From assembly GCF_014204715.1 (NCBI RefSeq), contig NZ_JACHLY010000001.1, positions 744,001 to 808,000 of the forward strand: a stretch of DNA of 64,000 bases, written 5' to 3'. This document shows, one piece after another, positions 1 to 64,000 of this stretch (its first letter is position 1; each line of letters starts with the position of its first letter). The position numbers and the translations under genes were made by a program. The notes beneath the pieces are model-generated. The model was not told the origin of the DNA and did no database searches. It saw only the letters and a program-made list of their open reading frames with translations. This DNA is from Streptomonospora salina. Its GTDB lineage: Bacteria; Actinomycetota; Actinomycetes; Streptosporangiales; Streptosporangiaceae.

Positions 1-258
1 TAAGCCCCTCCGCCGGCGCCGACCGCGGCCGGAGGATTCCTCGGCCCAGCGGGACGCCGAGCCGCCGCCCGCGGCCGTGCACGCTCAGTCGTCCGCTGCG
101 AAGCGGGCAGCGAGAGGCGCCCCCGGCTGTCCGGGTCCGGGGCCGCGTTCTCCGCCGCCGCGCTCGCCCCCGCTGCACGTGCTCGGCTCGCGGGTGTGAC
201 GAATCCAGTACGCCCTGCACCCGGAATGAACCGCTTGAATCGGGTACACCTGGTGTTC

Positions 259-1083
259 ATGGACACGTCGCGCATCGTCTACGACGACCGGGGAACCGGC
301 GAGGCCGTACTGCTGCTGCACGGGCTGGGCCACCACCGCCGGGCCTGGCGGACCGTGGCGGCCGGCCTCGCGCCCCACTACCGGGTCGTGGCCGCGGACC
401 TGCCGGGCTTCGGGGAGTCGCCCGCACCCGGCCCCGGGGGCCCGCGCGCCTACGACGTGGACTACCTCGTGGACGCCGTGCTGCAGCTGTGCGCCGACCT
501 CGGGCTGGAGGAGCGCCCGCACGTGGTGGGCAACTCCCTGGGCGGCGCTGTGGCACTGGAGATGGCCGCACGCGGCCGGGCGGCCTCGGTGACCGCGCTG
601 TCTCCGATCGGGTTCGGCTCCGCCGCGCGCACCGCCGGTGCGCGCACCCTGGCCCTGGGCGCCCGCGCGGCGGCCCGCATTCCGCAGCGCCTCGTCCGCG
701 CCGCCGCGCACACCCCGCCGGCCCGCGCACTGGCGCAGCGGGCTCTGCGCGCCGACCCCGGGCCACCGGCCGCGCACGGCATCGCCTTCGACACCTCGGT
801 GATCGCGCCGGGCTCGCCGTTCGTGCGAATGGCCCGGCACGTGGCCCGCTACACCTTCTCCGGCACCGTCGCCTGCCCGGTCACCGTCGCCTGGGGCGAG
901 CGCGACCGGTTGCTGCCGCCCGCCGGGGCGCGGCGGGCGCTGCGCCGCATCCCGCACGCCCGCAGCGTCGTGCTGCCGGGCTGCGGGCACATCCCCATGG
1001 CCGACGACCCGCGCGCGGTGGCGGCCGTGGTCCTGCGCGGCTGCCGCGGCGCCGCCCCGTACGCAGACGCGGCGCGCCGCTGA
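259..1083 (+). CDS. alpha/beta hydrolase
   Basis: A 274-residue alpha/beta-fold hydrolase, probably a cytoplasmic esterase or lipase-like enzyme of unknown substrate. The oxyanion-hole HG motif (HGLGHHRRAW) is near residue 20. The nucleophile elbow GNSLGG is near residue 92. An Asp in WGERDRLLP and a His in GCGHIPMADDP complete the triad. The ATG at 259 begins just before the first beta strand; GTG at 196 and ATG at 226 are in-frame alternatives, and none has a strong ribosome binding site. It converges on thrS, with a strong hairpin between them. No signal peptide is seen. The family is certain, the substrate is not. Confidence 0.85.
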   Translation: MDTSRIVYDDRGTGEAVLLLHGLGHHRRAWRTVAAGLAPHYRVVAADLPGFGESPAPGPGGPRAYDVDYLVDAVLQLCADLGLEERPHVVGNSLGGAVALEMAARGRAASVTALSPIGFGSAARTAGARTLALGARAAARIPQRLVRAAAHTPPARALAQRALRADPGPPAAHGIAFDTSVIAPGSPFVRMARHVARYTFSGTVACPVTVAWGERDRLLPPAGARRALRRIPHARSVVLPGCGHIPMADDPRAVAAVVLRGCRGAAPYADAARR

Positions 1084-1120
1084 TCCGGCCGCCGGGCGGC
1101 TGCGGATCCGGTCCGGCGGC

Positions 1121-1164
1121 GGAGTGGTGCGCTCGGCTCCCGCGGGAGCCGAGCGCACCACTCC
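1121..1164. terminator. bidirectional hairpin between convergent genes
   Basis: A perfect 20-bp inverted repeat with a 4-base loop (cgcg) lies between the convergent hydrolase and thrS stops. There is no T-run. This is the stem-only form usual for actinomycete terminators, and it can serve both strands. Confidence 0.85.
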
Positions 1165-1188
1165 CGTTCCGGAGAACGGCGCCCGGTT

Positions 1189-3162
1189 CTAGCGGCGCTC
1201 GCGCACCGCGCGGACGATCTCCTCGGCGGCGTCGTCGAGCGTCACCCCGTTGTTCTGGGAACCGTCGCGGTAGCGGAACGACACGGCGCCCTTGGCGATG
1301 TCGTCGTCGCCGGCCAGCAGCATGAACGGGATCTTCTGCTTCTGGGCGTTGCGGATCTTCTTCTGCATCCGGTCGTCACCGGAGTCGACCTCGGCGCGGA
1401 CGCCCTCGGCGCGCAGCCGCTCGGCGAATCCCGCCAGGTAGGGCGCGTGCTCGTCGGCGATGGGGATGCCCACCGCCTGCACCGGCGCCAGCCAGGCGGG
1501 GAACGCGCCGGCGTAGTGCTCCAGCAGCACGCCGAAGAACCGCTCGATCGAGCCGAACAGGGCACGGTGGATCATGATCGGGCGGCGGCGGGATCCGTCG
1601 GCGGCGGTGTACTCCAGCTCGAAGCGCTTGGGCTGCTGGAAGTCGACCTGCAGGGTGGCCATCTGCCAGGTGCGGCCGATGGCGTCCTTGGCCTGCACCG
1701 AGACCTTGGGACCGTAGTAGGCGGCACCGCCGGGATCCATGACCAGGTCCAGCCCCTGCTTCTCGGCGGCCTGGCGCAGGGTCGCGGTGGCCTCCTCCCA
1801 CTCCTCGGGCTCGCCGATGAACTTCTCGGACTCGCCGCGGGTGGACAGCTCCAGGTAGAAGTCGCTGAGCCCGTAGTCGCGGAGCAGGTCCAGCACGAAC
1901 GTGAGCAGGCTGTCCAGCTCGTCGGGGGCCTGTTCGCGGGTGCAGTAGATGTGGGAGTCGTCCTGGGTGAATCCGCGGGCGCGGGTCAGGCCGTGCACGA
2001 CGCCCGACTTCTCGTAGCGGTAGACCGTGCCGAACTCGAACAGCCGCAGCGGCAGCTCACGGTAGGACCGGCCCCGCGAGCGGTAGATCAGGTTGTGCAT
2101 GGGGCAGTTCATGGCCTTGAGGTAGTAGTCCTGCCCCTCGAACTCCATGGGGGGGAACATGCCCTCGCTGTAGTTCGGCAGGTGCCCCGAGGTCTCGAAC
2201 AGCTGCGCCTTGGCGATATGCGGGGTGTTGACGAACTCGTACCCGGCCTCCTCGTGGCGCCGGCGCGAGTACTCCTCCATCTCCTTGCGGACCACGCCGC
2301 CCTTGGGGTGGAAGACCGGAAGCCCCGATCCCAGCTCTTCCGGGAAGGAGAACAGGTCGAGCTCGGCGCCGAGCTTGCGGTGGTCGCGCTTCTCGGCCTC
2401 CTCCAGGAACGCGAGGTAGTCCTTGAGCGCGTCGCGGCTCTCCCAGGCGGTGCCGTAGATGCGCTGCAGCTGCGGGTTGGCTTCGCTGCCGCGCCAGTAG
2501 GCGGCGGCCGAGCGCATCAGCTTGAAGGCGGGCACGGCCTTGGTCGAGGGCAGGTGCGGACCCCGGCACAGGTCCGTCCAGCACAGATCGCCGGTCTTGG
2601 GGTGCACGTTGTCGTACATCGTCAGCGCGCCGGCGCCGACCTCGACCCCGGCGCCCTCGGCGGAGTCGTCGGCGTCGCCCTTGAGGCCGATCAGCTCCAG
2701 CTTGTAGGGCTCGGCGGCGAGCTCGGAGCGCGCCTCGTCGTCGGAGACCGGGCGGCGGCGGAAGCCCTGGCCCTGCTTGACGATCTCCTGCATGCGCTTC
2801 TCGACGCGCTTGAGATCGTCGGAGGTGAAGGGTTCGGCGACGTCGAAATCGTAGTAGAAGCCGTTCTCGACGGGCGGGCCGATACCGAGCTTGGCGTCGG
2901 GGAACAGCTCCTGGACGGCTTGGGCCATCACGTGGGCGGTGGAGTGGCGCAGGATGGCGCGGCCGTCCTCGGAGCCGACGGCGACGGGCTCGACGGTGTC
3001 GCCCTCGGCGAGCTCGTGGGCGAGGTCGCGCAGTTCGCCGTCGACACGGGCCGCGACCACGGTCCGCCCGTCGGCGTCGAGGGCCTCGCCGGCCGTAGTC
3101 TGAGCCGCCACCGCACGCTCGGTTCCGGCGAGGGTGATACGCAACTCAGGCACGACGGACAC
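1189..3162 (-). CDS. thrS: threonine--tRNA ligase
   Basis: Threonyl-tRNA synthetase, 657 residues, the normal bacterial length. It charges tRNA-Thr in the cytoplasm. In order it shows an N-terminal TGS domain (about 1-65), the second additional domain with the HSTAHVMAQ editing motif (from about 73), a class II catalytic core with motif 2 around [13 protein letters not shown]-type sequence and motif 3 near the [10 protein letters not shown] segment, and a C-terminal anticodon-binding domain. The ATG at 3162 gives the expected N-terminus. The 413 bp upstream is shared with the divergent monooxygenase gene. I see no convincing T-box leader. A single-copy housekeeping gene; very secure. Confidence 0.97.
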
Positions 3163-3575
3163 AGTGGCTCCTCACACGTTGGTCGGCGAATACTCGCGGG
3201 GTTCGCTACGCGGCCCGGGGCACGGGGCGCGCCGCGCCGCTGCCCCGATGCTATCGGCTCGGCCCGCGCCGCGTGCCCTCCGCGGGCACGGCGGCCGGAG
3301 CCCGCGTGCGGCAGCGGCGCGACCGCGCTCGGCCTCGCCCCGGCCAACCGTAAGAATCGCGTTGGAATTCCGGGCCGCCGTATCCGGGACCGGCCCGCGG
3401 CGAATCCCGGCGTCCCGGACGCTTGACCACCGAAATCGACCGTACGCACCAGGAATCGACCATCGCGGGATCAAGTCGGACCGTTTAGGCTCCATTGGGT
3501 GCCACAAGGCCCCCGAACGGGCATACATCCCATCGGGAGCAGGCAAGACGGAAACGAGCGGGCCCGGGGGTTCCT
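3163..3575. other. divergent intergenic region thrS / monooxygenase
   Basis: This 413-bp gap separates divergently transcribed genes and must hold both promoters. I could not assign convincing -35/-10 pairs, and no open frame here looks coding. Confidence 0.5.
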
Positions 3576-4835
3576 GTGCGAGTCGTGGTCATAGGGGCAG
3601 GTATCGCCGGCATGTCGCTGGCCGCCGCGCTCACGCGCGACGGTGTACCGGCCACGGTCCTGGAGCAGGCGCCGGGCCCGACCCCCGACGGAGTGGGCGT
3701 CCATCTGACGCCCAACGCGCTGCACCCGCTGCGGCGCCTGGGACTGGGGCGCGCTCTGGAGCGCACGGGCGTGCGCCCCGCTTCGCGCGACATGCTGCGG
3801 TGGGACGACGACCGCCTGCTGGACAGCGCTCCGCTGGGCGAGGAATTCGCCGAACGCTACGGCGCCTCCCCGCTGACCCTGTTGTGCTCCGACCTGCACC
3901 GGGCTCTGCGCGAGGCGGTACCCGCCGGCACGGTGCGCTACGGCCGCTACGCCACCGACCTGCTGGAGGACAGCGACGGCGTCACCGTGCGCTGCTCCGA
4001 CGGCCGACAGGTGCACGGCGACGTCGCCATCGGGGCCGACGGCGCCAACTCTCTCGTGCGGAGCCTGCTCAACACCGAGCACTACCGCCCGCCCCGCCGA
4101 CTGCTCTACCGGGGTCTGGCTTCGGCATCGCGCGCGCCCGAGGCGTGCGGCGACGCGCGGGTGCGCGTATGGGCCGGAAGCGACCGCTACATCTCGTGCT
4201 TTCCCGTCGCCGGCGGGGCGCAGGTGAGCTTCACGGCGACGGTGCCCGCCGGCGCGGACGATCCCGGTTCCTACACCGCCCGCGACCGCGTCCGCGACCT
4301 CGCAGAGGCGTTCGACGGCTGGAGTTCTGCGGCGCTGGGGCTGGTGGCGGCCGCCGAATGGGTGGGGGTATGGGGCGTCCACGACCACGCCCCCGTCCCC
4401 GTGTGGAACCGGGGCCGCGTCGCGCTGGCGGGCGCCGCGGCCCACCCCACGCTCCCGTTCTTCGAGCAGGCGCCCAACCAGGCGATCGAGGACGCGGTGA
4501 TTCTGGCGGACCGGCTGCGGGACGCAACGGCGCTGTCCGCCGACCGCGCTCTGGCGGACTACGTGCGGACGCGCAGGCGCCGCACCGACCGCCTGCACGC
4601 CGTCACCGACGGGATCCTGGCCGCGCTGCGGACCTCCGGGGAGCGTACGCCGGAAGCCTGGGCGCAGGCGGTGGCACGGGCCGAGAAGGCCAACGCCGAT
4701 GCGATCTACGGCTGCGGTCCGGAGGAGGACGGCGGCGGCCGGCCCGCGGCCGCCGAGCCGACCGCGGGCCCGGCGGGCGCCGCGTCCGGGCGCAGTGGCG
4801 CTGGTGCGGTGCATCGGGTTCGCCCGCACGGATGA
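3576..4835 (+). CDS. FAD-dependent monooxygenase
   Basis: A 419-residue flavoprotein of the PheA/UbiH (PF01494) aromatic hydroxylase family, which uses NAD(P)H and O2 to hydroxylate small substrates. The Rossmann motif GAGIAG lies within the first 12 residues. The DG motif (GADGANS) is central, and a GD-type motif near GRVALAGAAAHPTLPF precedes the FAD-contacting helix with QAIEDA. The GTG start at 3576 is chosen because it sits right before the first beta strand (RVVVIGAG) and follows a G-rich SD (ccggggg). The GD box reads GAAAHP instead of the common GDAAH, a tolerated variant. Substrate unknown; it stands alone and is divergent from thrS. Confidence 0.88.
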   Translation: MRVVVIGAGIAGMSLAAALTRDGVPATVLEQAPGPTPDGVGVHLTPNALHPLRRLGLGRALERTGVRPASRDMLRWDDDRLLDSAPLGEEFAERYGASPLTLLCSDLHRALREAVPAGTVRYGRYATDLLEDSDGVTVRCSDGRQVHGDVAIGADGANSLVRSLLNTEHYRPPRRLLYRGLASASRAPEACGDARVRVWAGSDRYISCFPVAGGAQVSFTATVPAGADDPGSYTARDRVRDLAEAFDGWSSAALGLVAAAEWVGVWGVHDHAPVPVWNRGRVALAGAAAHPTLPFFEQAPNQAIEDAVILADRLRDATALSADRALADYVRTRRRRTDRLHAVTDGILAALRTSGERTPEAWAQAVARAEKANADAIYGCGPEEDGGGRPAAAEPTAGPAGAASGRSGAGAVHRVRPHG

Positions 4836-4938
4836 ATCCGGGGCCGCGCCGCCGTCCCGCGCACCGTTGCGGTACCGCTTCGGATTCGTGCCGCTTGCCC
4901 CGTTACTCGGGCTTGATAAGCGGGATATCGTGGAACGC

Positions 4939-5352
4939 ATGTCTCCGAGCCCCATGAGCGGCGCTGGCTCCCCGGACCCGGCGGCATCCCCCACGTCACG
5001 TGCCCACCGACGCTCCCGGCGGTGGCGACGGCTTCGCGCCCGTCTGCGCATCTGGCGCCGGCGCATGCACGCGCACCCCGTCCTGAGCCTGACCTGGCGG
5101 GCCGCGGTCGCGACCGTCGGCACGGTGATCCTGCTCGCCGGGGTCGTGATGTGCGTCACACCGGGCCCCGGAATCGCGGGCATCATCCTGGGGCTGGCGA
5201 TTCTGGCCACCGAGTTCAACTGGGCACGGGGCATCCTGCTCTACGCGCGCCGGTGGGCCCACTACGCCAAGCTCCGGGCCGTGGAAAGGGCGCAGCGGCG
5301 CATGGAGCGCAAGAAGTCCGCTCCTCCCCGGTCCGCGTCGGTTCGGCGCTGA
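4939..5352 (+). CDS. TIGR02611 family membrane protein
   Basis: A 137-residue actinobacterial membrane protein of unknown function. A basic N-terminus with many Arg (residues 15-45) is followed by two hydrophobic segments (about 50-72 and 75-92) carrying the family signature TPGPGIAG...LAILATEF, then a basic tail. The ATG at 4939 is favoured because it gives a compact protein close to the family length; upstream in-frame sequence overlaps the previous gene's tail. A 20-bp perfect hairpin begins directly after the stop. Role not known; the family is conserved in actinomycetes. Confidence 0.85.
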   Translation: MSPSPMSGAGSPDPAASPTSRAHRRSRRWRRLRARLRIWRRRMHAHPVLSLTWRAAVATVGTVILLAGVVMCVTPGPGIAGIILGLAILATEFNWARGILLYARRWAHYAKLRAVERAQRRMERKKSAPPRSASVRR

Positions 5353-5407
5353 CGCCCTTCCGCACCGCGCGGAACGGGCGACCGGCCCCGCGCGGTGCGG
5401 AAGGGCG
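5353..5407 (+). terminator. 20-bp perfect stem-loop terminator
   Basis: An inverted repeat starting one base after the stop codon: arms 5353-5372 and 5388-5407 pair perfectly over 20 bp around a 15-base loop. There is no T-run. It probably terminates the TIGR02611 transcript. Confidence 0.85.
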
Positions 5408-5648
5408 AGCGGAACCTCTGCCAGGGCGCCGGGACCGCACTGCGCGTGTGCGGACCTCCGCAGCGCCGGGAGCCGCCACGCAGCGGTCTCAGCGGGATCG
5501 GGGCGGTCGGTCGGCTGCGATGCACGGCGGCGCCCGGACCCGGTCGCCCGCCGAAACGGGGCGGCCGTTCCGGTACCGCGGCCCCCCGGAAAGCACATCG
5601 GCCTGCGCGGAAGGCGACCCTTGTCGCCGACCGGCACAGGCCGGGGTG

Positions 5649-5722
5649 TGGGCGATACTGGACTCGAACCAGTGACCTCGTCGGTGTGAACGACGCGCTC
5701 TAGCCAACTGAGCTAATCGCCC
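5649..5722 (-). tRNA. tRNA-Val(CAC)
   Basis: On the minus strand the acceptor GGGCGAT pairs with ATCGCCC, the D-arm is GCTC...GAGC, the anticodon stem CGTCG/CGACG encloses loop TTCACAC (anticodon CAC), and the T-arm is ACTGG-TTCGAGT-CCAGT. The discriminator is A. CCA is not encoded. It decodes GUG. Confidence 0.96.
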
Positions 5723-6172
5723 GGCGGTGTCCGCCCCTGCGGGACGAACACTGAAAACTCTAGCGCATCCGGAGGGGTGCCTCGTGCAATCCGCCCCCGA
5801 CAGCCGAGGGCAGTGTGACCGACGTCTCATCAATCGGAGGCATGCGTGCGTCCAACACGGAGCAAAGCGACAAAAGCCCGGCAGCTGCGGGCATCCGGGC
5901 CCCGTACTCCCCGTTCGACGCCCCAGCGGCGCCCGAGCCCGTGACGCGCAGCACAGATCACCGGGAAATTCTTGGTTTCCGCAGCTCATTACAGTGACGG
6001 AGGATCAGGTGGCGATCCATGGACCGTCAACCGAACTCCAAGCGACCGCGACCGGTCGAAGAAATCCGCCGGTTGCGCGTCATAGGCAGCGCCCGGCCGC
6101 GTTGGAGCGGTCGAGACCGCAACGACCCCGCGCCCGAACACTGGGGCCGGATGAGAAAAAGGTTTGGCGAAG
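5723..6172. other. intergenic region upstream of ssgB
   Basis: A 450-bp gap between tRNA-Val and ssgB. It must carry promoters for the tRNA (minus) and ssgB (plus). Short open frames here lack family features and I do not call them. Confidence 0.5.
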
Positions 6173-6592
6173 ATGAACAGTAGCGGCACCACCGCCAGCG
6201 CCGAGCTGGGCCTTCGGCTCGTGGTCCCCGACCGCACGGCCGTCCCGCTGGTCGCCCGGCTGGACTACACCGCCGACGACCCGTACGCGATCAAGGTCGC
6301 CTTCCACACCGGCGAGGACGAGCCCGTCGAGTGGATCTTCGCGCGTGAACTGCTGACCGTGGGAATCGTGCGTGCGGCGGGCGACGGCGACGTGCGGGTC
6401 TGGCCCGAGACGGGCTCCGGAGAACGCACCGTCAACATCGCCCTGTCCTCGCCGTTCGGGCAGGCGCAGTTCGACGCCGAGGTTTCACCTCTCGCGGAGT
6501 TCCTCCACCGCACCTACGAGATCGTGCCCGCCGGGCAGGAGGGCGACTACGTCGACCTCGACTCCGAGATCGAGCGCCACCTGCAGCCGTAG
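6173..6592 (+). CDS. ssgB: SsgA/SsgB-family sporulation and cell division regulator
   Basis: A 139-residue SsgA-like protein (SALP), most like SsgB. In Streptomyces SsgB tethers FtsZ to the septation site during sporulation, acting at the cytoplasmic membrane face. The protein shows the family pattern LRLVVPDRTAVPL, then DPYAIKVAFHTG, VEWIFARELL, GDVRVWP and the acidic tail DLDSEIERHL, at the normal length. The ATG at 6173 gives the typical short N-terminus (MNSSGTTAS); TTG at 6164 is a less likely alternative. It stands alone, as ssgB usually does. SsgB rather than another SALP is inferred from close overall pattern and isolation. Confidence 0.92.
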   Translation: MNSSGTTASAELGLRLVVPDRTAVPLVARLDYTADDPYAIKVAFHTGEDEPVEWIFARELLTVGIVRAAGDGDVRVWPETGSGERTVNIALSSPFGQAQFDAEVSPLAEFLHRTYEIVPAGQEGDYVDLDSEIERHLQP

Positions 6593-6745
6593 CGGCGCCG
6601 CATCGCTGCGACCCGCAGGGTTTTCGCTCCGCGGCCGGGACCGCGTGTGCTCAGCCGGGGACGACGGGAACCCGCACCCGCAGCGGACGACCTACCCGGG
6701 CCACCACACGGCAAACCACCCCAGGACCGGCGATCGGGATAAACC

Positions 6746-6774
6746 GCCCGATCGCGGCGGCGAAGCGGTCGGGC
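6746..6774. terminator. hairpin between convergent ssgB and aminotransferase
   Basis: Arms 6746-6755 and 6765-6774 pair over 10 bp (one G-T) around a 9-base loop, between two convergent stops. A likely shared terminator; there is no T-run. Confidence 0.55.
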
Positions 6775-6823
6775 GCGCCCGGCGGGGCCGGAACACGCCC
6801 CGGGGCCTCAGGGGCGCCGCGGT

Positions 6824-7666
6824 TCACGGATCGATGTCGGAGGCTCCGCGCTCGACGAACACGTCCATGGCCGTGCGCGTGACCGGGCCCGGTGCCGCGG
6901 GCAGCCGCCTCCCGTCGATGGCCCGGATCGGCTGGACGTCGCGTCCCGACGACGTCAGGAACGCCTCGGAGACCCGGTCGAGGTCGGTCATCCGGATATC
7001 GGTCTCGGTACCTCCGGCCCACTCCAGGACCAGTTCCCGGGTGATCCCCGCCAGCGGCCCCGCCGACAGCGGCGGAGTCAGCAGTTCGCCGTCCAGCACC
7101 ACGAAGACGTTGCTGCCGGTGCCCTCGCACAGATCGCCGGCCGTATTGGCCAGGAGCGCCTCCCCGGCCGCGTTGCGGCGTGCGTAGTCCAGCGAAACCA
7201 CGTTCTCCGCATAAGACGTCGTCTTCAGACCGGTCAGCGGGCCGTTCTCGTTGCGTGTCCACGGCGGAACCGCCACGTCGACGGTGGGCGCCGGCCGCTT
7301 CAACGGCCCCACCGCCACAACGCAGGTCAGCTCGCCCGGTGTGCGCTCCGAGCCCAACGGGCCGGAGCCGGCGGTCACCGTGATACGCACCCGCGACAGT
7401 TCGATGCCGGGATTGGCCTCCAGCGCCCGGCGCACGCCCCCGGCGATGAGGTCGAGGTCGGGCTCGGCAAGCCCCAGCCCGGCCGCGGAGCGGGCGAGCC
7501 GCTGCAGATGCCGGGTCAGCGCGAAGGGCTCTCCGGCCACAGCCTTGACCGTCTCGAAGACGCCGTCCCCCACGGTGATGCCGTGGTCCAGGACGGGGAT
7601 CAGGCCTTCGCTCTCGTCGACGACCCGACCGCGCCCGAATCCCGCGCCGGCGATCCACACCCGCAT
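6824..7666 (-). CDS. aminotransferase class IV (4-amino-4-deoxychorismate lyase / BCAT-like)
   Basis: A 280-residue PLP fold-type IV enzyme. The N-terminal half has the DHGITVGDGVFET motif (about 27-39). The PLP lysine lies in GLKTTSYAENV near residue 158. The cofactor-binding segment CEGTGSNVFVV is near 190, and the phosphate-binding Thr is in SSGRDV near 247. The family includes aminodeoxychorismate lyase (folate pathway, PABA formation) and branched-chain or D-amino acid aminotransferases. The short length and solitary context favour a PabC-like role, but the sequence alone does not decide. The ATG is preceded by a strong SD (gaggagg). Confidence 0.88.
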   Translation of the reverse strand: MRVWIAGAGFGRGRVVDESEGLIPVLDHGITVGDGVFETVKAVAGEPFALTRHLQRLARSAAGLGLAEPDLDLIAGGVRRALEANPGIELSRVRITVTAGSGPLGSERTPGELTCVVAVGPLKRPAPTVDVAVPPWTRNENGPLTGLKTTSYAENVVSLDYARRNAAGEALLANTAGDLCEGTGSNVFVVLDGELLTPPLSAGPLAGITRELVLEWAGGTETDIRMTDLDRVSEAFLTSSGRDVQPIRAIDGRRLPAAPGPVTRTAMDVFVERGASDIDP

Positions 7667-8141
7667 GCTCGACTCCTCCTCTGTGCTGGTCGCCGCGGCC
7701 TCCGCGGAACGGCCGACCGCCCGTGCCGGGCGCGGCGGAACCGGGCCGCTGCGCGATCGCCCCGCGCACGCGAACCGCGCCGGTCCGCATCCTCAGATCC
7801 TGCCACTTCGGCGGCCTCCGCGCGGGCGCGCCGCGACGGTGCCGCCGGCGCCGCATGCGCGCCGAGCCCGCGGACGCAAGGGCAGTGACCGGCTTTGGCC
7901 GCACCCCTATGCGTACAGGCCACCACGGGTAACGTAACCAATCGCACCGGTACCCGTCCTATCGCACTAAGTAGCCACCCGTCCGACACGCCGCAGCAAA
8001 GCGACTGGACGTGTCACGAATGGCTATCATCTGGGCAACGCTTATGAGGACCCTCGCCCCCGGGGGTTCCGCGGACGCATACGCGCCCCTGATCCCGGGG
8101 GCGGCGCGGTCCGCCCGAGACGACGACGGATCAAGAGAGCT
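7667..8141. other. divergent intergenic region
   Basis: A 475-bp gap between the minus-strand aminotransferase and the plus-strand roadblock gene. It should hold both promoters. A tatcat -10-like hexamer is at about 8024 but no good -35 partner is visible. No gene is supported. Confidence 0.45.
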
Positions 8142-8573
8142 ATGACCTCACAGAGCACCGCCCCCGGAGAGTTGAGCTGGCTGCTCGACGACCTCCTCAC
8201 CCGCGCACAGGGAGCCCGCCACGCCATCGTCCTGTCCACGGACGGTCTCCTCATGGCGTCCTCCAGCGCATTGGACCGCTCCAGCGCCGAGCATCTGGCG
8301 GCGATCACCTCCGGTCTGCACAGCCTGGCGGCAGGGGCGGGCAAACAGTTCAGCGCGGGCGAGATCCGCCAGACCATCGTCGAGATGGACGACGCTTTCC
8401 TGTTCGTCGCCGCCGCCGGGGAGGGCGCGTGCATGGCACTGCTCTCCGAAACCGACTGCGACGTCGGCCTGATCGCCTACGAGATGAACAAGGTGATCGA
8501 GCGGGTCGGCCAGTACCTCACCGCACCGCCCCGTCCGGACATGCCCACTACGCCGGCCCACGTCGAGCGCTGA
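8142..8573 (+). CDS. roadblock/LC7 domain protein
   Basis: A 143-residue protein formed almost entirely by one roadblock/LC7 domain (about 10-125). It shares the actinomycete pattern LDDLLTRAQGARHAIVLSTDGLLMASS and the EMNKVIERVG helix. Such proteins are the CvnB component of conservons, where they act with a sensor kinase (CvnA), a DUF742 protein (CvnC) and a small GTPase (CvnD). None of those partners is adjacent, so this is an orphan copy. It is likely cytosolic and may regulate a Ras-like GTPase encoded elsewhere. The start follows a modest SD (aagagagct). A hairpin follows the gene. Confidence 0.9.
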   Translation: MTSQSTAPGELSWLLDDLLTRAQGARHAIVLSTDGLLMASSSALDRSSAEHLAAITSGLHSLAAGAGKQFSAGEIRQTIVEMDDAFLFVAAAGEGACMALLSETDCDVGLIAYEMNKVIERVGQYLTAPPRPDMPTTPAHVER

Positions 8574-8590
8574 TCCGCCGCAGGTCCCCA

Positions 8591-8619
8591 CAGGCGGTGC
8601 CGCGCGCCCGCACCGCCTG
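8591..8619 (+). terminator. hairpin after roadblock gene
   Basis: 10-bp perfect arms (8591-8600 and 8610-8619) with a 9-base loop, 17 bp after the stop codon. A stem-only terminator candidate. Confidence 0.6.
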
Positions 8620-8732
8620 CCCTCCGCCTGCGGACCCGTGCGGATCCGATTTCGTGTGCACGCCGGTTATCCGCTAGAGTTCTAACCACAGCGAAGGAGG
8701 CGCCCCGCCCCGAGCGGGACACCTTCCTCCGC

Positions 8733-8804
8733 GCGGACGTGGCTCAGTGGTAGAGCATCACCTTGCCAAGGTGAGGGTCGCGGGTTCGAATCCCGTCGTC
8801 CGCT
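8733..8804 (+). tRNA. tRNA-Gly(GCC), copy 1
   Basis: Acceptor GCGGACG/CGTCCGC, anticodon stem TCACC/GGTGA with loop TTGCCAA (anticodon GCC), T-loop TTCGAAT, discriminator T. No encoded CCA. First of four clustered tRNA genes. Confidence 0.96.
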
Positions 8805-8848
8805 CGGCGTGCACAAGCACGGACAACCGTGGGTACGCTCATGGGTAC

Positions 8849-8920
8849 GCGGACGTGGCTCAGTGGTAGAGCATCACCTTGCCAAGGTGAGGGTCGCGGG
8901 TTCGAATCCCGTCGTCCGCT
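8849..8920 (+). tRNA. tRNA-Gly(GCC), copy 2
   Basis: Sequence identical to the copy 44 bp upstream over all 72 positions (anticodon GCC). A tandem duplicate. Confidence 0.96.
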
Positions 8921-8966
8921 CGGAGTAGCCGTAAGGGGTCGCATCGGACCCTCGGTCACGGCTCGC

Positions 8967-9038
8967 GGCGGAGTGGCCGAGTGGCTTAGGCAAGGGACTG
9001 CAAATCCCTGTACACGGGTTCGATTCCCGTCTCCGCCT
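8967..9038 (+). tRNA. tRNA-Cys(GCA)
   Basis: Acceptor GGCGGAG/CTCCGCC, anticodon stem AGGGA/TCCCT around CTGCAAA (anticodon GCA), T-loop TTCGATT, discriminator T. CCA follows in the genome at 9039-9041. Confidence 0.95.
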
Positions 9039-9042
9039 CCAC

Positions 9043-9116
9043 GGGCGGTTAGCTCAGTTGGTTAGAGCGCTACCTTGACACGGTAGAGGTCACAGGTTCG
9101 AATCCTGTATCGCCCA
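9043..9116 (+). tRNA. tRNA-Val(GAC)
   Basis: Acceptor GGGCGGT pairs with ATCGCCC (one G-T). The anticodon stem CTACC/GGTAG encloses TTGACAC (anticodon GAC). Discriminator A, with encoded CCA at 9117-9119. A tyrosine recombinase remnant lies about 110 bp beyond its 3' end and points toward it, so the 3' half may be an old att site. Confidence 0.96.
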
Positions 9117-9227
9117 CCAGCAACATCGCAGGTCAGGATGGGTCTCTCAGATCTGTCCACGGACGGCGTCAGCCGCCGTGGGAGACATCTGGGAGGTCAT
9201 CTTTTTTCCGGGGGTTCGTCGAGACCC

Positions 9228-9567
9228 TCAGGCGGCCTCGTCCCGGTAGTGCTCATCGCCCACCTCGGGGACGAACGGCGCCAGTTTCCGTCGCTCCTCG
9301 TGATCGATCCCGGTGAGACTCTCCTCCCACCGGCGGGTCAGCGCCTGAAGGATCCGGGTCTTGGTCTCGGGCGTGACGTGTTCGTAGACGTCGGCCATGC
9401 CCGGCATCCGATACCCCAGCCGCGCCGCCCGGCCGACGTCGGGGATCCCGTCGTCGGCCAGCCAGGTGCGGTGGGTATGGCGCCCCTCGTTGAACGTGAA
9501 GCCGGGCAGGATCGGCCCGCGCAGCCACGCCTGCCCACTGGTGGGGCCCCCGTCCCAGGCTTGACGT
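9228..9567 (-). pseudogene. C-terminal remnant of a tyrosine site-specific recombinase
   Basis: Only the end of a phage/ICE integrase is left. The frame shows GFTFNEGRHTHRTWL (box II, R-H-x-x-R region), then RLGYRMPGMADVYEHVTPE with the nucleophile Tyr. The usual LGH histidine is Tyr here (LGY). The catalytic N-terminal half and arm-binding domain are absent upstream; sequence before about 9567 does not look like an integrase. It sits beside tRNA-Val(GAC), the normal location of an integrase after site-specific insertion. Truncation plus the His-to-Tyr change make it non-functional. Confidence 0.75.
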
Positions 9568-9842
9568 TGATCTTGCTCGTGTAGCACCCGGTGCGGTGGG
9601 CTCGGGTTTCGCCACCCGGCGTCGGCGCTGCTGCTTTTCCCTACATCCAGGCCGCCGCCCGGCCTGGGCCGAGGCCGCCCGGTGGGCCTGAGCCGCCGGC
9701 CCCGGAGTCCGGTGCGCACCGGGCGGCCGCGAACGCCCGCGGCGCCGGAGACGCCCTGGGGTCGGACGCACGCAGTCGACAGCGGGCAGCAGAAACGCAA
9801 CGAAGCACGCCCAGCGGGAACGACTCACCCCGGGCCGTCCTA

Positions 9843-11285
9843 CTACAGCGCTACTCCGGGGAACGCCAGGACGCGCGGCTCGGTCAAGTCGGCCATTGCG
9901 GCCGACACCCCCTCGCGGCCCACGCCCGACTCCTTCACGCCGCCATAGGGCACGTGTTCGGCGCGGACGCTGGGCACGTCGCCGATGACCACGCCGCCGA
10001 CATGCAGCCGGGTGAGCGCGGCGAACGCGGTGTCGCTGCGGTGGGTGAACACCCCGGTCTGCAACCCGAACCGGGAGTCGTTCACCCGGTCGAACGCCTC
10101 ATCGGATCCCTCGACCTCGTCGATGGTGACGACCGGGCCGAATACCTCCTCGCAGGCGATTCTGGCCGTGGGCGGCACGCCCGTGAGCACAGTAGGCGCG
10201 TACTCGGCACCGTTGCGGCGCCCACCGGTGCGGACGCGCGCACCGGCGCCGACGGCCTCCTCGACCCATGCCTCCACCCGGCGGGCTGCGTTCTCGTCGA
10301 TGAGCGGTCCGACCTCGGTCTGCTCCTCGCGCGGGTCGCCTGTCCCCAGCGCCGCGACGCGCCTGACCACACGTTCTGTGAGTTCTTCGCCGACCGATCG
10401 GTCGGCGAAGACCCGCTGCACCGCTATGCAGGACTGCCCGGCCTGGTAATTGGCGAACACCGCGATGCGTTCCGCCGCCCGGTCCAGGTCCTCGGGCGTC
10501 GACCAGTCGGGGCAGACCACCGCTGCCGCGTTGCCGCCCAACTCCAGGGTGACGTGCTTGTGCGGGACGGCTTCCCTGATCGACCGGCCGACCGGTCCGG
10601 ACCCGGTAAAGGACACCACCGGCAGGGAGGGATCGGCGACCAGAGCCGGCATACGGTCGTTCTGGACGGGCACAACCGACCAGGCGCCGGAGGGCAGTCC
10701 CGTCTCCGCCAGCAGTTCCCCCAAGAGCAGCGCGCTCAGCGGCGCGCCCGGGGCGGGCTTGACGATGATGGGGGCGCCGACGGCCAGCGCCGGGGCGACC
10801 TTGTGCGCCACGAGGTTCAGGGGAAAGTTGAACGGAGTGATGCCCAGTACCGGTCCTCGCGGGAACCGGCCGACGAAGGCCGCCCCGCCCGGGGACTGGG
10901 GGTCGGTGTCGAGCCGCTGCCACTCTCCGCCGAACCGGCGGGCTTCCTCGGCGGCCCAGCGAAACACCGATGCGGCCCGGCCGGCCTCCGCCCGCGCCCA
11001 ACGCAGGGGTTTTCCGTTCTCCGCTGTGATCAGGCCGGCGATTTCCTCGCTGCGTTCGGCGATTCTCCCGGCCACGTGGTTGAGGGCCTCCGACCGCTCC
11101 GCGGCACTGGTGCGGGCGAACGGTTCGCCGGCGGTACGCGCGGCCGCGACCGCTTCGGCCACGTCGGCCTCGGATGCGATGGCGACGCGCGCCACCGAGG
11201 AGCCGTCGTAGGGGTGGGTGACCGGAATGGACTCCGTGCCGCGGCGCGCGGTGCCCGCGATCCAATAGGGAACCGGTGTTGTCAT
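9843..11285 (-). CDS. aldehyde dehydrogenase
   Basis: An NAD(P)+-dependent aldehyde dehydrogenase of 480 residues, full length. Active-site Asn153 (PFNFP), general base Glu248 (LELGGN) and nucleophile Cys286 (GQSCIA) are all present. It is closest in style to benzaldehyde/vanillin-type dehydrogenases, judged from ITPFNFPLNL and the C-terminal PYGGVKESGVGREG. ATG preceded by an SD (aggacggc). It is the last gene of the catabolic island, downstream of the LuxR gene. In context it would oxidise the aromatic aldehyde released by the hydratase-aldolase. The general reaction is secure; the substrate is inferred. Confidence 0.92.
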   Translation of the reverse strand: MTTPVPYWIAGTARRGTESIPVTHPYDGSSVARVAIASEADVAEAVAAARTAGEPFARTSAAERSEALNHVAGRIAERSEEIAGLITAENGKPLRWARAEAGRAASVFRWAAEEARRFGGEWQRLDTDPQSPGGAAFVGRFPRGPVLGITPFNFPLNLVAHKVAPALAVGAPIIVKPAPGAPLSALLLGELLAETGLPSGAWSVVPVQNDRMPALVADPSLPVVSFTGSGPVGRSIREAVPHKHVTLELGGNAAAVVCPDWSTPEDLDRAAERIAVFANYQAGQSCIAVQRVFADRSVGEELTERVVRRVAALGTGDPREEQTEVGPLIDENAARRVEAWVEEAVGAGARVRTGGRRNGAEYAPTVLTGVPPTARIACEEVFGPVVTIDEVEGSDEAFDRVNDSRFGLQTGVFTHRSDTAFAALTRLHVGGVVIGDVPSVRAEHVPYGGVKESGVGREGVSAAMADLTEPRVLAFPGVAL

Positions 11286-11564
11286 GCCGTCCTGCCTTCG
11301 GGGGTGCTGAGAATGTGCGGGCGCATGGGGACTGGGCGGTTCAGCGCCCGGCGCGGACGGCTCGCGGCGGTGGGGTTCGGGCAGGACACGGGTGGATATC
11401 TCCTGGATGAAGGGTGGGCCGGAACAGTGGCGCGAGGGCCGGACGCGGTTGTTCCGGCCCTTGGCTAGAGGAGGCTCTGCCCAGGAAGGTGGAGCCGTTT
11501 CCCGGGCGGGGACCGGGCCGTCGGCTGCGGTCTCCGGCCGATCCCGCCGGGGTGGGGGGCGAAC

Positions 11565-12647
11565 TCATTCCCCGGGAACGGGCGACCGTTCGCGGGAGGA
11601 CCAGATGAGTTGGACGAGTTCGGCACGGTTGTGCACGCTGGTCTTGGCGAAGATTCGTTTGAGGTGCTGCTTCACCGTGTTTTCGCTGACGAATGCTTTC
11701 TGCGCGATGTACTTGGTCGTGAGCCCTTGGCTGACGAGTGCGGCGATTTCCTGTTCCCGGGGAGAGAGTACCCCCCATGCCGGAAGTTCCGCGGACTCGT
11801 CGTCGACGACCTCATACAGCAGGCTGACGACCGAGCCCTTGACGGAATCGCGGTAGGACCGGACGATGATCTTCCGCCCGGATGCGTCGTCGCACACATT
11901 CGTGGTCCCGGTCTGCCCGCCGGATTCTGAGAATTCGGCTATCGCGCCGTCGACGAGGCTTTCCAGGTTAACGGGACCGTAATTTCCCGATGCACCGTGC
12001 AGGAACCCCATAATACGCTTTGCGCTGCGGTTGGCAAACAGCTTCTTTCCGTGGATGTCACTGACGACGACACCGTGCGGGAAGCGGTCGAGTGCCCCGT
12101 GGACCAGATACGCGTCCTCGACCAGTCCGCTCGCCCTGCGGATGCGTTCGATCGCCAGGCTCAGGTGTTCGCTGATGAGCCGCGCCAGGCTCAAGTCCTC
12201 TTCGCGGAAAGGCCGCCCGCCGGTTGCGCGAGCGAAGTTGATGGTGCCGACCACGCTCCCCGACTCGGTGATCGGGGCTTCCAAGGAGAAGGAGAGGCCT
12301 TCGCTGAGCAGGATCGATCTCGCTGCCGACGAGTGCCACCGCAGCGAACTCAGCATCACGTGGGAGTCTGCGGGGAGACCGTGCGCGAGAACGGCCTCCA
12401 GCACCGGATCGTCGCGGCGCCCCTGCTCCTCGTAGGTGTGCATGAAGACGTCGCTGAGAGTCGACGACCGCTCCAGTGGCGGGTCCGTGTCAGCCGCGAA
12501 ACGGTAGAACCCGATTCCGTCGGCCGGGAGCACTTCCTCCACGGTCGCGAAGTAGACGTCTCGAACGTCATCGATCGTCTGCGTGTCGTTGAGTTCGCGG
12601 GCGAATTTGAAGAATCCATTGTCAGTGAGGTCGACTTTTCCACTCAC
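11565..12647 (-). CDS. GAF-domain LuxR-family transcriptional regulator
   Basis: A 360-residue regulator. Residues about 20-175 form a GAF-like sensor domain (ending with the helix SLARLISEHLSLAIERIRR), about 185-280 a PAS-like linker domain, and about 290-350 a LuxR helix-turn-helix with LSPREQEIAALVSQGLTTKYIAQ and SENTVKQHLKRIFAKT. There is no receiver domain, so it probably binds an effector through GAF/PAS. The GTG start at 12647 follows a G-rich SD. It lies between the hydrolase operon and the aldehyde dehydrogenase and is the only regulator in the island, so it is the likely controller of the three catabolic operons. Confidence 0.9.
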   Translation of the reverse strand: MSGKVDLTDNGFFKFARELNDTQTIDDVRDVYFATVEEVLPADGIGFYRFAADTDPPLERSSTLSDVFMHTYEEQGRRDDPVLEAVLAHGLPADSHVMLSSLRWHSSAARSILLSEGLSFSLEAPITESGSVVGTINFARATGGRPFREEDLSLARLISEHLSLAIERIRRASGLVEDAYLVHGALDRFPHGVVVSDIHGKKLFANRSAKRIMGFLHGASGNYGPVNLESLVDGAIAEFSESGGQTGTTNVCDDASGRKIIVRSYRDSVKGSVVSLLYEVVDDESAELPAWGVLSPREQEIAALVSQGLTTKYIAQKAFVSENTVKQHLKRIFAKTSVHNRAELVQLIWSSRERSPVPGE

Positions 12648-12761
12648 CGGACCACCCCCAATTTGCCGACCGAAGGGCTACCCTGGCCAAATGCTACCCG
12701 ATCCGACGCAGCAAACATTAACGTTTGGGAAACGAATGTCGACTTTGCATTCCCGTTACCC

Positions 12762-12796
12762 GGCTACCCGCGCCCCATACCGGGACGCGGGTAGCC
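12762..12796. terminator. 11-bp inverted repeat between hydrolase stop and luxR start
   Basis: Arms 12762-12772 (GGCTACCCGCG) and 12786-12796 (CGCGGGTAGCC) pair perfectly around a 13-base loop. It may terminate the operon ending at 12891. It also carries TACCC and GGGTA half-sites like those in the island's operator-like elements, so an operator role for luxR autoregulation is possible. Confidence 0.5.
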
Positions 12797-12890
12797 CGAG
12801 AAGCCCGGAAAGCCCGCAGGAACAGCGGGACGCAGCGGGTCTCCCGCCGGTGCCGGCGGAGCTCCCGCCCCGGAAGGGCGGATCTCCGCC

Positions 12891-14030
12891 TCAGATCCTG
12901 TGCAGCATCCAGTCGGCCAGCCTCGCCGCCGCGACGGCCAGGTAGTCGTAGTTGCAGTGCAGCGAACCGGCTCCGCTGTAATAGTCGACGGTCACGTCCT
13001 CGACGGTCAGCGCCGCCTGGAAACGACGCGCGCCTTCGATGTCCATGATGATGTCGTTCTCACCGTGCATGACGTATACCGGTACGTCCAGCTTTTCGGC
13101 GACGCCGTCGAGGGTGAAACGGGCGAGCTTCTCGCGGGCCTCGGCGTCGTCCTTCGTGCCGGACAGCCACTGGAGCTGCTCCTGCAGCGGCGGGTAGTAC
13201 TCGTAGAAGTCCGTCAGGATGCTCCAGGTGCCGCACCACGCAGCCACGGCCTTGACCCGGGGCTCGAAGGCCGCCGCGCGCGGCGCGTAGTACCCGCCGA
13301 AGCTGACTCCGGCGAGGCCGAGGCGGTCCATATCGATGTCGTCGCGCTCAGCCAGGAAGTCGAGGACGGCCTTCACGGGGACCTCGTAGTCGTGGCGGCT
13401 GTACATCTTCTTGAAGCGCAAGGAACTGCCGCGCCCGGGGGTGTCCACCATGACGACGTTCATTCCGCGGGCCGGGAACTCGGTCCCACCGAGGAAGTAC
13501 AGTTCCTCTGCCCACGAGTCGGCGCCGCCGAGCATGAGCACCGTGGGACGCTTCTGGCCGGAGGCGTCCGGGCGGACGACGTAGCCGTCCATCGTCTGGC
13601 CCTCGAACGGCACGCTGATCCGTTCGATGAGTCCGCCGGTGAGCTCCGCCGCCTTCTGGAAGTTCCGCGTCCCCTCGGTATAGGCCTCGTTCCTGCGCGG
13701 ATCGGTGGAGGGGAGGAAGAACTCGGAATGGCGCCAGTAGCTCATCGAGCGGAACAGAGCGCGGCGGCCGGTGGTGATGTCGCCCGCTTCCAGGGCGGCG
13801 CGGCCGGCCTCCGCAGTCTCCTTGGCGGTCCGGCTCCACTCCTGCTGCCAGACCTCGGTATCGGTCGTCTGCGTACCGATACGGGCCGCCGTGCGCGCAC
13901 ACTCGAACAGGTCGGATCCCCCGACTGCGACCTGGGCGAGGAGGCGCATCGTCTGCAGCGACCAGTCCTCGTGCTGGGGAAACAATTCGATGATGGACAG
14001 GGCGTCGCCCTGGAGTTCGGTCTCGGTCAC
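12891..14030 (-). CDS. alpha/beta hydrolase, dihydroxypseudooxynicotine-hydrolase-like
   Basis: A 379-residue hydrolase with a long helical N-terminal part (1-135) and a C-terminal alpha/beta-hydrolase domain. The nucleophile Ser243 is in GVSFGGYYA. An acid residue follows MHGENDIIMD, and the His is in SLHCNYDY. This two-part layout matches the DUF1100/2,6-dihydroxypseudooxynicotine hydrolase group, which cleaves C-C bonds of ketones on pyridine compounds. The GTG at 14030 is chosen because AGGAG lies five bases upstream. It is the last gene of the enamidase operon. In context it may cleave a C-C or ester bond of a ring-opened intermediate; the exact reaction is inferred. Confidence 0.82.
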   Translation of the reverse strand: MTETELQGDALSIIELFPQHEDWSLQTMRLLAQVAVGGSDLFECARTAARIGTQTTDTEVWQQEWSRTAKETAEAGRAALEAGDITTGRRALFRSMSYWRHSEFFLPSTDPRRNEAYTEGTRNFQKAAELTGGLIERISVPFEGQTMDGYVVRPDASGQKRPTVLMLGGADSWAEELYFLGGTEFPARGMNVVMVDTPGRGSSLRFKKMYSRHDYEVPVKAVLDFLAERDDIDMDRLGLAGVSFGGYYAPRAAAFEPRVKAVAAWCGTWSILTDFYEYYPPLQEQLQWLSGTKDDAEAREKLARFTLDGVAEKLDVPVYVMHGENDIIMDIEGARRFQAALTVEDVTVDYYSGAGSLHCNYDYLAVAAARLADWMLHRI

Positions 14031-14083
14031 GTCTACTCCTCTTGGTCGTTGCGGAATGGTTCTCGCGGACGGTTGACGGGTCC

Positions 14084-15277
14084 TCATCCTCCGATCCGCG
14101 ACGGCGCTTCACCGACGTCGTCCCAGCGGACCTGGTCGCGGATGGCGGTACGGTAACGGGCCAGTTCGCGGGGCGCGTTGACGCACACCGCACCCCTCAC
14201 CAGCCCGTCGCGCCCGTACAGCGCCACGAGCCTCTCGTCGTCGAACTCCTTGACGGCGACCTCGCTCGCCGCGGTCGCGCGCCCCACGAAGCGCATCCGG
14301 GCGTCGTACTGGTCGGTCCAGAAGTACGGGACCGCGCTGAAGGCTTCCCCTTCGCCCAGAAGGGTGTGGGCGGCGCGCCGCCCCTGTTCGACGGCGTTCG
14401 TCCAGTGCTCGACGCGGATCTCCTCGTCGAACAGCGGGTTGTACCAGCGTGCGACGTCGCCTGCTGCCACCACACCGGGCACCGAGGTCGACAGGTCGGA
14501 GTAGCAGAGCACCCCGTTGGCCGTCTGGACGCCGCTGCCGTCGAGCCACTCGGTGACCGGGCTCGCCCCGACCCCCGCCGCGACGACGTCGGCGTTGACG
14601 GTGCGCCCGTTGCTCAGCGTGAGAACGGCGCCCTCACCCTGGCGCTCGATCGTCTCCACGGTGCACGTGCAGACGATCTCCACCCCGTTGCGTGCGTGCA
14701 GGGTGCGGAACCAGGACCCGACTTCGTCGCCCAGAGCACGGCCCAGTGGGACCTGCCCGACCTCGATGATCGTCACGTCGAGCCCGAGGTGCCGGGCGGT
14801 CGCGGCGATCTCCAGCCCGATGAACCCGGCTCCGATGAGGACGAGGTGCCGGCCGGGGCGCAGGCGCTCGCGTAGCCGCAGACTGTCCTCGATCGACCGG
14901 AGGACCTGGACGGGTGGGGCGTTCTCCGTGCTGGGCAGGCGGCGCGGCCGTGAACCCGTCGCGATGACGAGGCCGTCGTATCCCGCTCTCGTGCCGTCGT
15001 CGAGCAGGATCGCGCGCCGCGCGGTGTCGAGCCCGACGGCGGCGCTCCCGATCCGGGTGGTTATGGCGTTGTCCGCGTACCACTCGGGTGCGCGAAGGCC
15101 CAGCCTCTCCATCGCCACACCGCTGATCAGCGCTTCCTTGGACAGGGGTGGCCGGTCATAGGGCAGTTCGTTCTCCGCTGAGATGAGCGTGACGTCGCCC
15201 TCGAACCCGCGCTCCCGGAGCGCCTCAGCGGCGTGCACTCCGGCCAGCGAACCCCCGACGACGGCGATCCGCCGCAT
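14084..15277 (-). CDS. ferredoxin--NAD(P)+ reductase (FAD)
   Basis: A 397-residue pyridine nucleotide-disulphide type reductase like those of aromatic dioxygenase and P450 systems. The FAD motif VVGGSLAGVHAAEALR is at the N-terminus. The second Rossmann motif for NAD(P)H is LIGAGFIGLEIAA (about 147-159), and the FAD-binding ATG (VIATGSRPRR) and GD (VVAAGDVARW) segments are in place. The ATG at 15277 starts one base after the ferredoxin stop (TAGCATG), so the two are translationally coupled. It would pass electrons from NAD(P)H through the neighbouring ferredoxin to the Rieske dioxygenase encoded about 9 kb upstream. Confidence 0.92.
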   Translation of the reverse strand: MRRIAVVGGSLAGVHAAEALRERGFEGDVTLISAENELPYDRPPLSKEALISGVAMERLGLRAPEWYADNAITTRIGSAAVGLDTARRAILLDDGTRAGYDGLVIATGSRPRRLPSTENAPPVQVLRSIEDSLRLRERLRPGRHLVLIGAGFIGLEIAATARHLGLDVTIIEVGQVPLGRALGDEVGSWFRTLHARNGVEIVCTCTVETIERQGEGAVLTLSNGRTVNADVVAAGVGASPVTEWLDGSGVQTANGVLCYSDLSTSVPGVVAAGDVARWYNPLFDEEIRVEHWTNAVEQGRRAAHTLLGEGEAFSAVPYFWTDQYDARMRFVGRATAASEVAVKEFDDERLVALYGRDGLVRGAVCVNAPRELARYRTAIRDQVRWDDVGEAPSRIGG

Positions 15278-15278
15278 G

Positions 15279-15482
15279 CTAGGAACTCTCGATGGAGATC
15301 GCACGTGCGGGGCATCCTCGTACGGCCGCCTCGGCCTCGGCACGGCGGTCCTCGGCCGGGGTCTCGTCCAGAAGCACCGCCTTGTCGGTGCGGTCGTCGA
15401 GGTCGAACAGCCCGGGGCTCTCGATCAGGCAGTTCGCGTACCCCTGGCACGCGTCCGGATCGAGGACCAGCTTCATTCCCAT
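15279..15482 (-). CDS. 3Fe-4S ferredoxin
   Basis: A 67-residue small ferredoxin. Cysteines at about 13 and 19 (CQGYANC) and in GCPARAI near 57 give the C-x5-C...CP pattern of actinomycete single-cluster 3Fe-4S ferredoxins, with the middle Cys of a 4Fe-4S motif missing. A strong SD (ggaggtga) precedes the ATG. It starts 35 bp after the enamidase stop and is coupled to the reductase. Ferredoxins of this kind serve P450s and also some actinobacterial ring-hydroxylating dioxygenases such as phenanthrene dioxygenase. No P450 is in the window. Confidence 0.93.
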   Translation of the reverse strand: MGMKLVLDPDACQGYANCLIESPGLFDLDDRTDKAVLLDETPAEDRRAEAEAAVRGCPARAISIESS

Positions 15483-15517
15483 GCGGTGTCACCTCCGTGA
15501 CTGACGTCCTTCGAGGC

Positions 15518-16717
15518 TCAGTGAGCGCTCGATTCCAGGTGCGGGATCCGCGGCGCGACAGGTGCGCTGCGCGCGGAAGCGGGGGTGTTGCGGCTTCTCA
15601 ACGCGCGAACGCCGCCCGCGGTGATGACCGCGGAGATTCCCGGGATGTCGCCGACGGCGAGCGCATCACGCGCGCTGCCGCGGGTCGATCCCCACGGTGC
15701 GTCCATGACGACGAGGTCGCCCGCCCGTCCCGCGGCGACCACGCCGGCGGGCAGGTTCCATGTGCGGGCGTTGTTGCCCGAGGCGGCCGCCCACACGAGC
15801 GCGGGGTCCAGTCCGGTCAGCGACGCGAGTTCGGCGACGGTCTTGATCACCCCCAGGGGCATGACGCCGGTGCCGGTGGGCGTGTCCGATCCGATGACGA
15901 CCCGGGACAGGACGTCCTGCCGGGCCGCGCGTTCGAGGATCCGCACAGCCGATCTGAGGTTCCCGGCTTGGACCAGTTGGAGCGCCATGCCGGTCTCGTC
16001 CATGATCGTGTCGACCCCGTCGGGGTCCAGCGATGTCGGTCCGCCGTTGATGTGACCGCACACGTCCGGCGCCAGCGCCAGCAAGTGCTCGGGCGTGATC
16101 GGCTTGCTGCCCGGGATACTTGCTCCGCCCGAGTGGCACATGACCGTGATGCCGTGCTGTTTGGCCCACCTGACTTGGTCGGCCCCTTCAGCGGGGTCCA
16201 TGTAGCGTCCGAAGCCGAACTTCGCGAGGACGACGCCGGCCTCCTCGAGTTCGGCGAAGTCGCGCTCCTGGAGCGTCGGCTCCAGGACCACGGAACCGGC
16301 GTGGACGGTCATCCCGCCGGGATGGAAGTTCTCGAAGCAGGCCCGTGCGGCGATGGCCAGCGCCTTGACGCCAACTGCGGTGTGCGGGCGTCCCGGTGCG
16401 TGGATCTCCCCGGGACTCACAACGCTGGTTATCCCGCCGTGGACGTAGCCGGCCAGGAAGTCGACGGTCTTCTGCCGCGGCGTGTAGTCACCGAGCACGA
16501 CGTGGCAATGGGAGTCGATGAGTCCCGGCGCGATGGTCGATCCCTGTGCGTCGACAACGGTGTCGGCGCCCTCGATCGCGGTTCGCAGATCCCGCGCGTT
16601 GCCGACGCGGCTGATCACGCCGTCGGTCACGACGACGGTGTCGGCTCCGTCCACGATGGGCGCTTCGATGTCGCCCGAGAAGACGGTGGCGGCCCCGGTG
16701 ACGGCGAGCGTGTTCAT
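15518..16717 (-). CDS. enamidase-like amidohydrolase
   Basis: A 399-residue metal-dependent amidohydrolase strongly resembling Eubacterium barkeri enamidase, which opens 6-oxo-1,4,5,6-tetrahydronicotinate to 2-formylglutarate in anaerobic nicotinate fermentation. Shared marks are metal His70 and His72 (DSHCHV), GDYTPRQKT just after, GHINGGPTSL, MDETGMALQLVQAGN, and a tail with AVGDIPGISAVITAGG and SRNTPAS. The metal Asp is in GSDTPTG. ATGA overlap with the upstream PF06684 gene shows translational coupling. In this island it would hydrolyse a cyclic enamide/lactam formed from a nitrogen ring. Homology recalled, not searched. Confidence 0.82.
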   Translation of the reverse strand: MNTLAVTGAATVFSGDIEAPIVDGADTVVVTDGVISRVGNARDLRTAIEGADTVVDAQGSTIAPGLIDSHCHVVLGDYTPRQKTVDFLAGYVHGGITSVVSPGEIHAPGRPHTAVGVKALAIAARACFENFHPGGMTVHAGSVVLEPTLQERDFAELEEAGVVLAKFGFGRYMDPAEGADQVRWAKQHGITVMCHSGGASIPGSKPITPEHLLALAPDVCGHINGGPTSLDPDGVDTIMDETGMALQLVQAGNLRSAVRILERAARQDVLSRVVIGSDTPTGTGVMPLGVIKTVAELASLTGLDPALVWAAASGNNARTWNLPAGVVAAGRAGDLVVMDAPWGSTRGSARDALAVGDIPGISAVITAGGVRALRSRNTPASARSAPVAPRIPHLESSAH

Positions 16718-17301
16718 TGCGCCCCGCCCTTCTCAGCGGCCTCGGCCACGCTCATGCCGCCGACCCGCGCGTTGAGCCGGCCGCGGTTGGCCACCACGGC
16801 GATGATGACGAGCTCATCCGGGTGGGGCGCGTCGGGAACGCGGATCTGCACGCCGTCGTAGTGGCTGCGCACCCAGACGTCGTCCTTGTAGGCGGTCGGT
16901 ACGTCGATGACGTCGCCGGCGGCCGCGGGTTTGGTCATGGAGGTGATCCAGGCCTTCCCACCGCCGATGGCCTCACGGAAGGCGTTGCCGAAGACCGAGG
17001 TCAGGGCCGCGTTGACGTGCTCCTGTTCCCCTTCCGAGCCCACGAGTCCGCCCTTGCCGTAGCTCTCCGCCGGCTCCCCGAGAAGGCGGGCGGCCTCCAC
17101 CCCCAGGGACCGCCCCACCTCGCCGGAGGCGCCGATGACGGCGGAGAGGTCGTCGACGTACCCCCGTCCTGCATACGGGTTCCGGACAACCGCGCAGACG
17201 GCGACCCTGCGCAGTTCCTTCCCGTCCGAGCTGCCTGCCGACGAGCGGATCTCCTCGATCTGGGCAAAGGTCTTTCGGACCTCAAGCGGCGAGTCGGCCA
17301 C
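16714..17301 (-). CDS. amino acid synthesis family protein (PF06684/DUF1185)
   Basis: A 195-residue protein of the PF06684 family. Members with known structure have a chorismate-mutase-like fold, and the family is thought to act in amino-acid-related metabolism, but no reaction is established. Visible conserved parts are RRVAVCAVVRNPYAGRG near residue 32, the GKGGLVG turn near 82 and the conserved HEHVNAAL-like EQEHVNAAL stretch. The GTG start follows AAGGAGG at good spacing. It is the first gene of the enamidase operon and overlaps enamidase by ATGA. A likely enzyme or chaperone for the same nitrogen-ring intermediate; that is inference. Confidence 0.85.
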   Translation of the reverse strand: MADSPLEVRKTFAQIEEIRSSAGSSDGKELRRVAVCAVVRNPYAGRGYVDDLSAVIGASGEVGRSLGVEAARLLGEPAESYGKGGLVGSEGEQEHVNAALTSVFGNAFREAIGGGKAWITSMTKPAAAGDVIDVPTAYKDDVWVRSHYDGVQIRVPDAPHPDELVIIAVVANRGRLNARVGGMSVAEAAEKGGAQ

Positions 17302-17395
17302 GGGACCGCCTCCTTCTCCATGGTGTTCGCCGGTTTCGTCACGACCGGCTGCGGTGATTACGACGACGCTACGGCGGCTGTGGCCTCGGCAACAT

Positions 17396-17409
17396 CACCC
17401 GGTCGGGTA
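17396..17409. promoter_or_regulatory. operator-like element A (TACCC-N4-GGGT)
   Basis: Read on the minus strand this is TACCCGACCGGGTG, about 95 bp upstream of the PF06684 start. Closely matching elements precede dctP (20578) and ligA (27813). A candidate binding site for the island's LuxR-type regulator. Confidence 0.5.
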
Positions 17410-17493
17410 GTTCCGGGGCATGCGGGCGGCGGTGCCGCGATCCGGGGCCGAGGGCATGCCGAGTCCGGGGAGCGGCGGCCCCCTGGCGCCGCG

Positions 17494-17509
17494 CCCCGGT
17501 CGGCCGGGG
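17494..17509 (-). terminator. small hairpin after dctM
   Basis: A 6-bp GC stem (17494-17499 / 17504-17509) with loop TCGG, a few bases past the dctM stop on the minus strand. A weak terminator candidate. Confidence 0.35.
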
Positions 17510-17517
17510 GCGGGGAC

Positions 17518-18810
17518 TCAGCCGACGGCGAAGAGGATCGCCTCCGGCCAGGCGATGAGGACCGCCAGCGCCACGGCGAACGGGATCAGGAAGGGGAGCG
17601 TCCCGCGGAACACCGTCACGACGTCCAGGGACGTGTCCAGCCCTGAGGTGATGAAGGCGTTGACGCCCACCGGCGGGGTGATCGCGCCGATCGTCGTCAC
17701 CAGGATGACGATGACCGTGAACCAGACGATGTCGTAGCCCAGTCCCGTAATCAGCGGGAACAGCAGGGGGATGCTGATGACGAGGAACCCCAGGGCGTCC
17801 ATGATCGCGCCGCCGACCAGGTAGATCGCCAGGACGACGAGCAGGACGACGATGGGCGCGACCGGCAGGTTCGCCACCCGTTCGGCCAGTTCGAACGGCA
17901 GCCGGCTGAGCGTGAGGAACCGGCCGAATACGATGGCGCCGGCCACCAGCAGGATCACCATCGCGGAGATCCGCAGCGTCTCGATGATCGACGTCCAGAA
18001 CACGGCCCAGGTCAGGTTGCGCCCTATGAGGCCGAGGACGACGGCTCCGAACGCCCCGACCGCGGCCGCCTCCGTCGGGGTGAACAGACCCGCGAAGAGT
18101 CCGCCGATGGCGACGACGAAGAGCACGCCGATCTGGACCACGCCGGGCAGGGAGGCGAATCGCTGCCTCCAGGTCGTCCTCGGTCCGGGCGGCCCCAGCT
18201 CCGGTTTGAGTCGGCACATGACGAACACGGTGGCGAGCAGCAGCAGGCCGACGAGGATCCCCGGAACGAGGGCGGCCTGGAAGAGCTTGGTGATGGACTG
18301 CTGGGACTGGACCGCGACGATGATGAGCGCGGTCGAGGGCGGGATGAGGATGCCGAGAGTCCCGCCGACCGCGACCGCTCCCCCGGCCAGCCGCCGACTG
18401 TAGCCGTACTTCTTCATCTCGGGCAGGGCCACCGCGCCGATGGTCGCGGTCGAGGCCGAGTTCGATCCGGAGGCGGCCGCGAAGCCGATGCTCGCGGTGA
18501 TCGTCGTTGCGGCGACGCCGCCGGGAAGGTGCCCCACCCAGGTGTAGGCGGCGGCGAAGAGTTTCTCGCTCATCCCCGTACGGAAGACGATCTGGCCCAT
18601 GAGGATGAACAGCGGTACGACCGCCATCGTGTAGCTGGAGAACTGCCGGTAGATGTCCGCCGCCATCAGGTGCTGTGCCGCTTCGACGTCTTCGATGGTC
18701 ACGACGCCGACGAATCCGACACCGAGCATGGCGAAGGAGACCGGCATCCGGAGGAAGAGGATGCCCAGCATGATGACGATGCCGAGGATCGCAATGAGTG
18801 TCGGTGTCAC
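17518..18810 (-). CDS. dctM: TRAP transporter large permease (DctM)
   Basis: A 430-residue inner-membrane protein with about a dozen hydrophobic segments, the normal DctM length. The signature GTLGILIPPSTALI lies near residue 150, and the mirror motif GAITPPVGVNAF is near 375, reflecting the two-repeat elevator fold. It forms the sodium-driven channel with DctQ and receives substrate from DctP. GTG start at 18810 with GGAG six bases upstream; 65 bp separate it from dctQ. TRAP systems typically import carboxylates, sialic acid-like or aromatic acids, so this one fits uptake of the island's carboxylated substrate. Confidence 0.94.
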   Translation of the reverse strand: MTPTLIAILGIVIMLGILFLRMPVSFAMLGVGFVGVVTIEDVEAAQHLMAADIYRQFSSYTMAVVPLFILMGQIVFRTGMSEKLFAAAYTWVGHLPGGVAATTITASIGFAAASGSNSASTATIGAVALPEMKKYGYSRRLAGGAVAVGGTLGILIPPSTALIIVAVQSQQSITKLFQAALVPGILVGLLLLATVFVMCRLKPELGPPGPRTTWRQRFASLPGVVQIGVLFVVAIGGLFAGLFTPTEAAAVGAFGAVVLGLIGRNLTWAVFWTSIIETLRISAMVILLVAGAIVFGRFLTLSRLPFELAERVANLPVAPIVVLLVVLAIYLVGGAIMDALGFLVISIPLLFPLITGLGYDIVWFTVIVILVTTIGAITPPVGVNAFITSGLDTSLDVVTVFRGTLPFLIPFAVALAVLIAWPEAILFAVG

Positions 18811-18875
18811 GGGATGCTCCGTTCAGCGCGGGGGATGAAGAGTCGGGGGCCGGGGAGCCGGTCCGTCGGCGGGCT

Positions 18876-19382
18876 TCACCAGATGTCCGCTTCGGCCGAC
18901 GGAGAGCGCCATGCGCGGGCGACGCGTTCGAGGTCGCCGACGAGGGCGGCGAGCATGCCGAGGACGCCGACCAGGACCACGCCCACCAGGGGCCAGTGCA
19001 TGACGCGCAGCGCCTCGGTGGCGGAACCGGTCGCGTACATGGCGCGTGCGTAGTCGGCCAGGCTCAGCGCCAACTGGGTGAACAGCGCAACCGAAGCGAT
19101 GGTGACGACGGCCGCAATGGCGATGCGGACGCGCCGGCCCATCCTGCCGGTGAGGATGTCGACGGCGACGTGCGACTTGTGGACTTGGGCCTCGCCGAGC
19201 GCCATCGCGGTGATCACCAGGGCCGCCATCGACACGAGTTCGTAGGTGCTCTGGATCGGGGCCGAGAACGCCCGCAGCACGATGTTGGCGATGAGCAGCA
19301 GCATCATCGCGACCAGTGCCGCGCCGCCGATATGGGCGAGGGAGCGCGCGATCCGGTCTGTCACAGCGACGAGCTTCGTCAT
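18876..19382 (-). CDS. dctQ: TRAP transporter small permease (DctQ)
   Basis: A 168-residue membrane protein with four hydrophobic helices (about 15-38, 50-70, 85-110, 130-152), the normal DctQ form. The conserved HVAVDILTGRM segment follows the second helix. The ATG at 19382 overlaps the dctP stop (ATGA), which fixes the start and shows coupling. Function: scaffolds DctM in the membrane. Confidence 0.92.
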   Translation of the reverse strand: MTKLVAVTDRIARSLAHIGGAALVAMMLLLIANIVLRAFSAPIQSTYELVSMAALVITAMALGEAQVHKSHVAVDILTGRMGRRVRIAIAAVVTIASVALFTQLALSLADYARAMYATGSATEALRVMHWPLVGVVLVGVLGMLAALVGDLERVARAWRSPSAEADIW

Positions 19383-20452
19383 CACGGGGCCTCCGGTCCG
19401 AGTTCCGCGGCGTGGTGGTCGGCCAGTTCGCGCATGCGGTCCAGCACCTCCTGGGAGTCGAAACCTGCATCGGAGTGCCGGGTGACCCAGTCGTCGGTGA
19501 CCCGGTTCATGCGCTCGTCCAGCTCTTGGCGGACCTCCGGTTCGAGGCCGGTGGTCTCCACGCCGTGCTCGCTTTGCGCCCATTCGAGGGCCGTGCCGAC
19601 GTTCTCGGTGTCGTGGAATTCCGCGGCGAAGAGCGACATCTCCTCGCGCAGGTCGAGGATGGCCTTCTGGACATCCCCGGGCAGGTCCTCGAAGGCCTGC
19701 TTGTCCATGACGGCCACGAAGCTGTTCGAGATGCCGAAGGGGTAGTCGGTGACGTATCGGACCTGCTCGGCCAGCGAGAAGTCCCGCAGCACCTCGCGTG
19801 AGGACACGTAGCCGTCGATGGCGCCGATCTGCAGGTTCTCCGCGACGTCGGACATGGACAGGCTGAGCGGCGTCGCGCCCATGGCCTCCAGCATGGGGAT
19901 CGTGGCGCCGGAGCTGCGGAAGTTGCGCCCGGCGGAATCCGAGAGGCTATGGACCGGGGTCTGGGTCTGCAGGTAGGCCGGTTCCGTAGTGAACGCGCTG
20001 ATGATCTCGTAGTCGTCGAACTCCGCGGGTTCGTACTCGAGCAGCAGGTCGAGGAACGTGGCGCTGCCGACGCGGGCGTTCTCGATCCCGATCGGCTGGT
20101 TGATCACCGAGGAGAACGGGAAGCGGCTGCTGTCGTAGGCCGGGGAGTCCATACCGATGTCCACCGCGCCGGCGGAGACTCCGCTGTAGATGTCGCCCGC
20201 GGCCATCAGGGTCCCACCGGGATAGGTCTGGACCGTCACCTGCCCGTCGGTCTTCTCCGCAAGCCGGTCTGACCACTCCTCCATCTGCACCGCCGGAAAC
20301 GACGCGGCCGGCGCGAAGAACGCGTAACTCAACCGGATCTCGTCGCCGGGGGCGATTGCGGCGGCGTTCCCTCCGCCGCCCGTACACGCGGTGAGCAGAA
20401 GTGCGGTGCCCGACGCGGTGATCGCCGCGGCAAAGCGGTTCCTTCGGGACAT
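19382..20452 (-). CDS. dctP: TRAP transporter substrate-binding lipoprotein (DctP)
   Basis: A 356-residue extracytoplasmic solute receptor with an N-terminal lipoprotein signal (LLLTAC lipobox, Cys near residue 22). The ATG at 20452 follows GGAG at 7 bases and gives a short basic n-region (MSRRNRF). The mature part shows DctP features: DIYSGVSAGAVDIGMDSPAY, RNFRSSGATIPMLEAMGATP (with the Arg that usually clamps the substrate carboxylate) and the central helix PGDVQKAILDLREEM. It is the first gene of dctPQM, 429 bp from the upstream operon, with operator-like element B in its leader. The carboxylate ligand is inferred from the family. Confidence 0.94.
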   Translation of the reverse strand: MSRRNRFAAAITASGTALLLTACTGGGGNAAAIAPGDEIRLSYAFFAPAASFPAVQMEEWSDRLAEKTDGQVTVQTYPGGTLMAAGDIYSGVSAGAVDIGMDSPAYDSSRFPFSSVINQPIGIENARVGSATFLDLLLEYEPAEFDDYEIISAFTTEPAYLQTQTPVHSLSDSAGRNFRSSGATIPMLEAMGATPLSLSMSDVAENLQIGAIDGYVSSREVLRDFSLAEQVRYVTDYPFGISNSFVAVMDKQAFEDLPGDVQKAILDLREEMSLFAAEFHDTENVGTALEWAQSEHGVETTGLEPEVRQELDERMNRVTDDWVTRHSDAGFDSQEVLDRMRELADHHAAELGPEAP

Positions 20453-20880
20453 CTCGATCTCCAGGGGTGTAGCCGGCGAAAAGCGGTGGGAACGAGCGGG
20501 AGAGGCGGCGAGGTCCGAGCCCCGTGCCGCAGCGAGCTTGGTGAGGAACATTACGCACCACGGACCGATCTGGTCGTGACCCATACGGGTACAAAGTAGG
20601 ACCGAAATCACAGCAGCCAGGAGTCGATGACGACACTGCGTGCCCGAAACGTTGGCGGCCCGTGCATGCCGCGACGGCGATGAGGGGCGCCGCCTGCGGA
20701 CGGTCACGGTGAGGGACCGCGGGTGGCCGAGCCCCAGCCCAACGGATCGGGTGCCCGCCGGCGGCCCGGCGACGCGGGACCACCGCCACCCGCTCCACCG
20801 GCGCCCACGAGCACCGGTGAGCGCAGGGCCGGGCACCGCCGCCGCAGGCCCGAGCGTCCGCGGCGCGGGCGTGCGGCGGT
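20453..20880. other. intergenic region upstream of dctP
   Basis: A 428-bp gap between the ThDP-enzyme stop and dctP. It holds the dctP promoter region and operator-like element B. No coding frame in it is convincing. Confidence 0.5.
20578..20591. promoter_or_regulatory. operator-like element B (TACCC-N4-GGGT)
   Basis: Minus-strand reading TACCCGTATGGGTC, about 126 bp upstream of dctP. It shares TACCCG-N3-GGGT with elements A and C. Confidence 0.5.
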
Positions 20881-22536
20881 TCAGTGGCCGGCGAAGTCCT
20901 GATCGGCCCAGGGGCCGACCACCGTCGGATCGATCCGGACGTCGAGGACGAGAACACCGCGCGGTTCGGCGAACCAGTCGGCGGCCTGCGCGAGGTCGTG
21001 CTGCTCCCGGACCGTCACGGCGCGCGCGCCGGCGCCCCGGGCGATCCCCGCGATGTCCGCGTCGGGGAACCGCACGAGGTCGAGTCCGGAACCGTGGTGG
21101 AAGAAATGGTGGACCTCTGCGCCGTAGGCGCGGTCGTCGTAGACCACGACCAGGACGTCGAGGTTCAGGCGGACGAGGGTCTCGAGTTCCGATACCGCCA
21201 TGAGGAACCCGCCGTCACCGGTGGCGAGGACGGTGAGCCGGTCGGGTCGGGCCACGGCCGCACCCGCGGCGGCGCCCAGGCCCAGCCCGATGGACTGGAA
21301 CCCTGCGCTGGTGAAGACGAACCCGGCGGGGTCGGGCACGGACCACCCCATCGCCGGCCAGCCGATGAAGTGGCCGCCGTCGAGCACGACCGAGCGCTCG
21401 GCGGGCAGCATCTCCTCCAACCGGGCGGTGATATCGGCGGGATGGCAGGTGCCCTCGGATGCGCCCTCGGCGGAGGGCCGGGGCGCAACCGGGGCGGCGG
21501 ATCGTTCGACCGGGCCGAACCGGCTTGCGCCGGGACGGTCGCCGACCTCGGCCAGCAGCGCGCATACCGTGGCGTCGGCGTCTGCGACGATGCCGACGTC
21601 GACGTGTCCGTTGCGGCCGAGGGCGCTGTGTTCCCGGTCGATCTGGACCACCTTGACCGGACCGCGGAAGATCGTGTCCCCGCGCGTCGTCCAGGTCGTG
21701 AGCGTGGCGCCCAGCGCCACGATGAGGTCGGCGGACTCCAGCGTCTCCACCGCGGCGGGGTCGGAGAACCCTCCCGCGATACCCACGTCCCGGGGGTGTC
21801 CGGTGAACATGCCCTTGACGACCGCGGTCGTCGCGAGGCGTGCCCCGACCCTGTCGGCGAGCGCGGCGGTCGCCGCGCGGGCGCCCGACAACCAGGCGCC
21901 CCGGCCCGCGAGGAGGACGGGACGGCTGGCGGACAGCAGGTCCTCGGCCAGTTCGGCGAGGACGTGGGCCGCCGGTTGCGGACGCCCCGCAGGCTCCAGG
22001 ACCGCGACCGGGTCCTCGGGGGAGAGCGCGGTGGCGGCCTGCACGTCCAGCGCCATGTTGAGGACGACCGGACGCTGCTCGTCGATGGCCCGGCGAAAAG
22101 CGCGGGCCGTGTCGGCCGTGACCGTGTCGGGCCGGTGCAGATGCTCGGCCGCCCCGCCGGCGGCGGTGATCAGGGCGGCCTGTTCGAGGTAGAAGTTGGA
22201 ACGGGTCATGCCGGCCGATGTCGCCCCCGCGATGACCACGACCGGGCTCCGGCTCTTGGCGGCCTCCGCGAGTGCCGTCAGGGTGTTGGTCAGGCCCGGC
22301 CCCTGGTGGACGCTGCAGGCGGCGATCCGCCCCGTGGTGCGCCAGTGCGCGTCGGCCATGGCCAGGGCACCCGCCTCGTGGCGGGCGCCGGCGAACCGCG
22401 CCCCGCTTCGGACGAGCGCGTCGGTGGCGACGAAGTTGCCGCTGCCCACGACCCCGTAGACGGTGTCGATCCCGCAGGCGGCGAGCGTCGCCCCGACCGC
22501 TTCGGCCCCGTTGGAGGCCCTTCCGGTCACGCTCAT
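20881..22536 (-). CDS. thiamine diphosphate-dependent enzyme (2-oxo acid decarboxylase-like)
   Basis: A 551-residue ThDP enzyme of the acetolactate synthase/benzoylformate decarboxylase family with the three usual domains: N-terminal PYR domain with the cofactor-activating Glu54 (ARHEAGALAMA), a central domain, and a C-terminal PP domain with the metal/diphosphate motif GDGGFLMAVSELETL near 430. The usual NN ending of that motif is replaced by YDDRAYG. The ATG overlaps the dehydrogenase stop (ATGA). It is the last gene of the dioxygenase operon. It may decarboxylate or ligate a 2-oxo acid formed after ring cleavage. The exact reaction is unknown. Confidence 0.87.
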   Translation of the reverse strand: MSVTGRASNGAEAVGATLAACGIDTVYGVVGSGNFVATDALVRSGARFAGARHEAGALAMADAHWRTTGRIAACSVHQGPGLTNTLTALAEAAKSRSPVVVIAGATSAGMTRSNFYLEQAALITAAGGAAEHLHRPDTVTADTARAFRRAIDEQRPVVLNMALDVQAATALSPEDPVAVLEPAGRPQPAAHVLAELAEDLLSASRPVLLAGRGAWLSGARAATAALADRVGARLATTAVVKGMFTGHPRDVGIAGGFSDPAAVETLESADLIVALGATLTTWTTRGDTIFRGPVKVVQIDREHSALGRNGHVDVGIVADADATVCALLAEVGDRPGASRFGPVERSAAPVAPRPSAEGASEGTCHPADITARLEEMLPAERSVVLDGGHFIGWPAMGWSVPDPAGFVFTSAGFQSIGLGLGAAAGAAVARPDRLTVLATGDGGFLMAVSELETLVRLNLDVLVVVYDDRAYGAEVHHFFHHGSGLDLVRFPDADIAGIARGAGARAVTVREQHDLAQAADWFAEPRGVLVLDVRIDPTVVGPWADQDFAGH

Positions 22537-23315
22537 GCGGCACTCCCGGCATCGGTGTTGATGACGATCCCGGTGACGACCCGGGCGGCGCTCGGATCGG
22601 CGAGATAGGCGTAGGCGCCGCTGTGGTCCTCCGGCCGCGGCGTGACTCCGAGGACGTTGCTGCGGGCGATGCGTTCGTCGCGCCCCGCTATCCGGTCCGC
22701 CGTCGAATCTTGGCCGAGCGACCGCAGTCCGCCGAAGCGCGTGCCGCCGGTCCCGCCCGGCGCGACACCGTTGACCCGGACTTCCGGTGCGAGGTCGGCC
22801 GAGAGGTGGTCCACGACTCCCCGCAGCGCCCACTTCGAACTGCCGTAGAGCACGCCGCCGCCACGCGGGCGGTACGCCGACTCCGACAGCGTCAGCGTCA
22901 CCGAGCCGCGGGCCGCCTTCAGCGCCTCATAACACACGTTGACCGCCTTCAGCGAGCTGAGGACGTTGGTGCGCCACATTTCCTCACCCGCCGATTCCAA
23001 CTCGGCCGCGGTGAGGTCGCGCACAGACACGTAGTTGTCGAAGACCCCGACACAGGCGGTGAGGTGGTCGAGGCCGCCGCCGTCGTTGCGCGCGGCGGCC
23101 AGCGTCTCGGCCAGGGAGTCGCCGTCCATGGCGTCGCCGACGACTACCCGGAGGAGGTCGCCGCCGAGGCGGCGCAGCGCGTCGGCGTGCTCGTGGGATC
23201 GCTCCAGCACCGTGACGCGGGCCCCGAGGGCGAGGTAGCGCCGGCAGACGGCCTGCCCGATACCCGATCCGCCCCCGGTGACCAGCATGCTCAGTCCTTG
23301 CAGGCCCCCGTTCAC
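22533..23315 (-). CDS. cis-dihydrodiol dehydrogenase (SDR, BphB-like)
   Basis: A 260-residue short-chain dehydrogenase of the BphB group, which oxidises arene cis-dihydrodiols to catechols with NAD+. TGGGSGIG is at 13-20; catalytic Ser144 (TLSES), Tyr157 and Lys161 (YGSSK) are present. The segment CVGVFDNYVS resembles the GIWDY-like loop typical of dihydrodiol dehydrogenases. The GTG start overlaps the upstream stop (GTGA). It lies directly downstream of the dioxygenase genes, where it would rearomatise the dihydrodiol product. Confidence is high for the reaction class, lower for the ring. Confidence 0.9.
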   Translation of the reverse strand: MNGGLQGLSMLVTGGGSGIGQAVCRRYLALGARVTVLERSHEHADALRRLGGDLLRVVVGDAMDGDSLAETLAAARNDGGGLDHLTACVGVFDNYVSVRDLTAAELESAGEEMWRTNVLSSLKAVNVCYEALKAARGSVTLTLSESAYRPRGGGVLYGSSKWALRGVVDHLSADLAPEVRVNGVAPGGTGGTRFGGLRSLGQDSTADRIAGRDERIARSNVLGVTPRPEDHSGAYAYLADPSAARVVTGIVINTDAGSAA

Positions 23316-23590
23316 GGTGCCGGGCTCCGCGCCAGCAGGGACGTGATGAACTCCGGTTCCTGGTAGCTCAGACAGTCCAGCGCGACCGCGTCGAAGCGGA
23401 CGCAGGTGTTGTGCTTGGGCGAGAAGATCTCCAGCCGCATCCCGTTGCGGGTGTGGACTTTGCGTACGACGACGTCGACGAACTCGTTGGCCACGACGAT
23501 GGGGCCGTCGCCGCCTCTGTCGCGCGGGTAGTGGAGAACCTCGCCGTCGTCGGGGTTCTCCGCCTCTGGTGTGGGAACGGCTTCATTCAT
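23312..23590 (-). CDS. small conserved dioxygenase-associated protein
   Basis: A 92-residue soluble protein without a known fold. The core is IVVANEFVDVVVRKVHTRNGMRLEI followed by RFDAVALDCLSYQ (about residues 30-82). I recall similar 90-residue proteins between dioxygenase and dihydrodiol dehydrogenase genes in actinobacteria, sometimes labelled dihydrodiol dehydrogenase although far too short to be one. SD AAGGAG seven bases before the ATG. Its stop overlaps the dehydrogenase start. A helper for the dioxygenase or its product is a guess from position. Confidence 0.75.
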   Translation of the reverse strand: MNEAVPTPEAENPDDGEVLHYPRDRGGDGPIVVANEFVDVVVRKVHTRNGMRLEIFSPKHNTCVRFDAVALDCLSYQEPEFITSLLARSPAP

Positions 23591-23611
23591 AGCTGCGCTC
23601 CTTGGTTCTGG

Positions 23612-24127
23612 TCAGAGGAGGATCGACAGGTTGTGCCCGTTGATGACGGACTGGTCGAGCACGGCGTAGCGCCGCGCCAGCAGCAGTCCGCCGTCCACGC
23701 GGCGGACCGTGTCCGTGCGGGCGACCGAGTAGAAGTTCGGTTCGATGCTGTCGCCTCGGCTCCGGTAGATGAGGCAGTTCGACGACACGACGAGTTCGTC
23801 CTCCCGTTCGCCGGGGTCGGCCACGACGTTGGCGACGTAGTGGCGCGCGCGTGACGGCGGCTGCTCCGCCCAGGCGAAGTCCGTCTCCAGCCGCTCGACC
23901 CGCAGCGTGAGCGTCTGCTTGTCGTCGTCGAAGATCCTGGACGTCGGGGAGACCTCCCACTCGGCCTGGTCCTCGCGGGTCACCCGGAGCGGCACCTCGT
24001 AGCGGACGTCGTCCGTCAGGCAGTCGAGCCAGTCCCGGAAACGGCGTTCGTCGAGTGCGCGGGCTTCCCGGTAGAGGAAGTCGGCGACGTCGAAAACGGT
24101 GTCGCGGTCCGGTTTCGTCGATGCCAT
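23612..24127 (-). CDS. aromatic-ring-hydroxylating dioxygenase beta subunit
   Basis: A 171-residue small subunit of a Rieske dioxygenase (NTF2-like fold). Typical features: the N-terminal helix DVADFLYREARALDERRFRDWLDCLTDDVRYEVP, the central RLETDFAWAEQPPSRARHYVANV, and the C-terminal LLLARRYAVLDQSVI. It has no catalytic metal and packs against the alpha subunit. The ATG at 24127 lies 5 bp after the alpha stop. Length and pattern agree with the naphthalene/biphenyl dioxygenase class. Confidence 0.94.
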   Translation of the reverse strand: MASTKPDRDTVFDVADFLYREARALDERRFRDWLDCLTDDVRYEVPLRVTREDQAEWEVSPTSRIFDDDKQTLTLRVERLETDFAWAEQPPSRARHYVANVVADPGEREDELVVSSNCLIYRSRGDSIEPNFYSVARTDTVRRVDGGLLLARRYAVLDQSVINGHNLSILL

Positions 24128-24132
24128 GCCGA

Positions 24133-25449
24133 TCACACCCGCCCGGTCATGTAGTCGGACCACCGGGACCACAGGTTCCGGAAGTTGGAGTCGTTGACGT
24201 AGGGCGTGACCACGTGCCCGGGCCCGGGGAAGTCGGGGTCCCGGGGGCTTTCCATGCCCATGACGTAGGGGAACTCGATGTTTCTGGCCATGGTCGACCC
24301 GGCGGAACGGGTCACGCGCGCCCAGTTCTCCAGGTCGTCCTGCTCGAAGGTCCCCGCCTGGGCGAAGGCGAGCGTGTAGGCGCGGTAGGCCTCCCGCTTG
24401 TACTCCTCCGAGGCGTCCTTGGGGACCAGGCACCAGGAGTACATCTCGGTCTTGCCCGGACCGATCGGGTGGTAGAGCCGCATAGTCACGAACCGCACGC
24501 CCGTCTGCCCCGGTATGACACTGAACGGCTGCATCAGGAAGGACAGGTTGGGGAACACGGTTCCGACCGCGGTCCGGGTCTGGGAGAAGACCTCGACCTG
24601 CTGCGGCGACAGGCTGTGCCGCATCTCCTCGGCGAGTTCCTCGGGGAACCCGGCGAAGGGCGGGAAGCCCGGCGTGTGGCCGAGCCCGATGCCGTGCCCC
24701 TTCCCGGGGATGCTCGCCGCCCAGCCCTGGCCGTGCGTCGAGCCCGAGGAGGCGAAGTAGCCGAGGTTGAACCCGAACTGGTGGGCGACCGGGGTGTGGT
24801 AGCCGTCGCCCGAGAAGTTCTCGGCGGCGATCTTCCAATCGGTCTCCGTCACCCAGTGGTCGGGGGGACCGTGCACCTCGCTGCCGGAGGAGCCCTGCTT
24901 GAGGTAGAGGTCCAGGTAGAACTGGAACCCCCCGAGGTACTCGTCCAGCGGCGGCGCGTCCGGGTCGAGCGTTCCGAACAGCAGGCCCGCGTAGGTATCG
25001 GTACGTACTTTGACCAGGCCCCAGTCGCGCTTGTCGATCCTGCCCCCGTAACCCTCCTTCATGTAGGGGACCCCGACGAGCTCTCCGGAGTTCTTGTAGA
25101 CCCATCCGTGATACGAGCAGCGGAAGTGGGAGGCGTTGCCCATCTCGGATTTGCACATCATGTTGCCGCGGTGGCGGCACATGTTGAGACTGGCGTGGAT
25201 CTCCCCCGACTCGGCGCGGGCGACGATGAGGTTGTTGTTCGCTATATAGCGCGTGACGTAGTCACCGCGGTTGGGGATCTCGGACTCGTGGGCGAGAAAG
25301 CACCAGGCCTTGGAGAACACGCGGTGCTGCTCGATGTCGAAGATCTCCTGGTCGTTGAAGACCCGAGCCGGGAACCGCCCTTCGGCGATGCCGTCTCTGA
25401 TGCCTTCGAGGCCCGCTTCGACGCCGGTACCTGTGGGCTGCGTCGCCAT
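24133..25449 (-). CDS. aromatic-ring-hydroxylating dioxygenase alpha subunit
   Basis: A 438-residue catalytic subunit. The Rieske 2Fe-2S site is complete: Cys91, His93, Cys111, His114 (CRHRG...CSYHGW). The bridging Asp215 and mononuclear iron ligands His218 and His223 are in ENFSGDGYHTPVAH. The third ligand Asp lies in the EQDD motif near 371. It inserts both atoms of O2 to form a cis-dihydrodiol. Three bp separate it from the hydratase-aldolase stop. No Rieske ferredoxin is adjacent; the 3Fe-4S ferredoxin at 15279 is the likely donor. Overall form is that of polycyclic aromatic dioxygenases, but the substrate cannot be read from sequence. Confidence 0.96.
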   Translation of the reverse strand: MATQPTGTGVEAGLEGIRDGIAEGRFPARVFNDQEIFDIEQHRVFSKAWCFLAHESEIPNRGDYVTRYIANNNLIVARAESGEIHASLNMCRHRGNMMCKSEMGNASHFRCSYHGWVYKNSGELVGVPYMKEGYGGRIDKRDWGLVKVRTDTYAGLLFGTLDPDAPPLDEYLGGFQFYLDLYLKQGSSGSEVHGPPDHWVTETDWKIAAENFSGDGYHTPVAHQFGFNLGYFASSGSTHGQGWAASIPGKGHGIGLGHTPGFPPFAGFPEELAEEMRHSLSPQQVEVFSQTRTAVGTVFPNLSFLMQPFSVIPGQTGVRFVTMRLYHPIGPGKTEMYSWCLVPKDASEEYKREAYRAYTLAFAQAGTFEQDDLENWARVTRSAGSTMARNIEFPYVMGMESPRDPDFPGPGHVVTPYVNDSNFRNLWSRWSDYMTGRV

Positions 25450-25452
25450 GGC

Positions 25453-26511
25453 TCACACCTTCTCGGCGGTCCGGGACGAGGAGGCGCCCAGATGCGCCTC
25501 GATTTCGGCGGTGATCTGCTTGTAGCGCTCGACGTGCTCCTGCGTCGTCTTGTGGTGGGCCTCGGGAACGAGGTCCTCGGTGTAGGGCACCCGGCTCTTG
25601 CCGACGTCCATGTAACCGGCGGCGTTGACGCGGATCTTCTCGAGGGGGACGTTGTACTTCGCGAACTCGAAGAAGTCCTGTCCGACGATGAAAGGCTCGT
25701 GGGCCCACCGCAGGCGCTCCGTCAGCCAGCGGGCGTCCTCGGTGCGCCCCTCGCGCAGGGCGTCGCGCAGTGCGAGGACGGGAGCCGGTCCCATGGCGGT
25801 GGTCGACGACCACGCCATTCCGACCAGGTCCTCGCCGTACATCTCCCAGGCCGGGAACCAGTCGGTCTCGATCGGCATCAGGGGGAAGCTCGTCTGCGTG
25901 TGGGCCATGTCGTTGTGGTAGCGGAACCCGACCGAAGCGCCTCCGGCGTACTTGACCGCCACCACCTGGGGCAGTTCCACGAGGGTGCGGTAGACGGAGC
26001 GCGGGATGACACCCCCGAAGGCGGCCGTGTTGTCGTAGACGACGATGGCCATTTCGGGCACCGCCTCGGCAACCTGCCGGTAGAACCTTTCCATGATCGG
26101 CGCGACCATGTCCCCCCACATGGGGCGGCCGAGCAGGGTCCCGGTGACTCCGAGGTCCGCCAGGAACCGCATCCGCTCGATGGTGTCGCGGGTGTTGAGC
26201 GTGGTGGCGCCGACGAAGACGGGGAAGTCGGGGTTCTCCGACTGCGCAGTCTCGGCGACGCAGGAGGCGTAGGCCTTCCACTCGTCCAGGGTCAGCGTGT
26301 GCATCTCGCCGAGCGTGCCGTTGGTGGCGATCGCGTCCACCCCGTCGCGGATGAGGGACCGGATCATGCGCTCGGTCTCTTCGAGATTCACCGTGTTCTC
26401 GGCATCGACCAGGTCCGCTCCCGGGAGCGCGGGGGTAGGGGGATAGGCCATGACGCCGCGCATGTCGCGACCGGTCACCTTGGGAAGTCTGCTGATCATG
26501 GGGTCACTCAC
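25453..26511 (-). CDS. hydratase-aldolase (DHDPS superfamily, PhdJ/NahE-like)
   Basis: A 352-residue member of the dihydrodipicolinate synthase superfamily. It resembles trans-o-hydroxybenzylidenepyruvate and 2-carboxybenzalpyruvate hydratase-aldolases, which hydrate an aryl-CH=CH-CO-COOH side chain and split it into aldehyde plus pyruvate. Visible marks: NGTLGEMHTLT (the GTLGE phosphate-free variant), TTLNTRDTIERMRF, VYDNTAAF with the Tyr, and the Schiff-base Lys in VVAVKYAGG. GTG at 26511 or ATG at 26499 may be the start. It lies between ligB and the dioxygenase genes, so its substrate is probably made by LigAB. Confidence 0.9.
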   Translation of the reverse strand: MSDPMISRLPKVTGRDMRGVMAYPPTPALPGADLVDAENTVNLEETERMIRSLIRDGVDAIATNGTLGEMHTLTLDEWKAYASCVAETAQSENPDFPVFVGATTLNTRDTIERMRFLADLGVTGTLLGRPMWGDMVAPIMERFYRQVAEAVPEMAIVVYDNTAAFGGVIPRSVYRTLVELPQVVAVKYAGGASVGFRYHNDMAHTQTSFPLMPIETDWFPAWEMYGEDLVGMAWSSTTAMGPAPVLALRDALREGRTEDARWLTERLRWAHEPFIVGQDFFEFAKYNVPLEKIRVNAAGYMDVGKSRVPYTEDLVPEAHHKTTQEHVERYKQITAEIEAHLGASSSRTAEKV

Positions 26512-26556
26512 CTTCTACTCGGTGTTGAACGGCGAACTCGGGGGCACGGACGGGTT

Positions 26557-27402
26557 TTACAGCCGCGCGGCCGCGACCGCGGTCCCGGTGAGCCACTCGG
26601 GAACCGGCTCGTAGGCCAGGACGTCGAACGGCACCTGGACCGCGCCCGCCGCCACGAGCCACGTCCGGATTTCGTGGGCGCCGTTTCCGGCGGCGTCGAT
26701 CTCCTCGGCGGTGTAGGAGAGGAGGCGGTTCTCGTCGGCGTTCTCGAACCGGTCGATGAATTCGCGGTCGAACTCCTCGTTGACCTTGCCCGACTCCGGA
26801 AGGCCCACCCAGTGGGACAGGCCGCCCGTGCCGACGACGACCACCCGCTGGGCCTCAGTCTGCGCCTCGACCGCGCGGCGGATCATCCGTCCGAAGTCGT
26901 GGCAGCGGCTCACGGTCGGCCAGGGCGGGTTGACCCCGTTGACGATGATGGGCACGAGGGGGTATTTCGACTCGGGATCGAGGTGTTTGAAGGGGACGCA
27001 GAAATTCTCGTCGAACTCCAGTCCGCCTTCCACCAGGGCGGGGTCGAAATCCGCCTGCAGGGCGAACTCGTACACGTGCCGGCCGAGTACGGAGTGTCCG
27101 GGGTACTGGCGCTGCGTGACGTTGAGGAATTCCCCCATTTCCTTGGTGACCGGCCCCAGATACGAGTCGCTCGTCGCGACGGCGAACGCCGGGAGGTTTC
27201 CCAGGTGGAAATTGGTGAAATGCTCGACGGATACGGCGATGATCGCGTCGGGCGCGAGTGCGTCGATTCGCTTCTGAACCTCGGTGAACGCCGATTCCAC
27301 CGCCTCGCGCTTAGCGGGCTCCGCACGTTCGGGCCATGCCGTGATGCCGGGTGAGTGCGAAGCGGTAAAGGCACCCACGACACGTCCGGTGGTCTCGGCC
27401 AT
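26557..27402 (-). CDS. class III extradiol ring-cleavage dioxygenase beta subunit (LigB-like)
   Basis: A 281-residue LigB-superfamily catalytic subunit. Predicted Fe(II) ligands are His16 (ASHSPG), His61 (VEHFTNF) and Glu244 (GAHEIRTW). The acid-base His197 (GLSHW) is present, all at positions close to those in Sphingobium LigB. It cleaves a catechol next to one hydroxyl (meta cleavage) using O2. Its ATG overlaps the ligA stop (ATGA). The alpha/beta pair as separate genes is the same arrangement as protocatechuate 4,5-dioxygenase and 2-aminobiphenyl-2,3-diol dioxygenase. The actual catechol is inferred to be the dehydrogenase product. Confidence 0.94.
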   Translation of the reverse strand: MAETTGRVVGAFTASHSPGITAWPERAEPAKREAVESAFTEVQKRIDALAPDAIIAVSVEHFTNFHLGNLPAFAVATSDSYLGPVTKEMGEFLNVTQRQYPGHSVLGRHVYEFALQADFDPALVEGGLEFDENFCVPFKHLDPESKYPLVPIIVNGVNPPWPTVSRCHDFGRMIRRAVEAQTEAQRVVVVGTGGLSHWVGLPESGKVNEEFDREFIDRFENADENRLLSYTAEEIDAAGNGAHEIRTWLVAAGAVQVPFDVLAYEPVPEWLTGTAVAAARL

Positions 27403-27653
27403 CAGTTCTTCTCCCCCCGTATCTGGGCGTAGTAGTCAGCACGGTCAACCTTCAACTGGATCGCGCAGAAATAGATCAGGTAGGGGTTGAACCCGCGCTC
27501 GTGCATGGCTTTGAAGTCGAGTCCGCGCATAGCCGCGCGGTCTCCGCCCGCGATACCGTAGGAATCGAGTATCGGGTCCGGGTCTGCGAGGTACCGTTCC
27601 GCCAGGTCCGGGTCCTTGCGGATATCCCACAGCAGTTTGTGGAGGCTGTACAC
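27402..27653 (-). CDS. extradiol dioxygenase alpha subunit (LigA-like)
   Basis: An 83-residue LigA-domain protein, the small helical partner that caps the LigB active site. It shows LHKLLWDIRKDPDLAERYLADPDPILDSYGI, the glycine-rich ALTPEE-equivalent loop, RAAMRGLDFKAMHERGFNPYLIY and a short tail. The GTG at 27653 is chosen because it gives the usual LigA length with an SD-like gaggaagg upstream. First gene of the dioxygenase operon; operator-like element C lies 160 bp upstream. Confidence 0.9.
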   Translation of the reverse strand: MYSLHKLLWDIRKDPDLAERYLADPDPILDSYGIAGGDRAAMRGLDFKAMHERGFNPYLIYFCAIQLKVDRADYYAQIRGEKN

Positions 27654-27812
27654 CGGATCACCTTCCTCGTTCCTCTGATGGCATTGCGTCGACACGGCAT
27701 GGCTGCGCCCCGCCAGTCGATATCCGCTGTGGACGGCCCTCCTGCCGGCTCGCAAAGCGCAAGCTCCGGGTTGCTGACCAAAGCCTAAGGAAATGCTGCT
27801 GCCCGTCGCGTT

Positions 27813-27826
27813 ACCCTTTCGGGTAG
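27813..27826. promoter_or_regulatory. operator-like element C (TACCC-N4-GGGTA)
   Basis: A perfect inverted repeat TACCC-TTTC-GGGTA, about 160 bp before ligA. On the minus strand it reads AACTACCCGAAAGGGTAA, sharing AACTACCCGA-x-x-GGGT with element A. Confidence 0.55.
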
Positions 27827-27941
27827 TTTTCCGCGAGGAGGCTGGCCGTGCTCCGGCGCCGGGCGACTCCGCGGGCGGCGCGGCGGGTTCGAGGCTCTAT
27901 TGCACGGCGCGGGGTTCGGGGTGATTGCGATCCGGTTGCTG

Positions 27942-28091
27942 GCCGGCCACTGCGACGTTGGCGGCCAGGGACGCGGCACTGCCGACGATCAGCAGGGGCC
28001 AGGGCAGCGCTCCCCCGCGCCGGCCCTGGCGGGCGTCGCTGAGCAGGGACATGGATGCGGCGACGATCATGCCGTCCGCCGACAGCGGGAA
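27942..28091 (-). pseudogene. DUF2637 protein fragment
   Basis: A 50-residue piece, LFPLSADGMIVAASMSLL then RGGALPWPLLIVG and SLAANVAVA, matching the transmembrane core of DUF2637 proteins. These are common on actinomycete plasmids and integrative elements. It lies in the same reading frame as the lanthipeptide dehydratase fragment just upstream, but the usual helix before it and the C-terminal domain are missing. Confidence 0.6.
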
Positions 28092-28169
28092 CAGGCCGGC
28101 GCGCCAGGCGGAGTCGGGACGTGCCGCCGCCGAGCCTGGTTCCTGGGTCCGGACTCCGGCATGGGCCCC

Positions 28170-28400
28170 GATGCGCATCGGGGCCCCGCCGACGAAGAGC
28201 CCGAACGGCGTGGCCCTGCTGTGCATACGCAGCAGGTAGCGGACTACCGCCCCCACCGCGCGCCGCACGCGGCGCGGCCGGACGACGTGCCCGGCACACA
28301 CCGCGTCGACGCGTCGAACCAAATGAGGGCTGGCCAACTCGACGGCTTCGACGATCGCCTCGTCGGCCCACACCTGCTGCAGCCACTCCCGCCAAGAGGT
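28170..28400 (-). pseudogene. N-terminal fragment of a lanthipeptide dehydratase (LanB type)
   Basis: About 77 residues resembling the N-terminal domain of LanB-type dehydratases: WREWLQQVWADEAIVEAVELASP, then a basic stretch and VVRYLLRMHSRATPFGLFVGG. Full enzymes exceed 800 residues, so this is a scrap. No lanthipeptide precursor or cyclase is nearby. The frame runs straight into the DUF2637 fragment. Confidence 0.65.
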
Positions 28401-28522
28401 CGGCCGCATCCCCGACGGCGGGGAATGGCGCGTGCACGGCCGCGACTCCGCCCGGACACGAGCGGCCGACCGGGCCGAGAGCGCCGGGGCAGCGGGGCGC
28501 CGGGGCGGCGGGGCGGCGGGGC

Positions 28523-28640
28523 GGCTACGTCTACCTCCACTCCGCCGTGGACGGGTTCTCCCGCCTGACCTGCAACGAGGCACGGGGCGACGAGAAGGGC
28601 GCCGCCGCGGCCGCCTTCCTCGCCCGGGCGAAGGTCTCCG
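28523..28640 (+). pseudogene. IS481-family transposase fragment
   Basis: A 40-residue stretch, GYVYLHSAVDGFSRLTCNEA then DEKGAAAAAFLARA, matches the start of the IS481 DDE catalytic domain, including the first Asp of the triad (VDGFSRL). Sequence on both sides does not continue the transposase. No terminal repeats found. Confidence 0.65.
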
Positions 28641-28647
28641 CTACGGG

Positions 28648-29427
28648 TCACATAGGCACGACCGCGGTCTTTCCGCCGTCCACAGTGAGCGTCGCGCCGT
28701 TGATGTAGGAAGCCTCGGGTGACACGAGGAACCGGACAGCGTTCGCGACGTCTTCGGGGGCTCCGCCACGTCCGGCAGGCAGCGAGGCGAGGTAGGTCCC
28801 GTACATATCGCGGATGCCCTCGTTCGCCGGGCTGAGGATGAACCCGGGATCGACGGAGTTGACCCGCACTCCGCGGGGACCGTATTCCGCGGTCCACGAC
28901 TTGGTCATCATGGACAGCGCCGCCTTCGAGGCCTGGAAGGCGGCCGTGCCGGCAGCGGCCATCGAGGTGCTCAAGCTCCCCACGTTGACGATGGCTCCTC
29001 GACCGCGTCCGGCCATCGCCGGGGCGAAGGCGCCCGTCAGCATGAACGGCGCCTTGGCGTGCAGGTTGAAGGCCGCGTCATACGTCTCTTCCGGAGTGGA
29101 CTCGGTCGGCGCGAAAGCCCCTCCCCCGGCATTGTGCACCAGGACGTCGAGCGGTCCGTCGATGACGTCGCGAACCTGCGCCACCAGACCGCGCACCGCT
29201 GCGGAATCGCCGAGGTCGGCAACCGGATCGAAGGCGCGGCCACCGGCGGCCTCGACGGATCGGCGCGTCTCGGCGGCCCGGTCCCGATCACGACCCGTGA
29301 CGATGACCGAGTACCCGTCCGCGGCCAGGCCGACTGCCGTCGCATGACCGATTCCGCTTGTCGAACCGGTCACCAGTGCCCACGAAGAACCTGGTGCGGA
29401 GACCCTCGAGTGGCTGTGCTCGCTCAT
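28648..29427 (-). CDS. SDR family oxidoreductase with Tyr-to-Phe in the active site
   Basis: A 259-residue short-chain dehydrogenase with all family landmarks: TGSTSGIG (20-27), HNAGGG (98-103), Ser151 in NVGSLS, and Lys168. The catalytic Tyr of the YxxxK motif is Phe164 (AFQASKAA; codon TTC). Without that Tyr normal hydride transfer should be impaired, though some SDR-like proteins keep other roles. The C-terminal motif GATLTVDGGKTAV is intact. SD-like gagaggaac upstream of the ATG. It stands alone beside gene remnants and points to the catabolic operon's promoter region. Confidence 0.88.
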   Translation of the reverse strand: MSEHSHSRVSAPGSSWALVTGSTSGIGHATAVGLAADGYSVIVTGRDRDRAAETRRSVEAAGGRAFDPVADLGDSAAVRGLVAQVRDVIDGPLDVLVHNAGGGAFAPTESTPEETYDAAFNLHAKAPFMLTGAFAPAMAGRGRGAIVNVGSLSTSMAAAGTAAFQASKAALSMMTKSWTAEYGPRGVRVNSVDPGFILSPANEGIRDMYGTYLASLPAGRGGAPEDVANAVRFLVSPEASYINGATLTVDGGKTAVVPM

Positions 29428-29762
29428 TTCTGCGTTCCTCTCACATTCCTCATCGGAAGATCACGCGGACGATCCACGTGATCGTTCTGCTCTGCAGATG
29501 TTTCAGCCCTGGGGTTCCCGCGATTCAGCCCCGTACGGGCTGACGTGGAGTGATCCCGATCCGTGCCGCAGGGGCTCTGGCGACCTGCAACACCCATGAC
29601 AACCACCATCGGCCCCACAGCGCCGCCGGCGATCGACCTCCGGCCTCACGTCTGCACGGCTCGGTCGGCGGGGCCGGGGCAATCCGCCCGGAGCGGCTCC
29701 GGAGGGCCCCGGTCCGACCGAACCACGTGCGGGACTGCGGGGAACATGACGGGTCTGAAGCG
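29428..29762. other. intergenic, no gene seen
   Basis: A 335-bp gap between the SDR start and the flavin oxidase stop, both on the minus strand. It should contain the SDR promoter. No coding or repeat structure recognised. Confidence 0.4.
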
Positions 29763-31127
29763 CTACGCGGGCACGTCGGGCAAGGGAAGCGGGGTGGCGG
29801 TGAAAACGCGATCCGGGTCATAGGCGTCTTTGGCGGCCACGAGCCGATCCGCGTGGGTGCCGTAGGCGTGGGCGATCTGCTCGTGCTGCCCCGGGGCGAG
29901 AAAGTTCGGGTAGCCGCCGGGGAGGGCGTGGGGTGCCACGTCAGTGCTCACGCCGTCGACCCACTTCCGGTACGGCTCCGGGTCCTCGTCCGGCCCACGC
30001 CCGGCAGAGATCTCGAGTACGACGTGGCTCTCGCGCTGACCGAAGGCGGTGTCATCGGTACCGACACGTGCGGCGGCCCCGTGGAGCGGGCGCAGCCCGA
30101 TTCCCGCTCCCGGCCCTGGGCGCGCTTCCATCCGGGCGGAGAGCAGCCCGATGAGTTCGGGCGTCAGAGTGGCGACGGTGCGAGTGCGAATGTCCCAGTG
30201 CATTCCGTTGGGGACGTGCTGATCGAACTGTGCGAGCAGCTCTTTCTGGGACGTCGGAGCGAGGGTGTTGGCCACCGGCGTGCCCAGTCGTTCCACGGCG
30301 GCGAGCGCGGTGTCCGCTTCCTGCGGCGGACCCGACCAGGTGGGCACGGCGAGGAGGCAGGCTCCGATGTCGGGCATCCAGGTCATCTCGATCAGGACGT
30401 TCAGTCCGTCAGGTGCGCCGTCGATCAATTCCGCGTAGCGGGCGAGTACGGTCTGCGCCTCGTGCCGGTCGAAGACGATCGTGCCGCCGACGAGGCCGCG
30501 GTCGGAGTGGAGGCGGACGCGCATTGATGTGACCACGCCGAAGTTGCCGCCTCCGCCACGCAGCGCCCACAGCAGTTCGGGATCGTCGTCGGTCGAGACG
30601 AGGCTGCCGTCCGCCAGGACGACCTCGGCGCCGAGGAGGTTGTCGGCCGCCAGGCCGGCCGTGCCGGTGAGCGGGCCGTACCCTCCGGCGAGGGAGAGCC
30701 CCGCCATGCCGACGACACCGGCGGTGCCTGTGGCGAGGTTCATGCCGTGCGGCGCGGCGGCTGTCACGACGTCGGCGGCGCGGCTTCCGCCGCCGAACAG
30801 GGCCGTGTCGCCCGAGATGTGCACGTCGCGCAGATGTTCGAGGTCGAGGACGAGTCCTTCCTCGCGCAGCGCGCGGCCGGCCCAGTCGTGGCCACCGCCG
30901 CGCACGGAGAGGCCGACGCCGGACTCCCGGGCCAGGGTGACCGCGGTCGCGGCCTCCGCGCTGCTGCGGGGACGTACGACCAGTGCGGGACGCACCGCCA
31001 CGGCGGCGTTCCACAATCGCGACGCCTCAGCGTACTCACGGTCTCCGTGCAGATGGACGCGGTTGCTTCCCCATCTCTCAGCGAGCTGACGGGCCAACTC
31101 CCGAATGGGATCGACTGAAGACGTCAT
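29763..31127 (-). CDS. FAD-binding oxidoreductase (BBE/6-hydroxynicotine oxidase-like)
   Basis: A 454-residue flavoprotein with an N-terminal PCMH-type FAD domain (about 40-215) and a C-terminal BBE domain (about 405-450, YPNFLAPG and the DRVF ending). RGGGH with His80 is the expected site for covalent FAD on His. The second flavin-binding segment GTAGVVGMAGLSLAGGYG lacks the Cys used in bicovalent enzymes, so attachment is probably through His only. Family members oxidise amines, sugars or alkaloids with O2. No signal peptide seen. It stands near a catabolic island and could relate to it, but no operon links them. Confidence 0.9.
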   Translation of the reverse strand: MTSSVDPIRELARQLAERWGSNRVHLHGDREYAEASRLWNAAVAVRPALVVRPRSSAEAATAVTLARESGVGLSVRGGGHDWAGRALREEGLVLDLEHLRDVHISGDTALFGGGSRAADVVTAAAPHGMNLATGTAGVVGMAGLSLAGGYGPLTGTAGLAADNLLGAEVVLADGSLVSTDDDPELLWALRGGGGNFGVVTSMRVRLHSDRGLVGGTIVFDRHEAQTVLARYAELIDGAPDGLNVLIEMTWMPDIGACLLAVPTWSGPPQEADTALAAVERLGTPVANTLAPTSQKELLAQFDQHVPNGMHWDIRTRTVATLTPELIGLLSARMEARPGPGAGIGLRPLHGAAARVGTDDTAFGQRESHVVLEISAGRGPDEDPEPYRKWVDGVSTDVAPHALPGGYPNFLAPGQHEQIAHAYGTHADRLVAAKDAYDPDRVFTATPLPLPDVPA

Positions 31128-31291
31128 TCCCCTGACTTTCTGTCATGAGCGGATGGTTGTGAGCTGCCGGGTCGGTGGAAGCTACGACCGGGTCGACCTC
31201 GCTCCGGCGTACAGGCCGGCTGGAATCATCGGCGGCCTGCATCTGCTGCGATCGGACCGGGTGCACGCGTCTGTGCGGCACGATTCCGTGC

Positions 31292-32221
31292 TCACCCGGC
31301 GCTTGTCGCCGCACGCACGGCGGGCACGATCTCGTGAGCCCACCGGGAATGGGCCGCCTCCTTCTCGTCGGCGGCGTCGGCGCCCGAAAAGAACACGAAA
31401 CCGTCCGCGCGGTAATCGTCGATCGCGGACACCAGTTCCTCGGTCCATTGCTCGACCGTGCCGCTCAGCCACGGGATCCCGTTGCTGTCGACACTGCGAG
31501 TGGCATCGACCGGGGTGTCGGTGATGGTCCCGAACACGTTGTGGACGGTGGCGATATCGGACGGGTCCCTGCCCGCCGCGACCGCGGCCTTGTCGATCAC
31601 CGCCCGACTTTCCGCAACCGGGTCGCTACGCCAATTCTGGGCGCCGGCCGGCATCCAGGCGTCGGCGAGCCTTCCGGTGACCGCAAGCGATGCGGGCCCC
31701 ATGGACCCGCTCCAGATCGGCGGCGTGGGCACCTGAGCGGGCGCCAACTTATCGACCTGGTAGAACTCGCCGTCGAAAGTCACCGGGTCCCCGCCGCCGG
31801 TGAGTGCCTTGAGCAACGTGATGCCCTCGGCGAGCATGCGCACCGCCTCGGCCGGTGTGCGGGGCTCGACCCCGAGCCTGACGATGTCGTCCCAAAAAAC
31901 GCCCGCGCCGATTCCCAGCTTGATCCGGCCGCCGGACAGGGCGGACAGTCCGCTGACGGTCCTGGCCAGCGTCGGCGCCGGCCGACACGGAAGGTTGGTC
32001 ATGGTCACCACTCCGGCCACGCTGGTCGTCGCCCCGAGCACGAATCCGAGCGTGGCGTAGGCGTCCAACTGCCCGCCGTGGTACGGGTGATCGGTCACCG
32101 TGACCACGTCCAGTCCGGCGCGATCTGCCATTCGCGCGTCCGAGACCAACTGATCGGAGTCGCCCGGACTCTCTTCCACTCCGTTGAACCCTGAATCAAG
32201 CCCTATACCGAAAAGAGCCAT
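31292..32221 (-). CDS. LLM class flavin-dependent oxidoreductase
   Basis: A 309-residue luciferase-like TIM-barrel enzyme, probably F420- or FMN-dependent. Features: DVVTVTDHPYHGGQLDAYATLGFVL (the family's DH motif near residue 43), VTMTNLPCRPAPTLARTVSGL, GRIKLGIGAG and PIWSGSMGP. In actinomycetes many such enzymes use F420 to reduce or oxidise small molecules; the sequence does not settle which. Excellent SD (aggagg, six bases). A TetR gene lies 0.7 kb away on the opposite strand. Confidence 0.9.
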   Translation of the reverse strand: MALFGIGLDSGFNGVEESPGDSDQLVSDARMADRAGLDVVTVTDHPYHGGQLDAYATLGFVLGATTSVAGVVTMTNLPCRPAPTLARTVSGLSALSGGRIKLGIGAGVFWDDIVRLGVEPRTPAEAVRMLAEGITLLKALTGGGDPVTFDGEFYQVDKLAPAQVPTPPIWSGSMGPASLAVTGRLADAWMPAGAQNWRSDPVAESRAVIDKAAVAAGRDPSDIATVHNVFGTITDTPVDATRSVDSNGIPWLSGTVEQWTEELVSAIDDYRADGFVFFSGADAADEKEAAHSRWAHEIVPAVRAATSAG

Positions 32222-32626
32222 GCGTACCTCCTGGATAGGCCGGCTGGATCTGTCACAGCCCGTGTTTCTCCGCAGGCACAGTCCGGTACTCCGGGGTCAC
32301 GGCCCCGTTGCCGGAGCGGGTACGCATCCGCCCGCCGTCCCGGCCCGCCCCGCGCAGAATGAGCGTTCATTCATCAGCGATTTGAGGCTAGCAGCCAGGA
32401 AGAGCCGGATGAGCTCAGCGAGGCTCGACGCGACCAGCTCGCCGACGGAGGAACCTCTCCCCCGCCGCTGACCTGGATGCCAAGGGGACTATGTGATGAC
32501 CCACTTCTTCGAGGTCGACAGTGCCGAGGCTGCGGACGGCGCCCGCAGCGGCGTGCTCGACGACATGGGGATGCCAGCTGGGAGCCCGCCCTGCCGCGAG
32601 TGAAGAAGGCCGGGTGCACGCGCCAG
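32222..32626. other. intergenic region after LLM gene start
   Basis: A 405-bp gap with the LLM promoter (minus). A 35-codon frame at about 32496 with a plausible SD is seen but is not recognisable. Confidence 0.4.
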
Positions 32627-32760
32627 GTCAACACCAACCCGGTGGTGATCCGCCGCCTGGCGGCCCAGCTGCGCACGTCCGGCCTGGCCGATTCACGGCG
32701 GGGAGCGGGGGCGGGCTCGGCCCTCTTCGTCCGACCCGTCTTCGCCATCCACGAGGCCTA
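32627..32760 (+). pseudogene. Rrf2-family regulator fragment
   Basis: The frame reads VNTNPVVIRRLAAQLRTSGL then SRRGAGAG, matching the recognition helix and wing of Rrf2-type winged-helix regulators. The N-terminal helices and the Fe-S cysteine region are missing and the rest drifts out of similarity. A remnant rather than a gene. Confidence 0.65.
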
Positions 32761-32935
32761 CACTTATAAAACGGATTTCAGACGCAGGACACGAGCCGAT
32801 GCGTGGCAACCGATCTCCGCGGTCACCGACGGGCACCGTTCACTGGGATCCACGCCGGGGCGGTGAGAAAATGTGGATGCCACACCCGCCCACCGGTCTT
32901 CGTGAGATCGATTCCGTGAGGAGTGCAGCAGCGCC

Positions 32936-33490
32936 ATGGCGAAGTTGACCGAACAGCACCTCCGCGACCGCCGGCAGGCAATCCTCGAGGCCGCCGCGGC
33001 ACTGTTCGCTCAACAGGGGTTCTCGGATACGTCGATGGCCGACATCGTAGAGGCGTCCGGCGTCGCGACCGGGACGGTCTACCGCTACTTCGACAACAAG
33101 GACGCGGTCGTGATGGCGACGTGCGAGAGCGCGCTCGGCGTCCTTTTCGATGATCCGAGCGATAGTGAGCCCGTGCCGCTTGACCAGGCCATGAACGCGC
33201 TGGTGGCAGCTGCCACTACCCTGCGCCGCAGCCAGATCAGCAGCCAGGTGTGGGCCAAGGGGACGAGTTCGGCCCGGTTGCAGTCGATGATCGCCGAGCG
33301 ACACGTCCGGGTGTGCCGGTGGTTGGCCCGATCGATCGACCGGACCTCCGGCGATCCCGGTTCGGCGGCCCAGCAGCGGGCCGAACTCATCGTCTGCGCG
33401 GTGAGCGGCCTTCAGATGCGGGTGGCGTCCGGTGTGGAGGTTGACATCGACGCTTTCCGCGCAGGGCTGTTCCAGATCGCGAGGTCCTGA
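32936..33490 (+). CDS. TetR/AcrR family transcriptional regulator
   Basis: A 184-residue TetR regulator. The N-terminal helix-turn-helix (about 12-58) is typical: RRQAILEAAAALFAQQGF, then MADIVEASGVATGTVYRYFDNKDAVV. The C-terminal ligand domain is variable. An AGGAG lies about 11 bases upstream of the ATG, a little far. It is divergent from the LLM oxidoreductase across degraded sequence, so it may regulate that gene or itself. Effector unknown. Confidence 0.92.
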   Translation: MAKLTEQHLRDRRQAILEAAAALFAQQGFSDTSMADIVEASGVATGTVYRYFDNKDAVVMATCESALGVLFDDPSDSEPVPLDQAMNALVAAATTLRRSQISSQVWAKGTSSARLQSMIAERHVRVCRWLARSIDRTSGDPGSAAQQRAELIVCAVSGLQMRVASGVEVDIDAFRAGLFQIARS

Positions 33491-33499
33491 GGCCAAGCT

Positions 33500-33943
33500 C
33501 CCGTCCCAAGCCGGGCGCCAGAACCGGGGGCCGAAGTTGCCGCGGCGCAACTGTCCGCCCTGCGAGCCGTATCCACGGTCTCCTCGGTGTTCGCGCCGTT
33601 CTCCACGACCTTCGTACAGGCGGTCGGCCCAGCCTTGGACCTCCAGGTGGTGGCTGAAGACGGCGATCAGCGGCCAGCGCCGCCACTGCGGCAGGATGTG
33701 GGAATCCAGGTAGGAGCGGTACGTGGCCCGGGTGTTGTCGGCCAGGCGCACCTGAACCCACCACAGCTCGGTGAAGGCGCCGAAGGTGATCTCTTGCTCC
33801 TGGGGATCGATCCAGGCACCGGCGCGGACCCGGGCCTCCTGCTGCCGGCCCCGGTCACTGCACTGCCCCGCCTCACGGGAGCCGAACGGAGCTGAACCGC
33901 TCTCCCGCCTCGGGCACTGCACCGTATCGATCGTTATCGTCAC
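33500..33943 (-). pseudogene. decayed tyrosine recombinase (integrase) N-terminal part
   Basis: Residues 38-112 of the frame look like an integrase core-binding domain: RAGAWIDPQEQEITFGAFTELW, then NTRATYRSYLDSHILPQWRRWPL. About 20 residues later LRRGNFGPRFWRPAWDG, a segment normally found far downstream just before box II, follows directly. The catalytic core between them has therefore been deleted, and the C-terminus is gone. Together with the tail at 9228 this is the second integrase remnant in the window. Confidence 0.7.
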
Positions 33944-33944
33944 C

Positions 33945-34892
33945 GCGTAGATTCCGGTCGCCTTACGGCCAACCCGCAGTATCAGGGGCCGATCGCCTCA
34001 CGCGAGGTGATCCTGCGTACCCTGCTGAGCATCTCCGGCTATCTGCTCGCCGGGCTGGCGCTCGTGGGGATGGTGGGCGGTTGGCTGCTTGCCGGCCGGA
34101 TACAGCGGCCGCAGGAGCCCTCGACCACCGCATCCGGCTCTCGGGGCGCAACGACGAGTTCCGCCAGGTTGCGGACTCCTTCGAAGCGATGCTCGACCGT
34201 CTCCAGGAGAGCTTCACAGCACGGGAGCGCTTCGCCGCCAACGCGTCGCGCGGGCTGCGGACTCCGCTCGCAGTGACGGCGACGCTGCTCGACGTCGCCT
34301 CCCACGCCCCGACGAACGGGCAGACCGGAAGCTGTTGGACCGGCTCACCGAGACGAACCAGCGCTCATTTGCGCTCGTCGACGCGCTGCTGCACCTGGCG
34401 GAAGCCGACGGACCGGCCGAGCACGGTCCTGTCGACCTCGCGGCGATCGCGCACACCGCCGTCGCCGAGCAGGCTGCAGAGGCGGCGCGGTCGGGAGTCG
34501 TCGTCGAGAGTCTGCTCGAACCCGCGCGCACCGCCGGAAACGCCACCTTGCTCGCTCAGGTCGCCTCCAACCTGGTCCAGAACGCCGTCCGGCACAATCC
34601 GGACGAGGCGGGCCGCGTGTGGGTCGCCACCGGGCGCGGTGCAGCGGCGGATCGATGCGTGCTCAGGGTCGAGAACACCGGCGCGGACCATGACGGCGAG
34701 ACCGTCCAGCGTCTGCGCGAACCGTTCCTGCGGGGAGCGGGACGTGTATCCGCCGGCCGGACCGGGCCGGCGGGCCACGGTCTGGGGCTGGCACTTGTCG
34801 ACCGAATCGTCCTTTCTCACGCGGGAGAACTCGGCATCACCTCCCGTTCGGGCAGCGGCCTCTCGGTCTACGCCACGCTCCCGGGCGAGTGA
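33945..34892 (+). pseudogene. sensor histidine kinase pseudogene
   Basis: A two-component kinase broken by at least two frame changes. Frame 1 has the membrane helix LSISGYLLAGLALVGMVGGWLLAGR (about 34015-34105). After a break the HAMP and dimerisation region continues in another frame (LDHRIRLSGRNDEFRQVADSFEAMLDRL). Then, near 34315, the frame shifts again to the ATPase domain (NLVQNAVRHN, GHGLGLALV). The H-box reads NASRGLRTP, so the phosphoacceptor His is Arg and the next Glu is Gly. No response regulator is adjacent. The N-terminal sensor domain is missing. Confidence 0.8.
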
Positions 34893-35055
34893 ATCGGGGG
34901 CCGGTGTGGAGGGGCCGCGGGTGGGGGACTCCATCGAGACCGCCTCGGTGACCTCGGCCGTCCGCCTGGCCACTCCCGCGGAGTTCGCCGCGATGATCGC
35001 CGATCACCCGGGCTGAATCCGGCCGCGGGCGCCGCGCCCGCGGCCGGTCGGTCGG

Positions 35056-35493
35056 TCAGTCGAGGCAGAACTCGTTGCCTTCGGGGTCGGCCATCATGAT
35101 GTGCCCGGCCTCCAGCGTGGAGGCGGGGTCGTAGCGCTGAATGCGGGTCGCGCCACGGGAGACGAGCCGCTCGGCCTCCGTTTCCAGGGCGGCCATCCGC
35201 TCGTCGCCGTCGAGCCCGGGGGCCGCCCGCACGTCGAGGTGGACGCGGTTCTTGGCCCGTTTTCCCTCGTGCACGCGCCGGAAGAACAGCCGCGGTGCGA
35301 AGCCGTCCGGGTCGACCACCGCCGAGGCATCGTTGCGGCTCTCCGGCGGCAGGTCCATCGCGTCCAGGAAACGCTCCCACGTCTCGTAGCCGCCGGGCGG
35401 TCCCTGCACCCGGTAGCCGAGTGCCGTGCTCCAGAACTCGGCCATCCCGGTCGGGTCGGCGCAGTCGAACGTGATCTGAACGTGGCGGCTCAC
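35056..35493 (-). CDS. VOC family protein (glyoxalase/bleomycin resistance-like)
   Basis: A 145-residue vicinal-oxygen-chelate protein. It begins with the beta strand HVQITFDCADPTGMAEFWSTALGYRV and ends with the typical DPEGNEFCLD. Between them lies LFFRRVHEGKRAKNRVHLDVRA, where an His contributes to the metal site in enzymatic members. Similar actinomycete proteins are annotated only as VOC. GTG start with gaggtga SD. No partner genes. Confidence 0.9.
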   Translation of the reverse strand: MSRHVQITFDCADPTGMAEFWSTALGYRVQGPPGGYETWERFLDAMDLPPESRNDASAVVDPDGFAPRLFFRRVHEGKRAKNRVHLDVRAAPGLDGDERMAALETEAERLVSRGATRIQRYDPASTLEAGHIMMADPEGNEFCLD

Positions 35494-36341
35494 CGCAGTT
35501 CACCTCCACCGACGCGGATGCGTGTGCGCGTGTTCTCGGAAAGTCAGCAAGCGGTTCCCCGTGTTTCGTCATGGGTCGAGTCGGTGCGGACCCGGCTCCC
35601 GGCGCCTCGGTCGGAAGCGACGCGCCCGAGGCGCCGCCGCGGACGCGTTCGTCGCACCCGCCGCGGATACGGTCGCCGGGCGGAGTCGCCATCCGCGGGA
35701 GTGCCGCGGTCGACCAGGGTCCACGGATATCACCGCACGGGCCCGGCCGTCGCGGAACACGCCGCGGGGGCAGCGCTCCGACCAGGGGGAGAACCGCCTC
35801 GACTGCCGTTAGAGGAGGTCAGGTTATACGATAAAGACTACATGTATACACATGAGCGGGGAAGGGCATGCGCTTCGTCGATTTTCTACCCTGCGTCCGG
35901 TCCTGTTGGACAAGACCCGCGAGGTAGGCGCTCGCCACTCTACAGTGCGGCGCTTCAGCGAGTACGCCTGCCGGAGAGAAGGCGACATGCGTCAGCGATG
36001 GTCGTCCCGGCTTCACCGAGAGTCGGCAGCACCGCGGTGAGCTTGTTCGTCATCAGTACACTACGAATTCACGCACCGGAGGACTGGAAAACCGCCGAGA
36101 ACCTGACCCTTCGGCCGAAGAGCGACCGGCTCGTCGCCGCGTGGGGCGCCTCCGAAATCCCATGAAGATCATCGGTGCACGGAATCGCAGAACACCCTTA
36201 CGTTCGCCGCACCGCGAATCGCATGATCACCGTCGACCGAAATACGACGCAGGATTCTCCCGACCCCGCTCCTGACCATGGAATATTACCGTCGAGACGT
36301 CCAGCGGTGACGCCGGGGATACGCCGTCGACGATCACCGCG
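35494..36341. other. 850-bp region without a recognisable gene
   Basis: The six frames show only low-complexity Arg/Pro-rich shadow translations. The segment 35820-35860 is AT-rich for this genome and contains the near-palindrome CATGT-ATAC-ACATG (35841-35854). In-frame coding-like sequence precedes the gene at 36345 but has no start codon. Confidence 0.45.
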
Positions 36342-36344
36342 GTG

Positions 36345-36746
36345 ATGGAGAGCAGTGCCAATGGCACGCCTCGGATTGTGGAACTCGTCGTCCGCACCTC
36401 GGAGAATGGCGAGTTTCCCGCACAAGCCGCACTCAACATCGACTTCGAGATGCTTGCTCAAGCGCTGAGCGGCATCGCGGACCGGTCGGCGTCCGCAGGC
36501 GACGCTTCGGGCGAGTCCCGTCCCCGGGCCTCCGTCGCCCAGGAGAGCACCGGGCGCCCGTACCGGAAGATGCCCGACCCGGACCAGGTGACCGCGGTGT
36601 TCCAGGAGACGGGCAGCGTCGGAAAGGTCGCGCAGCACTGTCAGGTGCCGCGCTATACGGCTCAGTCCTGGATCGACCGGCTGCGACGGCAGGGGCATCT
36701 GGACGGGACGAAGCCCGGCGCATCCTCCCCGCGAAGCGAGAACTAG
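36345..36746 (+). CDS. small helix-turn-helix protein
   Basis: A 133-residue hypothetical protein. Residues about 10-50 form an acidic, alternating segment (RIVELVVRTSENGEFPAQAALNI). The C-terminal half, YRKMPDPDQVTAVFQETGSV then AQHCQVPRYTAQSWIDRLRRQG, looks like a helix-turn-helix of the kind used for unspecific or transposon-like DNA binding. The start is uncertain: GTG at 36342 and ATG at 36345 are adjacent, with a weak SD. Coding-like frame continues about 60 bp upstream without a start codon, so the N-terminus may be truncated. Function unknown. Confidence 0.6.
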   Translation: MESSANGTPRIVELVVRTSENGEFPAQAALNIDFEMLAQALSGIADRSASAGDASGESRPRASVAQESTGRPYRKMPDPDQVTAVFQETGSVGKVAQHCQVPRYTAQSWIDRLRRQGHLDGTKPGASSPRSEN

Positions 36747-36749
36747 CCG

Positions 36750-36960
36750 CACGGCGGGACGGCCGTGCGGCGTGCCGCCCGGTGGCGGTGTTCGCTGAGG
36801 GCCTCGGCGAGCTGCACCGCGCGCACGGAGTCGCACCCCAGGCTGAAGAAGGAGTCGTCACGGACGACTCGGGTCGCTCCCAGCACATCGGCCGCGATGC
36901 CCGCGAGCAGTTCTTCCAGGCTTCCCTGCGGGGCGCGTAGCCCGAACGGCCGGCGGCGTA
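36750..36960 (-). pseudogene. NRPS peptidyl carrier protein fragment
   Basis: Minus-strand frame with GLRAPQGSLEELLAGIAADVLG, then DDSFFSLGCDSVRAVQLAEAL, the core of an NRPS thiolation domain. The phosphopantetheine Ser is in CDSVRA (usual GGHSL/GGDSI changed to GCDSV). No adenylation or condensation domain adjoins it in this orientation. Confidence 0.7.
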
Positions 36961-37072
36961 GGCCGTCAGCACCGCCGCCGGCGCCGAGCAGCAGCTGCAC
37001 CGCTCCGGTGTGCAACGCGCCGAGCAGCGCCGCCACCCCCGGGCCGCCGAGCCGGCCGACCACGGCGCGCTC

Positions 37073-37273
37073 ACCCATACCATCCCGCTGATCCTGGACC
37101 TGGGCGGACCGCTGCGGCCGGACGCGCTCGTCGCCGCGCTGAACGACGTCGTCGCATACCAGCCGGGACTGCGCGGGACCTTCGTCGACGTGAACGGCGA
37201 ACCGCGGATCTTCCCGCACGCCGCCGTCGACGTGCCGCTGCGCGATCTCTACCGCGCCCGTCCCCTCATTTGA
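37073..37273 (+). pseudogene. NRPS condensation domain fragment
   Basis: Plus-strand frame HTIPLILDLGGPLRPDALVA, then ALNDVVAYQPGLRGTFVDVNGEPR, typical of the first 60 residues of a condensation domain. The HHxxxDG active site would lie further on but the sequence runs into the convergent neighbouring gene. Opposite strand to the carrier fragment, so the ancestral NRPS was cut and inverted. Confidence 0.65.
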
Positions 37274-38384
37274 CCCGGACCGACAGTCGGCTCAGACCGC
37301 TCGCGCGCGCCACGTGCGCCGCCTCGTTTTCGAGTTCCCCTTCCGGCAGCGGGTCGCTGCCGGGGAACGGCGCCACGACCGCCTCCTCGCCGTCGATCTC
37401 CCACACACCGGCGACGACGCCGTCCCGTACGACGATCGGGGAGATCCATCCGGCGGCGCGGCTCACCGCGGAACGGTGCTCCGCAGGCAGCAGCGCGTCG
37501 TCCTTGGTGCCCGGTCCGAGCAGGTACTGGTCGAATCCGCCGAGCAGCCGGACTCCCGTGCACGGGGGAATGTCGGCCAGCTCGTCCGCGTGCTCCTTCA
37601 GCATCACCGTCGTACGGCCTTCGACGTCGACTTCGGTGAGGACGTCGTCCATCTCCGCGAACCAGCGGCGCAATCGCGGCTTGCTTGTACTGTTGAGCGT
37701 CAGCCACCGGTCGAACGCGTCAGGGGTGGCGGGGCCGTAGGCCCCCAGATACGCCGAGATCACGGCGGGTGCGGCCTCGTCGGCGTCGGGAATCCGCTTC
37801 CAATCCGACCCGAACACGCTCGCCGGCGACGTGAACGTGATCTTGTTGCCGCGGTTGGGGCCGTGGCAGAGCACTCCGCGCCAGGCCAGCGGCTTGAGCA
37901 CCGAGCCCCACCCCGACCGCAGGCGTTCCTCCATGCCCGCGAACCGCTGGTCCGCCACGAGCCGGGTGACCAGCTCGTCCCGGGTGAGCACCGCTCCCCC
38001 TTCGAGGATCGCGCCCACCTCGTCGGTCAGTGCGTCGATCTGGTCCGGACTGACGCCGGAGGCCCGCTGCCAGGACGGCTTGAGCCAACTGCCCGCTGAC
38101 GCCATCAGCGACAGGTACGCACCGGCCTCACTCGGTGGCAGCAGATGCAGCGTCTGGCGCATGGCCCACGTCTTCATCAGCGCGCCGTCGGCGATGTCCC
38201 GGTTGACGCTGTCCCTGTCGGGTGTCGACTGCCGCAGCGCCACGGCCGCCTCGGCGGAACTCCAGACCTGGGCCTGGACACCGGCCAGTCGGCTGACGAT
38301 CTGCCGTGCGCCGTGCTCGGCACGAGGCTCCATGTACTGGCGCCGCATCCGCCAGGCGGCGACCTGCTTCCAGGTGACCTTCAT
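37266..38384 (-). CDS. winged helix DNA-binding domain protein (HTH_42)
   Basis: A 372-residue protein of PF06224, the family that includes AlkZ/AlkX-type DNA glycosylases acting on DNA crosslinks and alkylation. The N-terminus WKQVAAWRMRRQYMEPRA and RLAGVQAQVWSSAEAAVALR hold the family QAQ/QVQ-type motif (here VQAQ), the residues used for catalysis in AlkZ. Further features: TWAMRQTLHLL and the C-terminal LGGFDQYLLGPGTKDD. The ATG at 38384 follows gagaggga. Role in DNA repair is family knowledge; not all members are proven glycosylases. Confidence 0.88.
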   Translation of the reverse strand: MKVTWKQVAAWRMRRQYMEPRAEHGARQIVSRLAGVQAQVWSSAEAAVALRQSTPDRDSVNRDIADGALMKTWAMRQTLHLLPPSEAGAYLSLMASAGSWLKPSWQRASGVSPDQIDALTDEVGAILEGGAVLTRDELVTRLVADQRFAGMEERLRSGWGSVLKPLAWRGVLCHGPNRGNKITFTSPASVFGSDWKRIPDADEAAPAVISAYLGAYGPATPDAFDRWLTLNSTSKPRLRRWFAEMDDVLTEVDVEGRTTVMLKEHADELADIPPCTGVRLLGGFDQYLLGPGTKDDALLPAEHRSAVSRAAGWISPIVVRDGVVAGVWEIDGEEAVVAPFPGSDPLPEGELENEAAHVARASGLSRLSVRVK

Positions 38385-38478
38385 GCCGTCCCTCTCGATA
38401 GACAGAGTCACAGGCTGCACCACTCTATACCGCAATGCTCCATATCACTGGAGTTTCGCGCGAGAACCCGATACGGGA

Positions 38479-38860
38479 TCAGGCGGCGGAGTCGGCTTCG
38501 AGCCACAGTTCACCCGGGGTGCCCAGGCGAAGGGACTCGGCGGAAACCAGGCGGTAGGCCTCTGCCGGAGCGGCCAGGTCGGCGTAGGCGCTCTTGAGGT
38601 TGTAGGTTTTGCGTCCGTTGATGAGCCAGCCGTCGCCGTCGCGGACGGCGCTGGTGGTGATGCCTGCCAGGTCGGATCCATTACCCGGCTCGGTGAACAG
38701 GATGCAGGCGATGCGCTGGGCCGCCGCCATCGCCGGCAGCAGCGTCCTGCGCTGTTCCTCGCTGCCCGACGCCAGGATCAGCGAGCCGACGTTCAGCACG
38801 GAGACGCAGTACAGATTCTGCGGGATGCGGCGCGCGACCAGTTTCTCCAGCAGCGTCTAC
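38479..38860 (-). pseudogene. acyl-CoA dehydrogenase fragment
   Basis: Frame with NLYCVSVLNVGSLILASGSEEQ, then ILFTEPGNGSDLAGITTSAVRDGDGWLINGRKTY, the middle beta domain of an acyl-CoA dehydrogenase. Both the N-terminal helical and C-terminal catalytic Glu domains are absent. About 120 codons remain. Confidence 0.75.
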
Positions 38861-39462
38861 GCGGCGATCCGGGCCGTCCCGCTGGGCCGCCCTGCTCCCG
38901 AAGTCCGGAGAGGTCCACCAGGGCACCGGCCAGCTCTGGGAGGCCATGTGGTTCATGACCTTCTTCCCGCCCGCGCGGATGCTGGAGTTCGTGCTGGGCA
39001 TCGTGATCGCGCTGATCGTCATCCGCGGGCGCTGGTTCCGGCTGCCGTTCCCGGTGGCGCTGCTGCTTCCGGCCGCGCCGCTCGTGGCCACGGCCATGCT
39101 GCCGGGCAACCTCGGCTTCGTCGCACTCACGGCCGTGCCGCTGGGCTTCCTGGTCGCGGCGGCCGCCAACGCCGACATCACCGGCCGGGGCAGCTTCTTC
39201 AGCCGCCCCACGATGGTGTTCCTGGGCGAGACTCCCCTTCGCGCAGTATCTGGTGCACTGGCTGGTCGTGGCGTACGGGTGGATCGGGCGCACGTCGCCG
39301 ACCTGGGGCGCGCCTCCGGGCGGTCCCGCGTCATGGCCGTACGTACTGGCGCTGGCCGGGCACACCGTCACGACGAGCCTGATGCCGGCATGGCTGCTGC
39401 ACGTACTCGTGGAGCGCCCGATCATGCGGCGCTGGGGCAGCCCGGGCCGTACCCGCCGCTGA
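38861..39462 (+). pseudogene. acyltransferase-3 family membrane protein, truncated and frameshifted
   Basis: The frame with FFPPARMLEFVLGIVIALIV, then several membrane segments and PTMVFLGET, matches the C-terminal half of OafA-type acyltransferases. At about 39236 the coding frame shifts and continues as PFAQYLVHWLVVAYGWIGRT and ends with LHVLVERPIMRRWG. The first half with the catalytic His is missing. Joined back to back with the acyl-CoA dehydrogenase fragment. Confidence 0.75.
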
Positions 39463-39732
39463 CCGGAACCCCGCCCCGCGCGAACACCGCCGACCCGGGC
39501 TCCGCGCGCTCCCCGCGGTGCCCCACCGACACGCTGCTCGCCGGGCTTCCCGCGCGGGCGATGGGGCGGCACCTGTGCTGCGTTCAGCCCCCGCGCCGCG
39601 ATCCGCTCGTCGCGAGAAGCCGTTCGCCGCCCCTGCGCCCCGCCGCGGCCACCGCGGCGGCGCGGAGCAGGCCGGCCGGCCTGCCGCCGACCCGGCTGCC
39701 GCTCGCGAAATAGCCACCGCGCCGATGGCGTT

Positions 39733-40152
39733 GTGGTCGGCACTATGGGCGAAGCAGCGGATCCCCCCGAGCGTCCCGGAACGGACGACCGCGCGGCAGC
39801 GGAGCGCATTCGGCGGGCCAGAGCCGAAGCGGCGGGACTGGCCCGATCCCTGCTGCGCCAGTGGCACGGCGTCGTCGAGGCGGCCGCATCGGCGGGCACC
39901 GACGACGAGCACGATCCCGAGGGGCCCACGGTCGCCTACGAACGCCAACAGCTCCAGGCCATGCGGGAGCACGTGCACGGCGAACTCGCCGATCTCGACC
40001 GGGCCGCCCAGCGACTGCGCGACGGCGTGTACCGGACGTGCGAGGACTGCGGAGGCCCCATCGCCGCGGCGCGCCTCACTGCGCGCCCCACGGCCCGCAC
40101 CTGCATCGGCTGCGCATCCCCGAACACCCCGCGCAACCGCCACCGGACGTGA
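39733..40152 (+). CDS. DksA/TraR family C4 zinc-finger protein
   Basis: A 139-residue protein with an Arg-rich helical region (about 15-90, including a likely coiled coil) and a C-terminal zinc finger CEDCGGPI...ARTCIGC (C-x2-C-x17-C-x2-C, about 104-126). DksA/TraR proteins bind the RNA polymerase secondary channel, and actinomycete members are poorly known. GTG at 39733 or ATG at 39745 may start it; neither SD is strong. Its DksA-type acidic tip (DD between the two helices) is seen as GTDDEHD near 56. Confidence 0.85.
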   Translation: MVGTMGEAADPPERPGTDDRAAAERIRRARAEAAGLARSLLRQWHGVVEAAASAGTDDEHDPEGPTVAYERQQLQAMREHVHGELADLDRAAQRLRDGVYRTCEDCGGPIAAARLTARPTARTCIGCASPNTPRNRHRT

Positions 40153-40425
40153 CGCTTCCGGTCGCGGTGCCCAGCGGCGGACGGATCCTTCGGCGGCGGT
40201 GCGGAGCGGCGCGGCGTCGACACCGGTGCGGAGGCGGCTCGCCCGCGCGGGGAGGCTGCACGGCCCGTCCGCGCCGGCGCTACCCCTCCTGCACCGGTGC
40301 GTCCCGGGGTCCCCGTGCACGTCGGTGCCGTGCGGGTGGATTCGGTGAAGCTTGCGTTCATTGCCGGGACCGCACGTATGCGCAGTCCCGACATGCCGCA
40401 CAGGCCCCACAACCGGCCCCGACCG

Positions 40426-41019
40426 TCACAGCTCGGACAGGAGCGGAATCTGGGCGGGGTCGCCGAGCGCCGATCCGACCGCGACCATGCTCGCTCCCGC
40501 GCCCAGGAATCTCCCCGCGTTGCGGCCGTCGACGCCCCCGGTGGCCACCACGCGGACATCGGGGAAGGGGCCGTGCAGCGCGCTGATCCACTCGGGCCCC
40601 AGCACCGACGCCGGGAACGCCTTCACCCAGCGTCCCCCCGCCCGCACGACCCCCTGCACGTCGGTCGGCGTGGCCACACCCGGAAGGTGCGGCATCGCCG
40701 CCTCCTCCGACGCGGCCATGACCGCCGGATCGAAGCCGGGCGCCACTGTGAAAGCGGCACCGCAGGCCGCCACCTCGCGCACCTGGTCGGCGTCGACGAC
40801 GGTGCCCGCGCCGACGGGCACCCCCCGCTCCGCACCCGCACGCACGGTCGCCTGCAGCGCCTGCACCCCCTGCCGATCGCGGGCAGGCACCTCCACAACG
40901 AGGATTCCCAGGTCCCAGGCCCGGACTGCCATGGCGACGGTGTCCGCCGCGGGCAGTCCCCGCAGAATGGCCATGACCCGCCCGCCGCCGAAAAGCCCGT
41001 CCAGCCCGCGGCCGCTCAT
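40426..41019 (-). CDS. 2-dehydro-3-deoxy-6-phosphogluconate/galactonate aldolase
   Basis: A 197-residue class I aldolase of the KDPG/KDPGal/KHG family (TIM barrel). The base Glu43 is in VVEVPARD, the Schiff-base Lys133 is in WVKAFPAS, and the phosphate loop is ATGGVDGRN. It splits the phosphorylated 2-keto-3-deoxy sugar acid into pyruvate and glyceraldehyde 3-phosphate. Its ATG overlaps the kinase stop (ATGA). It is the last gene of the sugar-acid operon. DgoA- versus Eda-type cannot be told by sequence; the DgoD-like neighbour favours the galactonate form. Confidence 0.92.
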   Translation of the reverse strand: MSGRGLDGLFGGGRVMAILRGLPAADTVAMAVRAWDLGILVVEVPARDRQGVQALQATVRAGAERGVPVGAGTVVDADQVREVAACGAAFTVAPGFDPAVMAASEEAAMPHLPGVATPTDVQGVVRAGGRWVKAFPASVLGPEWISALHGPFPDVRVVATGGVDGRNAGRFLGAGASMVAVGSALGDPAQIPLLSEL

Positions 41020-42020
41020 ACCTTCCCGTCCGTCCCCCACGTTCCTTCCTCTCCCTCGCATGCCGCCGCCGGCAGCGCCGACGCCTGTTCGACCCATCGC
41101 TCGTGCGGAGCCTCCAGCACACCGTCCCACTGCCCCGCCCGCGGCGGGGCGGCCAGATCGCCCACCGTCCGCAGGACCCGGCCGGCGCACAGGTGCCCCA
41201 GGCGCAGGCGTCCCACCGCATCCAGCCCGCGAAGCCCGCCCGCCAGGTAACCCGCCGCGAAAGCGTCCCCGGCACCGACCGGTTCGACCACCTCCACAGC
41301 CGGGGACGGTACGTGTGCCCGCCGGTGGCCGCGGAACTCGGTCGCGCCGTGCTCGGCGTCCTTGACCACCAGGCACCCGACGTCCGGCAGCAAAGCGCGC
41401 ACCTCGGACGCGGTGGCGGTTCCCCAGAGCTCCTCGGCTTCGTCCCTGCCGACCAGGACCACGTCGGCGAGGCGCGCCAGTTCGAGCAGGCGCACGGCCG
41501 CCCGCCCCGGCTCCCACAGGCGGGCGCGGTGGTTCACGTCGAAACTCACAGTCAGGCGGCGGTCGGTGAGCAGCCGTTCCGCCAGGGCGTCGCAGGTCGG
41601 CGACAGTGCCGGTGTGACCCCGGACAGGTGCACCGTCGCCGCTTCACGTATCGGGAGCGCGTCGGCGATGTCGGGGCCCAGGGCCGACGCCGCCGATCCG
41701 GAGCGGTAGTAGTGCACGGTCGTCCCCGTGGGCGCGGGATCCTTGGCGAACAGCCCGGTGGGCCGGTCGGGGTCGGTGCGCACTCCCGACACGTCCACAC
41801 CGCGCTCGGCCACGGTGCGCGTGACCACCCGGCCGAACGGGTCCCCGCCCACCGCGCTCACCCAGGCCGCCGCGTGCCCGAGCCCGGCGAGGGTGCAGGC
41901 GACGTTGGACTCGGCCCCGGCCGCCGTCACCGACATGTGCGGCGCCGTCTCCAGCGGGAGAGCTCCGGCCGGGACCAGCAGCGCCATGGTTTCGCCTACG
42001 CACACGACGGGGCGGGTCAT
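41016..42020 (-). CDS. PfkB-family 2-keto-3-deoxy sugar acid kinase
   Basis: A 334-residue ribokinase-like kinase. Substrate-binding GAESNVACTLAGLG lies near residue 34, and the catalytic signature VGAGDAFAAGYLAGG with the base Asp is near 255. It phosphorylates 2-keto-3-deoxygluconate/galactonate with ATP. The ATG overlaps the lactonase stop (ATGA), and its own stop overlaps the aldolase start, so three genes are in tight translational coupling. Confidence 0.92.
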   Translation of the reverse strand: MTRPVVCVGETMALLVPAGALPLETAPHMSVTAAGAESNVACTLAGLGHAAAWVSAVGGDPFGRVVTRTVAERGVDVSGVRTDPDRPTGLFAKDPAPTGTTVHYYRSGSAASALGPDIADALPIREAATVHLSGVTPALSPTCDALAERLLTDRRLTVSFDVNHRARLWEPGRAAVRLLELARLADVVLVGRDEAEELWGTATASEVRALLPDVGCLVVKDAEHGATEFRGHRRAHVPSPAVEVVEPVGAGDAFAAGYLAGGLRGLDAVGRLRLGHLCAGRVLRTVGDLAAPPRAGQWDGVLEAPHERWVEQASALPAAACEGEEGTWGTDGKV

Positions 42021-42898
42021 GAGGCACCTCCGAAGACCGCGGCGGGCGGCGCGGGCACGTCGACGGCCAGGCGGAACACCGCCCCGTCGTACTCGTCGGC
42101 CGGGTCCAGGCCGATCGCGGCGGAGGTGACGAACAGGTGAGGCCGCGCGTTTCCGACGACGCAGACGCTCGTGGGCTGCGCCGCCGGAACGGACACCGCC
42201 CGCTCCAGTTCCCCCTCGGGTGCGTAGCGGTGCACCCGCCCGGCCCCCCATACCGCCGCCCACAGGTGTCCGGCCCCGTCGACCTGCATGCCGTCGGGGC
42301 CGCCTTCGGTCAGGCGGGCGAACACCCTGCCGGCACCGAGCTCGCCGCCGCGGCGCACCGGGAACACGTCGATACGGCCGTCGGCGCTGTCGGCGATGTA
42401 CATCAGCCGCCCGTCCGGGGAGAAAGCGGGCCCGTTGGGCACGGTGTAGCCCTCCAGCACGCGGTGCACCGTCCGGTCCCGGTCCACCCGGTACAGCGCA
42501 CCGGCGCCGACGGTCTCGTCGTAGGCCATCGACCCGGCCCAGAAGCGCCCCGCGGGGTCGCAGCAACCGTCGTTCATGCGCATCGCCGCGGGCGCGCCCT
42601 CCTCGGGCCGTGCCAGCCACGTCACCCGGGCAGCGCCGTCTGCGCCCGCAGCCACCGTCGCCACCCCGGTGCCCATGGCGGCGACGAACGTCCCCGCCGC
42701 CCCGCGGACCGGGGCCACCGCGCCCAGGGGGTGGTCGAGCCGGAGCACCGTGTGTACGGGTCGCCCCGGTGCCTCGGTGTCCAGGACGAAGAGCCGGCCG
42801 CTGAGGATGTCGACCCCCAGCAGGCCGGACTCGGTCCAGCGCAGGCCTTCCCCCAGTTGAAAGCGCTCCCGGGTCCACGGCCGGGCCGGCGTGTCCAC
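42017..42898 (-). CDS. SMP-30/gluconolactonase family protein
   Basis: A 293-residue six-bladed beta-propeller lactonase, metal-dependent. Conserved metal-ligand segments: GEGLRW (Glu), MRMNDGCCDPAGRFWAGSM (Asn, Asp), VPNGPAFSPDG (Asn) and GPDGMQVDGAGHLW (Asp). It would open a sugar lactone formed by the upstream dehydrogenase to the aldonate. The GTG at 42898 is preferred for its SD (aggggggac); ATG at 42913 is possible and would overlap the dehydratase stop. Confidence 0.92.
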   Translation of the reverse strand: MDTPARPWTRERFQLGEGLRWTESGLLGVDILSGRLFVLDTEAPGRPVHTVLRLDHPLGAVAPVRGAAGTFVAAMGTGVATVAAGADGAARVTWLARPEEGAPAAMRMNDGCCDPAGRFWAGSMAYDETVGAGALYRVDRDRTVHRVLEGYTVPNGPAFSPDGRLMYIADSADGRIDVFPVRRGGELGAGRVFARLTEGGPDGMQVDGAGHLWAAVWGAGRVHRYAPEGELERAVSVPAAQPTSVCVVGNARPHLFVTSAAIGLDPADEYDGAVFRLAVDVPAPPAAVFGGAS

Positions 42899-42906
42899 GG
42901 TCCCCC

Positions 42907-44052
42907 CTACCATTCGGCGAACGATCCGTCGTCGTGGGTCCACACCGGTGGCCGCCACCGGTGGCCCGCGCGATCGGCCGCCCGCACGGCCTTTTCGTCG
43001 ACCTGCACACCCAATCCCGCAGCGCCGGTACGGTGCATGTGTCCGTCGGCGAACCCGAAGACACCGGTGTCCACGACGTAGTCGAGCAGTTCGGCGTCGC
43101 GGTTGTAGTGGATCCCGATGCTCTGCTCCTGGATGAGGAAGTTCGGGGTGGCGAAGGCGACTTGCAGGCTCGCCGCCAGTGCGACGGGGCCGAGCGGGCA
43201 GTGCGGGGCGATCAGCGCGTCGTAGGTCTCGGCAAGGGCGGCGATCCTGCGGACTTCCGAAACGCCTCCGGCATGTGCGAGGTCGGGCTGGGCCACAGCG
43301 ATGCCGGCCTGCAGGGCGGGCAGGAAGTCGCTGCGGGAGTACAGGCGTTCGCCCGTGGCGACGGGTACCGGGCTGCAGCGGACCACGTCGCCGAGCAGGT
43401 GTCCGAACTCGGGCAGCACCGGTTCCTCCGCGAACATGGGCCGGAGGGGTTCCAGCAGCGGCAGGACGCGGCGGGCGGCGGCGGTGGTGAACCTGCCGTG
43501 GAAATCCACCGCCACGTCGCGGTCGTCGCCCAGGATCTCGCGGACTTGGGACAGGCGCTCCACGACGCCGTCGATCTCGCGGACGGTGGGCGAGCGGCTC
43601 ACGACCCCGGCGGCGTTCATCTTCACCGCCGTCAGCCCGGATTCCACCCGGGCGGCGACCGCGTCGCGCAGGCGGTCCGGGTCGTCCCCGCCGACCCAGC
43701 CGTAGACGCGCACCCGGTCGCGGACCGGCCCGCCCAGGAGCCGGTGCACGGGTACTCCCAGCCGCTTGCCGGCGATGTCCCACAGGGCGTGGTCGAGTCC
43801 GGCCACCGCGCTGGAGAGCACCGGCCCGCCCCGGTAGAACGCGGCCTTGGTAAGGCGCTGCCAGTGGTGTTCGATCGGCGCGGGGTCCTCGCCGATCAGC
43901 AGGTCGGAGAGTTCGTGGACGGCGGCGCGCACCGTCTCGGCGCGGCCTTCCACCACGGGCTCGCCCCACCCGACGAGGCCCTCGTCGGTCTCCACGCGGC
44001 ACAGCAGCCACCGCGGAGCGACAAGGAACGTCTCGATACGGGTGATCCTCAT
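42907..44052 (-). CDS. dgoD: D-galactonate dehydratase-like enolase-superfamily enzyme
   Basis: A 381-residue member of the mandelate racemase group of the enolase superfamily. It shows DgoD features: YGWVGGDDP, KMNAAG, metal ligands Asp (VAVDFHG), Glu (FAEEPVLPE) and Glu (ATGERLYSR), AQPDLAHAGGVSE, and catalytic His in APHCPLGPVALA. It dehydrates galactonate (or a close acid sugar) to 2-keto-3-deoxygalactonate. ATGA overlap with the GntR stop. DgoD assignment is strong by pattern; other acid sugars are possible. Confidence 0.9.
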   Translation of the reverse strand: MRITRIETFLVAPRWLLCRVETDEGLVGWGEPVVEGRAETVRAAVHELSDLLIGEDPAPIEHHWQRLTKAAFYRGGPVLSSAVAGLDHALWDIAGKRLGVPVHRLLGGPVRDRVRVYGWVGGDDPDRLRDAVAARVESGLTAVKMNAAGVVSRSPTVREIDGVVERLSQVREILGDDRDVAVDFHGRFTTAAARRVLPLLEPLRPMFAEEPVLPEFGHLLGDVVRCSPVPVATGERLYSRSDFLPALQAGIAVAQPDLAHAGGVSEVRRIAALAETYDALIAPHCPLGPVALAASLQVAFATPNFLIQEQSIGIHYNRDAELLDYVVDTGVFGFADGHMHRTGAAGLGVQVDEKAVRAADRAGHRWRPPVWTHDDGSFAEW

Positions 44053-44780
44053 GCGGGTCTCTCCGATCCGTCGTCGTACGCGCCGTCCTCGGTCGCGCGG
44101 AACAGGTCCTCGTCCGCCTGGTCCAGCAGCGAGCGCATGGCGCTCTCTGCCGCAGCCGGATCCCCGGCCGCGATGGCCTCGGTGACCGAGGTGTGGCTGG
44201 GAACCGGGTCCTTGTGGGATCCGGCGTGCACCAGGCGGTCCCGCTCGATCAGGCCGGCGGCGAGGAATATGTCGGTGCGGGTGTAGAGCTCGTTTCCGGT
44301 GGCCACCAGCAGCGCGCGGTGCCACCGCAGGTCGCTGGCGGCGGCTTCCTCCGGGGACGACTCGTGGGTGTCGGCCATCGCCTGCACCGCGGCGCGCAGC
44401 TCCTCGATGTCGCGCGCGGTGCGCCGCTCGGCCGCCAGCCGGGCCGCGGTCGGCTCCAGCGCGCCGCGCAGCTCGGCCAGGTCGCGGAAGAACATGTCGC
44501 CCGCCCCTGCGGCGACCTGCCACTTGACGACGTCGGGGTCCAGCAGGTTCCAGTCGGCTCTGGGGCGTACGAAGGTGCCCTTGCGCTGGCGCGATCCGAC
44601 CAGGCCCTTTGCGGCCAGAACCCGGATCGCCTCCCGGATGGCGGTGAGACTCAGGTCGAGTTCGCTGCTGAGCACGGCGAGGTCGATCGTCTCCCCCTCG
44701 GCGATGCGCCCGGAAAGCACGCGTTCGCCCAGCAGCTGCACGGTCTGACCGTGGACTCCCCGTTCCGAGTAGGCAGCCAT
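44049..44780 (-). CDS. FadR-type GntR family regulator (DgoR-like)
   Basis: A 243-residue regulator with an N-terminal winged helix (LDLAVLSSELDLSLTAIREAIRVLAAKGLV, about 33-63) and an all-helical FCD ligand domain (about 90-230) carrying the metal-binding Asp/His pattern DLRWHRALLVATGN. In Escherichia coli DgoR of this type represses galactonate genes. It is co-transcribed with and overlaps dgoD, so it is probably the local sensor of the sugar acid. The ATG follows agagga. Confidence 0.92.
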   Translation of the reverse strand: MAAYSERGVHGQTVQLLGERVLSGRIAEGETIDLAVLSSELDLSLTAIREAIRVLAAKGLVGSRQRKGTFVRPRADWNLLDPDVVKWQVAAGAGDMFFRDLAELRGALEPTAARLAAERRTARDIEELRAAVQAMADTHESSPEEAAASDLRWHRALLVATGNELYTRTDIFLAAGLIERDRLVHAGSHKDPVPSHTSVTEAIAAGDPAAAESAMRSLLDQADEDLFRATEDGAYDDGSERPA

Positions 44781-44802
44781 TACGTCCGTCCTCTCCCGTG
44801 CC

Positions 44803-45558
44803 TCACGACGATTCCTTGCAGATACTCCACCCTCCGTCGACCGGCAGGCTCACCCCGGTGACGTAGGACGCCTCGGTGGAAGCGAGGAACGACGCTACGG
44901 AAGCGACCTCGTCGGGGTCGCCGAAGCGCCGCGCGGCGGTCTGGGCGACGCTGTCACGGCGGTCCTCCTCCCCCACGTCCCCCCAGGCCGCGGTCAGGAT
45001 GGGGCCGGGCAGTACGCAGTTGACGCGCACCTCCGGCCCGTACTCCACGGCCAACTGCCGGGCCAGCGAGGTGAGTCCGCCCTTCGTCGCGGCGTAGGCG
45101 GGGCGGCCCGGCAATCCGAACCAGGCGTGCACCGAGGAGACCAGCACGACCGAGCCGCGCCGGCCGATCAGATCCTCCAAGCACGCCCGCACCCCCAGGA
45201 ACGTACCGGTGAGGTTGACCGAAAGCTGGCGCTCCCAGGAGGCCGGCGAGGTCGCGTGAGCGGGCGCGAGCTCCACCGTGTAGGCGTTGGCGACCAGGAT
45301 TCCCACCGGCCCGAACGCGGAGCGGGCGGTGCGGACGACGTCCTGCCAGTCCGCCTCGTCGGCGGCGTCGGCCCGCACCGCGACCGCGCGTCCGCCGGCG
45401 GCGCGGATCCGCGCCGCCGACTGCTCCACCTCCGGGGACAGGTCGGTCAGGACGACCCCGGCGCCCTGGGCCGCCAGCCGGCGGGCGACGGCCTCCCCGA
45501 TGCCCCGGGCCGCGCCGGTGACCACCGCGGTGCTGCCCTCGTGTCTCGCGTCTGTCAT
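44803..45558 (-). CDS. SDR family oxidoreductase (sugar dehydrogenase-like)
   Basis: A 251-residue short-chain dehydrogenase. TGAARGIG (14-21), NAYT in place of NNAG near 90, catalytic Ser in LVSSVH, and Tyr/Lys in YAATK (about 153-157) are present. The C-terminus YVTGVSLPVDGG is typical. It lies in the sugar-acid operon, 22 bp from gntR, so it probably oxidises the sugar to its lactone (galactose or fucose dehydrogenase-like). SD aggag before the ATG. Substrate is inferred from neighbours. Confidence 0.9.
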   Translation of the reverse strand: MTDARHEGSTAVVTGAARGIGEAVARRLAAQGAGVVLTDLSPEVEQSAARIRAAGGRAVAVRADAADEADWQDVVRTARSAFGPVGILVANAYTVELAPAHATSPASWERQLSVNLTGTFLGVRACLEDLIGRRGSVVLVSSVHAWFGLPGRPAYAATKGGLTSLARQLAVEYGPEVRVNCVLPGPILTAAWGDVGEEDRRDSVAQTAARRFGDPDEVASVASFLASTEASYVTGVSLPVDGGWSICKESS

Positions 45559-45574
45559 GTCTCTCCTGCGTGTC

Positions 45575-46546
45575 CTATGCGTGCGCGGCGAGTGCGACGT
45601 CGACCGTCAGCGACGCGGCGTCGCCCGGAGCCAGCTCGGTGAGCGGCCCCAGGACCTCGCACTCGACGACGCGGTCGACCGGGCGCAGTCCGCCCAGGTG
45701 CTCCAGCGGACGCTCCAGCGGGTACTCCAGCCACACTTCGGCGCGCGATCCGTGGTCGGGATAGCGGCCCTCGACCGCGGCGAAGGTCTGCGTGAGCGTC
45801 CCCGCGGGCCCGACATGGCTGATCCACCCCGCGGCGGTGGGGAACCCGACTTTGCCGACCACATCCTGGGCGGGCACCCGCACCACCCCGGGAGCGTGGT
45901 CGACCACGCGCGGATCGGCGTCGCCGGTCACCAGGGGCACCGCGGGCGGAGCGTCGCCTCCCCGCACGCCCACGTACACCCCGCCGGATCCGTCCGGCGG
46001 CCCACCGCCCCCGTCGAGCTGGGTGACGTTCCACAACGCCCAGGTGCGCGGTGTGCCGGAGGTGTTGACCGCGCCGAGGTCCAGCCTGTAGCCGGACGCC
46101 TCGGGCGCCATCGTCACCCGGCGGCTCAGCCGCAGCCCGGTACGCGGGTCGTCTCCGCTGGTCATGGTGAGTACCGCCGACCCGTCGGCGGTCGTTTCGG
46201 TCCGGGCGGCGTAGGCGCCCGAATCGAGCACGGGGTCGGGCGGCCCGGCCCACTCGCCGGGGCCGTCCCAGCCCTGCGGCGCCGGCCAGGTCTTGTCGCC
46301 GCCGACGTTGTTCCAGGCGCTCATCGGCCCTTCGGTGGGGCCCAGGCGCACGCCTTCCCGGACCTGCAAGTCCTCGTCCAGCAGGCGCGGGTTGCGGTAG
46401 AGGAACTCCGCGCCGCCCGCCGTGCGCAGCGACAGAACGCGCCCGCCCAGGCCGGGAGCCGCGGTCAGACGCAGCACGCCGTTGTCGAGGGCGATCCGCT
46501 CGTGGGGGCCGGCGCCTTCACGCGTGCTGCGCACCGGGGCGCTCAC
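45575..46546 (-). CDS. DUF4380 domain protein
   Basis: A 323-residue protein with a galactose-mutarotase-like beta-sandwich fold. Features: GLGGRVLSLRTAGG near residue 32, the conserved WNNVGGDKTWPAPQ near 78, and PPDPVLDSG. Related aldose epimerases interconvert sugar anomers; DUF4380 proteins have no proven reaction. GTG start overlapping the alcohol dehydrogenase stop (GTGA). In this operon it could supply the right anomer to the dehydrogenase. Confidence 0.85.
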   Translation of the reverse strand: MSAPVRSTREGAGPHERIALDNGVLRLTAAPGLGGRVLSLRTAGGAEFLYRNPRLLDEDLQVREGVRLGPTEGPMSAWNNVGGDKTWPAPQGWDGPGEWAGPPDPVLDSGAYAARTETTADGSAVLTMTSGDDPRTGLRLSRRVTMAPEASGYRLDLGAVNTSGTPRTWALWNVTQLDGGGGPPDGSGGVYVGVRGGDAPPAVPLVTGDADPRVVDHAPGVVRVPAQDVVGKVGFPTAAGWISHVGPAGTLTQTFAAVEGRYPDHGSRAEVWLEYPLERPLEHLGGLRPVDRVVECEVLGPLTELAPGDAASLTVDVALAAHA

Positions 46547-47631
46547 CGCCCCTCCCCGCTGGTCAAGACGACCTTCCCGCGGCTTTCGGCAGCGGCGAGG
46601 CGGTACGCCGCGTCGGCCTCGGCGAGATCGAACCGGTCGGAGACGACCCGTTCCGGAGAGAGTCCCCAGCGCACCAGGTTCCCGGCGAGTTCGGCCATAG
46701 CGGGCAGCGAGGTCACCCAGGACGCGTACAGCGTCAACTGCTTGTGCAGAAGAGTGTCGGAGACCTCCGTCTCCAGGACTCCGCCTTCCCCCACCAGCGA
46801 CACGCGCCCCCATTCGGCGGCGTGTTCCAGCGCCAGGGAGCGCCCGGGCCGGGAGCCGGAGCAGTCGATCACGGTGGCGGCGCCGCGGCCCGCGGTCGCG
46901 GCGCCGACCGCATCGGCCGCTTCCTCCGGGGAGGCGCAGGCGTCGAAGACACCGAGGGCCGCCGCCCATTCCCGGCGCCGCCGGGAGGGTTCGATCCCGA
47001 CGATGCGGGAGGCGCCCATACCGCGCCCGACCATGCCGGCCGCCAGGCCCACCGGCCCCAAGCCGACGACGAGCAGGGCGCCGTCCCCGTTGACGCCGAT
47101 GCGGCGCAGCCCTTCGTAGGCGGTGCCGAATCCGCAGGCGATGAGGGCGCCGTCGACGAAGGACAACTCCTCCGGAAGCGGGACGCACGTCGACTCCTCG
47201 GCCAGCAGGTACTGGGCGTGGCCGCCGTCGCGCTGCCAGCCGTAGGCGGCTCTGGCGTCGCCGGTGCAGCTGATCATGTAGCCGCGCCGGCAGTTGTCGC
47301 ACAGCCCGCATCCGGCGATGTGGTAGACGATCACGCGGTCGCCGGCGCCGAAGCGGCGGCATCCCGGCCCCGCCTGCACGACGGTTCCGGACGGCTCGTG
47401 CCCGGCGACGACTCCCCTGTAGGCAGGGCCGTCGACGCCCCGATGCGTCTTGTGCTCGTGGTAGATGAACCCGATGTCGCTGCCGCAGATCCCCGACGCG
47501 CCTACACGCAGCAGGACCTGTCCGGGGCCGGGCTCGGGCACCGGCAGGATGTCGACGGCCGCGGTGGAGTCGCCCGGCAGCCGGACGCCGCGCATGGTGG
47601 CGGGCGGCGGCTCGATTGTGGTCGTGTTCAC
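46543..47631 (-). CDS. zinc-binding alcohol dehydrogenase
   Basis: A 362-residue medium-chain dehydrogenase. Catalytic zinc residues are in GICGSDIGF and AGHEPSG. The structural zinc loop CGLCDNCRRGYMISC is complete, and the NAD motif is VVGLGPVGLAAG (about 188-199). Threonine/sorbitol dehydrogenase-like. GTG start with aggaag SD, 31 bp after the permease stop. It probably oxidises a sugar or sugar alcohol imported by the ABC system upstream. Substrate inferred. Confidence 0.92.
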   Translation of the reverse strand: MNTTTIEPPPATMRGVRLPGDSTAAVDILPVPEPGPGQVLLRVGASGICGSDIGFIYHEHKTHRGVDGPAYRGVVAGHEPSGTVVQAGPGCRRFGAGDRVIVYHIAGCGLCDNCRRGYMISCTGDARAAYGWQRDGGHAQYLLAEESTCVPLPEELSFVDGALIACGFGTAYEGLRRIGVNGDGALLVVGLGPVGLAAGMVGRGMGASRIVGIEPSRRRREWAAALGVFDACASPEEAADAVGAATAGRGAATVIDCSGSRPGRSLALEHAAEWGRVSLVGEGGVLETEVSDTLLHKQLTLYASWVTSLPAMAELAGNLVRWGLSPERVVSDRFDLAEADAAYRLAAAESRGKVVLTSGEGR

Positions 47632-47662
47632 GCGCTTCCTCTCGTTCGTCGGTGCCTGCGCC

Positions 47663-48673
47663 TCAAGCGATGCGGTCGCCGGTCGTGCGCCGGTTGATCA
47701 CGACGTTCACCAGAACGGCGGCGACGATGATGAACCCGCGGACGACGTCCTGGAAGAAGGGGTTGACGCCGAGCAGCACGAGGCCGTTGGCGATGACGCT
47801 GATGAAGACCACCCCCAGGAAGGTCCCCAGCAGGGAGCCGCGGCCGCCGGCAAGGGCGGTGCCGCCGATGACCACAGCGGCGATGACGTCGAACTCCAGC
47901 CCGGCGGCGGCTCCGCCGTTGCCCGATCCCAGCCGGGCGGCGAGCAGGACACCGGTGATGGCGGCGAGCAGGCCGGTCGTGGCGAACAGCAGCACCCGCA
48001 CCCGTGTGACGTTCAGTCCGGCCAGGCGGGCGGCGGCGGCGTTCCCGCCGATGGCGTAGACCGAGCGCCCGTAGGCGGTGTAGCGGGCCAGATAGGCGAA
48101 CACGGCGAAGAGGACGAGCATGACCAGCGCGGAGGTCGGGATACCCAGGAACGAGCCGCCGAGGAAGTCGAAGACGGGGCTCTGGGGCAGCGGGACGGGC
48201 AGCGCGTCGGTCATGTACAGCGCGAGTCCGCCCAGAACGCTCCACAGTCCGAGGGTGGTGATGAACGAGGGGACGTTGAACCTGGCGCGGAGCCATCCTG
48301 CCAGGGCTCCCCAGCCGAATCCCAGCACGAGGGTGAGGACGACGGCCCCCGCGACGCCGAGGTTCCACTCCGTGGCGCCCTTGGCGACCAGGACCGAGGC
48401 GAAGGCCACGGCAGGGCCGATGCTGATATCGATGTCACCGGAGACGATCACCAGGGTCACGCCCCAGGCGGCGATACCGATGGTCGCGGCGTTGCGCAGC
48501 ACCCCGAGCTGGTTGTCCAGGCTCAGGAAGCCGCTCGCCGCCGCCCCGAGCACGATGTAGAGGAGCACGATGGCGGCGAGCAGGCCGATCTCGTTGAGTC
48601 TGCGGCCGTAGCGGCCGACGAAGCCGCGCCGGGCGGGGGCCGGGCCGGCGTGGGCGTGCGTGGTCGTGGTCAT
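47663..48673 (-). CDS. ABC sugar transporter permease (RbsC-like)
   Basis: A 336-residue inner-membrane permease of the BPD_transp_2 family with about ten hydrophobic segments. Conserved pieces: LVIVSGDIDISIGPAVAFASVL, VPSFITTLGLWSVLGGLAL, YAIGGNAAAARLAGL (the EAA-type loop) and VVIGGTALAGGRGSLLGTFLG. With the ATPase and binding protein it forms a ribose/galactose-type importer. SD gaggt before the ATG; 12 bp after rbsA-like stop. Confidence 0.94.
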   Translation of the reverse strand: MTTTTHAHAGPAPARRGFVGRYGRRLNEIGLLAAIVLLYIVLGAAASGFLSLDNQLGVLRNAATIGIAAWGVTLVIVSGDIDISIGPAVAFASVLVAKGATEWNLGVAGAVVLTLVLGFGWGALAGWLRARFNVPSFITTLGLWSVLGGLALYMTDALPVPLPQSPVFDFLGGSFLGIPTSALVMLVLFAVFAYLARYTAYGRSVYAIGGNAAAARLAGLNVTRVRVLLFATTGLLAAITGVLLAARLGSGNGGAAAGLEFDVIAAVVIGGTALAGGRGSLLGTFLGVVFISVIANGLVLLGVNPFFQDVVRGFIIVAAVLVNVVINRRTTGDRIA

Positions 48674-48685
48674 TGCTACCTCGCC

Positions 48686-50203
48686 TCAAACCGCCATCGC
48701 GGCGGCCATGATGGTGTCCAGGGTGATGTCGTCGCCGGTGAACTCCCCGTCGATCCGGCCCGCGCGCAACGAGAGCACGCGGTCGCAGACCAGGGGCAGT
48801 TCCTCCAGTTCGCTGGAGACGAAGACGACCGCGGCTCCTCCGTCGGCCAGGTCCCGCACGATCCGGTAGATCTGGGCTTTGGCCTCCACGTCCACGCCTC
48901 GCGTGGGCTCGTCGAGGAGCAGGATCCGGCTCTGGGCGTGGAGCCATCGGCCGATGACGGCCTTCTGCTGATTGCCGCCGCTGAGATTGACGATGGGGGT
49001 GTCGGAGCGGGCGGTCTTGATGGAGAAGCGGTCGACGAGGTCGCGGCCCAGGGCCGAGACCCGTGAGGGCAGCACGGTCCCCGCGCGCGAGGCGCCGCCG
49101 AACCAGCTCATCACCATGTTCTCCGAGACCCCCAAGAGCGGGACGACGCCCTCGCTCTTGCGATCCTCGGGGGTGATCCCCACGCCCAGGTTCTTCATCG
49201 CCCCGGGGGTGCGCCGTGCCACGGGCGTCCCCGCGATCGCGACGGCGCCGTCGGCCGGGGTGAACCCGGCCAGCGCCCGCAGTACCTCGGTCCGCCCCGC
49301 TCCCATGAGGCCGGCCAACCCGAGGACCTCGCCCGGGTACAGCTCGAATGAGACGCTTTCCACCTTGGGCGGCACGGACAGGTCGCGCACCGACAGCAGC
49401 GGAGTACCCGACCGGTCGACGGCGTTGTCGGTGCGCTGCACCGCCCGGTCCTGCTCATGGCCCAGCATCAGCGACACGATGTGGGCGGTGGTGGCTCCGC
49501 GGACCGGGGCGGTCTCCACGACGGCGCCGTCGCGCATGACGGTGACGGTGTCGGAGACGCGACGGATCTCGTCGAGGCGGTGGCTGACGTAGACGACGCC
49601 CACGCCCCGCTCGGCCACCCGGGTGACGGCGGCCAGGACGATGTCGGTCTCCCCGGCCGCGAGAGCGCTGGTGGGCTCGTCGAGGATGAGCAGCCGAGGG
49701 CGGGAGCGCAGTGCCCGCGCGATCTCCACGAGCTGCTGCTGGGCGAGGGGGAGCTCGCCGATCGGGGTGTCCGGGTCGATCGTCACGCCGAGGTCTGCGA
49801 ACGCCTCGCGTGCACCGGCTCTCATCGCGGCGTGGTCGATTCCGCGCGCCGTGCCCGGCCACGCCCCGAGATAGAGGTTCTCCGCCGCCGACATCTGCGG
49901 AACCAGGCTGAGCTCCTGGTGGACGGTGCCGACCCCGAGTTCGGTGGCACGGCGGACCCCGCCTGCGGCGAGGGGTTCACCGCCGATCTCGACGGTGCCG
50001 TCATCGGGTGTCTCGACCCCGCAGAGCAGCCGGATGAGGGTGGACTTGCCGGCGCCGTTGCGTCCCAGCAGCGCACGGACTTCTCCGGCGCGGACTTCGA
50101 AGTCGGCGCCGTGCAGGGCGCGCACGCCGGGGTAGGACTTGGTCACGGCGCGCGCGGTGGCCACGGCGCCGGCGGATGCGGGGGACGGGGTTTCATCGGT
50201 CAT
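48686..50203 (-). CDS. ABC sugar transporter ATPase (RbsA-like, two nucleotide-binding domains)
   Basis: A 505-residue protein with duplicated ABC domains. First domain: Walker A GRNGAGKST (about 52), signature LPLAQQQLVEIARAL, Walker B LLILDEPTSAL. The second domain has a degenerate P-loop GLMGAGRTEVL, the usual RbsA form, signature LSGGNQQKAVIGRWL and Walker B ILLLDEPTRGVD. It powers uptake of the sugar. SD ggag before the ATG. Length and layout are normal. Confidence 0.95.
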   Translation of the reverse strand: MTDETPSPASAGAVATARAVTKSYPGVRALHGADFEVRAGEVRALLGRNGAGKSTLIRLLCGVETPDDGTVEIGGEPLAAGGVRRATELGVGTVHQELSLVPQMSAAENLYLGAWPGTARGIDHAAMRAGAREAFADLGVTIDPDTPIGELPLAQQQLVEIARALRSRPRLLILDEPTSALAAGETDIVLAAVTRVAERGVGVVYVSHRLDEIRRVSDTVTVMRDGAVVETAPVRGATTAHIVSLMLGHEQDRAVQRTDNAVDRSGTPLLSVRDLSVPPKVESVSFELYPGEVLGLAGLMGAGRTEVLRALAGFTPADGAVAIAGTPVARRTPGAMKNLGVGITPEDRKSEGVVPLLGVSENMVMSWFGGASRAGTVLPSRVSALGRDLVDRFSIKTARSDTPIVNLSGGNQQKAVIGRWLHAQSRILLLDEPTRGVDVEAKAQIYRIVRDLADGGAAVVFVSSELEELPLVCDRVLSLRAGRIDGEFTGDDITLDTIMAAAMAV

Positions 50204-50251
50204 GGGTGCTCCACTCGTGGGGCGGCGGGAGGGCCGGGGGCGAGCGGCCGG

Positions 50252-51253
50252 CTAGGGAATGCCGTCCGGATGCTCCTCCAGCCACCGGGCGCCGTCCTCG
50301 GGGGTGGTGTAGAGGTCGATGGGCGCGTCGGTGATGAACTCTCCGGATCCCTCGCCCGCGAGGATGTCCTCGACCGTCTCGCCGGCCATGCGGCCCACCG
50401 CGAGGCCGGAGATGTCGACGTCGGCCTTGAGGATGGTGTGGTCGTCGAGGGCGCGAGCGGCGTCGGTGGACATGTCGCTGCCGAAGACGACGACGTCGCC
50501 GGTGCGGCCGCTGGTCTTCACCGTGCGCACAGCGCCCATGGTGGCCCCGCCCGCTTCGCCGTAGAAGGCGTCCAGGTCGGGGTGCGCCGTCAAAACACGC
50601 TCACCGACCCTGACCGCCTCGTCGATGGTGGACCCCTGCTGGTTGGCGACGATCTCGGCGTCGGGCAAGCGGTCGAACAGCGCGTTCTCGAACCCCTCGC
50701 GGCGATTCACGCACACCTCGACGAACTCGCAGTTGAGGACGGCGATCTTCGGATCGGTGACGCCCTCGCTCTCGAAATGGTCGGCGGCGGCGTCGCCGAG
50801 CAGGTGGCCGAACTCGTGCGGGTCGCCCAGGATGTAGGACGTGACGTACTTCCGGGCCGCCTCGTCCTCGATGCAGGTGTTGTAGCAGACGACGGGGACG
50901 CCGCTCTCGTGGGCCAGCCGCACCGCCGGGATGGAGGCGGTCGCCGAGACCGGGGAGAGCACGAGGGCGTCGACGTCGGCCGAGGAGGCGACGTCGACGA
51001 AGGAGCTCTCCTCCGACGCGTCGCCCTGGGCGTTGAGCTCCAGGAGCTGGAGCCCGTCCCCGGAACTCTGCGAGTGGTCGCGCATCCCGTCGCGGACACC
51101 GGCGTAGAAGCCCTGGGCGTCCATGTAGACGACGCCGACACGGCCGTTCTCGCCGAGCCTTCCTCCGGCACACCCGGCGAGCGACACCGCGCACAACACC
51201 GCGGTGAACGCGGCGAGCGCGCGGCTGCGGGAACGCAGCGGCCATCGAGACAT
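50252..51253 (-). CDS. sugar ABC transporter substrate-binding lipoprotein
   Basis: A 333-residue periplasmic-binding-protein-like lipoprotein (type I, RbsB class). A signal with lipobox VSLAGC (Cys near residue 28) is visible. The ATG at 51253 follows GGAGG at six bases. Mature features: GVVYMDAQGFYAGVRDGMRD, DALVLSPVSATASIPAV, YNTCIEDEAARKY, and VVFGSDMSTDAARAL. It is the first gene of the sugar-acid operon. The sugar is not evident from sequence; the downstream pathway favours galactose-like or a related aldose/alditol. Confidence 0.93.
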   Translation of the reverse strand: MSRWPLRSRSRALAAFTAVLCAVSLAGCAGGRLGENGRVGVVYMDAQGFYAGVRDGMRDHSQSSGDGLQLLELNAQGDASEESSFVDVASSADVDALVLSPVSATASIPAVRLAHESGVPVVCYNTCIEDEAARKYVTSYILGDPHEFGHLLGDAAADHFESEGVTDPKIAVLNCEFVEVCVNRREGFENALFDRLPDAEIVANQQGSTIDEAVRVGERVLTAHPDLDAFYGEAGGATMGAVRTVKTSGRTGDVVVFGSDMSTDAARALDDHTILKADVDISGLAVGRMAGETVEDILAGEGSGEFITDAPIDLYTTPEDGARWLEEHPDGIP

Positions 51254-51294
51254 GGGGGACCTCCCTGAGCTGACAGGCATCCGCCTCACCTGGG

Positions 51295-51308
51295 CAAACG
51301 CCAGTTTG
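51295..51308. promoter_or_regulatory. palindrome in the leader of the sugar operon
   Basis: CAAAC-GCCA-GTTTG, a perfect 5+5 inverted repeat 42 bp upstream of the binding-protein ATG. AT-rich DNA follows at 51350-51375. Candidate operator for the GntR-family repressor encoded in the operon. Confidence 0.4.
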
Positions 51309-51475
51309 ACTAACAGAGAGCCTGCCACTGTGCCGTACGTTACGTCAACGAAAAATACTAATTAATTATTTATATGCCTCCATGATCTGGCGCCCCGCCC
51401 CCCCCGGAGTCCTCCCAGGTGAACAACGTAATCCCAGGTCACTCCCGCACACGAGCCTCGAGCCGGTGCGACTGT

Positions 51476-52044
51476 TCAGGCGCGGTCGACGAGGAGCTGC
51501 CCGTCGCTGGGACGCCCGCCGGTCGGGCCGGCGCCGTAGTCGGCCTCGACCCGCGAGCGCTCGGAGGCGTCGGGGTAGGGGTCGGTGCAGTTCACACCTC
51601 CGGCGGAGCCCGACATCAGCGACGAGCACGGGCCGGGCTTGGCGTCGGGCAGGCCCAGGCTGTGGCCGAGCCCGTGCGCGGCGATGCGCACCGCGTCGTA
51701 GCCTTCGGCGGTGCCCGCACGCCCCATCCACGCGGTGACGCGCCCGCTCGGGCGCACCGGCCCCAGGCGGGCGCGGGGCCGGCCGTCGTCGGCGACGATG
51801 CGATCTCGGCGTGCCGTCCGGCGGGGGCCGGCTCCAGGCGGACGTCGCCGACGCTGGTGTTCCACACGTCCACGGCCTCGGAGACGGCCGAAGTGTACTC
51901 CGCGGCCCGGCCCGCGTCGTGGTACAGGACGGTCCGGCTCAGCGGTTGGGACCGTTCCGCGGGTGCCGCAGCGGCCGGTGCGGCACCCGCCGGCGCCAGC
52001 GCGCTCAGTGCGATCAGCAGGGGTGCCGGGATCCGTCTCCGCAT
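51476..52044 (-). pseudogene. snapalysin (M7) family metalloprotease, frameshifted
   Basis: A secreted zinc protease remnant. Frame 1 from the ATG at 52044 gives a signal peptide ([20 protein letters not shown]...) and the start of the mature enzyme up to RHAEI. Near 51795 the frame shifts. The second frame continues through [34 protein letters not shown] to the normal snapalysin end. The zinc motif is HGLGH instead of HExxH, so the catalytic Glu is also lost (GAG to GGG). Two independent defects mark it as dead. Confidence 0.82.
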
Positions 52045-52253
52045 GCGGGGGCTCCCTGGGGGGAGGGCCCTGGCGGTGTCGGCGTGTCCGGCGCCGTGCT
52101 CGTGCCCGACGCGGCGGCGGTTCCGGCGTACCTGGCGCCGGCGCCGGTGATCCTCACCCTGCTGCTGGTCCCGCCCACCCGCGCCTACTCCACGTTCGCC
52201 CAGACCGCCCGTCCCCCGTCATGAACCCCGCCGCCGCGGGGAAGACCCCGTGA

Positions 52254-52691
52254 ATGGATTCTCGAGCATCCCCCGCTCCGGTCCAGCCGCCCACGGGCGG
52301 CGGCGCAGTCGGGGCCGCAGCCGCCGCCGGAACCGCCGTCGCGCTGGCGGCCTGGCACTGGAACGCCGACGTACCGGACCCGGTGGCCCACCGCGTATTC
52401 CTGGCGGTCCTGGTTCTGGGCGGGCTGCTGCTGGCGGCCGAGCCCCTCAACCGCGAGCCCCGTATGCCCGTGCGCATCCCGACGGGGGCGCACCTGTTCT
52501 ACCTGGGGCTGCTGGCCGGGACCGCGCTGGGCACCACCGCCTGGAGCCAGCTCGATTCGGTCTTCTGGTACCAGTTGTGGTGGGCGGGTCCGTTGGCAAC
52601 CGGACTGGTAGCGGCGATCTGGGACCGCCGCTACGGCCGGCCCCGCTTCGGCGGGGACGCCCACACCCCCGCCGGGCCCAGGAGCAGGTGA
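52254..52691 (+). CDS. small hypothetical membrane protein
   Basis: A 145-residue protein with four hydrophobic stretches (about 22-36, 46-63, 80-97, 105-122) and a Pro/Gly-rich cytosolic tail. The line FYLGLLAGTALGTTAWSQLDSVFWYQLWWAG is aromatic-rich. I recognise no family. The ATG at 52254 has no good SD. Codon pattern is like that of its neighbours, so I call it as a gene with moderate confidence. Confidence 0.55.
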   Translation: MDSRASPAPVQPPTGGGAVGAAAAAGTAVALAAWHWNADVPDPVAHRVFLAVLVLGGLLLAAEPLNREPRMPVRIPTGAHLFYLGLLAGTALGTTAWSQLDSVFWYQLWWAGPLATGLVAAIWDRRYGRPRFGGDAHTPAGPRSR

Positions 52692-53101
52692 CGCCGCCCG
52701 CGCCTGTCGCGCATACCGGTTTCCAACGGAGGCGGGAAAAGCGGGACGTCGCGCCGAGTAGCGCAGAGGCAATTGCGAAAACCCTCAAATATGCACAAAC
52801 AGGCAGAATTCACAATGAACCGGTTGAGTCCGGTGTTCGAAATGCACTAGGCTCGCCGTAGCCCGGTCGTCTGTACGTGCCGCCACACGGGCGGCAGCGG
52901 CCGGCTCCGCCGCACTCCTCCCTGGACGTGCCCACCGTTCGGCAGGCGGAGACCGGAAGCCCCGCGGCCGTGTCCCCTCGCACGCCGCTCGCGCGGCCCC
53001 GGGCGCCACCAGGCGGCGCCGCCGCGTTCCGCGCGGCCCGCCGCGGCCCCCGGACCGGCGGCCTTCCGGTAGGCGGCCCTCCGGCAGAAAGGTGTGCCAC
53101 C
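52692..53101. other. intergenic, promoter of the NlpC/P60 gene
   Basis: A 410-bp gap. It includes AT-richer DNA (52780-52850), the promoter listed at 52824 and a GC-rich leader. If the peptidase starts far upstream at GTG 52970, part of it would be coding. Confidence 0.45.
52824..52853 (+). promoter_or_regulatory. sigma70-like promoter
   Basis: TTGAGT (52824-52829) and TAGGCT (52848-52853) separated by 18 bp, in the AT-richer stretch upstream of the NlpC/P60 gene. Confidence 0.5.
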
Positions 53102-54106
53102 ATTCCGGACGAACGCCGAGACCGCGGCTCGTTCCGCCGCCATCTCGCGACCGTCGGCTTCGTCGCCGCAGGCGCTCTGCTCCTGTCCACCGGTGCAGCG
53201 GTCGCCGAACCGACGATCGACGAGGTGCGCGACAAGATCGGCAAGCTCGAAGAAGAGCACGCGGAACTCGCCGACAAGTACAACCAGGCCAAGGAAGACC
53301 ACGACGCCGCCCAAGAGAAGCTTGAGGACCTGCAGGAGGACAAGCAGGACACCCAGGACGAGATCGACAGCATGCAGGAGGACGTCCGCGGCCTGGCCAC
53401 CGCGGCCTACACCGACGCCGACTACGGCTCCCCCGCCTACCTGCTGAGCTCCGGCGGACCCTCCGACTCCTTGGCGCAGGCGGCCGACCTGGGCTACCTC
53501 TCGGAGAACCAGACCCAGACCCTCGAAGAGTTCACCGAGCAGCAGGACAAGCTCGGCGAGCTCACGGCCGAAGCCGCCGACACCGAGGAGGAGGCACAGG
53601 GCAAGCTGGACGAGGCCGAGCAGGCCAAGGACGAAGCCGAAGAGAAACTCGACGAGCAGCAGGACCTGCTCGACGACCTCACGGCCGAGCAGCAGGAATC
53701 CGTCGGCATCGGCAACGGCACCGGCAACGCCGTCAACAACAGCGGCGCCTCGGGCAGCGCGGGCGCCGCCGTCGACTTCGTCTACGCCCAGATCGGCGAC
53801 GCCTACAGCCTCGGCGCCAACGGCCCCGACGTGTGGGACTGCTCCAGCCTGGTCCAGGCCGCCTGGTCCCAGGCCGGTGTGAGCCTGCCGCGCACCACCT
53901 ACGACCAGGTCAACGCCGGCACCTCGGTGTCCTGGGACGCCCTGCAGCCCGGCGACCTGATCTTCTTCTACAGCGGTCCCAGCCACGTGGGCATGTACGT
54001 GGGCGGAAACAAGATGGTGCACGGGTCGAAGCCGAGCAAACCCGTGATGGAGGTCTCGCTCGCGGGCCACTACCGGAGCAACTTCCACTCGGCCGTCCGG
54101 CCCTGA
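53102..54106 (+). CDS. NlpC/P60 (C40) peptidoglycan endopeptidase with coiled coil
   Basis: A 334-residue secreted cell-wall hydrolase of the RipA/CwlO type. It begins with a signal sequence (HLATVGFVAAGALLLSTGAAVA), then a long charged coiled coil (about 40-200, EEHAELADKYNQAKEDHD and similar repeats), a flexible linker, and a C-terminal NlpC/P60 domain with Cys in WDCSSLVQAAW, His in GPSHVGMYVGG, and a third polar residue in KMVHGSK. No ATG, GTG or TTG lies at a sensible place. ATT at 53102, with agaaagg upstream, gives a normal signal peptide; GTG 52970 would give a 75-residue n-region. Cell division or growth role by family. Confidence 0.85.
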   Translation: MPDERRDRGSFRRHLATVGFVAAGALLLSTGAAVAEPTIDEVRDKIGKLEEEHAELADKYNQAKEDHDAAQEKLEDLQEDKQDTQDEIDSMQEDVRGLATAAYTDADYGSPAYLLSSGGPSDSLAQAADLGYLSENQTQTLEEFTEQQDKLGELTAEAADTEEEAQGKLDEAEQAKDEAEEKLDEQQDLLDDLTAEQQESVGIGNGTGNAVNNSGASGSAGAAVDFVYAQIGDAYSLGANGPDVWDCSSLVQAAWSQAGVSLPRTTYDQVNAGTSVSWDALQPGDLIFFYSGPSHVGMYVGGNKMVHGSKPSKPVMEVSLAGHYRSNFHSAVRP

Positions 54107-54136
54107 CCTCCCCGCCGTGAAGGCGGCGGGGCAGGT
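54106..54136 (+). terminator. hairpin overlapping the end of the C40 peptidase gene
   Basis: Arms 54106-54116 and 54125-54136 pair over 11 bp with one bulged C; the 8-base loop is gtgaaggc. It begins at the last base of the stop codon. Confidence 0.65.
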
Positions 54137-54272
54137 CCCCGACGCTCCTCCGCCGCGTCCCGGCAGGATGCGCACCGGCGGCTCGCCCCGAGCCGGGCAG
54201 CGCACCGTCCGCCGGGGCGGCGGCGGACGGGCGGTCCGCCGCGGTGTCGTCGCCGATCCCTACGCTGTCCCC

Positions 54273-54707
54273 ATGAGCGAAACGCCGAGCACGGCCGCGG
54301 CCCGGAAGATGCGGGTACGCGCCGGTTCCCGGGCCCACTTCGTCGACGCACCGCCCGCGACCCTGGCGGGTATGGCCCTTCCCGAACTGCGCGTCGAGCA
54401 GGAGCTGGACGGGGAGTTCGACTATCTGCACCTGTTCGCCACGACGCAGGACGCCATGGCGCACACGTTTCCCGTCCTGCGGGATCACCTGCGCCACGAC
54501 GGCATGCTGTGGGTGTCCTGGCCCAAAGGGGGCAAGCTCGGCACCGACCTCAACATGAAATCGGTGATCCGCATCGGTTACGGGTTCGGGCTCGTGGAAA
54601 GCGTCTGCCTGCGGGTGGACGAGCTCTGGGCCGGCCTCAAATTCACTCGGCCCAAGCCGGGCAAGACCTACCGCAACAGCTACGGCACGCTCCCGGATGC
54701 GCGGTGA
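54273..54707 (+). CDS. DUF3052 family protein
   Basis: A 144-residue cytosolic protein. It shows the actinomycete family's features: VDAPPATLAGMALPELRVEQ near residue 23, LHLFATTQDAM, DGMLWVSWPKGGKLGTDL (a WP-K motif), and GLVESVCLRVDELWAGLKF near 105. Family members are usually called YdeI/DUF3052-like and have no known reaction. The ATG at 54273 is chosen because it gives the family length; the frame runs open further up. No good SD is visible. Confidence 0.85.
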   Translation: MSETPSTAAARKMRVRAGSRAHFVDAPPATLAGMALPELRVEQELDGEFDYLHLFATTQDAMAHTFPVLRDHLRHDGMLWVSWPKGGKLGTDLNMKSVIRIGYGFGLVESVCLRVDELWAGLKFTRPKPGKTYRNSYGTLPDAR

Positions 54708-54860
54708 CGTATCCGGGACGGAGCTCGGGCCCCGCACGGCGAGCCGTGCCCGCAGCGCGGCGGCTCGCCGGCACGGGGCCGACCGCGGGTCCGCCGGAGA
54801 GCACCGCCGGCCGCATGCGCCGCCGCAGCACCGGCGGGGCGGGGCCTGGAGGGCTCCCCG

Positions 54861-55211
54861 TCACGCCGCGGGGCGGGGCGACCGGTCCTGCGCCTGCCGC
54901 CGGCCCGGCAGGCGCCCGGTGCGGTGCAGCCACCGGTCGGCGGCCAGAGTGCCGAAAGGCGGCACGGACGCCGCCAGGGCGAGCAGGACCGCCCACAGGT
55001 TCCAGCGCAGGTGCAGGGCGGCCGCGAGCGTGGCCGCCACGTAGAGGACGAAGGCTCCGCCGTGTACGGGCCCGAAGAACTCCACGCCCGCTTCGCTGCC
55101 GCTGCCCAGGTACTTCACGTACATGCCGGCCAGGAGCCCGATCCAGGTCACGGCCTCGGCGATCGCCACCGCACGGAAGACGACCGCTGTGGCACGGGGA
55201 CTGATGTTCAC
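54861..55211 (-). CDS. DUF3817 domain membrane protein
   Basis: A 116-residue membrane protein with three helices (about 10-30, 42-62, 70-92) and the family motifs EAVTWIGLLAGMYVKY and FGPVHGGAFVLYV. The tail is Arg-rich. DUF3817 proteins are common single-gene membrane proteins of actinobacteria with no proven role; some resemble YdzA. GTG start with gaggag five bases upstream. It is divergent from the TetR gene. Confidence 0.87.
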   Translation of the reverse strand: MNISPRATAVVFRAVAIAEAVTWIGLLAGMYVKYLGSGSEAGVEFFGPVHGGAFVLYVAATLAAALHLRWNLWAVLLALAASVPPFGTLAADRWLHRTGRLPGRRQAQDRSPRPAA

Positions 55212-55463
55212 GCTGCTCCTCGAATCCGATCGGGTCCGCTCGGCCGGCATCGGCCCGGTTCCCGGCGGCGCCGAACTCCCGCCGGCCGCCCCGGTGCACC
55301 GCACACAGGCTAGGATGCGCCCGCCGACGCCCGAATCCGGGGCCGCCGAACCACGCACCGACGAACGCCGCGTCAGTCCTGGAACTCCTATCCTGGATGC
55401 AGGGGCGGGGGAGAGCAGGCCGTACCGGAAGGCGGGGACCGCCCGTCCGCGAGACCGCCTCGC

Positions 55464-56090
55464 GTGCAGCGCCGCAAAGCCCGCACCCGGCAGGCCCTCG
55501 TCGACGCCGGACGCGCGCTCTTGGCGCGCAAGGGCGACACCGGTTTCAGCGTGCAGGAGATCACCGACGAGGCCGACGTCGGGCTGGGGTCCTTCTACAA
55601 CCGCTCCGAAGACAAGCAGGCACTCATGGCCGCGGCCGTGGAGGACGTGCTGGCCGAGCACGGCCGGCTGCTCGATGCGTGGACCCGCGGCATCGACGAC
55701 CCGGCCGAGGTGTTCTCGCTGGCGGTGCGCACCACCGCCCGGCTGGGCGGCACGCATCCCGAACTCGCCCGCGTCCTGGTGCGCAACGGCATGGCCCACC
55801 TTTCCACGGACCGCGGACCGGCCCCGCGGGCGCTGACCGACATCCGCCGCGGCGTGGAGGCGGGGCGGTTCACCGTCGTCGACCCCGAGCTCGCCCTGGC
55901 GATCACCGGCGGGTCGCTGATCGCGCTGATCCACCTGCAGCTGGAGGACGCGGAGCGGCTGGACGAGAGCGCCTGCGACGAACCCGCCGCGCACCTGCTG
56001 GCCATGTTCGGCATGGACCGCTCCGAAGCCGGGGCGCTGGCCCGCGCTCCGCTGCCCGACCCGCCCCCGGTCCCGGCGGTCGCCTCCTGA
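55464..56090 (+). CDS. TetR family regulator, probably of the adjacent exporter
   Basis: A 208-residue TetR regulator. N-terminal helix-turn-helix: RKARTRQALVDAGRALLARKG, then VQEITDEADVGLGSFYNRSEDKQAL (residues about 3-52). The C-terminal domain has ARLGGTHPELARVLVRNGMA, the form seen in TetR_C_21-like members. GTG start. It precedes the MMPL exporter by 286 bp on the same strand; a strong palindrome lies just before that exporter, so it probably represses it. Confidence 0.9.
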   Translation: MQRRKARTRQALVDAGRALLARKGDTGFSVQEITDEADVGLGSFYNRSEDKQALMAAAVEDVLAEHGRLLDAWTRGIDDPAEVFSLAVRTTARLGGTHPELARVLVRNGMAHLSTDRGPAPRALTDIRRGVEAGRFTVVDPELALAITGGSLIALIHLQLEDAERLDESACDEPAAHLLAMFGMDRSEAGALARAPLPDPPPVPAVAS

Positions 56091-56313
56091 CGCCTCGGCG
56101 CCGATGCGCGCCGGGGCACACCGGGGCGCCGTTCGTCGCGCCCGCCTTCGTCGGTCGACCGCTCGCAGGCGCTGCGCCGGAGCCGGCGTCCGGCTCGGCG
56201 GCGCGCCGTCGCTAAGCGGGTTTTTCGAGGTGAGAGAGCACATACTGGCCTGTGGCACCCCCTTTGCGAGCCACCCTTAGGCCATAACTGAACCAGACAT
56301 CAAAACTGATGAA

Positions 56314-56328
56314 ATCCTCAGTGAGGAT
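56314..56328. promoter_or_regulatory. operator palindrome upstream of the MMPL exporter
   Basis: ATCCTCA-G-TGAGGAT, a perfect 7-bp inverted repeat with one central base, ending 48 bp before the exporter ATG. A typical TetR-family operator form, next to a TetR gene. Confidence 0.6.
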
Positions 56329-56376
56329 CACATCGTCTGGCACCGCCGCAGAGCCGCCGATCCGCAGGGACACACC

Positions 56377-58920
56377 ATGGCAACGCTCCTGTACCGCCTG
56401 GGAAAGTTCTCCTTCCGGCACCGCTGGCCGGTGATCCTCGCCTGGATCGTGCTGCTGGCCGCGCTGTCCGGGGCAGCAGCCGCGTTCCGCGTCCCGGTCG
56501 ACGACTCCTTCTCGATCCCCGGGACCGAGTCGCAGGACACCGTGGACATGCTCCAGGAACGCTTCCCCGAGCGCAGCGGCGGACGCGCCACCGTGGTCCT
56601 GCACGCCCCCGGCGGCGACGACGTCACCGCCGACCGGTACCAGGAGGCCGTCCAGGACACCGCGGAACGGATCCGGGGCATCGACGGCGTCGCATCGGTC
56701 ACCGACCCCTTCGCGCTGTACGACCGCGGATACGACAAAGCCCTGAACGGCGACGACCTCCGCTCCTCCATGGTCGAGGCGGGCATGGAGCAGGCGCGCG
56801 ACGAATACGAGTCCCAGGTCGACCAGGCCGCCGACGACGCGGCCGAGCAGGCCCGCGGATCGGTGGACGAGCAGTACCCCGAGGGGACCCCCGGCCGCGC
56901 GGAAGCGCTGGAGCAGGCCGAGCGGCAGGCGCGCGAACAGGCCCGCGCCCAGGCGCCCGGCTTCGACGAAGAGCAAGCACGCTCCCGAGTCGAAGACGAG
57001 GTCGACCGCCGCCTCGCCGAAGGCGACATTCCCGACGCGGCCGCCGACCGGATCGACGACGACCTGATGGAGCGGATCCCCCTCTTCGCCGACGACCGGA
57101 CCACGGCGCTGCTGCAGGTCCAGTTCGCCCGGCCCGACGGCAGCGTCCCGCCCGCGACCGTGGACGCCCTGCTGGACAGCGGCGCCGAGGCCGAACAGGC
57201 CGGACTCGACGCCGAGTTCAGCGGCCAGTCGATCTCCATCGCCCAGGTATCGGGCATCCACGGCGGCGAGAGCGTCGGCCTGCTGGTCGCCCTGGCGATC
57301 CTGCTGGTGAACTTCGGCGCCGTGGTGGCGGCCGGAATCCCGATCGTCATGGCCCTGGCCGGTGCGGGGGCGGGCATGGCCCTGGTCTACGCGCTGTCGC
57401 AGGTACTGGAACTGACCAGCACGGCGCCGCTGCTGGCGCTGATGCTCGGCCTGGCCGTGGGCATCGACTACAGCCTGTTCGTACTCGCCCGGCACCGCCA
57501 GCAACTGCTGGAGGGCATGGATCCGCGGGAGTCGGCGGGCCGCGCCATCGGCACGGCCGGAAGCGCCGTCGTCTTCGCCGGTGTGACCGTCGTGATCGCC
57601 CTGCTGGGGCTCGCCATCGCGCAGATCCCCTTCCTGACGGTCATGGGCGTCGCCGCGGCGGTGACCGTCGCGTTCTCCGTGCTGGTGGCCGTCACCCTGC
57701 TGCCGGCGGTCCTGGGGCTGCTGGGCGAGCGGGTGCGTTCGGGCCGGCTGCCCGTCGCGGGTTCGCGCGCGGAACGGGCCCTGACCGCCGAGTCGACACT
57801 GGGCTCGCGCTGGGCTGCAACCGTCACCCGGCATCCGCTGCTGTACGGGGTCGCCGTACTCGTCGTCCTCGGGCTTGCCCTGCTGCCGCTGCAGAGCATG
57901 CGGCTGGGGCTGCCCACCGACGAGGCGAGCGCCCCCGACAGCACCCAGCACCGGGCCTTCGACATCGTCGCCGAGAAATTCGGCGCGGGATTCAACGCCT
58001 CACTGCTGGTGACCGTGGTCTCCGACGACACCGGCGACGCCGAACGGGTCCACGACGACCTGGCGTCCTTCGGCGAGGTCGACCGGGTGCAGGCACCGGT
58101 CTTCAACGACGCCGAAGACACCGCGATGATCGTGGTGGTGCCCGAGCACGGCCCGGCGGCCGAGGAGACCGAGGACCTGCTGCACGACATCCGCGACGCC
58201 CGATCGGGCTGGGAGTCCGACACCGGCGCAGAGATCTCGGTCACCGGCGCGACCGCCACCAGCATCGACACCTCCGAGCGGATCGCCGCGGCGATGCCGC
58301 TGTTCCTCGCGGTCGTGGTGGGCCTGGCCCTGGTCCTGTTGATGCTGGTGTTCAGGTCCGTGCTGGTGCCGGTCAAGGCCGCCCTGGGCTTCGTGCTGAG
58401 CATGGGCGCGGCACTGGGCGCCACCGTCGCGGTGTTCCAGTGGGGCTACGGCAGCGGCCTGCTAAGCGTCACCCCCACCGAGACGCTGCTGTCGTTCCTG
58501 CCGATCCTGCTCGTAGGCACGCTGTTCGGCCTGGCCATGGACTACGAGGTCTTCCTCGTCAGCCGGATGCGCGAGGACTACGTCCACGGCGGAGACGCGC
58601 GCCACGCGGTCGTCAGCGGGTTCCGCGCCAGCGCGCGGGTGGTGGTCTGCGCAGCCGTCATCATGACCGCCGTGTTCGCGTCGTTCGTCGTCAGCGACAA
58701 CACCACCATCCAGCCGGTCGCCTTCGCCCTGGCGGTCGGGGTCCTGGTGGACGCGTTCCTGGTGCGGATGACGCTGGTGCCGGCGGTGATGGCGCTGTCC
58801 GGCACGGCGGCCTGGTGGCTGCCGCGGCCGCTGGAGCGCTTCCTGCCCCACGTCGACATCGAGGGCGCGGGACTGCGCTCCGACGCCGACGACGCCGCGG
58901 AGCCGACCGCCCGCGGCTGA
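56377..58920 (+). CDS. MMPL family RND transporter
   Basis: An 847-residue membrane transporter of the MMPL/RND superfamily. The N-terminal helix starts at WPVILAWIVLLAALSG. A large extracytoplasmic loop (about 40-290) carries an Arg/Glu-rich heptad-like stretch. The first transmembrane bundle contains LGLAVGIDYSLFVLARHR (about 362-380) with the conserved Asp/Tyr. The second half repeats the pattern with LFGLAMDYEVFLVSRMRED (about 708-726). Likely exports a lipid or drug by proton motive force. Probable control by the TetR gene just upstream through the 56314 palindrome. Substrate unknown. Confidence 0.94.
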   Translation: MATLLYRLGKFSFRHRWPVILAWIVLLAALSGAAAAFRVPVDDSFSIPGTESQDTVDMLQERFPERSGGRATVVLHAPGGDDVTADRYQEAVQDTAERIRGIDGVASVTDPFALYDRGYDKALNGDDLRSSMVEAGMEQARDEYESQVDQAADDAAEQARGSVDEQYPEGTPGRAEALEQAERQAREQARAQAPGFDEEQARSRVEDEVDRRLAEGDIPDAAADRIDDDLMERIPLFADDRTTALLQVQFARPDGSVPPATVDALLDSGAEAEQAGLDAEFSGQSISIAQVSGIHGGESVGLLVALAILLVNFGAVVAAGIPIVMALAGAGAGMALVYALSQVLELTSTAPLLALMLGLAVGIDYSLFVLARHRQQLLEGMDPRESAGRAIGTAGSAVVFAGVTVVIALLGLAIAQIPFLTVMGVAAAVTVAFSVLVAVTLLPAVLGLLGERVRSGRLPVAGSRAERALTAESTLGSRWAATVTRHPLLYGVAVLVVLGLALLPLQSMRLGLPTDEASAPDSTQHRAFDIVAEKFGAGFNASLLVTVVSDDTGDAERVHDDLASFGEVDRVQAPVFNDAEDTAMIVVVPEHGPAAEETEDLLHDIRDARSGWESDTGAEISVTGATATSIDTSERIAAAMPLFLAVVVGLALVLLMLVFRSVLVPVKAALGFVLSMGAALGATVAVFQWGYGSGLLSVTPTETLLSFLPILLVGTLFGLAMDYEVFLVSRMREDYVHGGDARHAVVSGFRASARVVVCAAVIMTAVFASFVVSDNTTIQPVAFALAVGVLVDAFLVRMTLVPAVMALSGTAAWWLPRPLERFLPHVDIEGAGLRSDADDAAEPTARG

Positions 58921-59034
58921 GCGACCGGCGCGTCGGGGCACCGCCGGGGCGCGGGCGATAGCCCGGCACGCGGGCGGCCGCGTCGAGGCGGCCGAGGAAC
59001 CCCGGCGCCCGACGGAGCCGGCCGCCGCGCCGGG

Positions 59035-61272
59035 TCACCGGCCGGAGCGGCCGGCGAGGTGATCCTGCAGTTCGGCGTGGCGGAACTGGTAGGTCGGGCC
59101 GACGGCGCGCAGCAGCCCCAGGCGGTGGGCGTCGTCCAGGAAGGGCATCAGACGGCGCGGCAGGAGACCCTTCCACGCCAGGTACCGGGAGGCCACCAGG
59201 TAGGCCGGCCATGCGTGGTGGCGGCCGTAGACGAATGTGAACCGCAGCCAGAACAGGTACGCCGACGCGGCCCCCACAGCCGCCGCCAGGACCGGCTCGA
59301 CGGCGGTCGCCACGATCAGCCCGATCCCCAGGCCCAGGGCGCACCCGCCCGGGATACCGCGAACCGCGTTGAGCTTGCGATCGGCCCGGAAGCTGGCCAC
59401 CGGTGTGTACACCCGCCCCGGCAGCGCCGGGGTTTCGGCCCATGCGATGAACCCGTCGGCGACACCCGCCGCCGGAGCGCCGACGGTCGCCGCCGCGGCG
59501 GCGACCGCGATCCCGAACCCGATGCCGGCTCCGTTCCCCTCGCCGCCCCATGCCGCGAACCCGACGACGAGCGCGGAGGCTCCGAAGGACGCGACACCCG
59601 CCCGGAACCCGCTGCGCCCGATGTGGCGGACGAGGGAGCGCCGGCGCCCGGACAGCCGGAGATCGGCGTATCCGGGCGGCTCCTGCGACCACTGCGCGAA
59701 TTCGTGCCAGCCCAGGAGGTTCAGACCCACGCCCGCAGCGGCGAGCAGGCCGCCGCCCACGACCCCGCCGCCGAACGCCCCGGCCGGCCCGAACGCCGTC
59801 GCGCCCCAGATCCCGAACACGGTCGCCCCGACGGCGAACCCTGCGGCCCCCACGACCAGAGTCAGGGCCGCGGCGACGGCCAGGCGGATGCGCAGCGGCA
59901 GGTCGCGGGGCAGCGTCCGGCGCGCCAGGTGCCACCAGGCGAAGTCGCGTCCGCCGGAGGCGTCGCCGCCGGAACCGCGGTCGAGGATGCCGGCGAGAAA
60001 GCTCAGCCAGGCGCGGATCCGCGACGGGTCGTGTTCGCGGCGCGGCAGGGAGGTCGGGGCTGATCCGTCGGGGTCGGCGCCGGGGAGGCGCGCGGCGGCC
60101 ATCGCCGGGATGACCCCGTCGAGCAGGTGGCCCCGCAGGTCCGCTGCGGCGGGGAAGCGCGCGGTGTCGAGCAGCGGCGCGGGATCGGCGTGTGCGTCGA
60201 CGTAGACGGCCCGCAGCAGCCACAGGCCCAGGGGGGATGCGGTGATCTCGCGCAGCGGCTCTTCGCCGCGCTGCGGCGCGGGGGTGCGCAGCCGGTTCAG
60301 GACCGGCTGCCACTGCTGCCGCCGGGACGCCGTGCGCAGGGACTTCTCCAAATAGCCGGCGGCGTCGGCGCCGGCGATCCGTTCGGGCACGATGGCCGGG
60401 GCAGCGGCGACGACGTCGTCGGCGCCGGCCACCGCCTCGGCGAATTCGGCTTTCCGGCTGGTCAGGATGAGGGGCGTGGTGCCGAGGGAGCGGTTGAGCG
60501 CGGTGATCACGCGTGTGCGTTCGTGGCCGTGGACTTCGTCCAACCCGTCGAGCACGGGCAGCACACCCCCGTTCCTGACGAGCCGGTCGGCCGTACGGGG
60601 TCCCAGGGCACGCAGGGCGGGGTAGTCCTGATCCACCCGGGCGGCCAACCACGTGTGCAGGTCGGGCTGTTCGCGGGTGTTCCAGCCGGCCGCCGGCACC
60701 AGTACCGGCACCGGGTCCTCCGGTGCGCGCGAGGCCAGCAGCTCCAGCAGCAGCTGCACCGCCAGTGTCGTCTTTCCGGTGCCGGGGCCGCCGAGCACCA
60801 CCAGGCGCCGCCTGGGCAGGGCGAGGAACCGTTCGGCCAGGCGGGCGGCGTCGTCGCTGGAGCCCGCGAACCCCGCGATGCCGGCGGGCAGGGCGTAGTC
60901 GGGGCGGTCCATCAGGTCGGCGCTTGAGGTGAGCCGCCACCGCACCGGCATCGGGGCCGGGTCGTGCAGCGAACGCAGCAGGGACTCGTCTCTCCACTGC
61001 CGCTCCACCAGGCCCGCCAGCGCCAGGGTGGCCTCGCCGGTCTCGGCAGCGGTCGGCGCCACCGCGGTATCGGGGCGGCGCCACCACGACACCAGCCCCG
61101 CGGCCAGGGACGGGACGCTCAGCGCCACGGCCACCAGTTGCGCGACGTTGGCCGTCGTTCCCAGCCCGTGCGTCCGCAGGAAGACACCGAGCAGCGCGAG
61201 CACGCCTCCCAGGGCCAGCGCGCCCGCGACGAACCCCGTAGTGCGCCACCACGGCCGATTCCGCATCGACAT
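59035..61272 (-). CDS. NACHT-domain NTPase with membrane segments
   Basis: A 745-residue STAND-type protein. Two N-terminal hydrophobic helices (about 12-33 and 42-64) precede a NACHT domain: Walker A GGPGTGKTT (161-169), Walker B VLPVLDGLDEV (238-247), and the sensor strand PLILTSRKAEFAEAV. After a helical region (about 330-450) come several Gly/Ala-rich membrane helices (about 475-640) and a soluble tail ending in QFRHAELQDHLAGR. ATG at 61272 is chosen over 61281 because gagg lies eight bases upstream. NACHT NTPases act in signalling and some in phage defence, but this layout is an unproven class. Confidence 0.87.
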   Translation of the reverse strand: MSMRNRPWWRTTGFVAGALALGGVLALLGVFLRTHGLGTTANVAQLVAVALSVPSLAAGLVSWWRRPDTAVAPTAAETGEATLALAGLVERQWRDESLLRSLHDPAPMPVRWRLTSSADLMDRPDYALPAGIAGFAGSSDDAARLAERFLALPRRRLVVLGGPGTGKTTLAVQLLLELLASRAPEDPVPVLVPAAGWNTREQPDLHTWLAARVDQDYPALRALGPRTADRLVRNGGVLPVLDGLDEVHGHERTRVITALNRSLGTTPLILTSRKAEFAEAVAGADDVVAAAPAIVPERIAGADAAGYLEKSLRTASRRQQWQPVLNRLRTPAPQRGEEPLREITASPLGLWLLRAVYVDAHADPAPLLDTARFPAAADLRGHLLDGVIPAMAAARLPGADPDGSAPTSLPRREHDPSRIRAWLSFLAGILDRGSGGDASGGRDFAWWHLARRTLPRDLPLRIRLAVAAALTLVVGAAGFAVGATVFGIWGATAFGPAGAFGGGVVGGGLLAAAGVGLNLLGWHEFAQWSQEPPGYADLRLSGRRRSLVRHIGRSGFRAGVASFGASALVVGFAAWGGEGNGAGIGFGIAVAAAAATVGAPAAGVADGFIAWAETPALPGRVYTPVASFRADRKLNAVRGIPGGCALGLGIGLIVATAVEPVLAAAVGAASAYLFWLRFTFVYGRHHAWPAYLVASRYLAWKGLLPRRLMPFLDDAHRLGLLRAVGPTYQFRHAELQDHLAGRSGR

Positions 61273-61373
61273 GGCCGCCATCCTCGCGGGTGCGCGCTTC
61301 GGACACGACCCGTGCAACGCAACCGTGTCCCCGGAGCAAGGGTGTGCCGGACGTGTCCCGCCGCGGCCGGGCG

Positions 61374-61787
61374 TCAGCGCCGCAGCGTCGCGGCCAACGC
61401 GCGGACCTGCGACCGACGGGCCCAGGCCACGAGGGCGAATACCGCGCCGAGCAGCACCGTCTGCACCGCGAACGCCTGGTAGCCGGGGGTCGCCAGGTTG
61501 CTGACGGTGGCACCGGCCATCACCCCGAGCAGGCCCAGCGCGGCGATCCCGGACAGCCGCGGGATCACCAAGCCGACGGCGCCGGCGACTTCGCAGACCC
61601 CGGTGACGTAGCGCAGCCACTGTCCCAGGCCGATGTCGCCGAACAACCGCACGGCGTCGTCGGCGCCGAGCAGCTTGGTTCCGCCCTGGAACAGGAAGAA
61701 GGCGGCGAGCAGGATCTGCACCGCCCACAGGATGATCTCCAGTACCCGGCCGCGCCGGTGCGGGCCGCCGGTTTCGCTCCGATTCAC
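61374..61787 (-). CDS. DoxX family membrane protein
   Basis: A 137-residue membrane protein with four helices (about 18-36, 58-78, 82-102, 107-126). DoxX features: ILWAVQILLAAFFLFQGGTKL near residue 20 and GVCEVAGAVGLVIPRL near 64. Members include thiosulfate:quinone oxidoreductase subunits and many uncharacterised redox-linked proteins. GTG start with ggggaga SD. It lies 102 bp upstream of the NACHT gene in the same direction, so they may be cotranscribed. Confidence 0.88.
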   Translation of the reverse strand: MNRSETGGPHRRGRVLEIILWAVQILLAAFFLFQGGTKLLGADDAVRLFGDIGLGQWLRYVTGVCEVAGAVGLVIPRLSGIAALGLLGVMAGATVSNLATPGYQAFAVQTVLLGAVFALVAWARRSQVRALAATLRR

Positions 61788-62091
61788 GGTAGTCTCCCCA
61801 CTCCTCGTCTCGGGGTCATTCTCCGCCGATGCGGCCGATGGCGGGAGGGGTGCCCCGCCCCGCGCGTTCGCGGTGCGCAAGCGCGCACGGACCGGGCCCC
61901 GCCCCGGCGGCCGGATCGGGCCGTTCCGGAGCGGGTCCCGGGGATGGGAGGAACGGTCAGGGACCGGTACAGGGACCGGTGAAAATACCGATACGCGACC
62001 GGGCATTCGAATATTGAATCCCCTCCGGGTGTTTTCTACGTTCCGCGGACAGGCGGTCGTTCCCGCCCACGAGCGAACGGAAGGCATCGAC

Positions 62092-63500
62092 GTGGCTGTG
62101 CAACATCCCCGAACCGGTTCCGAGCTGCGAACCCCCTCGGCCTGATCCTCGTTCTCGTATCCGCTTCGGCGGCGGCCTCCCCCGCGGCCGCCGAGGCCGC
62201 ACCGTCGCCGGTCCCCGTACCGCAGGTCGACGGCCCCGTCCCGGGCGCCCCGCCCGGCGACCCGGAATCCGGCGACCTCGAAAACACCTATCCGTACTTC
62301 GCCTCGACCGAGAATCTGGACGCCTACGGCTATGTCGAGGAGGAGTTCTTCGTCTCCGGAACCGCCGGCGTCTACGAGGACGGCGAGACGGTTTCCGAGC
62401 ACCCCTACACCACCCGCATCGTGGTGCGCCGCCCCGAACGGGAACGGCGCTCCAACGGCACCGCGCTGATGGAATGGCAGAACGTCTCGGCCGGCCACGA
62501 CCTCGACGCGCTGTGGGCGCCCAGCGCCGGGCACATCATGCGCTCGGGCTATACCTGGGTGGGCGTGTCCGCCCAGGACGTGGGCGTATCGCACCTCAAG
62601 GAATGGAGCCCGACCCGCTACGGCGGCCTCGACGTCACCGACGGCGGCGCGGTCGACGACGACCGGCTCTCCTACGACGTCTTCTCCCAAGCCGCCCAGG
62701 CGGTCCGCACCGGCGAGGCCGGCGTCACGGGCGGCGTCGGCGTCGACACCGTCCTGGCCATCGGCGCCTCGCAGTCCGCGGGACGCATGACCGCCTACTA
62801 CGACCGGGTGCTGCCCCACATCGAGCCGGTGTTCGACGGCTACGGCTTCATGGTCGGCACCGCTCCCCAGGGCGACCGCCCCGAACCGGTGTTCCAGGTG
62901 AACTCCGAGACCGACGCCGCCTGGAACCCCGCACCGCACGAGGACTCCGACACGTTCCGGCTCTGGGAGGTCGCCGGTGCCGCCCACTCCGGGTGGGCCG
63001 GCCGCGAGGCGCGCGCGGAGGTCGAAGAGCGCGACCTGGGCGGGCAGGCCGATGTCGACTGCACCGAGCCGCCGTTCAGCCGCGTCCCGCTGGAGCACGC
63101 GCTCAACGCTTCCTACGACCACCTGGACGCGTGGGCGCGCTCGGGCACCCCGCCGCCGACCGCCCCGCGGCTCACCCGCACCGACCGGGGCCGCCTCGCC
63201 CGCGGCGACGACGGCCTGGCCCTGGGCGGCGTCCGGTTGTCCCAGATCGCGGCGCCAACGGCGCTGAACACCGGAATCAACACCCCGGCCGGCGGAACCG
63301 AGACCGACGGGTTCTGCGTGCTGTTCGGCACGCACGTCCCCTACAGCGAGGACGAGCTCGCCGAGCTGTACCCCACGCGGGGCAGCTACATCCGCTCCGT
63401 CGTGGAGACCGACGACGGCAACGTCCGCGACGGCTACATCACGCGCCGCGACGCCGCCGCCAACCGCCACGACGCCCTGTGGTCGGGCATCGGCGGATAG
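62092..63500 (+). pseudogene. secreted alpha/beta hydrolase domain protein, apparent frameshift in signal peptide
   Basis: The GTG at 62092 has a good SD (ggaagg) and codes for MAVQHPRTGSELRTPSA, then stops. The following bases, read one frame over, continue as LGLILVLVSASAAASPAAA and then the whole mature enzyme to 63500. Adding one C to the run of five at 62132-62136 joins them into a normal signal peptide plus a roughly 470-residue protein. The enzyme shows GASQSAGR with the Ser nucleophile (about 62771), VDGYGF-like FDGYGF, and EVAGAAHSGW near the catalytic His, as in Abhydrolase_10 proteins. Either a real null mutation or a base-calling error; the rest is intact. Confidence 0.8.
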
Positions 63501-63951
63501 GCCGCACCCGGCCGCGGCTGCGCACACACCGGCCGCCGGGGCGCCGAAAGGCCCGGCGGCCGGCGTGCGCGGCCACCGTCACGCACGAGCGTGGAGGCGC
63601 AGCGGATGCGGACGCCACCGCGGCGCGTCGCCGCCTCCGCATCCCTGCGGCGCCGAGCGCGAGATTTTTACCAGCGCAGTTGCCGTGGAACGGGGAAAAC
63701 CCCCAGATCGTTTCCGGCGGGCCCGGCGCATCGGGCACACCCGCACAGCGGCGCTCCCCCGCCACGGCGACGAAGTACTCCCGTCGGCGCAGCTCCACGG
63801 TCGATCACCGCGATCGAACGATCCCATCGTCCTCGATTCGTGGACAGAGGAGCGGTGTCGGCGTAAAGCTGGGGAGCGCTCCGGGGCGGCGGTGATCCGG
63901 CCGGTCCCGGGACCCGTTCCATCCGACAGCCACGTTGGGGAGATCCGCACC
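63501..63951. other. intergenic before the partial aldo/keto reductase
   Basis: A 451-bp gap. It contains the hairpin at 63529 and presumably a promoter for the final gene. I see no coding frame. Confidence 0.45.
63529..63563 (+). terminator. hairpin after the hydrolase gene
   Basis: 12-bp perfect arms (63529-63540, CCGGCCGCCGGG, and 63552-63563) with an 11-base loop. A stem-only terminator candidate 28 bp past the stop. Confidence 0.7.
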
Positions 63952-64000
63952 ATGCACGACCGCAGTATCGGCGGACGCACGGTCAGCGCCGTCGGGCTCG
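63952..64000 (+). CDS. aldo/keto reductase, 5' end only
   Basis: Only the first 16 codons are inside the window: MHDRSIGGRTVSAVGL, a typical aldo/keto reductase start (the RTIGGRTVSAIGLG form). SD gggga lies nine bases before the ATG. The rest lies beyond the window edge. Confidence 0.75.
   Translation, partial: MHDRSIGGRTVSAVGL

Follow-up and report, generated by a model that had tools for sequence, protein, structure and literature searches.

A conserved gene island predicted to degrade a fused N-heteroaromatic acid, possibly kynurenate

Kynurenic acid is a common, neuroactive product of tryptophan, and the chemistry by which bacteria degrade it was elucidated around 1961-63. Does the catabolic island present in the window (the whole 64,000-nt stretch of DNA that we analyzed) encode this breakdown, or that of some other aromatic compound? 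The initial annotation had read the island as a pathway for a fused N-heteroaromatic acid, with kynurenate fitting by its classical route. Every island gene lies on the minus strand between positions 9843 and 27695, as established by finding reading frames and then Pfam and PDB matches, and all coordinates below refer to that strand. The genes listed earlier on one strand proved to be real: each family named gave a Pfam match, except for the enamidase-like and DHPON-hydrolase-like proteins, which were recognized by sequence match to the PDB. The earlier island end, 27653, was corrected, since the LigA start lies near 27695. Several junctions are tight or overlapping (LigA/LigB and DctP/DctQ, 1 base each; orfX/dihydrodiol dehydrogenase, dihydrodiol dehydrogenase/ThDP enzyme, PF06684/enamidase-like and reductase/hydrolase, 4 bases each). 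A search of the 64,000-nt window for a second copy of the tRNA-Val 3' end, the expected sign of an island edge, found none. The gene set is not a chance assembly, because most of its genes recur around 27 other members of the clade to which its Rieske alpha subunit belongs.

The Rieske ring-hydroxylating dioxygenase consists of an alpha subunit (24133..25449; PF00355 and PF00848; PDB 2b1x, E=2e-119) and a beta subunit (23612..24127; PF00866, E=1e-38; NCBIfam NF007479, 182 bits against a cut-off of 145). Its electrons would come from a single-cluster ferredoxin (15279..15482; PF13459, E=2e-11), whose homologue in locus L003 is annotated as a ferredoxin, and a ferredoxin-NAD(P) reductase (14084..15277, start codon uncertain, with the frame open to 15343; PF07992 and PF14759; NF042949 HcaD, 301 bits, below the cut-off of 450). 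A cis-dihydrodiol dehydrogenase of the HcaB/BphB-like SDR kind is encoded at 22533..23315 (NF004849, 240 bits, below the cut-off of 330; NF042950, 189 bits). Next to it lies orfX (23312..23590), which was absent from the earlier gene list; it encodes a conserved 92-aa protein that occurs in 25/27 clade loci and gave no match in Pfam or NCBIfam profile searches, and its homologues also adjoin dioxygenases outside the alpha clade.

The solved structures nearest to the alpha subunit in a PDB sequence search are naphthalene and phthalate dioxygenases. A phylogeny of the alpha subunit had been proposed earlier as a check, and we ran it as a quick tree on 44 rows of the tblastn-recovered set, a total made up of those at 37% identity or more and of L033, L034, and L049. 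In this 44-row tree, which includes few characterized enzymes, the alpha subunit fell into its own 28-member clade (SH-aLRT 100), with the Rhodococcus naphthalene-plasmid enzyme and the other naphthalene-type rows outside, and it was not nested among hydrocarbon enzymes. The size of this clade is a lower bound because 76 loci were kept of the 512 relatives found by two peptide patterns. Its 27 other members belong to Actinomycetota or Thermomicrobiota or to a single unclassified bin; judged by their coordinates, G141, G026, and G267 are duplicates of L008, L021, and L018, and each pair was counted once, and L018 and L097 form one truncated cluster.

Around these 27 members we found the beta subunit in 27, a DHDPS-type aldolase in 27, the dihydrodiol dehydrogenase in 26, and LigB in 24, with core genes overall in 23 to 27 of the loci, by identity cut-offs chosen post hoc, after the first locus comparison. 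Genes beyond the examined stretches (usually 10 kb a side) were scored as not seen, which lowers the TRAP, ThDP, LuxR, and aldehyde dehydrogenase counts most. Eight non-clade loci with more distant alpha subunits served as a limited control, their flank lengths being variable: none carried the enamidase-like, PF06684, or DHPON-hydrolase-like genes, and two (L007 and L031) had a weak LigB match of 25-26%.

The presumed ring-cleavage dioxygenase belongs to extradiol class III, with a LigA-like small subunit (27402..27695, start codon uncertain; PF07746, E=1e-8; 23/27 other clade loci) and a LigB-like catalytic subunit (26557..27402; PF02900, E=3e-37; PDB 1b4u, E=7e-21). LigB residues His16, His61, and His197 are kept in 25/25 clade rows and Glu244 in 24/25, with one gap; we take these to be the His, His, and Glu iron ligands plus the catalytic His. 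The adjoining hydratase-aldolase is of the PhdJ/NahE kind (25453..26511; PDB 6dan PhdJ, E=1e-70) and keeps Lys187, presumably the Schiff-base lysine, and Tyr159, presumably its active-site tyrosine partner in PhdJ/NahE, in 25/25 clade rows. By sequence comparison, single steps of the predicted pathway are swapped in some lineages while the remaining genes stay: in both Thermomicrobia, LigAB has probably been replaced by a protein of the VOC family carrying a catechol-2,3-dioxygenase-like domain, and L022-L024 have another DHDPS-type protein in place of the PhdJ-type aldolase.

The upper-pathway genes resemble the Nar/Phd pathways of Rhodococcus and Mycobacterium, in which Rieske alpha and beta subunits, orfX, dihydrodiol dehydrogenase, and hydratase-aldolase also lie close together (plasmid pNAPH, L007). 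The aldolase is 50% identical to that of the naphthalene-type cluster L007, and the common descent of the alpha subunit, aldolase, and dihydrodiol dehydrogenase with their counterparts in naphthalene-type clusters fits a bicyclic substrate. In contrast with L007, whose alpha subunit is only 46% identical and lies outside the separate clade, the island adds LigAB and candidate pyridone-opening genes.

The first of these encodes an enamidase-like amidohydrolase, the presumed pyridone or lactam ring opener (15518..16717; PDB 2vun enamidase, E=1e-106 over residues 7-387 of 399), and is found in 25/27 loci. Beside it lies its predicted partner, a PF06684 protein (DUF1185, with a chorismate-mutase-like fold; 16714..17301; PF06684, E=2e-58; PDB 2qtp, E=3e-37, and 3byq, E=4e-26), found in 24/27 loci. 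Six metal-site residues of the enamidase-like protein are conserved in 26/26 clade rows. Five of them, H70, H72, H195, H222, and D278, are presumably the metal ligands, and position 166 we take to be the bridging residue, a Glu in nicotinate-type enamidases. This Glu is absent: all 26 clade rows have Lys166, whereas 2vun, L089, L090, L091, and L122 have Glu. We therefore call the protein enamidase-like rather than enamidase (EC 3.5.2.18), and its substrate may differ from that of the Eubacterium barkeri enzyme and the nicotinate-linked relatives. Like the E. barkeri nicotinate-fermentation enamidase and the plasmid clusters with 6-hydroxynicotinate reductase, the island has a near full-length homologue with the five ligands and PF06684 nearby; unlike them, no 6-hydroxynicotinate reductase was recognized in the window cluster. 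Relatives in L090 and L091 lie near 6-hydroxynicotinate reductase and PF06684 genes, and these neighbors, together with the near full-length match, fit a pyridone substrate. A relative of enamidase need not carry out the same reaction, however: KpiC, which takes part in 4-hydroxypyridine degradation by Arthrobacter IN13 and belongs to the amidohydrolase family with 28% identity to enamidase, is reported to cleave a dihydroxypyridine ring oxidatively (PMC7356986); its likeness to the window protein is one of family and presumed ring type.

Co-occurrence of the enamidase-like gene with the dioxygenase elsewhere had also been suggested as a check. The two occur together in 25/27 other clade members (in L021, on another contig), and among 297 family genomes, 7 had the alpha subunit and 12 the enamidase-like gene, with 6 shared (P = 7e-9). 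In the genomes of L018, whose cluster is truncated, and L028, a draft bin, a search at E<=1e-60 found no enamidase-like gene. Because of the separate alpha clade and this co-occurrence, the part of the earlier reading that named a fused N-heteroaromatic acid is well supported, and the substrate is likely a fused N-heteroaromatic bicycle of some kind; kynurenate itself stands only as our best single guess, held tentatively.

DHPON hydrolase acts on an acyl-dihydroxypyridine whose acyl group is ring-bound. A homologue of this nicotine-degradation enzyme, presumably an acyl or formyl remover, is encoded at 12891..14087 (PDB 2jbw, E=1e-26 over residues 71-347; 16/27 loci). Ser262, Asp345, and His377, which we take to be its Ser-Asp-His triad, are kept in 16/17 rows, with one gap; unlike DHPON hydrolase, to which the match reaches only E=1e-26, the predicted enzyme may act on a formyl group. 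Across the 28 clade rows, window included, 17 have the hydrolase gene and 7 a molybdenum hydroxylase, and none has both, which suggests two ways past one step. The switch between them requires at least three changes on the alpha tree, two of them forced by strongly supported branches. Neither alternative was present in L022-L024 (distant molybdenum genes near L023 and L024, at 41%, were left out as not of the clade's own type), and L020 has only a 33-aa piece of the molybdenum subunit at a contig edge. Genome-wide, the exclusion is imperfect, in that G006, which has the hydrolase, also has, on a separate contig, a stretch 55% identical to the molybdenum enzyme; G026, apparently the same genome by coordinates, is rated 7% contaminated. 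The molybdenum subunit belongs to the CoxL/quinoline 2-oxidoreductase family (1t3q, 508 bits), and its loop reads PYRGAGR in six rows rather than the AYXCSFR of CO dehydrogenase, presumably the mark that separates the two, so CO dehydrogenase was rejected as its identity. Crotonase genes, for which a PDB search gave broad family matches only, adjoin the PF06684 and enamidase-like genes in 5/27 loci, all with the molybdenum enzyme.

The remaining genes appear accessory; the TRAP, ThDP, LuxR, and aldehyde dehydrogenase types each turned up in just 11 to 14 of the 27 loci. They comprise a ThDP-dependent enzyme of the decarboxylase or lyase kind (20881..22536; three TPP-enzyme domains; acetolactate-synthase-like in the PDB, E=4e-43, with broad family matches only; 14/27), whose ATG start overlaps the dihydrodiol dehydrogenase gene; the TRAP solute-binding protein DctP (19382..20452; PF03480, E=1e-30; 12/27), small permease DctQ (18876..19382; PF04290, E=4e-15), and large permease DctM (17518..18810; PF06808, E=1e-83; 12/27); a GAF-LuxR regulator (11565..12647; PF00196 and PF13185; 13/27); and an aldehyde dehydrogenase (9843..11285; PF00171, E=2e-132), for which L008 and L127 alone have homologues of at least 80% identity and 9 more of the 27 loci have paralogues of 30-36%.

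What the sequences show directly are the gene families, the distinct clade of the alpha subunit, a neighborhood that is conserved, and active-site residues kept in five of the enzymes; each reaction, the order of steps, and the substrate we infer. The TRAP system, where present, would import the substrate acid, and the Rieske dioxygenase with its ferredoxin and reductase would form a carbocyclic cis-7,8-dihydrodiol, which the dehydrogenase would re-aromatize to the 7,8-diol. LigAB would then cut between C8 and C8a, with C8a becoming a lactam carbonyl, and the hydratase-aldolase would release pyruvate and 5-formyl-4,6-dihydroxypicolinate. Because the formyl group sits on a dihydroxypyridine, placed like the acyl group of DHPON, the DHPON-hydrolase-like enzyme is the candidate to take it off; in other lineages, a molybdenum hydroxylase, often with a crotonase, would replace the hydrolase. 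The enamidase-like enzyme and PF06684 protein would convert the resulting enamide, 4-hydroxy-2-pyridone-6-carboxylate, to 2,4-dioxoadipate and ammonia, and the keto acids may pass to the ThDP enzyme and aldehyde dehydrogenase. We tentatively propose that the island uses this route to degrade kynurenate (4-hydroxyquinoline-2-carboxylate) or a closely similar quinoline acid oxygenated at position 4, a new variant in which a naphthalene-type upper pathway is joined to a pyridone-opening lower pathway.

The classical Pseudomonas kynurenate pathway runs through EC 1.14.99.2, 1.3.1.18, and 1.13.11.10, and its oxo-propenyl side chain is reduced and kept, with no aldolase. The fit to this route claimed earlier held for dioxygenation, dihydrodiol dehydrogenation, and 8,8a cleavage, in that a Rieske-type dioxygenase, a dihydrodiol dehydrogenase, and an extradiol dioxygenase are encoded together (a likeness at family level). 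At the side chain the two may differ: the conserved aldolase would remove pyruvate, and no reductase for the side chain was recognized in the cluster by Pfam or NCBIfam. Even with kynurenate as substrate, the route would therefore be a variant, as compared by chemistry rather than sequence. Neither a scan of 20 flank proteins nor the annotations flanking the plasmid clusters L003 and L004 revealed a recognizable kynurenine-pathway gene, and tryptophan dioxygenase (PF03301) occurs in 281/297 family genomes and is therefore uninformative on kynurenine supply.

Since no gene fixes the substituent positions, the same logic could serve another N-heterobicycle, such as an indole acid, an isoquinolone, a 2-oxoquinoline, quinaldate, or quinoline-4-carboxylate, and we regard this as a serious possibility, if one short of probable. 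A 2-oxoquinoline, cleaved alike, would leave 3-formyl-2,6-dihydroxypyridine, also near the DHPON hydrolase substrate, and the molybdenum hydroxylase of some clusters, with its quinoline 2-oxidoreductase kinship and PYRGAGR loop, could be an upper-pathway ring hydroxylase. However, such an enzyme need not exclude the hydrolase gene, yet 0/28 rows have both; the TRAP importer, where present, favors an acid, and the lactam expected from an indole has five members and is no dihydroxypyridine.

The steps might also run in another order, with the aldehyde dehydrogenase or molybdenum enzyme oxidizing the formyl group and the hydrolase (or a crotonase instead) cleaving a beta-diketone only after ring opening. 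The crotonase genes of the molybdenum-type loci and the aldehyde dehydrogenase in 11/16 hydrolase-type loci besides the window are consistent with this, but 9 of those 11 are the 30-36% paralogues, and the ring-bound acyl group on which DHPON hydrolase acts also makes this order unlikely.

It is very improbable that the substrate is an N-free bicyclic aromatic acid of the naphthoate or coumarin type, with the enamidase-like and PF06684 genes as unrelated passengers; although the nearest solved dioxygenases act on naphthalene and phthalate and the aldolase is nearest to PhdJ of phenanthrene degradation, the co-occurrence of both genes with the alpha subunit and its separation from the naphthalene-type enzyme led us to set this reading aside. 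Breakdown of lumichrome or another quinoxaline is barely credible: although the lum pathway of Nocardioides simplex, as described in PMC12746152, shares Rieske, ThDP, xanthine-oxidase-like (molybdenum hydroxylase, in some loci here), and extradiol enzyme classes acting on an N-heterobicycle, its enzymes include a P450 (LumU) and a ThDP enzyme built of two subunits (LumK/LumL, 20 and 23 kDa), and its Rieske product is already a benzene catechol that needs no dihydrodiol dehydrogenase, whereas the island has a conserved one plus the enamidase-like gene, no P450 in a scan of 20 ORFs spanning 9843-31127, and a single-chain ThDP enzyme whose gene was not seen in 13/27 loci, so this pathway was set aside by comparison of class rather than sequence.

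Among the literature matches listed, drawn from the open literature and few subscription journals, none assigned genes to bacterial kynurenate breakdown, and in the same open-literature scope no sequence of a classical-route enzyme was found for comparison. We consider it possible, if doubtful, that aerobic kynurenate breakdown has its first gene set in this island. Three enzymes that have long lacked sequences (kynurenate dioxygenase, its dihydrodiol dehydrogenase, and 7,8-dihydroxykynurenate dioxygenase) would then gain them, within an aldolase/deformylation route unlike the classical one; PF06684 would pair with a Lys-type subfamily of pyridone-opening enamidases, and DHPON-hydrolase-like and molybdenum enzymes would be interchangeable at one step. 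If so, expressing a few genes would allow a direct test of the orphan kynurenate steps. Were the substrate another quinoline acid, the cluster would still join two known modules in a combination not met in the literature found, and would still tie the uncharacterized PF06684 family to N-heterocycle ring opening. The organism that carries the island is a soil-type actinomycete.

The window covers positions 744001-808000 of contig C1 in the 5.6-Mb genome of Streptomonospora salina, and the initial annotation had predicted that a catabolic cluster in it degrades a fused N-heteroaromatic acid of the kynurenate or quinoline-carboxylate type. Our analysis supports catabolism of an N-heterobicycle well, while kynurenate is the best candidate substrate but is unproven. 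All of the gene families named in that annotation were matched by Pfam and PDB sequence searches; their combination appears novel, with modules that are individually of known kind. When gene ends were taken from reading frames, the genes lay on the minus strand throughout as described, from LigA to the aldehyde dehydrogenase (ALDH) gene at 9843, although LigA starts near 27695, and the junctions within the cluster are mostly short gaps or overlaps. An additional gene, orfX (23312-23590, 92 aa), lies between the Rieske dioxygenase beta subunit and dihydrodiol dehydrogenase genes and lacks a Pfam or NCBIfam match. This gene comes after the beta gene in the alpha-subunit clade described below and also in naphthalene and thermophile plasmids (L004, L005, L006 and L007), and across 14 sequences its NEF motif is invariant and its TxNGxRL motif nearly so.

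To define the conserved neighborhood, genome contigs were scanned with an alignment of three dioxygenase alpha subunits, and 76 loci were kept. Alpha was at least 60% identical in 22 of these (L008-L028 and L071), which together with plasmid loci from Rhodococcus sp. USK13 (L003) and Thermomicrobium roseum (L004) and three family genomes (L125, L127 and L128) made up 27 comparison loci; Streptomonospora alba is the nearest named relative by alpha subunit (91%). Genes were counted by identity cut-offs, with extra stretches of the same genomes included where fetched and genes outside the available stretches scored as not seen. Alpha and beta were found in 27/27 loci, dihydrodiol dehydrogenase in 26, orfX and the enamidase-like gene in 25 each, and PF06684, LigB and the PhdJ-type hydratase-aldolase in 24 each, followed by LigA (23), ferredoxin (19), reductase (17) and the DHPON-hydrolase-like gene (16). 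ThDP enzyme (14), LuxR regulator (13), TRAP DctP and DctM (12) and ALDH (11) genes were less frequent. The enamidase-like, PF06684 and hydrolase genes share alpha's contig in the counted loci other than L021, a draft bin in which the three occur together on another contig.

Several of the missing genes appear to be replaced. Since L022-L024, which lack the PhdJ-type aldolase, all carry a different DHDPS-type protein, a DHDPS-type aldolase is present in 27/27 loci. Both Thermomicrobia (L004 and L025) lack LigB and encode a VOC-family protein, which is probably a different extradiol enzyme because the L004 protein has a catechol-2,3-dioxygenase-like N-terminal domain. The third locus without LigB, L018, is truncated and ends at a contig edge. 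In this Nonomuraea aridisoli cluster (L018/L097), a beta fragment is followed by molybdenum-subunit fragments; the dehydrogenase was not found, nor was an enamidase-like gene in the genome at E<=1e-60. In L026 and L027, alpha and some neighbors match as two or three separate reading-frame pieces, reflecting frameshifts or sequencing errors.

In a 44-row quick tree, the window alpha and the 27 others formed one group (SH-aLRT 100) with the Rhodococcus naphthalene-plasmid enzyme (L007) outside. The tree holds few characterized enzymes, and a number of its branches, chiefly of rows outside the group, are long, so it does not fix the exact sister group. The L081 record is titled Rhodococcus sp. 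JCM 9791 and is Cyanobacteriota in the lineage table, a label or assembly mix-up. Enamidase-like, PF06684, LigA and DHPON-hydrolase-like genes were each found in 0/8 non-clade control loci (L005, L006, L007, L029, L030, L031, L072 and L081), whose flank lengths differ, and two of the eight gave a weak LigB match (25-26%). The co-occurrence of enamidase-like gene and dioxygenase that had been anticipated in other genomes was borne out among 297 family genomes, of which 7 had alpha (E<=1e-130), 12 the enamidase-like gene (E<=1e-60) and 6 both (hypergeometric P = 7e-9, relatedness ignored). The seventh alpha genome, G267, holds the truncated Nonomuraea cluster, and six other family genomes have an enamidase-like gene (38-62% identity) without a clade alpha; gene surroundings were inspected for three of these six.

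The enamidase-like protein (15518-16717, minus strand) aligns with the enamidase of Eubacterium barkeri (2vun) along residues 7-387 (E=1e-106), and its predicted metal ligands are conserved in 26/26 clade rows. It differs at the bridging position, where the window protein has Lys166 in contrast with Glu in 2vun. Lys is shared by the clade rows, by L117-L121 and by two alphaproteobacterial relatives (L088 and L092), while L089, L090, L091 and L122 have Glu as in 2vun. KpiC, an amidohydrolase-family protein 28% identical to enamidase, reportedly cleaves a dihydroxypyridine oxidatively (PMC7356986), which calls for caution in deducing the reaction from kinship with enamidase.

The adjoining PF06684 gene (16714-17301, minus strand) recurs together with the enamidase-like gene on the available stretch of 7/11 relatives outside the clade; the remaining four comprise L089 (a 25-kb stretch) and three with stretches of only ~4 kb. 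Because PF06684 thus accompanies enamidase-like genes beyond the clade, the two look like a module that opens N-heterocycles and has been joined to several different upper pathways. Structures of PF06684 proteins have been published, and their involvement in amino-acid metabolism was put forward as no more than a suggestion (PMC2954203). Nicotinate-type plasmid clusters L090 and L091 combine 6-hydroxynicotinate reductase, an enamidase-like gene, two PF06684 genes and a UPF0280 gene, and UPF0280 may also be part of pyridone metabolism. In L120 (G088), an enamidase-like gene (62%) lies beside DUF1989, isochorismatase, a second amidohydrolase and a class III aminotransferase, with PF06684. L121 (G208:C83:184500-204000) is a second cluster, built on another Rieske system (alpha 38%) accompanied by ferredoxin, reductase, DHDPS-type, VOC, PF06684 and enamidase-like genes, and here too ring dioxygenation is combined with the enamidase-like/PF06684 lower module. 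The enamidase-like proteins of L121 and L022 group together.

The DHPON-hydrolase-like gene (12891-14087, minus strand) was present in 17/28 clade rows, window included, and a molybdenum-hydroxylase large subunit in 7/28 (L004, L015, L017, L018, L019, L025 and L028), with both together in 0/28. Under independence, zero overlap would arise by chance with a probability of 3e-4, although related rows are not independent; the fewest type changes on the alpha tree is three, two of them forced by strongly supported branches. The large subunit follows the dehydrogenase or, in L018, lies in pieces after the truncated beta gene; L020 has a 33-aa piece of it at a contig edge, and L022-L024 have neither gene. 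When 14 genomes or records were searched for the hydrolase at E<=1e-40, it was found in L008, L009 and L021 and weakly in L018 (39%, partial), and was absent from the other 10, including six of the seven molybdenum-type rows (for L004, the plasmid record only). A 55%-identity molybdenum-enzyme stretch on another contig of G006 counts against strict exclusion. Where downstream DNA was available, molybdenum-type clusters L019, L123 and L124 carry small and medium subunits and crotonases adjoining PF06684 and the enamidase-like gene, and crotonases adjoin the same pair in L004 and L025. A small carboxymuconolactone-decarboxylase-family gene lies near the cluster in 5/27 loci of both types (L014, L016, L071, L123 and L124), 76-81% identical to the L123 copy.

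These genes suggest the following chemistry. Extradiol cleavage of a 7,8-dihydroxyquinoline beside C8a would yield a pyridone lactam that still carries the remains of the cleaved ring as a side chain, and the hydratase-aldolase would shorten this chain to a formyl group at C3 of the pyridone. With a C4-oxygenated quinoline such as kynurenate, the product would be a formyl-dihydroxypyridine, closely resembling the acyl-dihydroxypyridine substrate of DHPON hydrolase. Alternatively, the molybdenum enzyme could oxidize this formyl group, and the resulting carboxylate would be readily lost. By either road the product would be 4,6-dihydroxypicolinate, which in its keto form is an enamide, the bond type hydrolyzed by enamidase. 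We hypothesize that the hydrolase and molybdenum enzyme interchange while the enamidase-like gene is kept because both give this product.

Substituent positions on the substrate are not readable from the genes, and a 2-oxoquinoline would fit nearly as well as kynurenate. The classical Pseudomonas kynurenate pathway reportedly keeps the side chain, so given the aldolase, a kynurenate route here would be a variant. A 1961 title on that pathway is among the citations of PMC11354673, and none of the literature matches listed, largely outside subscription journals, linked the kynurenate 7,8-diol pathway to genes. Tryptophan dioxygenase provides no support for kynurenate since it is nearly universal in the family (281/297 genomes), and no kynurenine genes were recognized among 20 flank proteins scanned beside the clusters, which cover part of the flanking ORFs, or in annotated plasmid flanks.

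The earlier description of the cluster as an island is apt because the DNA on the right-hand side of the tRNA genes differs among genus genomes while the left flank is conserved. The left flank with its tRNA cluster (5600-9200) was present at 77-87% in 5/5 other genus genomes searched, and the right flank (28600-32300) as a whole in 0/5; in G160, by coordinates, ~37 kb separate the catabolic genes from this tRNA cluster. A repeated tRNA-Val end marking the island's far edge was not found within the 64-kb window. Four relatives (G043, G093, G120 and G141) contain a further 67-base copy of the 3' region of tRNA-Val (window 8733-9119). In three of them (G043, G120 and G141) it shares a contig with the conserved tRNA cluster and lies some 7-78 kb past it, a pattern such as integrating elements leave. 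The G+C content of the window is 66-75% in 2-kb steps, and a sugar-type ABC importer and zinc alcohol dehydrogenase at 46543-51328 bear no relation to the catabolic cluster.
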